Below, one piece after another: positions 1 to 64,000 of a DNA stretch of 64,000 nt (positions within the stretch are counted from its first letter, which is position 1; each line of letters starts with the position of its first letter). The DNA comes from Cloeon dipterum. Its lineage: Eukaryota > Arthropoda > Insecta > Ephemeroptera > Baetidae. Where the stretch lies: NCBI RefSeq assembly GCF_949628265.1, contig NC_088787.1, positions 27,394,501-27,458,500 on the forward strand, written 5' to 3'. Below the pieces are notes generated by a model that saw only the letters and a program-made list of their open reading frames with translations, searched no databases and was not told the DNA's origin. A program made the position numbers and the translations under genes.

Positions 1-3000
1 TCGTGGGAATGGTGAAAGAGTCAGTTCGATCACTGCTTTTATGAAGCATTTGCCGTGTTGCTTGATTCATTCTACGGAGAATTTCTTTTCTAAAGCCTAG
101 CGATGCATGGTGTATATAATTCATCACGTGCAAGCAGCGAGAACAAGGCATTTTAAGTTGACTCCCGGGCCTTGTGACTCAGCTTCATTTGCATTACAAT
201 AAAAAGCATTTAACTAAACTGGAGCAGAGTTCACCGAACTTGATATCAGTGATGGTTCAGAGAGAATCGTTTACCCTTCTGGGGTGGAAAACGAATTGTT
301 ACCGATTACAGCGAAATCCTAGCGAGATTTGTCCTATTTGGCACCGACCAACACTTTTTGCTCGTCTTCTTTTTGCACAGCAGACGAGAGGAGTGCTAGA
401 AGTTCGGGGAAGCAACGGAAACGCCTGCCAAGAGGGGCAGTCTAGAAAAAAGTAATGTTTAGACGCGAGAGCACTAAGAAATATTATTCGCAAGGGGGAG
501 CTTGTGTTTTTGAAGGTCGGGCGTGTTTATATCGATTTGCAGGGCTGCTGCGAGTCGAAATAAACTCTTAAGTGCACGTCTGCTCTAACACAACACGACG
601 TTTAACATTTAATGCACACTGCTGCAGGCTGCTGGTGTGTCGAGTTAACGGCGAATTATGCGGCGCGAGCAACCAAGCAAATTAAGTCTTTCGCCTTCTT
701 GGCGTGCCCAACGGAATTTCATGAGTGCTCATAAATCTGCGTGCACAAAGTTTTGTGACGGTTTTGCGTGTTTTAGGTACACCATTACCAAGAAAGTAAA
801 TTATTTTCTCCGTACATCCTTGAAAACTATCGAAAATGCGAGAGCATTTGATAAATTTTCCAAGAAAAAAACACATTCATCGAACTTTGGGATTAAGTGT
901 GGCCAAGCGCTGCGAAATGGAGGAAAAGTTTATAATTTATAATCTAGCTATTTCATCTGCGTTTTCACAGAAAAACACTGCATCGAGCGAACCTCAAGGA
1001 AGTGTTTATGCGTGTGTATAAATAAAAGTGGCCTGATCCTCGCATCAATTACTAACGGCAGTGCCGTGAAACGAACTTGGGCGCCAATGTCATCGCGCAC
1101 ATTACGCATGGGAAGGCTCTCTTTAATATCCGCAGCCTCACTCTCCGCTAGCATACTGCGGATTAACATTAACAGAGAAGAAAGTGTTTGCGAAACGCAA
1201 AGCCGTTGAAAGCTGGAGAAGAGGCGAGAAACGTGCCCGTCTCTTAATAGCATAGCATAGTCGAAACTGTGGAAAAAACGGCGCTGTACCCCCGCAAAGT
1301 AAGCACATTGTCAACGTGAGCGAACGTTAAAGCTAGCCGCAACACGTGCACGCCAAAGAAAATTAAGTGGTCGCGAAGCCACGCTGGCGAAAGCGTTGTT
1401 CGTCTATTTGCGGTCTAAGTGAGACCCCGTAATTAAGTTTTCAGGCACGTTTTCTTTCCCTGCTGCGGTATTGTTTTGTTGTGTTTGGTTGGTCAGCGTG
1501 ATGCCACTCATAATTAATGCAAATTGCAGAAACTGACATTTGAGACGAACAAGGGCCATTACCATTAGTGAGTGGCCTTGTGCAACCGACTGACTACATT
1601 TCTGATCCATAAAACTTGTTTATTTTAGGCGCTGCATTTATGTCTCCTGGGGCTCTATACACAACCGAGAAAGCAGTATTTTGATCTTGGTTTTTGCAGA
1701 AGTCTGATTAGACAAAATTCTATATCAAATAGATGCTCTAAAATGCAAAATACTTCACTAAACTGGTTACATTTATTTTACTCTTCTCAGCAACAGAATA
1801 TTTAATTTCGTAATGAGTTTTAGATCTTAATATTGTCAGTAGCATTTACATAATTTGGAGGCAATTTAAGCTAAAGGAAATGTTACTAGCAGCTACCCTG
1901 GGCCAATAACAATAACTTTCATGAACATTATCATTTTCTTAGCCTTGAAAGGTAATTTCCAGAATTGACTTGACACTTTATACAAGTCATATTTTTTTAA
2001 ATAAGCTTTCTATATAGTTGAAATCGCAAAATTTACTGATGGAATCGTACCAGCTTAAATTTTATTAATTTTGCTCACAATGATGCCGCTCCATTTCTGC
2101 ATTGAATGTTTTTCCCTTTTTATACTTCGACTCATTCCAAAATAAAAATCGAGGTTGAGTACAAAACAATTATAGTTTTTAGAACAAGAACGCACGCATG
2201 ACTCAATTGAAACCAGTTTAATTTTTTTTGTCTGAATGCATTAAATTTTTACGTTGCTCAATTAAGCGAATGAGGTGGAAAAGTCAATGAACACCTGACA
2301 AAAATATGTCCAACTGACACACATTTTGTAAAGCCCACACTCTTGTCTGATTACTCCTTTTTCCGAACGAGATACGAATCTGACGGCACGTCCATTTCAG
2401 GCCAGACTCGACTTCTACCACAACAAAATTGATTTTCCACCCTTCCACGGGGAGGTGTATGCGTGCACGTAAGAAACGTGACGGATAAATAAATATGTCG
2501 GCGGCAGCGTCTCGGGATTGCTGAGCAAGAAGAAATACAATAATCATTATACACGTGTTTTGATCGGTGCTCGTTGGAGCTTGCACAATTGAGCAAAAGG
2601 TTTCAACGCTGCATTTGCATTTGCACAAATGGCAATGCGCGTAAACTATTATCATTGTTGCTGACTGGCGAGTGACGCGACGAGTCGCTGCATAGAACGT
2701 GTGGTCACTGACCCGATGATTATAATCTCGTATGGTCATCCTCCAGCTGATGGGTCAAACGCACGCACGAAACAAGAATAATTGCTCTTAATCCAGTCCA
2801 GCAAGTCGATTGCCATGAATAATTAATGCGCTTGTTTATATATCTAGCTGCTGCTACCACAGTGAGTGACGCGTGGACAAAAAACTGCGTTTTAGCATAT
2901 TGAAGTTTCTTTATGTGCGTCGGAAATAACCCACTTGAGTAAAAAAAAACGCCAAACTTATTTCCCTGTTCAAAATACTTTTTATTAGTTTTTTCTTTGT

Positions 3001-4220
3001 ATAATTTGTTTCCATAAGTATTATAAATAATGTAAAATCAACTACGGTGCTGTGTGTCATTTTTATATCTCGACGTTGTGTTACACTGTTTATTTTGTAA
3101 TCATTCTATATTTTACCTTGAAAATCAACCTGCATGGGAATTTCTTCAAAATGTTATTATTGGGAGTTAAAATCTTTCATAATCAAAATGAGACCTAAAT
3201 TTTCACTGGAAACCAAACTGACTAAAACATTTTCAAAGTAAATTGTAAAACATTCAGAGCAATTCAAAACATTTTTTGATCAAGAGCATATTGTTAGCAG
3301 AGTCCCATATGTTGGAAAAACTTTCTCTGGTCAGCTATACAACATTCAGAACGCCCCATCATCGTAGAACCGCTTGCGCACCAGAGTGTAAATATTTACG
3401 TGGCAAATATGGGTCAAGCCTTGATTAATGTTGATAATTCTCTGACATTGTGTGTCTTTCTCTCGCTTTTGATCAATTCTGACCGTCGTCTCGTTTGTTG
3501 TTATTTGTCCACCTGTGTGTGAAAAGTCTGTCAGACGTACGTTTTAAAGTGCGTGTTTGTACCGGCGCGGTGCCGGACAGCGCGGCATGTTAATCTCGAT
3601 TGCGCTTGTGGCTCTTGTTCAAGGAGGCTAATTGCTAAATTCGTTTGTTGTGTCTCTTGGCTGCCGCGACTGCTAGTTGCTCAAGGGTGCTTGACATTTG
3701 TGTCGTGAATTCCGGGATCTATATTGGGGTTACTTCCTATGTTCGTGTGAAAAAAGGGCTAACGCGTGATCATCAATATATCAAACGATCTCATTCAACC
3801 TGAATTTATTTATTGCTTTTTTTCCATGGGTATTGTTTTTGCTGCTAAAATTAATCAGATTAAATATTTATTATTGTCAAGTGGCACCTTTTAGAGCCAT
3901 CACCCACTCTGAAAAACTGCGATGAAGCATAATTTAATTTCTCGACAAGAAAAACACATTTAATTGGATTTGCGTAATTGGATTTAATTTTCGTATCGCA
4001 AAATCCCGTTCTTTTGCCATGATAATTTAATAAGGGAAGCTATTATTCATCTAATCAAAATCTAAATGAATAACGAAGAGCAAAAAATAAAAATTCCAAT
4101 TTATCAGCACGTCCAAAAATATTAGTCACATTAAAAAAATGTTTGTGTTCCCATGATTAATTAATTAACACACGTTGGAGTGTCACGCAATGCAATAAGA
4201 CATTTATTGATTTGTTTCAG
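1..4220. other. Non-coding stretch upstream of the TMEM200-like exons
   Basis: No open frame here has a recognisable domain together with matching splice sites. The stretch is AT-rich, with a somewhat more GC-rich part around 3.5-3.7 kb. Since the next gene enters at 4221 through a splice acceptor in mid-codon, this region is probably intron of that gene and may contain its 5' exon or exons, which I could not identify. Confidence 0.5.
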
Positions 4221-6893
4221 GCCTGACGAAGGTGCCGTTCCGAGTACAGGGGCGCACGACGCGCACTCAGCACATCGCCACTCAACCGTGAGCAAGCGGA
4301 CACGTTTGGGCCTCGGCCGGAGGCTGCTGTCGCGTCTCCGCGTGGAGAAGATTGAGGGCGGCCTGATGGTGGCCGGCGTGCTGGTGGCCGCCAACTGCAG
4401 GGTGGCCCTGCCTGTCTTCGGCTTCCTCTTCCTACTTGCCGGAGCGGTGCTCACGGCGGCCGCCTACCGCGGCCAGGAGAGCGATGAGGAGGCCACCACT
4501 TACGTCGAACGCGTCGAGATGACCGAGAACTCACGCGTTCTAGGACCCGCTTGTCTTGTAGTTGGAGGTATCATGCTGCTCGCTGGCGTATTGCTCTGCA
4601 CGCTGACTAGAAGGTGAGCGATAATGATAATTACCCGTCCGTGAAAGTGTTTTAACAATCCTCAACATTCAGAATTTATGATCTTGAAATATTTCATAAT
4701 TCAAATTGATGTCATTTCTTGATAAAACAGAAAAAAGCAAAACATATCAAACAATAGCGTGGATTCATCATTTTCTTATTTAATTAATATTAAAAAATGT
4801 ATAGCTAGAAGTTTTCAAAAAATCAAAAAATGAACTGAAAAATTGTAAATAGACCAAAACTACTCATCTCGTGTCGTGTGTTGTTATAGTGACATTTAAC
4901 TTGACGCCCAAATTCACTTCTTGGTTCTCTAATGTTACCGTGATATCCAAAGTCATATCCGCTTTTGTACGCTCTCATCTTGATTGTTGAAGAAAAATTA
5001 CCACGTCAGTTAGACATAGAAAATTTACAACTACATTTTTTTATTAATTCCAAATATTATTATACCCGTTGGCAAGCAAATGAAAACTCGGCTTGCTTTG
5101 AGAAAAGCTTAATAAATTTTTGAATTCCTCAGGGCACAGCGGCAGGAGCGGCAGCGTCGCGTCGGATTCCATTGTCCAATTCACGGCGACTTCTTTCCGG
5201 CCAACATCAAAGACTCTGACCTGATCGCTGACGAGGACGAAGAGAGCAACTGGTCGTGCTGGCGACGCCGCAGCAGGGAGGACGATGAGGAGGCCCTGGG
5301 ACCGCGCATTCGAGCCGACAGCGTCGTAAACCCGCAGCACGCGCCGCTGTGTCCGCACAGCTCGCACACCAGCGCCCGCAGCAGCCTCTGCTCACCGTGG
5401 ACCAACAACCAGCAGCAAAGCAAGGAAATCGTGGTTACCGCAAGCCCCTGTCCTACGCCGCAGCCTTTCCTCGTGCCCTCAGGGTCTATCAGGTAAACAT
5501 TTTGTTACAATTTCCCACAAGAGGAATGGAAAATATTTGAAATATGAACCAACATGTAGCAATATCTATACATGATTTAATAAGCTGAGATCCCTATTAT
5601 TAATCATTTCTTATTTAGGGGACTGAAAAAGTGTGCAAACGTTTGAAGTTTTTGTTGCAATGCTGAATATATATAACTATTATCTCTTTGCCGCATTTGC
5701 ATATCTCCATTTGCCGCGGATTACCCAACAGAAGGCTAGCAATTTTTCCCCATCAAATATTCATACTAGCACTGGTGGTGAGTCCAAAAATATCCATATG
5801 CTGGGAGGAAAAGGCTGGAAGGCTCACCACGAAATTCAGGTGCTCTTTCTGGCGTTTTACCAATTTGTGTCAGCTGCAACAGTGCTTTTTTCTACTCTCA
5901 TGAATTTGATATCCATGCGGCGCTGAATGATTGATCATGTGTTCGCTTTGTTGCAGCAGTGGCATGGTTCCATCGGCTCGGCTTTCTCCAGACCAGACTT
6001 TTGGCTCCATCAGGTCGCTCAGCGTAACCCGAGAAGTCGCAAGTTTTCCAATGTCACGCACACCGTCACCACCGCCGCCAAGGGCAGCGCTTGAGAGGTG
6101 ACGTATATTGTGATAAACAAACACAGCAATTTTCTTAAAGATAGCATTATATTATGCATGAATTATATAGCTTTAGATGATATCGCTTACAATTAGATGG
6201 CTTTTTAGGTGTTAAGTTAATATAGCTACGACATTCTGTAATTATTTAAAAATTGTATTAGGCTTTCTCAAGCAAAAATATTACTATACTGACAAGGGGT
6301 TTATGCAGAATAATTAATTTAAATACCTTTCATATCTCTTTCACTGATTTCTAACATTAACCGTATTTTTGTTTTCAACCTAATACTAATTTCTAACGAA
6401 CCAAACACCAATATTAACTATTGCTTTGAAGTACACCGTCAATTTTGATGATCTGCCTGAAAAATTGTTTCAAGTTTGAGTCTCAATGGCACAAAATATT
6501 TTCTGAGTTAAAAATTTCAACATTTAGTGTTGCCATGCAACAACTTTCACCTTATATCGCGTGGCGAGATTTCTGAATTTGTAATATTCTTATTAATGCT
6601 ATAAGTGTTAACGAAAGAAATTTATTTTAATGCCAGATCTCAAACAGCAGAATGCAAAATGATTTAAGTACTGAATTTTAGAGTTATTGTATATATTGAG
6701 GTTATTCTCTATTTGCTTCCCACCCGAGTTTTGGGACTGGATTAATCACATTATTAACTTGAAGTATTTAATTTTCAGATGCGTAATGGCAGAAATCGCT
6801 TCACCGAGCGCCGTGCCGAGCATTCCACCTCCGCGGCCGCCACTGCCTGCCGTCCGAATGGTGTCCCCAGTGCTGGAGGCGACGGCTGGATGA
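4221..6893 (+). CDS. Two-pass membrane protein, TMEM200-like (3' four exons; 5' end not found)
   Basis: Exons are 4221-4613, 5133-5492, 5957-6097 and 6779-6893 (stop TGA). All joins keep frame (each junction splits a codon after base 2) and use GT-AG. The visible part encodes 335 residues. The first exon holds two hydrophobic segments (GLMVAGVLVAANCRVALPVF to TAAAY, then LGPACLVVGGIMLLAGVLL). Between them is an acidic loop of about 25 residues, the arrangement seen in the TMEM200 family. After the second segment come a basic patch (RRAQRQERQRR), an acidic cytosolic stretch, and a long Ser/Pro-rich tail ending in proline runs. The name rests on topology and the RVLGP motif before the second helix, not on an alignment, so the family call is tentative while the gene model is firm. 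The start codon lies upstream, since 4221 is a splice acceptor (tttgtttcag). Function unknown. Confidence 0.72.
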
Positions 6894-7525
6894 CTAGGTC
6901 GCGTTGGCAGCCCGGCCAGGACACGTCCGCAGTCCTAGCTAAAAGTGCTGGTTCAAGTGAAGGGACCCTTAGGCCAATCAGTGTGACTGTGGCCGCGTTT
7001 TAAAGCAACAACTAACAGTGATCCAAACAAGACTGCCCGGCCAGCGCAGACAAGCAAAGTGAGAGGACTCGCACTTCAATCGCGAGGCTGACACGGGAAG
7101 TGAGAATTTTGAACGAATGATTCAATCGTATTCAACGTTACGTAGACCATGGCAGGACATTGTATTTTACTATTTCTATTCGAAAGCCATCACTACATTT
7201 CAAAAGGGCTGCTTTCTTTTTTCTATTAAATAATAATATGGTTGTGTACCTTTTTGTATACTGCTTTAGAGCCAGGGCATCAAAATATTTAGCTAGCGCG
7301 TGGATGGCATGAAATGTGTTATTTTTTTTAGCTTCAGAGGGGCGCATGCTGCTGATTCTTATCCGCTACAATATATCGTTCCCCTTTCTTGTTTAGCAAG
7401 CCTAACTTAGTTGGTAAACGTTGATGTGATAAAGAACAAAACTCCATAAAGTAATAAGATTAAATCTTTTAGAAAATTCGAACCCAGAACCCACGAGAAA
7501 AAGCTAAATGTCAGATGCTGCTGTC

Positions 7526-7531
7526 AATAAA
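7526..7531 (+). terminator. Candidate poly(A) signal AATAAA of the TMEM200-like gene
   Basis: A canonical AATAAA lies 632 nt after the TGA at 6891-6893 and before the convergent MRI1 3' end. No other AATAAA was noticed between them, though an ATTAAA occurs near 7225. Confidence 0.4.
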
Positions 7532-8062
7532 GAGGAGCATAACTTAAAAATGGACTTTGATTTAAAAAATGAATGCTAACAGCTTCACAGTTCTTGGCGA
7601 TAATCAAGAGTTATGGTTTATTTAATGGTTCACATAGGCACTTTCAATGCAAAGCTTTTACAACATTTAAACATGTTAATTGTTGTATGCATTAATATGA
7701 TCAATCAAAAGTGTTCTTTCAACTTACACAGAAGAAGAACAATCAGAATAAGGAAACTCATCTGAATATATTGACTATATAAAATGGTAAAAAAAATGAA
7801 AGCTCAGCCGCAATAGAGAGTAAATGAGGCACCTCGGAAGTTTAATATAGGTCGTCCGAAATTGTCATTTTACCACGCTTACAAATCAATGCCTAGGAAT
7901 TTTCTCTGATCTCTTTCTACACAGGGAACTTAACTACGTATCTAAGCTCAGAGTACCGACCTGCAGTTCGTTTTTCAAAAGCTACACACCTAGGAGGCAG
8001 ATTAATAATAATGCGTGTTTATAATATAATGCGAGCTATCGATTCTGTAAATAATAAGTGAG

Positions 8063-10407
8063 CTATTCACAAAATTCGGGTCCGTTTCCTTCCGGTTTTA
8101 AGTTGATGATCTCGGAAGGGGTGAATATTCCCTTTTCAGTGATGATTCCAGTTATCAGTTCGGCAGGAGTGACATCAAAGGCGGGGTTCCAAACGGAAAT
8201 ACCTACAAAAATTTCAATTTAGTTCATTTATCAACTGAGATACTCTGCAGAAAATCCCTGCCACAAGGAAAATGCAAAATTCTCTGATCATGTTGATTAG
8301 AACGTTTCCTGTGCGAAAACAATTATTGCATTTCTAGGAAAAAAGAATACATTATGAATTAAAAAACAATGAAATATTTCAATTTTTATCTTTAAATAAT
8401 TTTGCAGCAGAAATTCCCATCTTCATTTAGACTTTGAGTGTGCAATAGATTATTCTGCAACAGGTAAGGCAGAACTACAAGTGGAACATTGATAATTGCT
8501 GGCCATTGCGAGTGCAAACAGAAACTTTGATACCAGAATTTTCACCCATACATAATCACTAGCGGGTCTGAAGTTTTAAAATAATTAACTTTATTAAACT
8601 GAATATTGTTTAGAGCGCTTGTAATTTATGGCAATTACCAATTCATTACTAGCAGCTTGATTATATTTGTACTCAAATTAGTAAAGAAATCGTTTGGAAT
8701 TCAGTCTCAATTTAATTTAAAAGCGATAGTTTGATTAATGAAGTTTTCCTCACTGAAATGAGGATAGCAAGAGTTGCAATAAATTTTCTGATCAAAAAAA
8801 TAATGTCATTTTACCTGAAGCTGCTATCCTCTGTTCACCGATGCAGGTCATTTCACATTCTGGGCGTTCCTCAATTACTATGTGCTCTCCGCTAGGAATA
8901 TTAAAGTCGATAGAAGTCAAGGTGGCGGCAACATAAAAAGGCACGCAGTGGTGACGGGCAATCACAGCAATCTGGAAAAATATTAGACAATTATACTCTT
9001 GTGAGCTAGCAGTGTGTCCTTGAGCGTCAAGAAAAAGCCAACATAGTTAATGGTAGATTATTTCATATAAGCTCTTTTGGCAAGCATATAATGCGATCTG
9101 AATAGAACTATTTAAAGCAACTAACAGGGAGACTTCCAATTAAAGCTGGTTAGATGTTTCTAGCCAAGCTACAATAATAAAATGCTTCAACCTTGGACAC
9201 AAAGAACTTTTCTTTGGTTACCTGGTAGGTGCCAATTTTGTTGGCCGTGTCCCCGTTGGCAACGACCCTGTCCGCGCCCACAACTACAGCGGTTATGGTC
9301 CTGGCCCTCATCAGGGCGGCAACCATGCTATCACAGATCAAGGTGGCTGGGATCCGCTCGTGAACCAGCTCATAGGCCGTCAAACGGGCGCCTTGGTTGT
9401 AAGGCCGCGTCTCCGTGCAGTAAACGTGTTCTGCAAAACAGTAAAACAGCTGCTGATGACTTCGTAATGTAAAATGGACATCTTTCCAAACAATATACAC
9501 CGTGACAACGCAAACTGCAATTTTTGTGGTGTGAAGTTTAGTTGCAATTCTTAACTGGGAACCATTGAACTAGGAAATGGGTTTAACTCTCTAAATAAAT
9601 TTGCAACGAATCGTGCACAAGCCCTAGGCACTTGCTTTAGACTGCAAATTGCGATTTCACGCTACAATGAGAGTAAAGACGTCTGAAATTCAGTGTACCG
9701 AGTCGTTTTTCAGCGTGTAGAGACCTGATAACACCGAGTGCTGTTCCATACCCAGCGGTGGCGAGTGAGCCAGTGTTACAGTGCGTGACGATTCTCACGT
9801 TTTTCGTGTCTTTGACCGTGCCAATGATGGCTTTTGCACCGAACTTGCCAATGGCCATGTTGTCCTCAAGATCTTTGGCCAGCATAGCTTCAATTTGACC
9901 CAGGAACCTAAATCAACAAAGCAATATAAAAAATGGACTTTGTAGATAGTATGATTAAATACTACTTACTTTTCTTTCATCTGCTCCGAGGAGACAGTTT
10001 CGTCCTTGCTCAGCTGGTTGGCCAGAGCAATCAATTCTTCAGCGGCGATTTTCATATTGACAGCAGTTGGCCTGGCCGAAACCAGGTAGTTTAGTTTGCC
10101 CTCGATCTCCTGCCGAAGAACCTTCTTGTCGTGTTGCTCTTCGTTGTGAAGCTCGACGGCGAGGCTGAGACAGCCGACCATGGCGATGGCTGGAGCTCCT
10201 CGGACCTACTCATTTTTTTTAAATAAATATTAGATACGTGTTAAACACAAAGTATGCTCTGATTAATACCTTCATCGAGTGAATGGCCTGCCAACCTTCT
10301 TCGACTCCAGTGATGGCCACGTACTCGGACTTAGAGGGCAGGAGGAGCTGGTTCAGGATTTCCAGCTTTCCGTTCTCGTACTTGATGGACTGCAGGGTTC
10401 CAGGCAT
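8063..10407 (-). CDS. MRI1: Methylthioribose-1-phosphate isomerase
   Basis: Six exons on the minus strand: 10407-10270, 10205-9970, 9907-9699, 9430-9222, 8971-8815 and 8202-8063. They give 362 codons plus a TAG stop, the usual length for the family. The enzyme converts 5-methylthioribose-1-phosphate to 5-methylthioribulose-1-phosphate in the cytosolic methionine salvage pathway. Diagnostic blocks are [19 protein letters not shown] near residue 47, the catalytic cysteine in [27 protein letters not shown], the catalytic aspartate in [20 protein letters not shown], and [10 protein letters not shown] near the C-terminus. The ATG at 10405-10407 is chosen because [10 protein letters not shown] matches the family start; an in-frame GTG lies two codons upstream. 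Every junction keeps phase with GT-AG sites. The gene is divergent from MTFMT, with 765 bp between the two start codons. Confidence 0.96.
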
Positions 10408-11172
10408 TTTCACGGCAATATTTACAACAGGGGCGAAACTAGCACGTGAAAAACTGCGAAAGACAAGAGCGGTGGGATGGGCCGCCGGTGCACTTCTTCA
10501 TCATCGCATTATTATCTTATCGCCAGCAGACGAGGTCCCGGTAGGAAATTAACGCACGCTCTTCAACGTCGATTGGATAATCCGCGAGTACGCGAATTCC
10601 TCTCGATTGCCGAGATAAGGTGCGGGAAAATCACAGAAAATCGCAATCGCAGTACATACAACTGTCAGCAGGTCGAACAGATAGCCATGACTGAAAAGTG
10701 AACTACAATTTTCGGTGCTGACATCTCTGGCCAGAGTAGCAAGCACTTACTTATTTATTTACTGGGCCAAATTTCAAGGTTGAGTAGCGCGCGATGTCTA
10801 GATCTGCTCTTAAAATAAATCCGTATAATATGTGCACAATACTCCGTAACTCTGCTATGTACCTCTAAAAAATTTTATAATAGGTCACAGAGACTACTGA
10901 CAATGAACAAAAAATAAAGTTGATGTAGAGTGAAAACATCATCTTGGTATAATCTTTTGTCAAATTTCTCGCCGATTGGCACTCGCATCAACAGACACCA
11001 GCACCATCGGACCTTTAACAAAAAAGGCGTGGTTGGTTAGCGGTAGCCACCCAATGAGAACGATCGACTCTCGGCATCAGCTGGTGCCGTAAACATACAA
11101 CACATAACACACCGGCTAAACCATGAGTGTAAAATATTTTAGACTTCCCTAATTTCTGAAACGATCGTTGAA
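10408..11172. promoter_or_regulatory. Shared intergenic/promoter region of MRI1 and MTFMT
   Basis: These 765 bp separate the start codons of two divergent housekeeping genes and hold no convincing ORF. The half near MRI1 is more GC-rich and CpG-containing. I see no TATA box at either start, as expected for a bidirectional housekeeping promoter. The function is inferred from position only. Confidence 0.5.
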
Positions 11173-12441
11173 ATGATTGGATTTTTTATACTTCCAAAAA
11201 CTTGCAAACCACTTTTCTTAGGATTATTTAGACGTATTTCAACTTCTGGCCCACCATGGTCTGTCATCTTTTTTGGCTCAGACAATTTCGCCCTTTCTAG
11301 CTTGCAAATGCTGCATAAGGAATTGTAATTTGCAGTGGTTAAGTTTTTAATTATTTTTACTTATAATAGAAAATTCTATGTTTCAGAAAAACTGGCGAGC
11401 ATATAAAAAGCTTGTCAGTTGTCTGTGCCTACATGAAGTGTCCTGTGGCTCAATACAGTTTGAAAAACAAAATCAACATCATACCCTGGAAACCACAAAA
11501 AAATCAACTTCAAGGTGCTGACGTTGGGTTTGTCGTCTCATTCGGCCACTTAATCCCACAATCTATAATTTCTTCGTTTCCTCTGTACGCCAAACTGCAC
11601 CAAATCAATTAGCAGTGTAATATTAATTAAACGTTTTATTCCAGGGGAATGGTAAATGTGCATGCTAGCTTATTACCTCGATGGAGAGGTGCTGCACCTA
11701 TCATACACACTGTCCTCAACGCAGAGACCGAAACTGGAGTTACTCTCATGAAAATCAGACCTCATAGGTTGATGGAGTTCATGAAGTCACCAAATATTCA
11801 GTATAAAGTATTTGTTTGCAGATTTGATTGCGGCGAGATTATTGGCTCCTCCAAATTAAAAATTGGCCCTCAGGAGGACGCAGAAACCTTGACCCGTAGG
11901 TTGGCAAATCTCGGTTCTGCAGAACTGCAGTCCTGCTTGAAAAGTTTAACTGAAAGACTAGGTCAAGCTAAACCTCAAACCGAAACTGGTGTTTCATATG
12001 GTAAAGTGATATTCTCTGATGCTCATAAACTTACACCTCTGCACAATTCATTCATCTTTCCCCGATTTTCTGGTTCCAGCTCCGAAAGTTGACGCGAGCA
12101 TGTCTTGTTGCAAGTGGGCGGAAATGACCGCCTCGCAACTCCATCGCCGCCATCTGGCTCTACACCACGTATTTCCTCTCCACGCAGACTGGCATGGGCA
12201 GACTGTGAAGTTCCTTGAATGTGCCCCGATGGAGAAGACCAGCAGCTCGGCACCAGGGTTCGTAGATTTTTCCAAAAAACATCGACATCTTGAAGTGACG
12301 TGCAATAAACAGAGTGTTTTGACGGTCAACCAGCTCAAATTATCTGGCAAAAAGGTCATGTCCGCCATGGACTTTGTTAATGGATTTTTAAAGAAAGTGC
12401 CCGTAGACTTATGGAAGTTTGGAAATGGCGAATGCGGTTAA
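11173..12441 (+). CDS. MTFMT: Mitochondrial methionyl-tRNA formyltransferase
   Basis: Exons 11173-11324, 11387-11584, 11645-11767, 11822-12000 and 12080-12441 (TAA) give 337 codons in perfect phase. The enzyme formylates Met-tRNA(Met) with 10-formyl-THF to make the mitochondrial initiator tRNA. Recognisable parts are the N-terminal strand GPPWSVIFFGSDNFALSSL, then GADVGFVVSFGHLIPQ, the core NVHASLLPRWRGAAPIIHTV carrying the catalytic Asn and His of this fold, TGVTLMKI, and the catalytic Asp after the next junction (RFDCGEI). The C-terminal domain follows in the last exon. The ATG at 11173 gives a leader of about 27 residues rich in hydrophobic and basic residues with no acidic ones (MIGFFILPKTCKPLFLGLFRR), suitable for mitochondrial import. 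Intron 3 is only 54 bp, lacks in-frame stops and is a multiple of three, so retaining it would leave the frame open. Confidence 0.95.
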
Positions 12442-12451
12442 CGCGTGAAGC

Positions 12452-12457
12452 AATAAA
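12452..12457 (+). terminator. Poly(A) signal of MTFMT
   Basis: AATAAA starts 11 nt after the MTFMT stop codon. It fits the very short space (58 bp) before the stop codon of the convergent CA-1 gene. Confidence 0.6.
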
Positions 12458-12499
12458 TTAGTAGATATTAATTTCAATTGATTAACGCCTTTAATTTAT

Positions 12500-14355
12500 C
12501 TAAATCAAGTAAAACAATTCTAAAATCAAGACAACAAGGTATGGGTGGCATTTCATGACGGTAGAGTTCTGTTTGTACTGCAACTTTCGGCCGTTGAGCT
12601 GCTGGACTGGCCGCTTGTTGTCTGACAATGTTGAATTCGTCATTCCTTTGATCTTCTGAAATTCTTGGAGCTGCAAACAAAACTTTATTATTTGCAGTTT
12701 GATATTTATTTATACATGGAAAACTTAAAAATTTTGGTCACTTAAAAATGCAATTTACATTTAGAACTTGGACAAGCAGATAAACGGAACTTCCATAGGG
12801 AAAAATTTGCATTTACGCGGTTTAAATGGTCTGACCAAGATTGAGAGGACCCTACAATTTTTAATTCGACAACCACCCGCAGGTGGTCGATGATCAAAAT
12901 GACGCCTCTCATAGTTACCAATTACCTCAATTCACCAATGAACTGCCTTTCTCCTAGTGGCATCTGTCGCGATATAATACACATTAAAAATACAGAGGAG
13001 TACGAGAAATGGAATTTTCCCATACTGATTGATATTTACCGGTATCAAGCATTGATGCAATTTTCCCAATTTTCAATCGCGAGACAAAAAAAGAAAAAAT
13101 ATTTTTTTTACCTCTCCAGGACCTCTTTAAAAGAGTTAAATGTGAAATAGTTCATACAAACCTGACTCTGTCCTATTGGGATTGGATTCGCCATCACAAT
13201 CCAGACGACATTTTCTGTACATGGTGGATTTGTCAGGGACCCCACGTACGTGTAATACGTTTCTTTGGTGCAATTGCAGTCTGCACTTATAAACTTCTTC
13301 AGCCAGCCCATGTACCTTCCACTCTGCAGAGGCTGCATAGACCCACCGTCGATCACATTTTTCAAATTACTCACTATTGGATCAAGTTCCGATAGGTTGT
13401 ACTTTTGGTTTATCTGCAGAAAATAAACGTCTAATAATGGAGACACGCTTAGACTAATAAAAAATTACTCCAAATAAAATGGAAACGATCGCAAATCCAT
13501 CTTGCTCCCTCGTGGCCGCGTCAGGGGATTGGGTTGACTTTTTGAAATGAATAAGCTGAGCTTCTAATCCGTAACTGCAAATGGAAAGTGTATTAAAATT
13601 CATTCAAAGCGAAGATAAGAAAAGCAGAGATATTAAATTACAAGACATTTTTAAACAAAAGATCTGTCAGTTGCAATTCATGATTAATCAAAAATGCTGG
13701 AAATTTAATTTAAATTGTATTACAAGTATTTATCGATGGAGTGCTCGCTGCCCAATTCGTTGCCCCATTTGAAATTAATGCTTGCTAAGACGTAATCGCT
13801 AAGCAAAGGACCACCTCTTATTCTGGCCTCTGGCAGAGACTCTGGTCCAAGCACCAGTTGAACTAAAGCAACAAAGAAACTCCGTTAGCGTGTTTGTAGT
13901 TGACATTTCCAGTTAATCTATTATGCATACCTCCTTGCCAGTTGTTGATAAGTAAACCTGTGCGAGCCGTGTCATGGAATTCAGACCACACCAGTGCGGG
14001 AAAGTCGGCTTTTGTTGCTGAGTTCTTGTCAATGTCGATCGGAGATTGCTTTTGGCCTCCGCAAGTGGCGTATTTTTGAGCCCAAAATGTCGGTCCTTGA
14101 AAATTGATAAATGAAATTTTTTATTTTGGAACGCTTTTAATTTACATTTAGTGTAGCTCCAAAGATTTATAATTGAACTTACCATTTTTGGTGTCAGAAT
14201 AGCTGAAATCGGGTAGTTGGCTGATAGGGAACTGGGCTGCACCTTGCGAAATAACTAAAAAAGGGCATCAAGTGAGGATAAACTGCATATGCGTCTTGAG
14301 CAAAATGTAACTTACATGAAAGGAGTGCAAGAAGCACACTTGTATCAAACTTCAT
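12500..14355 (-). CDS. CA-1: alpha-carbonic anhydrase-like protein lacking all three zinc ligands
   Basis: Seven exons (14355-14316, 14254-14183, 14095-13931, 13862-13724, 13574-13469, 13413-13162, 12670-12500), 314 residues, all phases consistent. It starts with a signal peptide (MKFDTSVLLALLS). The CA fold is clear: CGGQKQSPIDI, GSEHSIDKY, GSLTNPPC and RPVQQLNGRKL. In CA II numbering the ligand positions read N94 (SINFKWG), K96 in the same motif and Q119 (LEAQLIHF), so none of the three zinc histidines is present. Thr200 is Asn. The gating residue Glu106 (GSEH) and the extracellular Cys pair (TCGG, PPC) remain. The protein ends in a hydrophobic run (YLVVLILELFYLI), like a GPI-anchor signal or tail anchor. 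It is predicted to be an extracellular, acatalytic CA-related protein. The open frame and seven sound introns argue against a pseudogene. Confidence 0.9.
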
Positions 14356-14639
14356 TGTTTTCTTGCAAACATTTGTAGAGAAATCACTTCAGTGTCAGGA
14401 GTAGACTGCGTTTTAACTAGTCAACTAACGAGAATAGAACGGAAAGTGTAGAAAAAATCAATAAAGTCCATTATGACATAATGGAAATAATTGCCGTGCG
14501 TCGCTTTTTGTGTCTCTGCTGCTGCATATTGTATAAAAAGTTCGTAATTAAATGTGCGGAGTTTCAGTAAATGGAGGACAAATTTAATGGAAATGCGGTC
14601 GTTCAGTGCACGTCACGAGTTTTATTTAGATCAGCAAGT
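14356..14639. other. CA-1 / CA-2 intergenic region
   Basis: About 284 bp between the CA-1 start codon and the CA-2 stop codon. It must contain the CA-1 promoter and the CA-2 3' UTR. I see no clear TATA element in the right orientation. Confidence 0.45.
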
Positions 14640-17600
14640 TTATTTGAATACAAAAATGAATATCTGGATGCTTGTGAAAACGATGATGTGCAGAGTTGAA
14701 ATTTCGTCTGCCCTGGAATAGTTGCAATAGAAAATTTGTCTACCGTTTCGGAGCTGTATGGGCCGCCGGTTTTGGATCAGTGGGCCCTCACTCGTACGAA
14801 CCTTTTGAAAGTCTCTTATCTGAAAACGATTTAAAAGATTTTTAATCAAATGTTTATAACTATGTTTATATATTTCAGAAGGAAATTTAAAAAGTGTACG
14901 CGTTTTTTATCAATGATTAAATATCGGAGAGGATTTAAGGTAGTCTTTTGGGGTTTAAGAGATTTTTAGACAGCTTTGATGATAATAATATGATACACGC
15001 AGTAAAATTTGGTTTTGCAATTTCTGGGGGATTTAAGAAACATCCAGAAATTCCAGGCTCAATGGAAAAATTGCAGTTTCAGAATTTAATTTTCACCTGT
15101 TTAATTCCAATTGTGTTCGGATTTTCCATAACGATATAAGTGACCATTTCGTTGCACGGTGGGTGAGGCAGAGAGCCAGCGTATGAGTAATAATGATCGA
15201 TGTAATTGAAGTTCTTGAGCCACATCATCGCGTCACCGTAGAGTGGAATGCTTGAACCCGGATTGCGAATACCAGACAAACCCGCGACGAGCGTGGCCAT
15301 GCCCATGTTATTTTTCTGGGACGCCTGCGAAGCGTGAAAATTCAAAATTAGAGACTACTTGCTGCACCGTGGCGTTCAGCAGGTTGCATAACCAATGATT
15401 ACAATAATTAGCATGTCGTTGGCATTTTAACTGTCAGAAATAGTTTCATATATTAGTTATCACGATTGCAGCTGTGAGTGTTGAATGAAATCTCAACACA
15501 CCACTTTACTTTTCAAGTTGTTATTATTTTTCTCTTAACTTAAGTTGAGTAGTGATTAAAAAATTTATTTTTCATGGCTCGGCGAAAGTTAAGTGCTCTC
15601 TTTGAAAGATTTGATTAAGCACCGTTTGTTGGTTTCATATCAAGCGTTTTTTTATTTAAACATCACTATTTACCGTGAAAAATATAGCAACAATAGCGAT
15701 TCCATCCTGCTCTTTGGTTGCGTTCACATAGCTCCCATAGCGTCGTTTGTAGTGCACCATGTGAGCCTCCATACCAAAACTGTTGACCAGGATTCAAATT
15801 AATCAAATCGATTTGCCAATTGGCATCTATAATTACAAGTGTTTCTCGATGGAGTGGATGCTGCCTGTTTCGTTGCCCCAGTAAAAATTCACATGTGAGA
15901 GCATGAAATCGGTTGGAAGAGGCCCTCCGCGCAATCTTGGCGGCCCGTCGCCCACGAACTGCACTTGCACTGCAAACCGATTTGAAATATTCAAATCATT
16001 TTAGTAATATTTCTTTATTACCTCCTTGATATATGTTGGCCAAGATGAATCCTTCGTCCCTGACATCCCAGTGTCCTTCCCACCTCAGGGGCGGGTACGA
16101 GACTCCAACTAAAGGCACGTCCGAAAGTTCAATTGGTGATTGCATCTTTCCTGCACACTGCGGGTTTGACGATTGCCAGGAACTTGGGCCTAGATGATAA
16201 TGTGGTTAATAATTTTCATTGATTTTTTTTACAAAATATGTTTAATTTGTTAGATGGTCGGAGGTCAACTTCTATTCACTTTGTTATGTAACGGATTTTT
16301 TTAGGACGGGGAAAGGGAATTAAATCTTTCTAGAATAGCTACAGGTTTATCTGCCCATGCTCTGCTGGCAAATATTTATCGACTTAATTCGAATCCTGTT
16401 GGCATTTTGTAAATATGCTTAAGAAGCGCTTTCAGTAGCGCTTTGAAGTAAGCCTTTTTTATTATGGGCAATAATTATCTTGGCTTAACGGCATTGTGTT
16501 TTCTGAGTTTAACAATTTTATTGCACGCTCAAAGGGATTGAATTTGATATGAAAATCAAACAAAAGCAGAATATGTACTTGACATTTATCTCAACATTCT
16601 TGTAAAAGGGAATCCCCTAATTAGGTTACTATCAGCATTTAATTGTGCTTATTTATTTAATTATTCTCCATTAAATTCAAGAAACCATTATTATTATTAT
16701 GTCAACCAAACATCACAAAAATATAAAATCAGGAAAAACACAGTTTTTTACTGGAAACTCCGGAATTTTATCTTTAGAAAAATTCATTTCATTTATTTCA
16801 AACCCATTATTTTAATTTGTAAATTGCGGAGTAGAAAGAAGTGATTTTACAAACTTTTCTTCAAGACCTTAACTATTTTTACATTGATTTACAGATAGTT
16901 TAATTTTTTTTTTATATAACTTACTGAAATTTTTTCAGTAAAAATGATAAAGACTATAGTCATAATTATGTTAGTCGCCCTGCTTTAGTAAGACCCGATT
17001 GCTAATTATCCTTGCCAAATCGTGTTCATTTTGGCTCATATATTAAATTTCACGAGTTAAAATATGAAGCAGTAAAAAAATGGACGAACTTGGTTTATGC
17101 TGTCATATTTTAAGTGCTTTGAAAACAAAGGCAATTCAAAAGCGCAATAAATGCCGGAGGGTAGTATTGCTACAAAGATATTGATTAAAAGCCGTTTTTA
17201 AAATTTTATTTGCGATGCAGCTATACGGGTGGATTTTGCGGATTTGGGCGTCCCGAGCGGCAGATTCGATTCACAAGAGCGAGGGGCGGCCAATTACTCC
17301 GCAAACATCAATATGAGCGAGGCACGAATTGTACGCATGTCTGCTTGCTCTGGCCTATCTGATGGACGCGAATCACGCAAGCAAGTAGACAAAGAGCGGC
17401 CGAAACGACTACCAGGGTTGTCACAGCACGCTGACCGACCCCGAGGCTCGGTTTCATTTTTAAGTCAAGGTTGCCCGTCAGGAAGGCCAATTAAACGGAA
17501 AATAATTGATTCCACACTGCTTGCGTAAATAGGTCGAGTGCGAGATTCGATTTTTCCCATACCGAGTGGGTGGACGAGGTTGTCCGCCTAATGACTCTAA

Positions 17601-18742
17601 CGTGCGAACAGGCTTGCCCAATTTTATTTCGTCTGGCGCGTAATTAGACTGAGCAAGTCACGCTTACTATTATTGGTGATTGCTCTTTGTTGGACAAGAT
17701 GTTAATAAAATCATTTTGATTTCAATGCATTACTTATTGAAGTTTAAAACCAGGAATTAAGATATGATAAGATTTATAGAAAAAAATGAATGAACCAAAT
17801 TAAATTAACGATCATTATCAGCTTCTTAAAGCTTTTTGTAGAAACATTTGATTTATCAATCAAACAAAGTCAAAAATCTTGAATAGGAGCAAATAACGTT
17901 GTGTGACCCACAATCAGCTAATTATTGTATTAAGCCACCAGTTTCAATAGAGCAGATTTCACTTACAGTTAATGATGAACAAACACGCTATTTAAAATGA
18001 GTTCAATTCAAAAGAAATGCAAACATTGACGTTTTGGTTGCTTCTTTGTGCTTCTTAAACCTTAAAAGATTCCCTTTTTTAGATTTTCATTTCATTGGAA
18101 TTATCATCCTTCCTGTTCTTTAACTTATTTCCTTTACTCTTTGATGGGATTTTTATTTGGTGTCCTAATGTTTCATTGTACCAAAAACTCCTTAGAGCCT
18201 GCGAAATAAATCTGCTTTCAAATATTATTTCTAGTTATTGCCAATTGATTTGTTGGGGAGGAAAATGAATAAAATCAACTGATGAAAATTATGAAGATGG
18301 TACAAAATTTAACGCAATCTTTTCATTTTTTGCTTCTCTGAGCTGAATTTTAGAAGCAAATCATTTGTGCAAAAAAAGAAGCGATGAAAAGCTTTAGATA
18401 ACTATGCATATTATTTACCATTTCCTCCATTTAAAGAGTAGGTGTAATCTACGGGTGTGATGGGTGGCCCCGGGTTGTAAGGCGGTGCGAACGGCTTGTT
18501 GGGATCCGGGGCTAGAGTGCCCGAAGGATTGTTGGGGTCGGGCTGCGGAACATCAGGGGGCTGCGGGATTGGGTCACTCGGAGGGGTTGGTTGCTCATCT
18601 TGCCTCTTTAGTCTCTTGGCTGCCAAAACTGATAAAATGCTGCTAAAATCGGCAGGACATGAAATATTGCGATGCTTAACTTACTGTGTTTGGCGAGTGT
18701 GAAAACCAAAATGAGAAAAACGCCGCTAATATGCAGCTTCAT
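14640..18742 (-). CDS. CA-2: proline-rich, zinc-ligand-deficient carbonic anhydrase-like protein
   Basis: Exons 18742-18685, 18628-18419, 16189-16022, 15969-15837, 15779-15674, 15324-15097 and 14819-14640 encode 360 residues with exact phases. After a signal peptide (MKLHISGVFLILVFTLA) comes an extension of about 55 residues rich in Pro, Asn and Asp (for example PIPQPPDVPQPDPNNP), unlike the other five genes. The CA domain follows (QSPIELSDVP, GGPLPTDFML, DAMMWLKNF). In CA II numbering the ligand sites read N94 and Y96 (VNFYWG); only H119 is kept (MEAHMVHY). Glu106 is Ile (GSIH), and Thr199/Thr200 are Pro/His (GSLPHPPC). Catalysis is therefore not expected. A hydrophobic C-terminus (LHIIVFTSIQIFIFVFK) suggests a GPI or tail anchor. 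Intron 2 is 2.2 kb. It may act as an extracellular binding or scaffolding protein; this is inference. Confidence 0.9.
16190..18418 (-). other. Intron 2 of CA-2
   Basis: This 2.2-kb intron is AT-rich except for a GC-richer island at about 17220-17660. That island holds a minus-strand frame starting at 17460 (MKPSLGVGQRAVTTLVVVSA...) with a hydrophobic N-terminal segment. I could not join it in phase to the next CA-2 exon, so it is not called as an exon. Nothing else was recognised. Confidence 0.4.
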
Positions 18743-18906
18743 GTTTTAGGCATGACCAATGGTGCGGATAATGGGTGCATAGTAGGGTACTCGCTACGGC
18801 CGGGAACACGGCGTGTCACAAACTGAAAACCATTAAGCCGCTCGGGGGCTCTGTCACGAATTCTATCACTTTGTGGGATCGCGAAATCGATCGCCAGAGA
18901 GCCGTG

Positions 18907-18912
18907 TTTATA
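18907..18912 (-). promoter_or_regulatory. TATA-like box upstream of CA-2
   Basis: TATAAA reads on the minus strand about 165 nt upstream of the CA-2 start codon at 18742. The distance would mean a 5' UTR of about 130 nt. Support is motif and position only. Confidence 0.35.
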
Positions 18913-19150
18913 AAATATGTTTCCCGTAAAAATAGCTAAATAACGGCGTCGCCATAAAAATCCGATAGCACACGACATCAATTATGTTATATAGCAGTTA
19001 CTTCAAGGACGGGTAAAAATAGGTTCCATTGGTTGTAATTTTAATTTGAAAAAAACTCACGTGACTAAATTTTGTAAATTTTTATTTTAAATCTGAAACA
19101 GATGGTACATCAAGTTTGTTTTTTAGATCTTTTATTCAGTCGAAGTTGGT

Positions 19151-21835
19151 TCATTTGTAGCTTAAAAGCATTGTAAATATGAGATAACACAAGATTAAGC
19201 CACTGGAGGGCTGGAATTTTGCTGAGGCGCTGGAATCCGGCCACGAGTGAAACACTTGTCGGCCTTTAAGTTCCTGAACAGGTCGCACATTGGTCGATAT
19301 TGTCCCGTTGTGGCCTTTCAGCCTCTTGAATTCTTCTATCTGCAATCAAAAGAAACATCTCAAAAACATTCAGATTATCAGCTGTCTGAATGCCAGCACT
19401 TAAGAATAAAAATTCTGCCTTCCCCTTATCTCCTTGTTGGAAATTTTGAGAGCAATAATTTGCACTTCAAATTATTGATTTTGACTTTTAGCTCGCTAAA
19501 TCAGTTATTAAAAAAGAGCAGTAGTTGATATCAATTAAAATACGCGTTAAATTTATGAAAATCGATAACGTTAAAGAATTTTGGGCTCAAATCATAATTT
19601 GAAGCTTTAGCCCAAACCCCGCATGGGTCCAATATCTCTACTAAAAACTTTGAATAAATAAGAATTAGGAATTTATTTGAGAGTATGTAAATCAATGAAT
19701 TTTTAGTGTTTGTTCATTTGTGGTGACAAAAATAACCCAATTAAATAGACGATTCGTTGAATACCTGACGCTCCCCAACGATGGCGGGCTCTTTCATCAC
19801 GATCCAGGTAACGATCTCGCTGCACGGCGGCGTGGTGAGCGAGCCCAAATACGTGTAGTAGTTCTGCATGTCTGAATAGCCCTCAAGCCACTCCATGGCG
19901 TCTCCGTTGATTCGCGTCGAGTTGTTTCCCTCAATTATTTCCTCCAATTTACTGACGATTCCATTCAACTCGGGATTGTTGCCCCTCGAGCTCTGACGAA
20001 AATACACACACACAAATCAATACAAACATTCTTCTGAGCACAAATATTTTGCCTACTCGGAAAAAAATGCCGACCACGACCAGGCCGTCCAGGTGTCCAG
20101 CGGCGGCACTGACGGAACCGTACTCTGCCTTGTAATGCACCAAATGTGCCTCCATGCCGAAACTGAGGTTGCGTAAATGTTTCTCAGATTGTTGGAAAAA
20201 TGAATCAAGTTTATACTTACAAGTGGGTGTCCAGGGAATGTTCGCTACCTTTGTTGCCTGAAGTTCCCCAGTGGAAATGAACTTGAGCCAAGATGTATTC
20301 AGCGGTCAAAGGTCCTCCCTTGATAAAAGGCAATTCTCCCATGTACTCAACCTCGGCTGCAGATTGCAAAAAGAAAGTGTTTTTAACATTTAAGTAAATG
20401 AATATCCTTGTTTAATCGAAATGATAACTCAATTCTGGACGTGTCAATAAGGACACGCGATTACGACTTACAATTATTGTCCTCATTTCATATTTTCGTA
20501 GGCTAATAGAGACGGACATATCATATCATTTCGCGTATTAGCTCACAAGAGATTAAATTTGAGAAGGACAAAATGTAAGTTAAGACATGCGAACAAATTA
20601 TGTCATTGATTGCGAAGGCTGAATTTTTGCTCTCACCAGAGTGCCAGGTGTTTCTCATCATAAAACCTTCTTCTCGGTTGTCCCAATGTCCGTACCACTC
20701 CAAAGGTGGAAACACGGTTGAAATGCTGTCCACGTCGTCTAAATTGATAGGTGATTGTCGCTCCCCAAGGCAATCATCTCGCCACATTGGTGGTCCTTAT
20801 TAATCAATGATTTTAATTTTAATTTCTCGTTCTAAATATTATAACCTTAAATAATTATGGTCGAAATAAATTGAGTAAAAAGCAAAAAGACATTGAGTAT
20901 ACCAGATTTTGAACCACATAGACATATTTTAGTCAGTTTCAAAATAGTTAAAATGTGTTTTAGGAGGGCAACAGCCCCATACATTAACACAATGTGTAAA
21001 TACGCACAAACCATTTACAATTATCCATGCCATACACTAGCTTTCAACAACATGCCTGAATTTTTATTGATTAAATTTGCGGTAACTCGAAAAAACCAAA
21101 TGCACAAAATTTAGTACTTGAAAAGCTCTGAGTCCAATAATGAAAATGACGAGGCTCAATCAATGTAGCAAGATATTTATTTCAGCAGTTCATCTTATAG
21201 ACTTGATCATAACCATTTATAATTTAAATTTTATACTATCATATTATTTACTAAAATTAATCATTGCTTATATTTTGCCGACATATTTTGAAAAATATAT
21301 AGATGAGCAGTTTTATTTTGAAAGGTACTCTATTTCCCGTTATAAACTTACATCGGTCTAAACTGATGTAAATATAATTTTCAAGATGATTTCAATTTCG
21401 AAAAAGCATTCTACCTCAATTTCAAGAATATTATTATCAAAGAGAAATATGTAATAAAATAAATAAATAATACTGACTTCCCCTTTTCAGATCTTATCCT
21501 GTTACAGTTATGATATGCTATTTTATAGCATTTAATTCGGCAGATATTAGGGATATTAGTGAAATCGTTTATACCGCTTAGTTAGTCATAAGTCATATAT
21601 GCATTGACAAGAAGAAAAACAAAATTTGTCTCACCAACGGGTGCCTTCATGTCATAACTGTAGCCTGTGGCATTCATGATCACTTTATCGCTGTACTCGG
21701 TCCCGCTGGATTGAGGCACTAACATATTCAAATACAAATTTAGCTAGGAGCAAAATTTTTCTAAGATTTAAAATTACACATGCCCAGTAGCAGGTAACAA
21801 AGCAAAAAATAGACGAGGCGCGGGTTTCCTGCCAT
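19151..21835 (-). CDS. CA-3: catalytically complete, GPI-anchor-type alpha-carbonic anhydrase
   Basis: Exons 21835-21778, 21718-21635, 20795-20637, 20356-20221, 20162-20057, 19992-19765 and 19339-19151 give 319 residues in phase. It has a signal peptide (LVYFLLCYLLLGM) and a complete CA active site: H94 and H96 in QVHFHWG, E106 in GSEH, E117 and H119 in MEAHLVHY, and T199/T200 in GSLTTPPC. A His falls at position 64 (NTWHS), the usual proton shuttle. The disulfide cysteines (DDCLGE, PPCSE) are present. The C-terminus has small residues (SSASAK), a spacer and a hydrophobic run (GLILCYLIFTMLLSYK), the pattern of a GPI-anchor signal as in CA IV. It should hydrate CO2 on the outer cell surface. 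It is the only cluster member with every catalytic residue, including His64. Confidence 0.94.
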
Positions 21836-22600
21836 GCTGCCACTCGGGGAGTTTGACTTGGTTTGCGTTCCCCCGCGGCCAGTTTGCGGTCTTTTATCTC
21901 CTGCCATCCGTTTAGACGTTGAATTGAATTCCCATAGAGAGCAGTAAATCATCGTTCTTATCACTTGTTGACAGCTTGAGAGCTACTTAATAACCAATAT
22001 AAACAACAAAGACCTTTTGGTTTTCGTCTGATAATATTTAAAAAAATCTTCTTGGGGTAATTTGCCAGTCGCCTTGCATGCAGAGGAAAAAATTGAGTAA
22101 CGAGTATAAAAATTCAATGTATTAAATGCTTATGCACCTACTAACGGCCAACTAATCTATTTCGTATAATGGATTTTTAATTTTCTATACAATTTTCAAC
22201 TTCCATGTTATTTACTGTCAAAAACCAAGACGCATAAGCATAAGCTGCAAGTTAGTGCTGAAATATATGACAGCACCTATGGCATATGATTTCATTCAAT
22301 TGCCAATAACAAAAAATGAAAAAGATTAGTGTGGGCTTAAAATGCTTGCGTAATATGGAAAAATTTGGAAAATTTTCGTCTAGTTTGACCGACTGTTTAG
22401 TTAATTTATTTGAATGCATTAAATCTCTATTTTTATTGTTTTCGTGTTGCGACTATAACCGAGATATAATCTATTTTTGAAATCTATTGGGGTCATCAGT
22501 CAGGGCATACTTCTTATGAAATAGGGCGCACTAGATACGCCAAAACTAGTTAGCCCCTTTAATTAACGAAGAAGAAATCTTGTTTTCCTTTTCCTATGGA
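21836..22600. other. CA-3 upstream region
   Basis: This region lies between the CA-3 start and the first CA pseudogene fragment. A TATA-like GATAAAAG (minus strand, near 21891-21898) sits about 60 nt from the CA-3 ATG. The rest is AT-rich with no recognisable gene. Confidence 0.4.
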
Positions 22601-22690
22601 GAAATTCCCAGCTCATTGGCTCGCATTGTAAAGGCTTTTTCAGGAATGTCAAAGCAGTGGGAGATATTTTAGCAGTTCGGGGAAATAATT
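22600..22690 (-). pseudogene. Isolated CA fragment, similar to 25120-25200
   Basis: About 75 bp are clearly related to 25120-25200: both share cattggctcgcattgt and gtcaaagcaRtgggagatatt. On the minus strand the second copy reads LTMRANGLAFWYPY in one frame, which resembles the strand leading to position 64 at the end of CA exon 3. The exon assignment is an inference; the repeat itself is plain. Confidence 0.45.
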
Positions 22691-22870
22691 GTTGAGCTCC
22701 GCTTAGAAAAAACTCTAAATCTCCAACAAACCTTGCTGAAGCCAATTAACCCATCGTGACAAAAAATTTTTTAAATAGGTTTCTCTTTTAATAAAGCAAG
22801 ATGTGAATATGCCGTTCGACATTTTTTTATTCCATGTTCAAATTTCGGTACATTTTAGTAAACGTTCAAT

Positions 22871-23820
22871 TCATGGAGCCTTAAGGCTACCGCGGGCGCA
22901 CATAATCACCCTGTCGTTTAAATTTTGCACATCGCGCCTTGCTTCAGGGATGGGAACGTTATCTGTATTCAGCAATGTTCTAAATTTCTGCACCTGTAAA
23001 AGCATTTCAAATGAAATTCTTTTGTGCACCCAGACTCGCACTGCCCTTTACCTGAGCTGCGGATATACCGATGGTCTTATGCATGACTATCCAGTTAACG
23101 ACTTCATTGCAGTCATGTGTGGTCAAAGAGCCTGGATAGTTGTAGTATCTGAATGTGGACAAAACATCGTCGAGCCAGACCATTGCGTCGGAGTCAAGCG
23201 TAGCTGCGCTCGAACTTGGATTAGGTATGCTGGTCAATTGGTTAACGATTTTGTCAAGTTTTGGATTGTCAGAATTTTGCAGCTGAAAAATGATTATAGT
23301 GATTATACATATGAAGCTAACTCCGCTTGTGTGTTAGATAATTTGTAAATGTTTTGAGTTCTGGGATCAAAATCTTAAAAAGGTTTGAGAGAAAAACGGA
23401 CAGAATTGGAAAAGGAATTTCGAAAAAGAAAAATCCTATGCAGAACAAATTAAGAGTAAAAACTGATTTGGGGTAACACATATGTTTTGAATTTTTCAAA
23501 TATATTCACCGCAAAAATAACTCCAAACACAGCAAGACCATCGGTTTGTAAAATTGCTGCTTCTAGGTCGGCGTAGATGCTATTCTTGTGAACAAAGTGC
23601 ATTTCTAAGGGCCCACTGAAAAGGAACATTTAATCAATCAGACTTTTTGCAGAGGGTGAAAACTTTATATTATATACTAGTTTCCAAATTGAGCATGCTC
23701 AGATCCTTGCGCGTTTGTTGGTCCCCAGTGGAAGTGTGCTTGCACTAGATCATAATGGCGATCCAGGCGGAAGGGGTCCACCGTACATTAAAGGGGCTGA
23801 GCCAACGAAATTAATTTGAG
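22871..23820 (-). pseudogene. CA-4-like pseudogene containing only exons 4-7
   Basis: This block is a duplicate of the 3' half of CA-4. Exon 4 is 23820-23678, exon 5 is 23615-23510, exon 6 is 23282-23052 and exon 7 is 22993-22871 (TGA). Exon 4 is 143 nt against 142 in CA-4, because one extra base near 23755 (cgccattatgatc against cgtcatatgatc) shifts the frame and gives an early TGA before the zinc histidines. Exons 1-3 are absent; instead a piece of a different CA pseudogene abuts at about 23866. Exons 5, 6 and 7 are open. Homology to the CA-4 locus runs from about 22708 to 23866 (matching about 26755 to 27929). No functional enzyme is expected. Confidence 0.88.
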
Positions 23821-23866
23821 CTGCAACGCAAAGAAATTTTTGAATGAGAGTTTACACAAATGGACC

Positions 23867-25200
23867 TGTGAAAAAAAGACACGTCAATATTTCCAATGCA
23901 GCACGTGTGTCCCGATTTTCACCTGGTATCTGCAAATGGCCAGTGCCGTGCGAAACAAACTACGTCACGATTTCAACGGCGGCGGCGATAAGTAACCTTT
24001 GTAGGCAAGAAAATTTTTGTCGCTCGTCAGGTGCGGCAGCGCAGCCACTGCATCGCGTCTTTGTCTTGATAGTTTGATATTTGTGAGTTTGCTGATGATT
24101 TCGCTCAATTCTTGGTCGTCGGTGTTATTGATCTAAATTTTTCGTTTTATCAGTTCTAATTTAACCCTTACTTGATTATTACTACACAGGTTATTAAATT
24201 CATAAGTTTTAATTTTATAGTTTAATATTTTATTCAAGATGTAAAAGAATAAATTGAAGAAAGCGTTTTCAACTTATTCTTCGTTGAAATATACATGACA
24301 CAACTGAATTTATTTTTAAGGGCGGTACCTTAAGCGACAGCGACAAGGCCATCAGAAAACTTGCTGGCATTTTTAATGACCCGTAATCAGTGCGGAAGTA
24401 CACCAAGTGCGCTTCCATATGCCGTAGCCGTAGCTGGTAATGGAAATTAAATTCTTGAGGAAAAGCAGTCCTGTAATCAAATAACATGCCCGCTTGAAAG
24501 ATATATGCACATGTTTTGAAGGTGTGTCAAAATTGGCATTATATAATTATTGCTGGTTGTTATTTGATGAAGACACAATAATATTCGATACGGTTATGGA
24601 TTGTTATTAACTAAAATTCATTTGACATTTGCGAACCATATCCGAAAGATAAAACTCTAATTTTTTCTAACAAAACTTTTTCTTATGAAAATTTTCTAGC
24701 CAGCACTTACAAATATATTTCAAATCATTTAAAACACTGTAAATTACTGCTGTTTTTACTCCACAAATGACTTCTTTCTAGACTATAGAGATCATTTTGT
24801 GATTTCATTTTATTTTGCAAATTTTACACCAACAAATTATGGTCGATTTACAAATGGAAAAATTATGCGTGTGAGGACACAATCTTATTTTTAAGATATT
24901 GAAAAAACTGTTCCTATATATTATTGATTGCATGTTCACTTCCCTCGTCGCCACTACCCTAGTGGAAGTGCATTTTTGCAAATATGTAGAAACCTTTGAG
25001 AAGTTTTTCTGCCGTGGTCGACTGTCGGCTGCTCCCAGAGAAGAATATTTCAGCTAATTTACAAAGCATATATCACAAGAACGGCTCGATTTGTCTCTGT
25101 TTATATGGATACCAGAATGCCAGCCCATTGGCTCGCATTGTTAAGGTATTCTCGGGAGTGTCAAAGCAATGGGAGATATTTGAGCTGTTCGGGATATAAT
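23867..25200 (-). pseudogene. Decayed CA gene (exons 3/4 to 6), second lineage
   Basis: Running down the minus strand, an exon-3-like remnant (about 25200-25080) is followed by exon 4 near 25020-24910. There the frame reads KMHFH, then a stop where the invariant Trp should be, then GSGDEGSEHAIN. Exon 5 near 24420-24320 reads MEAHLVYFRTDYGS, then is out of frame up to SDGLVAVAL. Exon 6 near 24125-23900 reads LSEIISELSNIKL, then KGSLSPPP, and resumes one frame over as EIVTWFVLH. The segment 23867-24490 is a near copy of 34026-34690. The exon-6 break is shared by both copies, so it predates the duplication. Exon limits are approximate. Confidence 0.78.
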
Positions 25201-25351
25201 ACTGGCTGCCCAATATTAGAGATGGAAAAAGGTGGTTAGTTAATTAATTAAGTGATTCGAAATGCTCAAATAGCTCAACGGGCTGGGAGGACTTGCTGGT
25301 TTTCGCACTATCCAGCGGTTTTAGGGAAAAATGTCTGGCTATTCAATAAAA

Positions 25352-25483
25352 GACCTCTGCGCAGGGAGGCGAAAAGATTGTCACATTGGGCCCAAGCTCC
25401 TCTGCGTCCCATATTATCCGCACCGCGATGTTATTGGGACCCGCGGTGAGCTCAGAGCCCACGGGAAGTGCTGAGCAGAGGTT
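25352..25483 (+). mobile_element. MITE-like dispersed repeat, copy 1
   Basis: It begins GACCTCTGCGCAGGGAGGCG and ends GCTGAGCAGAGGTT. The ends form an imperfect terminal inverted repeat (ACCTCTGCKCAG). The core has CCCATATTATCCG, then ATGTTATTGGGACCCGCGGTGAGC. The same element appears at 29.15-29.29 kb and 52.06-52.21 kb. It has no coding capacity, and I could not identify a confident target-site duplication. Confidence 0.65.
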
Positions 25484-26916
25484 AAAAAACATATTATTTC
25501 ATTTGATATTAAATGCAGCTCCCTCAATGTTTAGTGAGCTGTTCATTTCTCCATTTTTTATAGAAATTTATTAATCCTATATGAATACGGAAAATTGAAA
25601 ATGCTCGCCTAGCACCGTGAAAACCTGCATTTCCTTTCAGCTGAAACCTCATGATATTCTTGAGTGCGTTCGTAAGCGACAGAAACAAAAAGTATATATC
25701 AATATTATTAAGTGCTGATAAAATTAGAGAAGAAAAATCCATTTAATTAAAATGCACTTCATGTTTAACTTTCCAATTCTAAACTTTCAACATCAAAATA
25801 TTTTTTATGCAAGCATATATTAGCTGCGAAATCTCATCTTAATAAAGAAATTATTAAAAAAAATCATTCATCAAAAAGTGAGAGCCTCCCCGTAGGCCTC
25901 ATCAGCAGTAAGTTACGTCCAAAACAAAATTCATTACCGCAGTATTAGCTGCAGAAAATTTTTGATCAGCGATCGTCGAAAACATCCGGCTTTGCTCATT
26001 GCTGAGAAAAATTGTAAAGAGGATACGTGTGACGATCTTCTCGTCACTCATCCTTCCGGTGATTTAAACCTTCCCTCACAAATATTCACCAGCTTAAAAA
26101 TACCACCCATTCTAATGAAAAGCCTGAAAAGCTTATTTCAAAGTGTGGGGGTGTCATCCAGCGTAATCAAATAAGTGTGAATTAATTCCTTTTGGTCGTT
26201 GCGATTTATTGAAGTCCATAAATTAGAATTTATTAGACTGATATATATTTTTACAACAATTATAATTATGCAATTAGCGTTTCAATAATGTAGTTGTCAC
26301 AGTAAATAGAATGGTCTTGCCCTGGTAACGTCTTCCGATGTATAATAATTACAACAGTTTTTGCTGCTCGCTTGAACGGCTCCAATGGCCAGAGAGTGTG
26401 TTGATAGTGACATGACCAGGTGAGCGGTCAGTAAGGAGTTTTACTCAGGGTAAAGGAGAAATGCTTATCATACTTAAAAGTGACACCTGGCGATCCGTAC
26501 GAGAAATAAATACAATCACGAGTATTTGTGGCGGGACGCCTACAAGAGAGAATTCTACTGCGAGAATGTGTTATTTAATTTTTCCTCGCAGAATTTTCAC
26601 AATTTTCTGACCTCATCCCGAAAAAATTATGATCCGTCCTGACTTCAAATATAATAAAGTTGGAAGAATCATTTAATGAAAGGAACGCATCATTGTAATA
26701 AAAAATGAAATAAAAAAAGATAAAGTTGCATTGTGTAGCTCTGCTTATGGTTAGAAAACTCTCTAAATCTCCATCAAACCTTGCTGAAGCCAATTAACCC
26801 ATCGTGACTAAATAATTTAAATAGGTTCCTCTTTTAATAAAGCAAGATGTGAATATGCCGTTCGACATCTTTTTATTCAATGTTCAAGTTTCGGTACATT
26901 TAATTAAAAGTTCAAA
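25484..26916. other. Non-coding region between the CA pseudogenes and CA-4
   Basis: I recognise no gene here. A short motif (aggcctcatcagcagta, about 25895-25911) recurs near 37880. From about 26755 the sequence matches the 22708 region, as part of the CA-4 duplication. Confidence 0.45.
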
Positions 26917-28774
26917 TCATGGAATCGACTCTGGAGCTGGAGTAGCAAGGCAACCGCGGGCGCACGTAATCACCCTGTCGTTTAAATTTTGCACAGCGCG
27001 CCTTGCTTCAGGGATAGTATCGCCATCTGCATTCACCAATGTTCTAAATTTATCCACCTGTAAAAGCATTTCAAATGAAATTCTTTTGTGCACCCAGACT
27101 CGCACTGCCCTTTACCTGAGCTGCGGATATACCGATGGTCTTATGCATGACTATCCAGTTAACGACTTCATTGCAGTCATGTGTGGTCAAAGAGCCTGGA
27201 TAGTTGTAGTATCTGAATGTGGACAAAACATCGTCGAGCCAGACCATTGCGTCGGAGTCAAGCGTAGCTGCGCTCGAACTTGGATTAGGTATGCTGGTCA
27301 ATTGGTTAATGATTTTGTCAAGTTTTGGATTGTCAGAATTTTGCAGCTGAAAAATGATTATTTATATAAGAGTCAATAGTGATTATATGAAGCTAATTCC
27401 GCTTGTGTTTTAGGTAATTTGATTGGGAGCAAAATCAGTTTTTAATTAGAGAAAAACAGACCTAGTTTGAAAAGGAACTTTGAAAGAAAAAAAATCATAG
27501 GCAGAACAAATCAAGAGTAATAATTTGATTTGGGATAACACACTAATATTTTGAACTTTTCAAATATATTCACCGCAAAAATAACTCCAAACACAGCAAG
27601 ACCATCGGTTTGTGCAATTGCTGCAGTGAGGTCGGCGTAGGTACTCTTCTTGTGAACAAAGTGAATTTCTAAGGGTCCACTAAAAATGACATTTAATCAA
27701 TCAGCCTTTTTGCAGAGGGTGAAGAAAATATTATATACTAGTTTCCAAATTGAGCATGCTCAGATCCTTGCGTGTCTGTTGGTCCCCAGTGGAAGTGTGC
27801 TTGCACTAGATCATATGACGATCCAGTCGGAAGGGGTCCACCGTACAATAAAGGGGCTGAGCCACCGAAATTAATTTGAGCTGCAATGCAAAGAAATGTT
27901 TTGAGGTGAGTTTATAAAAATGCGCCTGATTAAAACAGGATGTAAACTCACAAAATATCATTTAAAAGGAAACTAAGAACGAATAAACAAGAACAATAAC
28001 AATCGTGTATTTTGAAATTTGTGTGAAAAATATATAATCAGTATCTCCTGGAAGGACGAAATTATGAGTCCCAGGCCCAATGCTGCCAAAATGACTCTAT
28101 CTTCTTTAATTTCAAATGCTCATTTTTTATGGTTAATAACGTTTTTAGCTTAGTGTGTATTGAAATTTAAGTTGATTTCTGTACAAATAATGTTTCTCAC
28201 CCGTAGTACCGGTGTTAATCATGGTAAATCCTTCAGATCTATTAATGCTGTGTCCCTCGGTTCTTAGCGCAGTCATTGTGGAACGAACGCAAAAATTGAT
28301 ATTGATGGGAGACTGCCGAGTTCCATTGCTGCAGTACAGTCCTGCAAAAGTGTAAAAAACCTATTCAGGTATAGGGTTTTAATCAAACCTGCAAATTAAG
28401 GATCGTGCTATGAAAACATCTTGGGAGGATTTTTTATGCTTTTGTGCCTTTCTTAAAAAAATACAAATTTTTATGCTCACCACTTGCAAAACTGGATATA
28501 TTGCTTGTCTGGCTTACGTAGGGTTGACGTGAATCTGGATCAACTCCAAGCTCAGGATCAATCATGACATGCCCACGGGCCTGTATTTGAAAATAAAAAT
28601 AAAATACTTAGTGGCTATATTTTACCAAAAGGAAAATTTAACACCAGATGACGAGTTATAAGTATAACCGGACTAGGCTTATATAGAAATATTTGAACAA
28701 TCCTATTTTGTTCAAATTTTAGCTCTTACCTTGAACCATAAGGTCGTAAAAATTAACAACAAAGCAGAATGCAT
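26917..28774 (-). CDS. CA-4: secreted alpha-carbonic anhydrase
   Basis: Exons 28774-28730, 28580-28481, 28341-28201, 27880-27739, 27679-27574, 27346-27116 and 27057-26917 encode 301 residues in phase. After a signal peptide (MHSALLLIFTTLWF) there is a short linker ([10 protein letters not shown]) shared with CA-5 and CA-6. The CA domain includes YCSNGTRQSPINI, the zinc ligands in QAHFHWG and LEIHFVH, GSEH, and Thr199/Thr200 in [14 protein letters not shown]. In that motif the usual PPC is replaced by HDC. Position 64 is Thr (NTGTT), so the His proton shuttle is missing. Extra cysteines (NFCV, TCARGC) could form a second disulfide. There is no hydrophobic tail, so it should be secreted. Exon 6 and its downstream intron are almost identical to the pseudogene at 23.1 kb. 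Confidence 0.93.
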
Positions 28775-28837
28775 TGCGCCAACCACACCTGAATTATGGT
28801 CAAAAGGTTATGTGTGTGCGTTGCTTAATCATGGCCG

Positions 28838-28845
28838 TATTTATA
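28838..28845 (-). promoter_or_regulatory. TATA box of CA-4
   Basis: TATAAATA on the minus strand, 64 nt upstream of the CA-4 ATG. Comparable TATA boxes lie 39-50 nt upstream of CA-5 and CA-6, so these three genes appear to share a TATA-driven promoter with a short 5' UTR. Confidence 0.65.
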
Positions 28846-29145
28846 GTTGCGACCACACTCCTTGCATGAAAAAACTGGGGGGAGAAGGGAGTTATCACTC
28901 ATTTCGACCAATAAAATTTTATTTTGCACGTCAACCGATAGCTCCAAGGTAAGGGCACAGGACCCTTTTACATATGTGTAATAAAAACAAATATTTACAT
29001 CATGTTCAGAAAATTCAATTTTTTGTAGTGTCTCACATTGGTTGGTGTTGCATGAGAATTCCTTCCTTAATACGTACCAGTAAATTCTAATTTATTTTGA
29101 TTTTCTACTTAAATATAATATATTGTTGATTTATATCATATATTT

Positions 29146-29286
29146 AACCTCTGCTCAGCAAGCACATGTTGTAGGCTGTGCTCACCGGGTCCCAAGAATG
29201 CCGCCGATCGGGCGGATAACATGGGGGCCGAGTGCAGAAGAACTAAAGCCCATTTTGGCCATCATTTCGCCTTCCGCACCGAGGTC
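29146..29286 (-). mobile_element. MITE-like dispersed repeat, copy 2
   Basis: The reverse complement aligns end to end with the copy at 25.4 kb. It starts GACCTCGGTGCGGAAGGCGAAA, has a core CCCCATGTTATCCGCCCG and TTGGGACCCGGTGAGC, and ends TGCTGAGCAGAGGTT. It sits between the promoter side of CA-4 and the 3' end of CA-5. Confidence 0.65.
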
Positions 29287-29565
29287 TTTTTTTTATTGAC
29301 ACGCCAGAAGCCCTGAAGCCGCTGGAACGGTGCTAAAACCAGCGAGTGGCGAGTCGGCGCAGGTGCGCCTCTCAAAGTTTTTGGAAAAAATGCAAAGCGA
29401 TTAATTAAATGATTGGCCGCACTGGGAGGAAAGGAATGACCCTTACTGTCATGTCAAAATAAGACAAATTATGCACACTCTGCGCGCACACTTAGATAAA
29501 ATACATTAGCGAATTCTTAGGAAATTAACAATAAAAATTTTCCATACACTGAAAATATTTTTATT

Positions 29566-31186
29566 TCAATGGAACCTAGAGGTATCTTTTCTTGCACATT
29601 TAATGACTCTGTTGTTCAGATTTTGGATGTGGCGCCTATATTCCTCGATGGGATAGCCATCCTTTCCGATCAAATTCCTAAACTTGGCGACCTTAAAAAT
29701 TAATTTCAACTGTAGCTAAAAGCCACACTAGAAAATAGGTTTTTGTCGTTACCTGCGCCGCTGAGATTCCAATTTTCCTCTTCATGACGATCCAGTTGAC
29801 GACTTCATTGCAATCTCCTGTGGTCAACGAGCCAGGATAGTTGTAGTACTGGAAAGCCGAGATTACTTCATCAAGCCAGACCATAGCGTCTTCATCAAGC
29901 GTGGTTGTTGTGCCCTCCGTTATGATGTTAGCTAGATTTGGAATAATCTTATCAAGCCTCGTGTTGTTAGTTGCTTGCTCCTGCAAAAAAATACAATTTT
30001 ATTTCTCAATACAATCAAAACTGAATCAAGATTATACAGAAAATATAATTCCAAACACAGCCAGGCCGTCTGAATGTTGGATAGCTGTCGCTAAGTCACT
30101 GTATGTGCTCTTGCGGTGAACAAAGTGGATTTCTAATGCACCACTGAAAGCAGTAGATGATGAAATACGCAAATACTTGTGCCGAAATATTTAAATATAC
30201 TAGGTATCGTGAATAGCGTGCTCTGTTCCTTCTACGTTGTCATTCCCCCAGTGAAAATGCGCCTGTACAAATTCGTAGGTGGAATCTTTAGGCAGTGGAC
30301 CACCTGACAATGTTGGCACTGGAAGCCCGTTATAGCTAATTTGAGCTGTAAAAATGATTTGTTTTATTTGAGTAATCTTTTTGGTATATTTTTAGTTGAA
30401 ATATATTAATATGCTTTTTTACAAAGTAATCCTTATCGTGTATTAAAAAATTAAATCGCAACCTCAAAATGCATTCATTACGGAACCATGCAGTGAGAAT
30501 TTAAAAAAAAACATTTTTTAGGCAAGCTAATAATTTCATGATGTTGGATTTTGAATTCATCCTTGTTATTATTTTAACATGTATCTACACTTTTATAGTG
30601 AGAATAAACAAACAAATAAATAAATTTAGAAAAAATATTTCTTACTTATAACTTTTAATTAACTTGGTTAACTCAAGATTTTTCAAAATTTCCCAATTGC
30701 TCAGGTTTTTTAGATTTCATTCTTAGCTAGTGGGATTTTAATTTTGTTTTATGATTTATTTGAAGTCATCACTCCTCGTACCTGTGCTTCCAGTGTTCAA
30801 CATAGTAAAACCCTCAGGCCTAATATCACTGTGTCCTTCAATTCTAAGAGCAGACAAGCTTTTCTGGACACAATAGGGGATATCAATAGGAGATTGACGT
30901 GTTCCGGTGTTGCAGTATAGTCCTGTTACACAAAATCAATACTGGCCTTCAATATTTTTTGTTTAAATATAAATTACCAGTTGCTGACAATCCATTTATG
31001 CCACTTGTGTCCACATTGGGCAAAAGTGTTTCAGGATCTACTCCCAGCTCTGGGTCAACGATAACATAGCCATTGATCTGGAAGCATGTATGGGCATTAG
31101 GAAAATAATAACAACGTACGTATATTCTTCAAAAATCTCACCTGCACAACGCAGAGGGTGATGAACGTTGCCCATTTGTACATCAT
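29566..31186 (-). CDS. CA-5: secreted alpha-carbonic anhydrase
   Basis: Exons 31186-31142, 31077-30978, 30922-30782, 30345-30201, 30143-30038, 29980-29753 and 29691-29566 encode 296 residues in phase. It has the same plan as CA-4: signal peptide (MMYKWATFITLCVV), linker [15 protein letters not shown] domain with YCNTGTRQSPIDI, zinc histidines in QAHFHWG and LEIHFVH, E106 in GTEH, and T199/T200 in [14 protein letters not shown]. Position 64 is Ser (NTGST), so it lacks the His shuttle. The tail (NNRVIKCARKDTSRFH) has no membrane segment, so a secreted enzyme is expected. Intron 4 begins GTATAT, an unusual donor also used in CA-4. Confidence 0.93.
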
Positions 31187-31235
31187 TTTGCTGGCGTGTT
31201 CGTTGATAACTTAATCATTCACGGAGATGGCTCTC

Positions 31236-31243
31236 TATTTATA
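31236..31243 (-). promoter_or_regulatory. TATA box of CA-5
   Basis: TATAAATA on the minus strand, 50 nt upstream of the CA-5 start codon. It is identical in sequence to the box before CA-4. Confidence 0.65.
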
Positions 31244-31978
31244 CGGTTTCCTTGCGGTGAGATAATCTCCATAGAAGGACCTTTGTGGTTTTGGTGGTTG
31301 GGTGAAAAAAAAATGCATCAAGTGTACTATCTTGCTGATTTAAAAGTACCATGAGTACTACTCTTGCAATGGAAAGGGGTTCAACATTGTTGATATACAA
31401 ATCACTGATAGGAATTTTGCGTTCAATTTTCTCGCAAATCAAACGGACTTTCAGTAATTTGTCATGTGGCAGCGTTATCTAATTCGGTCGTTAAACCAAA
31501 CTGTCTGGAACAATCACATGCTCATCTCGTGAATATGATTGGAACGAACATAAAGTGCTCGTGCATCCGATGGGAAAGCGCAAAGGTCTTGAAATTTGAG
31601 ACGCAAAATAATATCGTGTCAAAACAGTGTATGGTGGCCGGCACCGAAAGCTTTTACAGTTTAGTATAATTCGTTATAACTATCACTTCTAACAATTTTT
31701 CCTCGAGCATGAAAAATCAAAATAAGAAGAATTAAACTGAAAAAATTGTATATATAGGCCTCATCATTAAAAGTATCATGCAGCACAGGAAATGTTTGCG
31801 ATTGTCTCATAAACTATTTGTTTTCATAAAGTTTCCTGCATGAGTAAATCTTCATTTTTGTTTTGAAAAATTAAACTAACATAATGTAGCAATATTCCGA
31901 CTTCCAGGGAGATTAGATCATTAAAAAAATTGTCTTGACCATCCAGTTGATATTTTCTATTTAATTTTCAATTTAAAA
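31244..31978. other. CA-5 / CA-6 intergenic region
   Basis: About 735 bp with no recognisable coding or repeat feature. It contains the CA-5 upstream region and the CA-6 3' UTR. Confidence 0.45.
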
Positions 31979-33309
31979 TCACACCATAGGAAAAACTCTG
32001 GGGCACTTGATTTTTCTGTTGTTTAAATCTTGCACCTCGCGTCTGTATTCAGTAATAGCCATACCATCTTTGCCAATCAACTTTCTGAATTCTGCAATCT
32101 TTTACACCACACATTTTTAAACATACTTTTTCCTCTCAAAACGATATTTTTACCTGGGTTGCAGAAATTCCAACTCTCTTCTTCATGACGATCCAGTTGA
32201 CAACCTCATTACAGTCACCGGTAGTTAGCGATCCAGGGTAGTTGTAGTAGCGGAAGGGCGAGAGAGCATCGTTCAGCCAGAACAAGGCGTCTGCATCGAT
32301 TCTGGCTAAAGTTTTAGCAGCTCTGATTTCAGCCAATTTTGTAACAATTGGGTCAAGTTTCGTGTTATTCCTTTCTTGCTCCTGATAGTTTAATTGTAAG
32401 ATTGAGTAAATCAACTAATAATAAAAATTACTCACAAATAAAATGATGCCAAACACAGAGAGACCATCCTGATATTGAATTGCAGTTTCTAGGTCTGGAT
32501 ATGAACGTTTGCGATGAACAAAGTGCGCCTCCATTGCTCCGCTGTCGTATAAAAAGCCGTAGCGCACGCAAGGCAAAGAAATGCAAAATACTCACTATTT
32601 CCCGTGTACGGCATGTTCTGAACCCTTTGCATCCGACTCTCCCCAGTGGAAATGTGCCTGCACAAGGACGTAAGTGGATCCCCTGGGCAATGGACCTCCG
32701 GACATTGTTGGTTCATTGCCACGATAGTTGATTTGCGCTGAAAGTAATACCGTCTTGAAACTTATATGTATTCAAAGATAAAACTGACCATTTCAGAAAA
32801 CTAACACTTTTTACCATAGATTTTCTAATTAAATAAATATTTATAATAATTTTCTAAATCAATCATTTTAACTTTCTGTAAAGATTAATTAAAATTTAGA
32901 AGTAATCGCGTTTTTTACCAGTGCTTCCAGTGTTCATAATTGTAAAACCTTCAGGTCTGATTCTGCTATGTCCTGTAGTTCTCAAGGGAGGAATATTTGA
33001 TCTTATGCAGGAATCAATGTCAATCGGAGATTGGTGAGAGCCGTTGTTGCAAAACAGACCTGCACAAAGGATGAAAAATGGTTTTTGATATTAAATAAGT
33101 CTACATTTAAATTGTACCTGTTGCTGCGAACCCAGGGCCCATTTCCACATAGGGTAAAAATGTTTCAGGATCAACTCCCAGTTCTGGATCAACCGTTTCA
33201 TATCCATGAACCTGTGGTTTATCAACTTTTTACGAGTTTTTATTCAGAAAGCCGAAACTAATACCTGCAAAGCCCAGAGTGAAAGAAAAATGGCCCGTTT
33301 AAAAATCAT
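31979..33309 (-). CDS. CA-6: secreted alpha-carbonic anhydrase
   Basis: Exons 33309-33265, 33211-33118, 33059-32919, 32737-32596, 32541-32436, 32381-32154 and 32098-31979 encode 291 residues in phase. The signal peptide is [15 protein letters not shown], and the linker [13 protein letters not shown] is shared with CA-5. The catalytic set is complete for zinc: QAHFHWG, GSEH, MEAHFVH and GSLTTGDC. Position 64 is Ser, so no His shuttle. The extra Cys pair (DSCI, KCPR) matches CA-4 and CA-5. There is no hydrophobic tail. CA-4, CA-5 and CA-6 form one subgroup: same exon plan, DPELGVDP linker, NEVVNW motif and TATA promoter. Confidence 0.93.
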
Positions 33310-33347
33310 TTCACCTTCCTTCCAGGTGTGGTCCGTGCAAGCGACTG

Positions 33348-33354
33348 TTTTATA
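33348..33354 (-). promoter_or_regulatory. TATA box of CA-6
   Basis: TATAAAA on the minus strand, 39 nt upstream of the CA-6 ATG. Confidence 0.6.
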
Positions 33355-33939
33355 CGCCTATTGTGGGGATACACTCTAATTATCCAAGGTTTAGCGGTAA
33401 AATACACTTGTGATTTGCGTTAATATAGTTTATGCACTTTAAATTATCTAGATATGGAAGTGCTTCCAACTGTCCCTAGTACATGTTGTCAAACAATTAT
33501 TATCCTATCATTCCTCACCTTGTGAGGAATGGAAATAATTGCAACATTGACACAAAGCAAAGAGATAGACACGCAAATATAGTTTGAAACTTTAGTTAGA
33601 TGGTTCGTGGCCTCGGGTTAAAATTGTTTATGATCCCCACCTTTTTATTAAAACTCATACAAAATTAATTGTTCAATTCAAAGTGTAATGATAAAAAGCC
33701 TTTTTTGGTTTTAATTAGATTTTTTTATTTACCAAACTAACAAATATTTAAAATGTGATGGTTTTGCAAATTATAAAAAGTAACCTGATTTTGTCTCTCA
33801 AGAAGCAAACAATCACCGCTTGACGATTTTATCTACGGGAGACGAGCGTTTTCAATGATCCCTCTTTCATTAAGCGTTTTTCAAACTCTATACCCGCGAT
33901 CTCATCTCAATCTGGGGTCCTTCTAAAAAGGGGTACACC
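33355..33939. other. CA-6 upstream region
   Basis: I see no gene in it. It contains the CA-6 upstream region and runs into the 3' end of the decayed CA copy at 33.95 kb. Confidence 0.4.
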
Positions 33940-34690
33940 AAATTCATCGCGCATTTTGCATTTCTATAGTGGCCTTCTGTATCAGCTCTCTCTATCTTCA
34001 TGCAATAATTTTCTGAACTCGTTGACCTGTGAAAAAAGACACGTCAATATTTCCAATGCAGCACGTGTGTCCCGATTTTCACCTGGTATCTGCAAATGGC
34101 CAGTGTCGTGCAAAACAAACCACGTCACGATTTCAACGGCGGCGGCGATAAGGAACCTTTGTAGGCAAGAAAATTTTTGTCGCTCGTCAGGTGCGGCAGC
34201 GCAACCACTGCATCGCGTCTTTGTCTTGATAGTTTGATATTTGAGAGTTCGCTGATGATTTCGCTCAATTCTTGGTCGTCGGTGTTATTGATCTAAAAAT
34301 GTTGGTTTTATCAGTTCTAATTTAACCCTCACTTGATTATTACTACACAGGTTATTAAAATTCATAAGTTTTAATTTTATAGTTTAATATTTTATTCAAG
34401 ATGTAAAAGAATAAATTGAAGAAAGCGTTTTCAGGTTATTCTTCGTTGAAATATACAGGACATATTTGAGTTCAACTTTAAGAGCGATGAAAAATATAAG
34501 TCCTTCCTTGGTACCTTACTCAAAAGGGCGACGACAAGGCCATCGGAAAACTTGCTGGCGTTTTAATGACCCGATTATAATCAGTGCGAAAGTGCACCAA
34601 GTGTGTCTCCATGCCGTAGCTGGTTAAGGAAATTAAAATATTTACGAAAAGTAAGCTTTTAATCAAATAACATGCCCGCCGCTTGAAAAC
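33940..34690 (-). pseudogene. Decayed CA gene (exons 5-7), parent-type copy of the 24-kb pseudogene
   Basis: On the minus strand, exon 5 near 34620-34515 reads YGMETHLVHFRTDY and then loses frame before the usual DGLVV. Exon 6 near 34290-34095 reads LSEIISELSNIKL and KGSLSPPP, and after a frame break EIVTWFVLH. Exon 7 begins at 34026 as VNEFRKLLHEDRES and hits a TGA at once. I found no exons 1-4 upstream. About 660 bp (34018-34690) are highly similar to 23860-24490, and both copies carry the exon-6 break. This copy retains the exon 7 start that the other lost. Confidence 0.78.
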
Positions 34691-36645
34691 CTGCCCGCCG
34701 AGAAAGACGCAATGGCAGGCTTTATTCAAAACCAGCCTTTTAATTTAATTGCCATTGCTCTAAATGTGACTTACCCCATTTTGAACACGAAATCTGAAAA
34801 TAGCACTCAATGTGAGTAATTAATAATTATTTTTTTAACTATGACACGTATTTTTCCAATTAGAAAGTTTTGCCAATTATTAGCTCACAATCAAACTTTC
34901 GATAAAGAAAATTGCAATAATTTTATTTTCACATGACCAGATGAAGGCTCAAATATATCAAAGAGTAAATTGCACATCACTCGGAAAAATCTAGGGATGC
35001 CATGTATTTTTTGGGTGAGAAACTTCGTGCCAGAAACTTTTCAAATGTTTCCGTAGTTCAACAACACAAGCATTTGCTTATAGTGCCAAGATATATAAAA
35101 ATAATATAGATTGATAGTTACAAAACAAATTATATAATCTTTATTTGATGCAGATTGTGACGAGCAAAATATGAAAGTGGAAAGCCAGCAGGCCGACACG
35201 GTAAACTTATGTGCGATAGTATTTTTTATATCGTAAAAGTGCTTGTTGCGACAGCGAAAATGTAGTCAGCTTGCCTTGTTTTCTACTTTTTACCCTCTCT
35301 ACATGCACATTTTACCTCTGCTTTTAATTGGTTATAACTGTTGGGAATCGAACTATAGAGTATAAAGGCACGCTTAACGGTTAAACATGTGTGTGTTTTC
35401 TGTCTGTTTACTTAATCGTTAAGATAGCATGTGTAGAGAAACTTGGGTGGTTTAGCACAGTATAAATGAATCAGAAATTTAACCTTTATTCAAGCAGTGG
35501 TGTACACACAAATAAATTATATTTTAAATAATAGATCCAATGAATGTTTTCCGCATTCTCGTCATCTTTGATTTGCAAATCTCAGAAAATAATAATTTTC
35601 CAAGAATGATAGTAAACACGAGATCTCATAACAGAATTTTGTCAGACAGCGTTAAGAATAACGAAGGCGAGCATTTTATTAAATTTCCACGAAGGACAGT
35701 TTCATACAGAAGACATAAAATAAGCGCATAACGTCCCGTTTTAATATATTTAGGTTTGTGGAATGTAGTCACCCTGGATTTGAGAAATAAATAATTTTAT
35801 TAGATGTATAACGGTCGCACTTTGATTGGGGTCCTAAACAAATATTATTGGTAAATATTTTACCGAAATTCATTACAATTGTGCTGATTTTCAAGGTCAT
35901 CACGCAAAATATTAATATACTGTCTTAACCTGAGGTATAGATGATTCGTGTAATAATCATACTGAGAGAATTTAATCAAAACGAATGAAAATTTAACATG
36001 ATTAAGTCTCCATTTAATACGTTATTAAAATATTTGTTAATTACTTAGACTATCCCAAAAATTATTTATGTAAGCATATTTTCTCTTCAGTTCTTCGTGT
36101 TCTTTTTTAAACAAAATAGCAATCCATTTTTTATTAATAATACCTTTTTGCCAAGGTTATTACAATGAGAGTTTTGTAATTGAAAAACATCACTCCGAAT
36201 TTTTCATCATTTCCTAATTTTACTCGGTGCAGAAACTAAAATCACTGACCCTCGCATTCTTTGTTTCTCCGAAGGGAAAGTGATACACACGAAACTCAAT
36301 AAAAAGACGAAATCAGAAACTCATTCATCGAGCGCTTTCTGTATGCACCATGTATGTACGTTTGCGAGTGTGCCATCATAAGGGGCAGCCGGGGGGTGGG
36401 TGCGTGTGCGAATCTGAAGAGCGCATGCCGAGTGCGGAGGGCGGGCGGGTGGCGGGTGTTGTCTTTTTATCGGTGTGGCGCTTTGGCGCGGAGCAATCGG
36501 CGGCGAGGGTGAAGATAGTATCGAGCGGGTGCAGAGAGAGGGTGCCTGCGATGCGATGCACCCGCGCGGCGGCCTCGGCTCCACCGCACCACCGGGCAGC
36601 GGCGTCTGCAGGAGCAGTGCGAGTGCGGCAGGCTGGTATGGCAAG
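34691..36645. other. Intergenic region between the CA cluster and the EB-module gene
   Basis: AT-rich, with no recognisable coding exon up to about 36.3 kb. From about 36350 to 36645 the sequence turns GC- and CpG-rich and is probably the promoter and 5' UTR of the gene starting at 36646. An upstream in-frame ATG (36544) exists, but its peptide is low-complexity and precedes the signal peptide, so it is not preferred. Confidence 0.5.
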
Positions 36646-39600
36646 ATGACACCGATCGGCCTGCTGCTCGGCCTGCTCTGCTGCGTCGGGCCCACCCTGC
36701 AGGTGCTCGTGGTCACCGCCGGCAGTCAGGACCACCCCCGCTCATCCACCGAGCCCGTTCCAGCCACCCCGGTCGTCCACGAAAACAGTTCAGGTGTGCT
36801 TACCTCGCCCCCAGCCCCGGTAACGTCTCGGGCGATGGCCAAAAGAGGGGTTCAATTCAAATTTTCGTCAGTTTTGCAAAAAAGGGAAAAATCAGCAAAA
36901 AGTTTGAAAGTGGATTCGCGCATTTTAAAATTTTTCATGGTGATTACAAATTTTTTAAAGGGTTTATCTCAAAAGTTGTGACCTGCTCATTAAAATACAA
37001 AATGATTTTTTTCTGAGCAAAGAATGTTCTAGACGTTTGGACCAATATTGATTGATTTTGAAATCTAAAAAAGTAGGAACGGTATGGATCTATTTTTCTT
37101 CCGCGATTTAATTTCATTCCTTAAAACAGGCTGAAATTTTTATCTCTCTTTTTCGTTATTTTATTTTCAAATCGGAGAAACTGGATGCAATAAAAAGTGA
37201 TGCAGTTATTCTTGGCAGTCAGAACATGAGAAACCGCTGCCAAATTTGGCTATTCAGCCGTCTCTCTTTGGCATAATTCAAATTCAGTTGTTGCTGGAAT
37301 TCGGGGCGGATCATTTTTCTCAGTGCGTAAATGTACCACGTTCCGGGCGCGTTTCGCATCATATAGTAAATGAATAAACCGCACCCACCGCCCGTCGGTG
37401 ATTTCGAATGTGCGTGATGTAATCCTTGCCTCACTTGGATTTGGCCGCGCGAGTGCCTCTCTCGGTGCAATCAATCTTTCATGCAGTCCGTAACCCTTAA
37501 CCTTTGACACGCTTTGACTGCCGCTCAATACGAGCGCCCCGCGAGTGTGTGCGAATGGCTTTCCTGCCGCTGCTTGCGGTCGCACAATTGTGTAACGCTT
37601 CACACAAAAGTCTATTTTTTCGAGCAGGATGTGCAGATAGCGACGTGATTTACACCTACACTCTGTACGCAAAGTGAGTTGAGCGCGGAAGTGAAGCTTT
37701 TATTTGCGCGCTCTAAAAGTCTCGCAATTTTGTGTCAGTTGTATATGAATTTGTTTTAAGAAAGGAAGAATTGAAAGAAAAAAAAATAGTGAAATCTCTA
37801 CCGCTCCTCTTAGTGAAATTCCGTAGAGAAAAATTATATCGAAAGTTCTCGTGCATACTGGACAGCCACTGTTTCGGCCCTTCAGGCCTCATCAGCAGTA
37901 CTTTACCCGTGAAACAAAATTCAGCGGCGAGTGGAAGGATTTCCCGAGATTACTTGATTCTCATTACTTCTTTTATCGTGCTCAGCTATGAGTGGAGTCG
38001 ATTATTTTTCAACAGCTTATGTTTCAAAATTTTCTGCAGCTAACACTGCTGTGGGCAGTTTATTTGCAGATAAGAAAGTGCTTATGATAAACGCAGTTGC
38101 TATGAATATGCTACAAGAGAACATGTGAACTTTTCTCTTCAAAAAATTTCCCTCTCGGCCACCCCAAATCCTAGAATCCCATACAGAGAAGCATTTGTAA
38201 AATCATTTTTGTTTTAAATAACAAAATTTAAAACGTCTGATTAAGCTCAGTTTAAACTGAGAGAGATATTTCATTTTAAAATAATTCAAGCGCAATAATA
38301 AAGGGAGGTCACAGCCCTATTTTCCTGCATTTTAAGCGCATTCCGAGGAATGCAGATTCTCAAGCTCAATTACAGTAAACCCAGTTTCCTGCGCAAGCTA
38401 AAGTAGGAATATACAACGACGAGATGCCCTCTTCCATGTCTCATCTTCTCTAGCAGAGCTTGTTGTAGAAATAATTTAAACATTGCACACGTTGAAGGAG
38501 AACAACATAGAAAGCTGTCTGCGCTTTTTAATCGCAATTTCACACACAACAAATGACAGTCCTTTGAACTTGCTTTGCGGTAGTACACGTTCTTATGATC
38601 TAGATTATTTTAATTGAATTTTTAAAATAACAAAAACACTTTAGAATTTGGCATTGAAAATATCCTTTCAAAACCATTTCCTTATCCCTTTGAGGTTTTC
38701 GCTTTACGTAACTGCGGGAATTCCTGCCTGGAATCTCAGAAGGAATGTTAGAAACGTGAGGTTTCGGTGTAAACAAATCCCAATCGAATCCACACATATT
38801 TTTAATAAAAAAAATCTTATTGCTTTTTTTCTGGCTTTTAAAAATTGAAGGGAATAAAATACCAGGGAGACTTACAGTAAGGATTGAATACAAAAATATT
38901 CCAGAACATTCAAATTAATTTTGGAAAACTTTGTTGAGATCAATCGATTATGAAAATTTATTTCAATTGCTTTAAAATCTAACAGGTATCTTTGATGGTT
39001 TTGGAACTGAGCACGACATTTTTTTCACTTTTCCGGCTTTCAAAAACTGCGTTGAGAGACTGGCGGACGTAGGTTTTGCATTCATTAATCTTGCGTCAAT
39101 CATTTCATCAGGAGGTCCGACAGCGCTCTGTGAATAATGAAGATCGCTTCCTTAATTCAGCATTAAAAAGCAAATGGCGTAACAAAAAGGCTATCGCGTG
39201 GCGCGCGCTACCGACTAATTATTTTGGCTGCTTGTTGGCCGCGAAACTACTGCTTTTTTGATCTGCAAAAGGTCAAGTGCGCTGACGGCGCAAACAGCGG
39301 CTTTTTTCGGCACGACAGCACAAAACCCGTAATTTGAATTACCAAAAGGGCGTTGGGCATTAAAGTACAACTCTGTTCTCTCTAGAGTCTGCCGTGCCAT
39401 AAGCCACGAGGAACTAAAAAGAGGAGCCGCAAAACGTCCCAAGCGTGGTAGCTTTAAAGTTGCTAAACACAAAACGCATAAATTATCGGATTATTTAGTA
39501 ACGGAGCCAGTCAAAAAAGTAAATACGCATATTTTCCATGCCCCTTTTCTGTCAATGACTGTATGATTGAATGCAATATTCCGTTGAATCGGAAGTATTG

Positions 39601-42600
39601 CCGTTATGATATAGATATAGCATCATATATGATCGATGTTTGTAACGGTTAATTTAGCATTTCCATGCAATTTGCACAGGAATATCTTAAATTCTTTTTG
39701 AAGCCAGAGAGCTGTATTATTTTAAGAGCCCTTCTAAATATAATTCTAGAACTCTGACAAAATTCTGGATTATTTTTATTTGGAACTTAAACATTATTTT
39801 TTCCAATATCTATCACTTGTTGCTTCATTAACATTTTTACCAGTTTTAATTTTACTTGGATCTGCCTTGGGTTTTCTTTTCTCTTATAACTACATAGAAC
39901 TACATAGAGAAGAGCCAGAATTAAATTCGATCGAGTGAAAATTTAATTTCATAGTGCGTCAGAACAGAATGCCTTTTCCTTAGCTCCACGTTGTACAAAC
40001 CCTTATTCTACTTCTAGAAAATGTGTCAATGCGCTTTACTCTGATGTTCCCCTTTTGCAGACTTTCGATTTCAGGACGCAACGCGGCCCCCTAACATGTA
40101 CACACACACGTATCCCATGCATGAGTACACACTAGCCGAGTAGACCAGAGGACAGAGGAGAGTCTTGAGTGAAACAAAGAAAGGCCCGCCGAGTGCGGTC
40201 TGGAGTGGAAAAGCAGTTTTCCACACCGGCCCGCTGATCGATATCAACTCTGAGCTGGCCGGCGAGCATTTTCGCTCTTGCTGCTGCTGCAGCTGCCGGG
40301 GGGTTGTATTTAATTCGCGAGCGGCTCTTGTTGATATGCAGACGAACGGCAATTAGCGCTGATTTTGCCCCAATTACGTAAAGACGGCACTGCATCAAAA
40401 GTGGCCACCATCTGACTTACGATCCAAAGTGCTCAATTCAATTCCCTTCGCTCTGCCAAAAGGCATTGTTTTGTGCCTCCTTCAAAATCCTCTTGAGCCA
40501 GCCGCACTGATATCTGTTTCAAAGAGAAAATGGCTGGGTCGCGAGTGAGAGAAGGGCAGATTTTTTGCATGCCAGTTTCTTACGAATTACGGCGAAAATC
40601 CTATTTCGCAAGCTCCCATCACTGGAAGTGCAGAATAGTTTGGCATTTAACTGTCCCCGATTTTTCCTGTTCACATACCATAACATTGTTTTTTTTTTCA
40701 TTGCAATTCACTTTTTATCCTTTGGGTCATTTTTATAAGGACAATTTTATAATTCTATGGTCTATAATATTGTTTCAATTGGATTACCAATTTGAGAGAA
40801 ATCTAAGTGGTTTTAATTAGGTTACAAAAGATTCGTAACTCAATCTAATTCAACCAATTCTAAGTATGCCATCTGAAACCGAAAAATTTGCACCAAAAAC
40901 TGTCTAAATAGAGTCAAATTTATTCCAAAAACAACGTCTAATTTCTCAGTCCTAATTGTAAGATAAATAGGATAAATACAATGTTAACAATCTGATTCCA
41001 TCTCATTAATAAACACAAAGTCTCAATGTCGAATTGATTTTAATATTCCAATTTTACCGATTCGCGTGGGATGCTATGGAATTTGGCCTTGACCGTTTAA
41101 AATCTTTTCAGTGTCATGCTGCAAATTTCAAACCTGAATTTCAATAGGTTTCAAATAATGAAATAAATTTCAACTTATTAGATGACATGGGACATGGTGC
41201 TAAATAGATAATGCATAATTTAAAAGTTTCCAACTGCCATTTTTACTCAAAATTCGAAACGATAATTAGGCTGCAGCATTTTTTTTGTCATATTCAAAAA
41301 GTAAATTATAGATATATATCTTAAAAGCAATAAAATATGAGACTGCCACCATCGAGGAAGAGAGAAAGATAAAATACCACGTCCCCAATATGTGGGAACT
41401 ACATTATCAAATCATTATCACCGTTTGCGATAGTGAAAAATGCGTGGAAATTTTTCAATTGTAATGAGCACAGGAACTCATATCAAACAAAACAAGAATA
41501 TGTGGGGATTTTTGTTATTTTTCACGCTAGCGCAGAGCATATTTTTGTGTTTTTACAGTAAGTTTTGAGCCAAAACGCAATGTGAAATTTCAGAAAAAAA
41601 TTGAATTATTACTTTGTGTGTGTTGGCTCGGAGGAACAAATGCCACTGAAAGGAAATGCTACAAAGGTGCTAAAATAATTTACTTTCGCTGCTCTCGTTA
41701 AACGTTTTATTGCTCTACTCAAAAAGGTTATACCGTTTTACATTTTACTTCGTGGCTGAATGTTTGCTTGAAGGAATGACGTTCTGAACATCGCCTGACA
41801 GTGCCTTTTCTCTTATCATATTTCCTCGGTAAACGCGAACATTTTAAAACTTAAAATGTGCCTTTCAACATTAAAAAATTTCTACGCTTTTTCATTATCT
41901 CAAGCATTGATAATGATAGGGAAAACGTTAATGGTTATATTTTCCATGAAATGGGGGACAGCGTTCAACTGTCTCTCTTGCTCGATAGCAGCAGTCTCGT
42001 TATTTTTATGATAAAAATATCTCAACGTGAAAACTTTGCGACAGAAAAATCTAAAGGCCCAATTTGTTTTAAGCTTTACCATGTAGGGTATCGAGGAGCC
42101 GTCATTAATACAAGGGCAGCTTTACGTCCTAAATATTCATCATATTTATTTGGACTTGTAATGGCAATAATCGTATAATTGAAGTAGAATTTGAACTAAA
42201 ATTAACAAACAATATCACAATTATAAATCACAAGAATAAATAAAAAATTCGGACTTTCACATTAAGTTACGACAAAACAATTATTTCTTACCCCGTTTTG
42301 GGTTTAGTCAATTAATACAATTTCTATTTAGATTGATCTCGCACGGATTCTCCATCCAGTTCGGAGAGACAACATTTTGAGGTGACTACTTCTGTGCGAG
42401 TCTGATTATGTAGTGGAGGTGAAGGTGCGCTTCACATTTGCACTGCCTCCAATTACTATCACTGGAATTATCCCAATATTTTATACTTTAGCTTGTAGTG
42501 GCGGGAAGCTAAAACTTCTATTCACAAATAGAATCTATCTGAAAAATAAAAAAATAAAAACTAGAAAATCTTCTGATTGTGAGCAGCAAAACTTTCTCAA

Positions 42601-45600
42601 ATATGCCATGCTTATCTAGAGTAGGGGCGCATTGAGCCAGAGTCTGACCGGCAAAAAGCAGTTTCCGTTTTGAGTGTCGCACCTCAGGTATTCAGAGGCT
42701 GCTGATAGCGATAGCAAATCGGGTGGCTGAGAGAGTAGCATAGTGGTCGAGTACTCAGGCAGACGCGAAGCCACAGAACAAAGAGCATGAGCGCCGCAAA
42801 CAATAACAAAGGGAGCAGGTAGATAAGCAAACCAAGGGCCATTTCACTGGCTTCAGGCTGTGATGCTAACAACACGCGATTAATAGCTGACACGTCGTAC
42901 TTGCAGAATCAAAGGACAAGGTGACACGGGCGCCAATCAATTTTTGCGACATATTTAGTAATGAAATTGACAGGTGATATCGACAGATGATATCGGATAT
43001 TCATGAATGCAGCTGCAAGTCTTAAAATTTTTCATTCACTCTTGCTTGTCTTTTAAAGCCTGTACATAAAAAATATTCTGTAAATTTAGAGCAACGTGTT
43101 ATCGACTTTCCGCCCTAATCGCAAATTTATGAGTGTAGTTTTTGTGCAAAGATGTCTCCACGTTATTGCTGGCCATTATAGCTAGGTCAAACATTAATTT
43201 CGACGCCAGAGGCAGCGCAGAGAGAGGAGGCAAAAATAGCGATCGTGTCATTTGGACATTCTGCCAAGAAAAGAGTGACAAACGGGAAAACTAGTGCGCT
43301 GCGGTGCGCCGAGCTTCACCCAAAACTCTTTCTTCTGCTGTGCTGCAGCGCTGTAATGTCCGACAAAACAAAACGACTAACTAATTCAAATGCACGGCAC
43401 GCGGGAAATCAGGCTGTGAAACAAATGGCCACATATACACAAACGGCGTGCCTAAAATTTCAATTTGCGCAGAAATAGAGCAAAAATCGCGTGTACCGCT
43501 GATTTTTCCGGTGGCCGAGTCTGATCTGAGTTTCCGGCCATCAGAAGGGGCCAACCCGGGCAGGGTGAACGCACCGCCGGCTACCGCTATTGCATAAACA
43601 CACGCACACGTCGATTGGCAAAAGTTGGAGATTTGGCGAGACTGTGCCTGAGGCGGAGGCACGTATCGATCGGCAGGCACCAGCCAGCCAGCCATCCGCC
43701 GGCGCACAATGTACCGGCCGCGTACACACGCGTTCTCATCGCCCGTACGATGGCAACCAGCAGCACTTCCTGACTCGTCGCACTGCAAATTGCAGATAAA
43801 TGCTGCTCGGAGCGCTAAGTAGGCTCGGGAGGCGAGCCTGCCTGCAGTCGCTCGCTAATGGCCTTTCCAACTGCGGCCCCAGACGCATCTCTCAAATCTA
43901 ATTATCTAAGTATGAAATGTGCAAGTTTATCGCTTCCCAGAGACTGGCCTGCCTTTTAGGGGCGTGAAAAATTAATATTGCGGTGCCGGTGTCACCTACT
44001 TATCTTGCCGGTCGAAAGTTATAGCTGCTGATTGACTCGTTAAATTATGCATGTTGCGTTAATAAGGGGATGTCAGCCGCAGAGCAAAAAGTTCTTTTGC
44101 TTGACACTAAAATGAGCACTTTGGTAACGTCGGTGCTATTGATGTACTCTTATCAATAAATGCTCATCAGATTGACCTACATTAACGAAAGAAAATGTCC
44201 AACTGTAAATTTATTAACGGTTCTTAGCTTCTCCTAAACATGTTTTTGTTAATTTATTAATTGAGATTTAATCTAATTAATCAGCGTTCGCATAATTTAC
44301 TAATTAAAAACGAATTATCTTCTTCTTCCATGGACTCAGGAAAACCTCCATTCTTTAAATTCTGCTGTCACCTAAAAATTGCTTTCTTTAACCGTTTGCT
44401 TTTCCTAAATTGATCGTCACTGGAGTCAAATACTTCACAAAGTCAGCCTTTTCTTCTATTACCAACAGTTACCTTAAAGCCATCTTAAATATTATAGAAC
44501 CACCCATATCTCTGCATATTTTGGACAGACTTGTAGCTGGGGATGTAAATTTCTTGTGGGTCTAAGAAGAAATTATATGTCCGCTAAACTATGGCGCGTG
44601 CAGTGCCAGGCTAAAATGATTTTGGAAGGGCTCTCATTTTTTTCCGTGCTGATTTTATGCTCGGCTTAATCGGGAATAAATTTAGAGAGCGTCGAGTGTG
44701 TTTTTGATTAAGAGATCGCGAGCATTTGAGTGGAAGGTGGACTGGAACTCCGGCTTACTACGTACCTCATGTGCTATCGAACGGAAAGTTATTGTCGGGT
44801 AGCTATCGATTGTCGCTGGCTCTTAAGCTCCTTTCCATTGCGACCAAAGAATGATTAATATACGAGCCGAGAGAACTGTAGAACTATTTCTCGTTGAGAA
44901 TAGAAACCTAATTTATCGAGAGTATAATACGGTAGTAGCGTCGTTTCATTGGGTTCAAACCATATTCCACAGTAATTCTTGAAATAATTGAGCATTATGA
45001 TAAATAATTCAAGCACGGTTTGACCCGATTTGTTTAATAGGTCTTATTGATCATTAGTCAACTTTCACACCGTTCAAATATAAAGCTCTTAACTTAAAAC
45101 TCATTAAAAGCACTTTGTCTTTGAGCTGCTTCTTGCGTGGGAGCGTAAGGTGGTGCGCTAACTTTTGCTCATTTGATTCACTTTATTTCATCAGAAAGCC
45201 ATTCAAGAGTTCCCTGAAACAATAAAGTATGCTGCGGCATTCCACCACGCTACAAAACGCACAGCTGGGAAATTCCACGTAGGGTCGTTCGTCCCGATGC
45301 AAACGTCTCGAAAATGGCCCACACGTAACCTTTATGCGAGCGGCTCATGCAACGCGGGGGTGCAGCGCTGTGTGGGAAGCAGAGGCAAGAGGGGCAGCGA
45401 CAGCACCGACCGACCAGCCGAACCAATTTCGTGATTTACTCTTGCATGAGCTCAGCTCGCTCACCGCACCTCCGACGCCGCCCAAGCAATACGCACGCAT
45501 TCGCTCTCGCATCCGTCGTCGTCGGTACGCGACATTTGCCTCGCTCCGCAATCGATACAGCGCGTGTTTGTCTGGTGCTCTTTCTCCCTCTCGGCGCACT

Positions 45601-48600
45601 TGATGTTGTATAATGGGGAACGGGGATGCAAAAAGCTACGAACGACGCGCACGCGGTCGATTGTAAACAAAACTTGATTAACCGCAATCAAGCAATTTGA
45701 GCGCAGTGGATGGGCACGGGTGATTGCGTGTAGTTTGACGTGATGATTGTTTCGCGATTTGACTTGTATTACATCGGTGTAATTGCTTTTAGCTTGGAAC
45801 AATAGAGAAACTCCAAACGAATAAACATGACAACAATAATGAGTATAGGGATGTGAAATTTAATATTTTTCTGAGCCTCCAATCGTTGCGGGACATGGGG
45901 GATATGAGCACAAATCGTGCATATTGAAGCCAATAATTGATAAAAAATAAAATATGAGTATTGTGTACTACTACGAAAATTAATAGATGGACTTGAATTT
46001 TCTTGTCCGGCCAAAATATTTTGCACAAAGTTTACTTGTCGGTTAAAATATTTAGGGTTAAATATTTTCTTATAGATTTCCAGACAGTATTTTTGCTTTT
46101 GAAATATTGCAATATTTTTTAAGTTAGGAACAGTAAAATTTAGTAAACAGGACCTTGTACACTCTTATGGCCCATGGCAACGATGTCTCATTTTTTTGTT
46201 TATGCAGTTTCTGAGTGTCATTTTTGCCTTTGTTCGTGCGATATCAATGATATAAATTTTTCGACTGTGATGTTTTAATTATGAGCAATATTCGATGATT
46301 GGGTATAAGCTACAATTTACCCAGAGAGCTGAACATTTTCCGAGAAAATCAGCTCCAAAATCATGCTCAAACAACGGATACTTCTGTCAACCTACAGAAA
46401 AATATGCTTTATTTTGTCAGAAGGAAATTTACCTTATAATAAGCTACACAGTCAGAATAGTCACGAGGAGAGGAATCGAGATCAAGCAAAAAACGTCGTT
46501 TAGTGTTGGTCAAATTAAATATTTAGTGGAATTTAGCCTAATCTGAAATTCAATTGTTGCTCGATCCAGATTCTACTATTACTACCTGGCAGAGATTAAA
46601 GATTTTACAGCTACCAACTTAGCTCCTATAACACTCCGCTGTGTATTGCTTGATTTTCACCAACGTCAGAGCAAAGAATTAAAAATATCATAGTCCGTAT
46701 ATAGTTAGTTTTTGCGAGTTGAATAGTAAAATTGCTTAAAAAGTATGAACTGACGTATTTTCATCATTTCAAAGGTAACGGACATCGATGTTCTTATAAT
46801 GAACGTAGGGTTCAAACTCGTGCTGGTGCGCTCTCCTTGACCAGTAAAGAAAGAAGATCTTTGCAGATCACTGAACCAATTCACGACCTTGATGGTCGGA
46901 TAATTGGCAATTATCCTTTTTCTCTTTTTAATTGCCATCAGCCAGTGAGAATTGATTTAGACGTAGCTAGGCACCCGGAGGGCAAAATGAAAAATAGTGA
47001 ATAAAATGAAAGAACGTTATAGTCTTAACGAGCGCATAAAAATAAAAAATTTGCAAATTTGGTTGGCCACTCTGCCCAGCTTCTCATTATTGACGCGACT
47101 TTCTGCAAGTCAACTGAGGGGAATGGGACCGTCCAAATAATGTTACTCCGCAGCATCGATCCAGTTGAGATCATCCATCACCACATTGAATTTTGCAGGC
47201 GCGAGTTTGAGCGCAATTTGTGTTCTTCTTTCGCCCAGTTAGACGTGTTGCCCAGCTGAGTGGGCAAAATGTTGTGTACGTGCGGCAGCAGGCCGGCCGG
47301 AGACTGCACACGCCATTAAATACCCAGCCCCTTTGCTGCGCCACTTGGATAAAGTTGCAAAACTGGGATTCGAAAGATGGATGGATGTTCTGGGGCGCCG
47401 CCGGCCGTTTTATCGACGCCCACGCGCCCTGCCCAAAAAGCGAGCGCCGCGGGACCGATCTTGAGTAAACACGCGGCGTCGTGTGCGAATCGCGGCGGCG
47501 GCATGATTAACAAATTAAATCGGTCGCTCGCGTGCCGAAGTGACGCACACACGTCACACCCCCTGAAGCCACCCCGCCGGCAGGGTGCGCGCACAATGGC
47601 AATAATACGCGAAAAGAAAAAGGTTCTCGGCGGTGCCGGCTGCGAGAATTTACGCCCGGTTGACCTATAGCGAGAAACGGCGGGGGAAAATCGAAGTCGT
47701 AAATAATCTGAGAGCGCGCGCCGGTACAGAGTGCTTCGCAGTTGAAGCACGTTTGGTTGGAGGCAACTCGGCTCAAATTCCGCGCCTCTTACCATAAATT
47801 CGACCTGAAGTGCAGCCAATTCAATTGAACCGCTCAGTAATATTTGTCTACTGCCATGGAGATTGCTTTTTATTTCTTGCTTTTGTATCTGCGATCCAGC
47901 AAGTCCAGGGTGCCTTGTGTGTAGCTTATCAGGTTGTTGGCCCGAGCGTGCACCTGTATATTTAAGACAATTATAGTAATTTTCTAAATATAAAAAGGAA
48001 ATATGATAGTGGCTTCATGAGGAAGGACAAAAACAGCATACTATCAGTTCTACAACTAGTTATTTTAAGAGATATAAAGTCGACCCCTGCCAGTTGCGGA
48101 AGCAAAATTATCAAACACTTAAGGAAAACTCTTTGCATTGTACGTTTGGAGTGAATTTATAGTGTCAGCACTTTTTTCAAAAACTGTAAACTAATCAAAT
48201 CACCAGAAGAAATTTGTAAATTCAATGGTGTTAGAGCCGTAAGGGTACACTCTTTAGATATATCAATAGAGAGTAAATAAATAATATGAAATTTTATTAA
48301 CTTTCAGAATATGTGTTTTTCTTTGCTCGGCATTTATAATTTGTGTTACAGAGAGTAGATCAAACCCGCTAGAATAGCATAGGAATGTAAAAATTGACTC
48401 ATTGATCGATTTGTCTTGTGAAATGTTATCTACAAATCAAACAATTGCGCCTGACTTGAAAAACCATGCATTTAAAATCAATTTTGGCCATTTCCAAAGC
48501 TCCATAGATCGCTCATCAAGTCGTTGAATTTCAAACTCTTTAAACCTGGTTCCCAACACGAAAGGCTACACGAACGCAAAATGAGATCGCCACTCTCCAA

Positions 48601-51600
48601 AATGGTTTCTTTTTATAAACCAACTGACACGCTAATTTTTTTCCGAGCAGCCTTGAAATTTTGTTTCCACAAACATTGAGTTGGTCTCTTTTAATTTTCT
48701 GGTGTTTCTGGTAACAAAATATGTTAATAAGTCTTACCTGATCCAGACGAGTGTGATGCTCCTTTACCTTCGTCATAGTCTTGATTATCGTCCCCTGCGG
48801 GCGATCGGCAAACGTCTGGGGTGAATATCTCTGATGCGTCCTCGACGCAGAGGCAGCTCGGCGGGTCTGCTGCAGACCGCTCTTAGGCTTGGATTGGGGC
48901 TCCGAGGCAGCCTTGCGAATCGTGATGCGTGTCCGGGAGATGGGCAGAGGCAAATTGGATAGCGAGTCCTGGTGGACGACGCTGCTGCACACAGACTGAG
49001 ACTGAATTTTGCAGGTCTGTGGCGTCCCAATGGGTGACCAAGGGTACTCTTTGGACACTTGGTTCTCTTTAGGCGTAGTCGGGACGGGAATGCGTGATCT
49101 TTGGGTGGTGATCTTGTTGGGTGGCGCTTTCAGAGGGTAAATGGCTCGTTCTTTCTTGGCAGCCAGGATCTCAACCAGTGCCTCTTCACCCTTGACCGCC
49201 AGGCCTCTCAGGTCATCCAGCAGATTTCGTCCTTCCGATATGTACGCGCCGGTTTCATTGAGGAACCTGGCACTGTGCGGCACTCCTGTCCGACCGGTGT
49301 TATGCCAGCGGTCATCAAGCAGTTGGAAAATTTCCCCTACAGTTTCCAGGCAGTTTTTTCCGGCTGTGCAGAGGCACTTCATCTTGCTGATCCGCTCTCT
49401 GATAGCTGCCAGCAGCCCTGACTCGGTCTTTTTAGCCTCCGACGCTATAGAAGCTTCAGCGAGAAAACCACCCAATCTCAGCAGTATTTTGGATTCCAAC
49501 TGGGAATTCGGCTTTACCAGCCCTCGCACCGTGTCGTTGACAACTTTGACCACCTTCGCCGGGGTGATCAAGTGTCTCCTTTTTTTCATTGGAGCACATT
49601 TTGGCTCTTTCTGCTGCGTCACCAAATCCATCGCCCACTTTATCTCATCGTTCATGAAGGGATCCGCTGGTCTGTTGCCCTCCGTCGGCCATTCCCCCAG
49701 GCTGATGTCACTGTCTGATGACTCGACGGACGCATCATAGTTCGAGTCAAACACACGCACGGTGAAGTACTTGGCACTCTTGTACACTTTCCCGTGACCT
49801 AGGTCATCACTCTTCAGGAAATGTTGCATCACGCTCTCGTTTTTACCTTCAGAGCCGTCCGCCATGTTTCAAATATTAATACAAAAAATATATGAAATGA
49901 AGAATTTGAATTTTTACTTCTGCTAAAATTTTCAAAGACTAGGAAAAGACAGAAAACAACATTTCAACACTAAGTGAAATTGGCAATTGTTGACAATATT
50001 TAGAATTAGGAATTTCAAGGCATGTAACAATCTGAGCAACAAACCAACGAAATAAAGTTTCCACAGTTTCCAATTTTTGCACTTAACAGCAAATTAAAGA
50101 CAACTTAATATGCAACCTTCGTGACACGAATGTTGAGCCGGTTTCCTGTACCACATAAAATGTAGTTATTCAAATAAAGTGGATATTTTTACGGAACTGA
50201 ATAAAAAATGATATTGTCTGTTTTTGCTTTAGGAACATATATTAGGTTAATTTTTTCTAGTGTTATCTTAGAGAGAAATAATCTCTTCAGCTTACAAGAA
50301 TCAAAATGGGACCATGAAGCAATCAATATCCAGATTTGGACAGTTCATATTTCTTAAAAATAAATCAATTTAAATGCTTGACCAAATTTCCGTGGCTTAG
50401 TTCGATCCTTCTCGCTTCGATCAATCCTACGGTGTAGATCTAGTGCAGACCAATTCTTCCTTTTGCGAAATAAATTATAATTTTCAAAGGGAAAAATTTG
50501 CTCACCGAAACGTACAAACTTAAGAGCAGGTTCTATTAGAAATTTTTAAAGAAGCCAGGGATAATTTAAGCTTTGTACTTTTAAAGAACGCTTGAATTTA
50601 TCCACAAGCGGTTTAACGTTTACATGTCACTCTTGGCATAGTCGGTGTTCACTACAAATTTTAGGAATGGGATAAAAAAAACTTGTCAATTGATGTAGCG
50701 ATTTGCAAACTTGGCTAATGTGACCTCTCTCAAATTACAGGAGTCGGACAAGTGTTAGGAGATGCCTGTGATAAATGGTGCAGCCAGAATCTACAAGGCG
50801 TGTATTGTGACCAGGTGACACACACGTGCGAGTGCGAAAAAGCATTCCCAGTGCGCCTTTCGCTCTCAGTCGGCTGTGCCAAACGTGAGTACGAATCCGA
50901 TTACAAGCACTCGGCCGGAAACCCGCTCACGTACCTCTTTCCGTCCATCAGACAGGCTGCTCTTGAAATTGATAAGCTCTTTTGTAAAGCTCTTCATTCG
51001 TTTCTCTATCACCTAATGAAAAACCTTCATTTCTCGTAAGTGTACACTTTTAAACGAGAAATCTGTTTCATCTATTATTAATCAAGAAATAGTCATTTCT
51101 TCTAGAATATTTTCAATTCCAACCCTTGAGTTTAAAAGGCAGTCCTTTTTGGAGTTCCCCTGCAGCAGTGGTTTCGCAGTGCGGGTCGGAATTTCACCGC
51201 CTTGCTCGTTTTACCTCCGCATATATTTGCATTAGGCGGAAAGGGTTGTAATGAAAATGCGGAGTCACACTCGGCCGGTGCGGCGCATTGACGAGAGTAA
51301 GGCAGACACTGATGCAGTTCTGGTTGCAGCGGCGAGATTAGGAGAGCAGTGCTTCCATGACCGCACCTGCACCTACAACGAGCTGAACTCTGCCTGCATC
51401 CAGATCCAGCACAACGCGGTGTGCCAGTGCAAGTCTGGCTTCCACGTCGTAGCCATTCACAAGCCTCGCGAGCGCATTTTCTGCTCGGAAGGTAGGCAGC
51501 CGCTGTTTACCGCAGTCCCAATTTGCATGATACAAGGCAAACATATATGTGTATCACTCTCTCGCCAAATTCAATTAAATTCCGCACACGTCCCACCAGG

Positions 51601-54600
51601 CTAAATACGCTGCGGTTGTTGAGAAGAGTGATTTGTTGGAGCGGAGCACAGTGCGCACGTGCCAGATTGTCTGTGTAACAATAATGTACCAAACGGCTCG
51701 TGGAATTGGTTCAGCTTTTTTTATTATTTATTGCCACGGGTAGATGAATTACTGAGAATTTTACGTGCAATTCAAACGCGTTTGACGAGATTGGAATAAG
51801 AATCAAATTAATCTCACAATTCATGTAGCTATATGAATAAAATTCTTTATTTTAAGGTCAAGGGATCCAAACTGTAACCACTGGGATCCTAAAACTCAAA
51901 TTGCATTTAATTTTTTATGAATTTTCAATATTAGAGGGATATTTTTAACCCGTTCACTAAACTGAAAATCTACATTATTTTTTTACTTGCTTTTATTTTC
52001 CGAAGCTTCTTAAGTTGATAATTTCCGCTTATAGAGAAAATATTGATGGAAATCAAAGCAGTCCTCGGTGCGGAGGCAAGTGGCCCTTGAGTGGGCGGGG
52101 TCCCTGTGCGGCCTGGTGCGCCCATGTTATCCGTTCGCGGTGTTATTGGGACCCGGGTTTCAGCATTCGTGCTAGTGCAGTGCGCGCCCTTCCCGGTCCT
52201 CCGGTCCTCGGACAGGGATAAAAAGAGCAAAAAAAATTACCAATTTTTTGGCTCCAGAAAGAATTTTTGTGCTTTTCCGTATGCTTAAGCGATTGAATAG
52301 ATATATTTTTTCATTTATATTTTTGTTGCAGATTTTAATTCATCTTGTAGCGGTCTGTCCATTTATGTACGCGGCTTTTTGAGGGAAATTTTCATTAAAA
52401 TGAAAATAATCATGATTGTCAGAAAGCAGAAAAGCAAGCAAACTTTTTAAATCTGATTTTCTCGTAAATTTACACAGTGCAACTTAGGAATATCACGAAA
52501 AAGCCCTTTTAGGACTAACCCCCTATTTGGGGGAGAGTCCATCATCGTGCGCTAATGCATATTTTAAACGCACGTTCGACATTCAACGGGTGCCAAATCA
52601 ATAAAAGCTTCCACCCCAAAACTCGGCGAGCGCACATTGACACGCGTGCCTGTTTTGCATTTCAGACATCCTGGTGATCCGAACAGACCTGCACACGCTG
52701 TTCGGAATGGCCGCAGGCATTGCGGTGATCACGGGCCTACTGTGCTTTGTTCTGCGGCTGTACAGCAGGGCGAGGTACTCTCCGCCCAGGCACTATGCCA
52801 ACGCCGGCCTTCCACCGCCTATCCTCTTCGCCAGCGAGACAGGTGCGTGTGCTGCTCCAAATTGTCATCTACGCCCTCTGCCCGCGTGTGCAAGCACACA
52901 CAAACACACACAAACTCTCTCTCACATCACAATTTCCATCTCACAGTCTCAATTTTCAATAAACAGTGCTGCTTCCACACCTCCCACCAAGCCAAACACA
53001 CACTCTCATTCTATTTTAGAGAATCGTGATTTTTGCATTTTGGCCCATTTTTTGCGCAGACTTGGTCCATATTTGCCAAGCAGGGAGCAGTGTGCATTTG
53101 CAAGAGATGATGCCCGCTGGTAGTGGTGTAATCAGAAATACCGTTCTTAAAACCACCAGGCTTTAAAACTCTCTCGCTCTCTTTGTGTACGTGTCCTAGT
53201 GTAAGTTCAATCAAATTCTCTCCTGGCCTTGCGGTGTCGTTTGTTCTCATCTGGCCATGTTAATGTTATTGATGTTGAAATCCGCCAACCTCTCATACGT
53301 GTTCACCTTGAGCGGATACTGTTGCTTTCTACGTTGATCTGATCCAACTTCACGTATAGATATAGAAGTTATTATTTTCCACACATGTAGATTAATACGA
53401 AACATGCTCTCCCGACGAGACTCGGATGGTCTGTCAAGCTCAATAACAGTGTTGAGTGGTTATGCAACCCGCGGGGGGCAAACGCTGCGCGGGTTGCATA
53501 TCTGATTATAATTTCCTACTCTCGCCCACAGCGGCGTAACACCCTCTGACGTTAAATAATTAACTTCAGGACTGAATTAACTCGCGCTCTACACAACAAT
53601 ACATCTCTTAACTGTCACCTTCAAGAATTGGAATCATGCTATTAAGTATTCTATTTTTAATGGGAAAATAGATTTGTCGTTGCACGTGGTACGTGGGAAG
53701 ATTTTTAATTGTTTGCGTAAATCTTTCCTACAAATATAGATGAACCGATCTGTAATCTGTCTATCCACGTAGAAAAATTCCTTTGATGTTTTAATATTTT
53801 ACTAGTATTAGCTTGTGCTATGTCGCTGTCTCTTTGGACCAAAACTAAAACACCGCATCACGTTTTTTCCCTCTTGGGTCATTTAAATACCAGTTAAATA
53901 CCCAAATAAATCAACACTAATCGTCTGGAAAAAGGGAATCCACATGCTGCTCTCGGCAGCAATATAAAACCAGTAACTTGGTGAACGGCTCTATTTTTAC
54001 AGCCGTCCTCCGCAATAAAGTCTCAAACGTGTGCCACACTGCTCCATTGGACAAAGCCAATTTGTGTGTCTGCCGCTTCGTAAATCGCTGACCCGCTTCT
54101 CCTGCTGTGTTTTCATTTTATTCTCAGTTGCACCACAGAGTTAAAGAAGAGATCAAAGCGAGTATTTTTAGACTGAGAAAATATCTAAATTATTGGGGAA
54201 AAATCAACGCTTTCATTATTTCTTGAATAGCTAAACTCGCACTGCCATATCAAACCGGTTTGATATCAAAATAATCATTTTTGCGTATTATTTCCTTATT
54301 AGACAGCTGAGCTAAACAGGTAGCTTAGTTAGAAATGTTCTTAAATCTGTACTAAAATGATTTCTGGAATAAATTTCCACTTTTTTTAACAATAAAGTGT
54401 GGATTCTCTTACAATTAGAAACGATCGACTTAAATACTTTTCAAAAATTAAAATCTTCTTGAAACCTTTATTTGTAAAAATCGTTGACTAATTTTTACTT
54501 TCACTCGCTTTTGCCTCGTCTTACTCAATTTGTAGAGAGCCACTGACCGAGTGCGTTCCACTGACCGATGCTCCGTTTCGCAGGCATCCCCCTGGCGGTG

Positions 54601-57600
54601 CAACGAGCGCCGTCCCGCAGCTCGGGCCGCCACAGCGCGCCGCCCTTCTCGAGACGCGCGAGCAGTTCCCTGGGCCTGATCGGCGGTGGCCACAGCTCCT
54701 CTTCAAGAGCAGGTGCGGCCAGGGCGGCGGCCATTCTCTTGATTTCGTGTCACTTTGACCACAACCCGGTGGCCAGCACGTCTCGGCAAGAGCCGGATGA
54801 GGAGGAGCTTGAGGAGTACGAGATGGATGACTTGTTTTTTGAGATGGAGGATGACGAATCGTCGCCAGCTCTGCCAGACGAGGCAAAGTCCTGTAATAAG
54901 TTTAGAGGTGATGACCATCTGCAGGCTGCTCTGTCGATTGGTGTCAGTCTCGTAAATCTATTGGTCTGGATCACGTTACTTGCAATAACATTGCGTGGAC
55001 AGTGATTGATTTCTGTTGGCGTTTTTTCGATTCTTGTGCGACTAAAATCTTTTTATAAACCAATTCTTTTAAATCCACACAAATTAAAAATCCGTTTGAA
55101 ATTATCAGAGCCAAAGACCATTTTGGGAAAAATTAATCTTACAAGAGACCACTGACAAACTTTTTTGAGTCCCGAATAATATCTAATACTTGTTAAAATT
55201 GGTCAATTTGTTTTGTCCGCCTGCCATGTTCTACTTCACATTCGCATTTTTATTATTGTGTCTCTTTCGTGTTGGGCCGAAAGATGTGACCTCATAATTA
55301 TATGTTTCCCCATCATTTCATGTGCTGCATTTTTTCTATGATTTTCCATTCTGCTGGCCTCATTCATGATCATGAGTCACCTCTCTATTTATTACTTCCC
55401 TTTCCTCAAATGTCTAGCTAGGTTGGCGACCAGGTTGTTTCCTTTTTTACTAAGCAATGCCATCCACTCTTTTACTTCCTCTTTTTCTGCTGATGCTACT
55501 TTTGCATTTTAATCTGTGAACAAGACTCACAAAGCTGCAATGAAATGCATGGCTTTGCTGTCAACACTACAAAATCACACTTCACAGAACTCCCCCTTTC
55601 AGTACGAATTTTGAAGTTGTCCATCAGTCCATTAATGATCACCTACTCTAAATTATCATGGAGCTTAATCAACACACGGTCGCAATCTTAATTCAAACTA
55701 TATTTATATATATTGCTTCTTTCTTTCTGCCAAACTCTAAATATATCCAATGTAAACACTTATTTTTTAAATTAATCCTTGCATCTTGATCGCACAAACT
55801 CTGATTAATCTGTACAATTGATCTTTTTCACTTAAAATCAAAACACTCAGGATACGCAGGTAAACTCTTTTCCGCAACTTTTACTATACCCTTTGAAAAA
55901 GAACAGGATGAAACCCTTTTTACAGTAAACTCTAAACTAACCACACCGCACGTTAATATATCACACTTTAATAGCAGACTGAGAGAATGTTGAGCACGAC
56001 TGTTGTGTTTCAGGGTCAAGACGTCCTTCCACGGCCTCGTACAACAGCAGCACGTCGTCGGTTAGGAGCTATGGCGTGAGGCGCTTGGACGAGGAAAACG
56101 AGCGCAAGAACCAGCGCCAGATGAAGCAGAAGCCCAATCAGCAGCCACTCCTCAACTTGCATAAAGGCTCGTCGGGAAATCTGATTTCTTCCTCGCTGGG
56201 AAGCGGCAGCTTCTGTCTCGGCAACTTTGAAAGAGGCAGTTTCAGCACGACGTCTCGCACTCCATTGTCCACTGATGACTTGCTTCCGTCGGTCAGAGAG
56301 CTCGTTGAGGTGGGTCTCCCTGTAGATTGGATGCAAATTGCCAATGGTGTCGATCTGGGTCAATTTGCATCGCTTATTTGAGGTGCAAGTGTGGGTGAAC
56401 CACTCGTCGCGTCAAGTTTAATTTTACATACGTGGCTGCACACATTATATATATATAGTGGGTTGAATACGAGAGCCAAGTTTGCTATCATGCGCAAAAT
56501 TGATCTTAATGGATGTATGTCTGTTGCTTTTATGATTTGGAAATATTGTGTCTAAGCTAATAATTTGAATCAAGCATTTTTGGCTAAGAGAAAATTTAAA
56601 GATTACTAATTGAACTTTGGTGCTTCTTTTAACTTAAAACTCTACTAATGAACTAGATAATTTCCAACAGGACTGCGGTTCACAAGCTGTTTAGAAACAA
56701 ATGTCTCTCATCATGTAATGATGGATTCCTCTTTTATAATTACAATTAGTTTTTATGTTGAAATTCTAAAGTCTTTATACTGTACTAGTAGCAAATTACT
56801 TGAATGCGCGTAGCTTGTAGGGTTTTTACCTAGTTTAGTGAAAAGTTTATGTGATTAGTTCATTTAAATTCATTTACTGAGCTCTGTAAATATGGTTTGT
56901 TTTATAATTGGACATACATACAGATATTCACTTCAATTGAGGGGAAATTCACTGATCAGACAAATCTATTGGTGTTTTAAGATTAGAAAAGGCTACAAAC
57001 AAAAAAATGCAAAAATTACAGTTTCCAAAAAATGGGTTGTTCTAGGCTCATTGTCAGTACGTTTTTAACAAATCCATAGAGAAAATTCTAAGCTGACTAA
57101 TTTTTTTCATGAAGAACAAAATTGTCTTACAGTTTTCTAAAAATTAAAAAGAATGAAATAATTATGTTTGAAATTCAAAATTTTGATTGGCTTGATTTTT
57201 TAATTTTTTGTCCAGCCAAAAATTAAGTTACTATGGAACAAGTTAGTCAACGCGGCTCATAAAATTTTTAGCAATTTTTTCTTAAGCTATTTGCAGTTTT
57301 TTTGGTTGAATAAATAACCTAGGGACTGTCAAAGATGATAAATCCAGTAAACCCATAAATTTGTCTTGTCAAAGAGTCTACCTTTTAAACATAACCACGA
57401 ATTGAGGAAAACTGGATTTGAATGCATAACGTTCACCTGGTGATCTTAGTAAAAATTGTATAATTGTGCATGAATTCAATGGACACTTAAATCATCTTTA
57501 ACGTCGAATCCTAAAACATCCTTCTTGTCTGTCCAGAAATTTTCATGTGTTTATTTCTTTTGAGGAATGGATATCATTAATAAGTTTTTAATAACGTGTC

Positions 57601-57871
57601 AATAGAACAAGTACGAGTAGTTAAAATTATTACTAATGAAAAGCTAAATACTTTTTTTATATTCAGTCTAACCAGCCCAAATATTCATTGCTGCTTTTGC
57701 ATTTCGCAGCCCATCTCACAGCCTGGGAGCAGTGGAAGTCAGCACAAGCCGAGAACAACCTCTTTGCAGCCGATAATCGCACCTTCCTCTTCCTCGTCCG
57801 AAAACTCTCCAGTCGACGAAGGACCGCCAAGGTTCTTTGACGACGTTTCGCCCTCCTCCCCTGTGCCGTAG
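36646..57871 (+). CDS. Type I membrane protein with two EB-like cysteine modules
   Basis: Exons 36646-36793, 50741-50884, 51330-51491, 52666-52842, 54584-54712, 56014-56309 and 57710-57871 (TAG) give 405 residues. The first five junctions are all phase 1 and the last is phase 0, a clean fit. Order of parts: signal peptide (MTPIGLLLGLLCCVGPTLQV), Ser/Pro spacer, a six-Cys module (CDKWC...YCDQVTHTCECE), a second six-Cys module (QCFHDRTC...VCQCKSGF), one membrane helix (FGMAAGIAVITGLLCFVL), then a Ser-rich cytosolic tail ending FFDDVSPSSPVP. The Cys spacing resembles the EB module of invertebrate proteins. More exons could lie in the 14-kb first intron. Function unknown; the layout suggests a cell-surface receptor or adhesion protein. 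Two exons also have open read-through ends, at 55005 and 56381. Confidence 0.82.
36794..47869. other. First intron of the EB-module gene (left part)
   Basis: About 11 kb with no coding exon I can support. GC- and CpG-rich islands stand out at about 43500-43860, 45300-45700 and 47230-47720 against an AT-rich background. Their open frames overlap on both strands without recognisable domains, so I read them as non-coding (possible regulatory elements or alternative first exons). Confidence 0.45.
37870..38055. repeat. Partial dispersed repeat sharing aggcctcatcagcagta with 25.9 kb
   Basis: The left end (cttcaggcctcatcagcagtac ... aaacaaaattca) matches 25893-25942. The right end (aaaattttctgcagctaacactgctg) matches the inverse of 25944-25970. 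Two shared blocks in altered relative orientation suggest remnants of a small repeat, but too little is conserved to define its limits. Confidence 0.35.
47869..47874 (-). terminator. AATAAA overlapping the stop codon of the nested gene
   Basis: The minus-strand sequence AAGAAATAAAAAG contains AATAAA across the TAA stop codon at 47870-47872. If used, cleavage would leave a 3' UTR of only 10-30 nt; a downstream signal may be used instead. Confidence 0.35.
47870..49865 (-). CDS. Unrecognised two-exon protein nested in an intron
   Basis: Exon 1 is 49865-48738 and exon 2 is 47953-47870 (TAA), joined in phase 0 through CAG/GTAAGA and TACAG/GTG. The protein has 403 residues. It lies antisense inside the first intron of the EB-module gene. 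The first 120 residues are acidic and Ser/Asp-rich (ESSDSDISLGEWP), followed by a basic KKRRH patch. Residues about 120-250 are predicted mostly helical, with a CLCTAGKNCLETV segment. The region 255-365 is rich in Ser, Thr, Pro, Arg and Lys (SRIPVPTTPKENQ, SRTRITIRKAASEPQ) with many SP/TP sites. The C-terminus again looks helical (NNLISYTQGTLDLLDRRYK). There is no signal peptide or membrane segment, so it is likely intracellular. I do not recognise the family; the basic, SP/TP-rich part would suit a microtubule or chromatin protein, but that is speculation. Confidence 0.8.
49866..50740. other. Intron 1 of the EB-module gene (right part)
   Basis: This is AT-rich sequence between the start of the nested gene and exon 2 of its host. 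It must contain the promoter of the nested gene; I see no clear TATA box. Nothing else was recognised. Confidence 0.4.
52061..52215 (+). mobile_element. MITE-like dispersed repeat, copy 3 (divergent)
   Basis: It shares the 5' end (TCCTCGGTGCGGAGGC), the core (GCGCCCATGTTATCCG, then CGGTGTTATTGGGACCCGGG) and the length with the copies at 25.4 and 29.2 kb. The 3' end has diverged, and the terminal CTGAGCAGAGG is not recognisable. It lies in intron 3 of the EB-module gene. Confidence 0.55.
54713..55005 (+). CDS. Possible alternative C-terminus of the EB-module protein (read-through exon)
   Basis: If the GTGCGG donor after 54712 is skipped, the frame of exon 5 stays open for 97 more codons to TGA at 55005. 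The added peptide has a strongly acidic block (EPDEEELEEYEMDDLFFEME) and ends in a hydrophobic helix (LSIGVSLVNLLVWITLLAI), giving a 350-residue isoform with a second membrane segment. Its composition looks protein-like, not random. No transcript evidence is available here. Confidence 0.45.
55006..56013. other. Intron of the EB-module gene
   Basis: Pyrimidine-rich, AT-rich sequence leading to the acceptor ttgtgtttcag at 56013. No other feature was seen. Confidence 0.4.
56310..56381 (+). CDS. Second possible alternative C-terminus of the EB-module protein
   Basis: Exon 6 may splice at 56309 (GAG/GTGGGT) into the last exon. Read-through gives VGLPVDWMQIANGVDLGQFA and three more residues to TGA at 56381, yielding a 375-residue isoform. 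The added peptide is compact and protein-like, so either end is credible. Confidence 0.4.
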   Translation: MGLPVDWMQIANGVDLGQFASLI

Positions 57872-58360
57872 CAACTCCAAGTGACTGCTGAAATGAAACT
57901 GCGATCAGACGTGTTGCTGAAGAGCAAGTTCCGGTGCATTTAGTGAACACACACGCCTTTTGGAACAAGCCTAAGTGTTGCTCCGCGGCATGCTTTTCAC
58001 GGAACAAGCCATTGATGTATGGTTTCATTGTGATATCACTGTGTCTTGCTGTTTATCTGTCTACACCTGTATCAATGACCAAGTTGCTTACAAGACGATC
58101 GTTTGGAGAACATGGAAAGACGGAAAGCAGTGCATCAAAATATTGAGTTTTGCTGTTTTGTTTCAAACAAGACTTTTAACCAGTCGAAACCATCGATAAT
58201 AAGCAAAAGATGCGAAGATGTAGCAAAGAAAAATACTCACTGTTAGGTGGATGTAATGTTTAAGAGTTCCAGAGTTTAAGAGCAGTTTTGTGTTGGCTTT
58301 AAAGTGGTTTAATTGCTCAAACTCAATATCACAATTGCAGCTCATATATATTTCAAATTT

Positions 58361-58366
58361 AATAAA
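58361..58366 (+). terminator. Candidate poly(A) signal of the EB-module gene
   Basis: AATAAA lies 490 nt after the TAG at 57869-57871 and upstream of the convergent LIPT2 stop codon. Confidence 0.4.
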
Positions 58367-58782
58367 TAATATTCAGCAATATTATCCCAAGAAAAAATAT
58401 CTTTAGCAAATTAAACCACTTTTAAAGCGAATTTAATAGTTATGAAATTTATCAAATTCTATGATGCAAATATAATTTTGTAGGTTCCATCTTTAGACGA
58501 CTAAAACTGTTATTATAGCTTTTAAAGGCTTCAATTTTTAATTCAAAAACTGGTAGCATTTAAATGTCAAAACTACAACATTCTGTTGCTTTAGCACAAC
58601 TCAACAACGCCTAAATTACACTGTAGGAGCCTCAAAGTAAGTTTGATGCAATATAAGCAGACCGGACTGGGTAATAAAGTGCTTGCCATACAGCGTAACA
58701 GGCAAAAGGTAAACATTTCATGTAACAATATTTGTACCAACAAGTAAAAGATGAATAATAAAACCGACCATGTAAAATATTG

Positions 58783-59481
58783 TCACAAAATTTCCTTCAA
58801 AATCTCCTGTTGCTCTTCGTGCGTGAAGTTGCTAGCAGTGCAGTTGAGCTCATCGCAAAAAGCTCGGACTAGAACAGGGGCGACTTGCTGCACGGTGACG
58901 TTCTGCCCAAGCAGCTTGGTGAGCGACGTCACCTCCTTTCCGACTAGGCCGCAGGGCACTATGTGTCTATACCAGGACAACTCCGTGTTGCAGTTGAGGG
59001 CCAGACCGTGACTGGTGATGAACCGGCTGGCGTGAACCCCTATTGCGCAGATCTTAGCATTGTTGACCCAAACACCGGTCTCGTTTGGCTCCATTGAAGT
59101 ACGGACACTGTCCACCCCAAAGTGTCTGCACGTCCGCATCACTGCCTTCTCTATTAAACAAACGTAGCTGCGGACGCCTAGGTTCAATTCCTTCAGGTTG
59201 ACAATGGGGTAGGCGACCAACTGGCCGGGCCCGTGGAAGGTGATCAAACCTCCGCGGTTGGTTCGGTGGAAGTCAGCACCCAGGCGCCTCAGCCGCTCCT
59301 CCTCGTCAAACGGGTAAGGGTTTGTCCTGATTCCGATGGTGTAGACTGGGGGGTGTTGAACAAGAAGAATCACGTTTTGTGCCTTCTGTGTCTGGTGGCG
59401 AGCAGCAAGCACCTTCTGAATTTTATACGCTTTGTCATATCTGATTGATCCAGCGGCCCAGTAGCGTAGAAGGGGTTGCAT
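58783..59481 (-). CDS. LIPT2: Octanoyl-[acyl-carrier-protein]:protein N-octanoyltransferase (lipoyl transferase)
   Basis: A single coding exon of 232 residues, about the usual LipB/LIPT2 length. The enzyme moves octanoyl from mitochondrial acyl carrier protein to lysines of lipoate-dependent complexes (glycine cleavage H protein first). Family motifs are VQHPPVYTIG, RTNRGGLITFHGPGQLVAYP, and the lysine in AKICAIGVHASRFITSHG. The nucleophile is the Cys in HIVPCGLVGKEVTSL, which matches the INPCGY...MT motif of bacterial LipB. A perfect splice acceptor (ctgttttccag) lies directly before the ATG, so a non-coding first exon is likely, although an upstream exon could also add N-terminal residues. 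The gene is divergent from the HP1 gene. Confidence 0.95.
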   Translation of the reverse strand: MQPLLRYWAAGSIRYDKAYKIQKVLAARHQTQKAQNVILLVQHPPVYTIGIRTNPYPFDEEERLRRLGADFHRTNRGGLITFHGPGQLVAYPIVNLKELNLGVRSYVCLIEKAVMRTCRHFGVDSVRTSMEPNETGVWVNNAKICAIGVHASRFITSHGLALNCNTELSWYRHIVPCGLVGKEVTSLTKLLGQNVTVQQVAPVLVRAFCDELNCTASNFTHEEQQEILKEIL

Positions 59482-63120
<3,639 letters not shown>

Positions 63121-64000
63121 GTTTGGTACAAAAATCCTCTTTTCAATTTGTATAAGTATAATTTTAATTATGATACACATTATTTGTAAGTGGAAGGAGT
63201 TAAAATTTTGACCCTTAACTGTAACCACTTTAACTTCACTTAGCTGTTCACTGTTCAAATCAAATATTCGCGAATTAAATCAATCTTGATGTACATTATG
63301 CCATTTTTTTATTTGGAAAATTACCTGAGAACCAGTGAGAATTAGACTATCAATTGTTATTCTTTTTTCTTAGGTCTTGCAGGGGGTTTAAGAGAGTACT
63401 TACTACTTATTTTAAAGTCACGCGCCTTTAAGGAACGCCATCCTGAAAAGTCACGGAAACAATTTAATTCTTGGGCTCGTGTTTATCATTTCTCAAAATT
63501 GTTCGCTTTTCTGAAAGCCTTACCCAATTTATTTTATGTATTTATTTATTCGTTAATTCAAATTGAAACGATATTATAATGAAGAATAAGTTAAGTGATT
63601 ATTGTAGCCAGATTATCTATAGTCTTTGGTCACTTCTTGAACATATTTGGCATGTCAGTTTGTCATGAAAAATCTTTCACATCGGTATGCATTTTTTGGA
63701 TTCCTCTGTGAGCTAACTTGCATAAATTGCTCCTCGGCATATTTTTAGTCAAAAATATAAGGCAGGAACGTGAACCAATTTAGGTTACTAGGTTAAATAG
63801 CAACGCAACCAATTTATCTTTGGACCTTATAGTAAACATTCAAAAAATTTGAGCCATGAAAATTGTTTTACTCCGCATCAGCAAAGTAGCTTTTGTAGAT
63901 GTTGTGCTATCAAACATGTTGCATTCCCAGATTCCATTAAACTTTTTATTTATGTTCTGCACAATTTAGGAAGGGAGTGTAAAATATTCCATGTCATAGC
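63121..64000. other. Downstream of HP1
   Basis: 3' UTR and intergenic sequence, AT-rich. No gene or repeat was recognised with confidence. Confidence 0.4.

Follow-up and report, generated by a model that had tools for sequence, protein, structure and literature searches.

The six α-carbonic anhydrase (CA) genes found on the minus strand between positions 12500 and 33309 of the window (the whole stretch of 64,000 nucleotides that was analysed), all with signal-peptide-like starts and intact frames, probably represent a tandem cluster of extracellular α-CAs that is old and specific to its lineage, and that has undergone ordinary sub- and neofunctionalisation, rather than a dedicated new system. 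We counted several observations for this explanation: the intact seven-exon frames of all six genes beside visibly decayed stretches, the pairwise rejection of ω=1, the grouping of CA-1 with CA-2 and of CA-4 to CA-6 in the trees, the near-identical tract in CA-4 and a decayed copy, the hydropathy of the tails, and the precedents in Daphnia and cnidarians.

According to this explanation, the cluster would have grown via tandem duplication, with gene conversion still exchanging sequence among the copies. CA-3 would then be a GPI-linked CO2 hydratase at the cell surface, and CA-4 to CA-6 would be soluble, secreted zinc enzymes, presumably slower without His64 and dependent on buffer for proton transfer, with a pocket rim that may have been reshaped at the former Pro201-Pro202. 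CA-1 and CA-2 would go back to a common ancestor in which zinc binding had been lost, and may now serve as surface-bound binding or structural proteins.

Gene models and the wider family

An earlier note on this DNA described six CA models on one strand, sharing the same exon plan. To rebuild them, the CA-3 model was assembled by hand and used as query in spliced protein-to-DNA alignment for the other five genes, and the 5′ exons were added by reading the minus strand. All six were recovered on that strand, and each matches Pfam PF00194 (E 0.001 or better; 3.3e-60 for CA-1, whose score of 204.3 bits exceeds the cut-off of 27):

12500-14355, minus strand, CA-1, 7 exons, 314 aa
14640-18742, minus strand, CA-2, 7 exons, 360 aa
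19151-21835, minus strand, CA-3, 7 exons, 319 aa
26917-28774, minus strand, CA-4, 7 exons, 301 aa
29566-31186, minus strand, CA-5, 7 exons, 296 aa
31979-33309, minus strand, CA-6, 7 exons, 291 aa

Every model has an ATG-to-stop frame, and GT-AG borders are present at all 36 introns, the latter partly by construction as the method requires them. The exon sizes given in the earlier note are exact, with exon 5 spanning 106 nt in all six genes and exon 6 spanning 228 nt in four, 252 nt in CA-1 and 231 nt in CA-4; the common plan does not, however, extend to intron 1, whose phase is 1 in CA-1 to CA-3 but 0 in CA-4 to CA-6. CA-2 stands out by a proline-rich N-terminal extension of about 50 residues following a KRLKRQ motif, and the start of its exon 2 is ambiguous, with two acceptors in the same frame.

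The whole genome was searched with PF00194, yielding at least 43 exon-level matches (all 56 candidates were scored) that fall in the array and in nine other places. We read the latter as six further CAs (L009, L010, L013, L014, L015 and L021) and three loci resembling CA-related proteins (CA-RPs), each seen as an exon pair (L011/L012, L016/L018 and L019/L020) and labelled by motif. Exon 5/6 sizes of 106/228 nt recur at L009 and L013, and L021 has 106/225 nt. The exon plan is thus ancestral and uninformative on recent duplication, and the sharing of exon sizes was rejected as a sign of such an event. The genome also contains a match to the bantam microRNA family that, at 74.4 bits, exceeds the cut-off of 61; this family marks arthropods. 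No TTAGG array was detected in the 120-base ends of eight 600-base contig-end stretches.

Active sites and protein termini

Active-site positions, given in the numbering of human CA II, were located by motif in CA-3 and transferred to the other proteins by alignment. CA-3 exhibits H64, Q92, H94, H96, E106, H119, T199, T200, P201 and P202, and the aligned residues confirm that within the array this protein alone combines the zinc ligands with His64, the latter being present in one of six genes. CA-1 (Q64, N94, K96, E106, Q119, T199, N200) has lost all three zinc-binding histidines, and CA-2 (Q64, N94, Y96, I106, H119, P199, H200) two of the three, with H119 remaining. Congruent with the earlier description of two acatalytic CAs, the ligand positions consequently read N/K/Q and N/Y/H, respectively. 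The gatekeepers Glu106 and Thr199 persist in CA-1, whereas CA-2 has Ile106 and Pro199.

The remaining three proteins differ from CA-3 at two sites that had already been pointed out: position 64 is Thr in CA-4 and Ser in CA-5 and CA-6, and positions 201-202 are HD in CA-4 and GD in CA-5 and CA-6 (HDC or GDC in place of PPC). All of them retain Q92, H94, H96, E106, H119, V121, V143, L198, T199, T200 and W209, and hence the His94/His96/His119 ligands and the Glu106-Thr199 pair are found in four of four among CA-3 to CA-6. The possibility that CA-4 to CA-6 are inactive proteins was therefore rejected on the evidence of these residues; because all zinc ligands, Glu106 and Thr199 are maintained, an interpretation as slower or altered enzymes is preferable. 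Outside the array, where gene models are partial and column 106 of L014 is unreliable, position 64 is His in L009, L010, L013, L014 and L015 and Gln in L021, and the loss of His64 thus extends beyond the array. Positions 201-202 are PP in eight of the nine genes aligned besides CA-4 to CA-6, and PE in the ninth, L014.

It is conceivable, albeit unlikely, that CA-4 to CA-6, and perhaps CA-1 and CA-2, have left CO2 altogether and been recruited to other chemistry or to binding, a reading that overlaps with neofunctionalisation, so that its odds and those of our preferred explanation are not additive. The replacement of the otherwise prevalent Pro201-Pro202 is congruent with such a shift, as is the long stem branch of the trio, amounting to 1.59 and 1.53 changes per column in two trees. 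Moreover, the N-terminal segment of CA-4 to CA-6 is altered, and these proteins share additional conserved cysteines, located after an SPI motif and near the C-terminus, which may form a second disulphide. On the other hand, the eleven positions retained in three of three proteins, zinc ligands included, point towards retained zinc hydratase chemistry.

An N-terminal hydrophobic stretch is present in all six proteins (best 11-residue mean 1.94 to 2.78). At the C-terminus, the best 13-residue Kyte-Doolittle mean reaches 2.55 in CA-1, 2.64 in CA-2 and 2.52 in CA-3, compared to 1.15, -0.33 and -0.08 in CA-4, CA-5 and CA-6, respectively, upholding the earlier assignment of hydrophobic tails to the first three alone; for comparison, the tails of L013 and L014 outside the array score 3.07 and 2.43. 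These values fit with CA-1 to CA-3 being anchored and CA-4 to CA-6 being soluble, GPI attachment and secretion being predicted from hydropathy. The likely cleavage regions of CA-1 and CA-2 appear weak by eye. Anchor-tailed and tail-less forms, as well as forms with and without zinc ligands, accordingly lie side by side, as previously noted.

CA-1 to CA-3 have Cys at both positions 23 and 203; CA-4 to CA-6 retain Cys203, with the first Cys placed one residue farther from the QSP motif. CA-3, which has the PPC motif and a hydrophobic tail of the GPI-signal type, resembles GPI-linked CAs of the vertebrate CA IV and CA XV type in its signal-peptide-like start, its Cys23/Cys203 pair and its tail. 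GPI-linked CAs are likewise treated in PMC4393933. When CA-3 was compared with solved structures, the best 60 of 242 matches were all chains or variants of CA II, which has little bearing on membership.

History of the array and precedents elsewhere

Phylogenetic analysis was performed on 12 rows, excluding all three CA-RP-like loci as well as the decayed copies. CA-4 to CA-6 group together with support of 100/100, also when 13 active-site columns are removed, and CA-1 groups with CA-2 at 96/92, dropping to 90/87 without these columns. The zinc-less pair and the shuttle-less trio hence constitute separate, old lineages. L021, located 2.7 Mb away, falls among the array genes (76/82, and 71/79 without the active-site columns). 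The AU test does not reject a clade restricted to the array (p 0.316), strict monophyly being neither shown nor rejected. A clade of CA-1, CA-2 and CA-3 received no support (49/2, in the 12-row tree without the 13 columns). Considering this lack of support and the position of L021, members of the array may have been brought together by other routes.

Codon models were fitted pairwise to seven of the 15 possible array pairs, and ω=1 was rejected in all seven, by 32 to 67 lnL units. The pairs among CA-4, CA-5 and CA-6 yielded ω of 0.10-0.15, with lnL gains of 62-67. For CA-1/CA-2 the gain over ω=1 is 38 despite saturated synonymous sites; the fits of CA-1/CA-2 (t = 40) and CA-2/CA-3 reached the divergence bound, and for CA-1/CA-2 only the rejection of ω=1 is usable. 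Synonymous sites are saturated throughout CA-1 to CA-3, and the aligned proteins are 38-40% identical. On these grounds, a recent origin of the split between active and inactive forms was rejected; the saturation indicates that the functional split is old. As CA-1 and CA-2 group in the tree and both have Asn94, the simplest reading is that catalysis was probably lost once in their shared ancestry, followed by purifying selection, and the pair seems to have been retained after the loss of its zinc site.

Growth of this kind has precedents. In Daphnia pulex, 25 of 30 α-CAs have signal peptides for secretion according to PMC2689847, and PMC4393933 interprets the Daphnia CAs as having radiated from a GPI-linked form, four members being read as having regained GPI sites and many being in synteny. 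It also describes CA-related proteins and extracellular CAs as tandem neighbours on a single chromosome. The mayfly array is similar to this radiation (CA6A-H and CA7A-Q) in being an expansion of signal-peptide CAs in an aquatic arthropod, with putative secreted and GPI-linked members. It differs in size, with 6 members in contrast to 25, and in that neither zinc-less members nor a change of Pro201-Pro202 are described in the accessible text of PMC4393933 and PMC2689847. For cnidarians, PMC4981384 reports repeated origins of secreted CAs that lack zinc ligands, some of them tandem neighbours of catalytic CAs, and suggests a role as acatalytic competitors. SpiCA14/13, SpiCA9/12 and Nve6/7 are, like CA-1 and CA-2, extracellular zinc-less CAs beside catalytic relatives. 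The cnidarian proteins belong to another phylum, however, and are presumably of independent origin, and CA-1 and CA-2 seemingly stem from a single loss and have anchor-type tails. The CA-related proteins VIII, X and XI also lack zinc ligands, but CA-1 and CA-2 are set apart from them by signal-peptide-like starts, anchor-type tails and their grouping with the array genes, in a tree from which CA-RP-like loci were excluded. A mussel study (PMC6639325) offers nothing decisive for the array, PMC12631853 and PMC11491810 likewise yielded no usable information, and we found no description of the array in the open-licence literature on carbonic anhydrases and mayfly genomes.

The earlier note regarded the array as a candidate for an undescribed system, in which active CAs have inactive partners. 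That idea is in fact not new, having been proposed for cnidarians (PMC4981384), and Daphnia is known to have a radiation of CAs that comprises secreted as well as GPI-linked forms (PMC4393933). In its fullest form it posits a regulated extracellular CO2/bicarbonate module, where CA-1 and CA-2 are anchored decoys or competitors tuning CA-3, CA-4 to CA-6 contribute soluble partners, and the six genes are expressed together on a transporting epithelium. Active and zinc-less forms do adjoin and have anchor-type tails, ω=1 is rejected for the zinc-less pair itself, and the cnidarian suggestion of competition lends the idea a parallel. We nevertheless judge it quite unlikely, considering that the zinc-less and shuttle-less groups are distinct lineages of considerable age, and that duplication by itself accounts for the tandem position.

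Decayed copies, gene conversion and significance

The array also contains decayed copies, again in agreement with the earlier note, at 22871-23820, 23863-24988 and 34024-34679. Together with a pair of near-identical tracts, the relevant features are:

22871-23820, minus strand, decayed copy A, a CA-4-like gene reduced to exons 4-7, its frame shifted by one additional base in exon 4
23863-24493, minus strand, decayed copy B, in which exons 5/6 of another CA survive as remnants
24923-24988, minus strand, remnant of a decayed exon 4 that contains an in-frame stop and lies upstream of copy B
34024-34679, minus strand, decayed copy D, a duplicate of copy B, its exon 5/6 remnants interrupted by stops and a frame break
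22994-23282, minus strand, near-identical tract on the copy A side, intron 6 and exon 6
27058-27346, minus strand, near-identical tract on the CA-4 side, intron 6 and exon 6, a putative conversion tract

A search with the CA-4 protein matched exons 4-7 in copy A, and exons 1-3 were not found beside it. The exon 4 remnant and copy B likely derive from one decayed gene. Copies B and D are 96% identical over 440 columns, and then 81% over 157.

CA-4 and copy A differ at a single site among the 289 of the tract, compared to 103 of 861 sites (12%) in the remaining segments, corresponding to a P of about 4e-15 under a uniform rate, for a tract that was picked after inspection. The simplest reading of the assembled sequence is a recent gene conversion between CA-4 and copy A. 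Since intron 6 forms part of the tract, protein-level selection is not the cause, and conversion is favoured. The decayed copies and this tract are the only events in the array that look recent.

In a yet more ambitious scheme, the one locus forms a self-tuning extracellular CO2/bicarbonate apparatus: a fast anchored enzyme, soluble shuttle-less enzymes with remodelled pockets that depend on external buffer, and a pair of zinc-less paralogues retained in anchored form as decoys or scaffolds, parts of the set being kept in step by conversion between copies; we consider this improbable. It is equally improbable that several of the six genes are dying and that the array is a mere snapshot of birth and death without special function, for although decayed stretches occur inside the same 22 kb, six frames are intact and ω=1 is rejected in every pair that was run.

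Aggregated, the data favour an old tandem cluster, an arthropod case with a zinc-less pair and a trio devoid of Pro201-Pro202, and thereby gene-family growth of a kind known from water fleas and corals. To the patterns seen in cnidarians and Daphnia, it adds an arthropod example in which one locus offers a compact natural series, from a full enzyme, via a shuttle-less enzyme whose threonine loop is altered, to a zinc-less paralogue. The array thus allows two questions to be tested, namely what role zinc-less extracellular CAs play, and how secreted CAs lose their proton shuttle.

Alpha-carbonic anhydrase genes outside the array

The genome of Cloeon dipterum also carries alpha-carbonic anhydrase (CA) loci beyond the tandem array CA-1 to CA-6, including:

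G000:C2:24728500-24736000, L021, an off-array alpha-CA
G000:C4:9648714-9663247 (+), CA-RP-like gene
G000:C4:9699732-9704084 (-), CA-RP-like gene

L021 lies on the contig that carries the array, at a distance of 2.7 Mb. It has complete zinc ligands and Gln64, and its top score with CA-1, CA-3 and CA-6 as queries (482, with CA-3) was the highest among the off-array loci. The CA-RP-like genes, so labelled from a motif of CA-related proteins, lie in opposite orientation about 36 kb apart, and an exon of near-identical sequence is found in both.

CA-2 extension and neighbouring frames

Eight reading frames of the window were scanned for domains, with matches in five, two of which are listed together with the CA-2 exon:

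18419-18628, CA-2 exon 2, coding for a Pro-rich N-terminal extension
11631-12092 (+), formyl transferase match (PF00551)
58783-59553 (-), lipoyl protein ligase A/B catalytic domain match (PF21948)

The CA-2 extension is preceded by KRLKRQ, which we take to resemble a pro-protein cleavage site.

Apparent exchange between CA-4 and a decayed copy

Decayed copy A, a truncated CA-4-like copy, shares an intron and exon tract with CA-4:

22994-23282 (-), tract in copy A
27058-27346 (-), tract in CA-4

A non-exonic repeat is present near the decayed block (22608-22689 and 25120-25200, 85% over 82 columns), and a second repeated pair spans 22703-23874 and 26751-27935. Taken together, both pairs suggest that the approximately 1.5 kb at 25230-26750 were gained in one copy or lost from the other. 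Within the shared tract, a single mismatch was detected over 289 sites, against about 88% identity across the rest of the duplicates; the intact CA-4 and the pseudogene appear to have undergone gene conversion.
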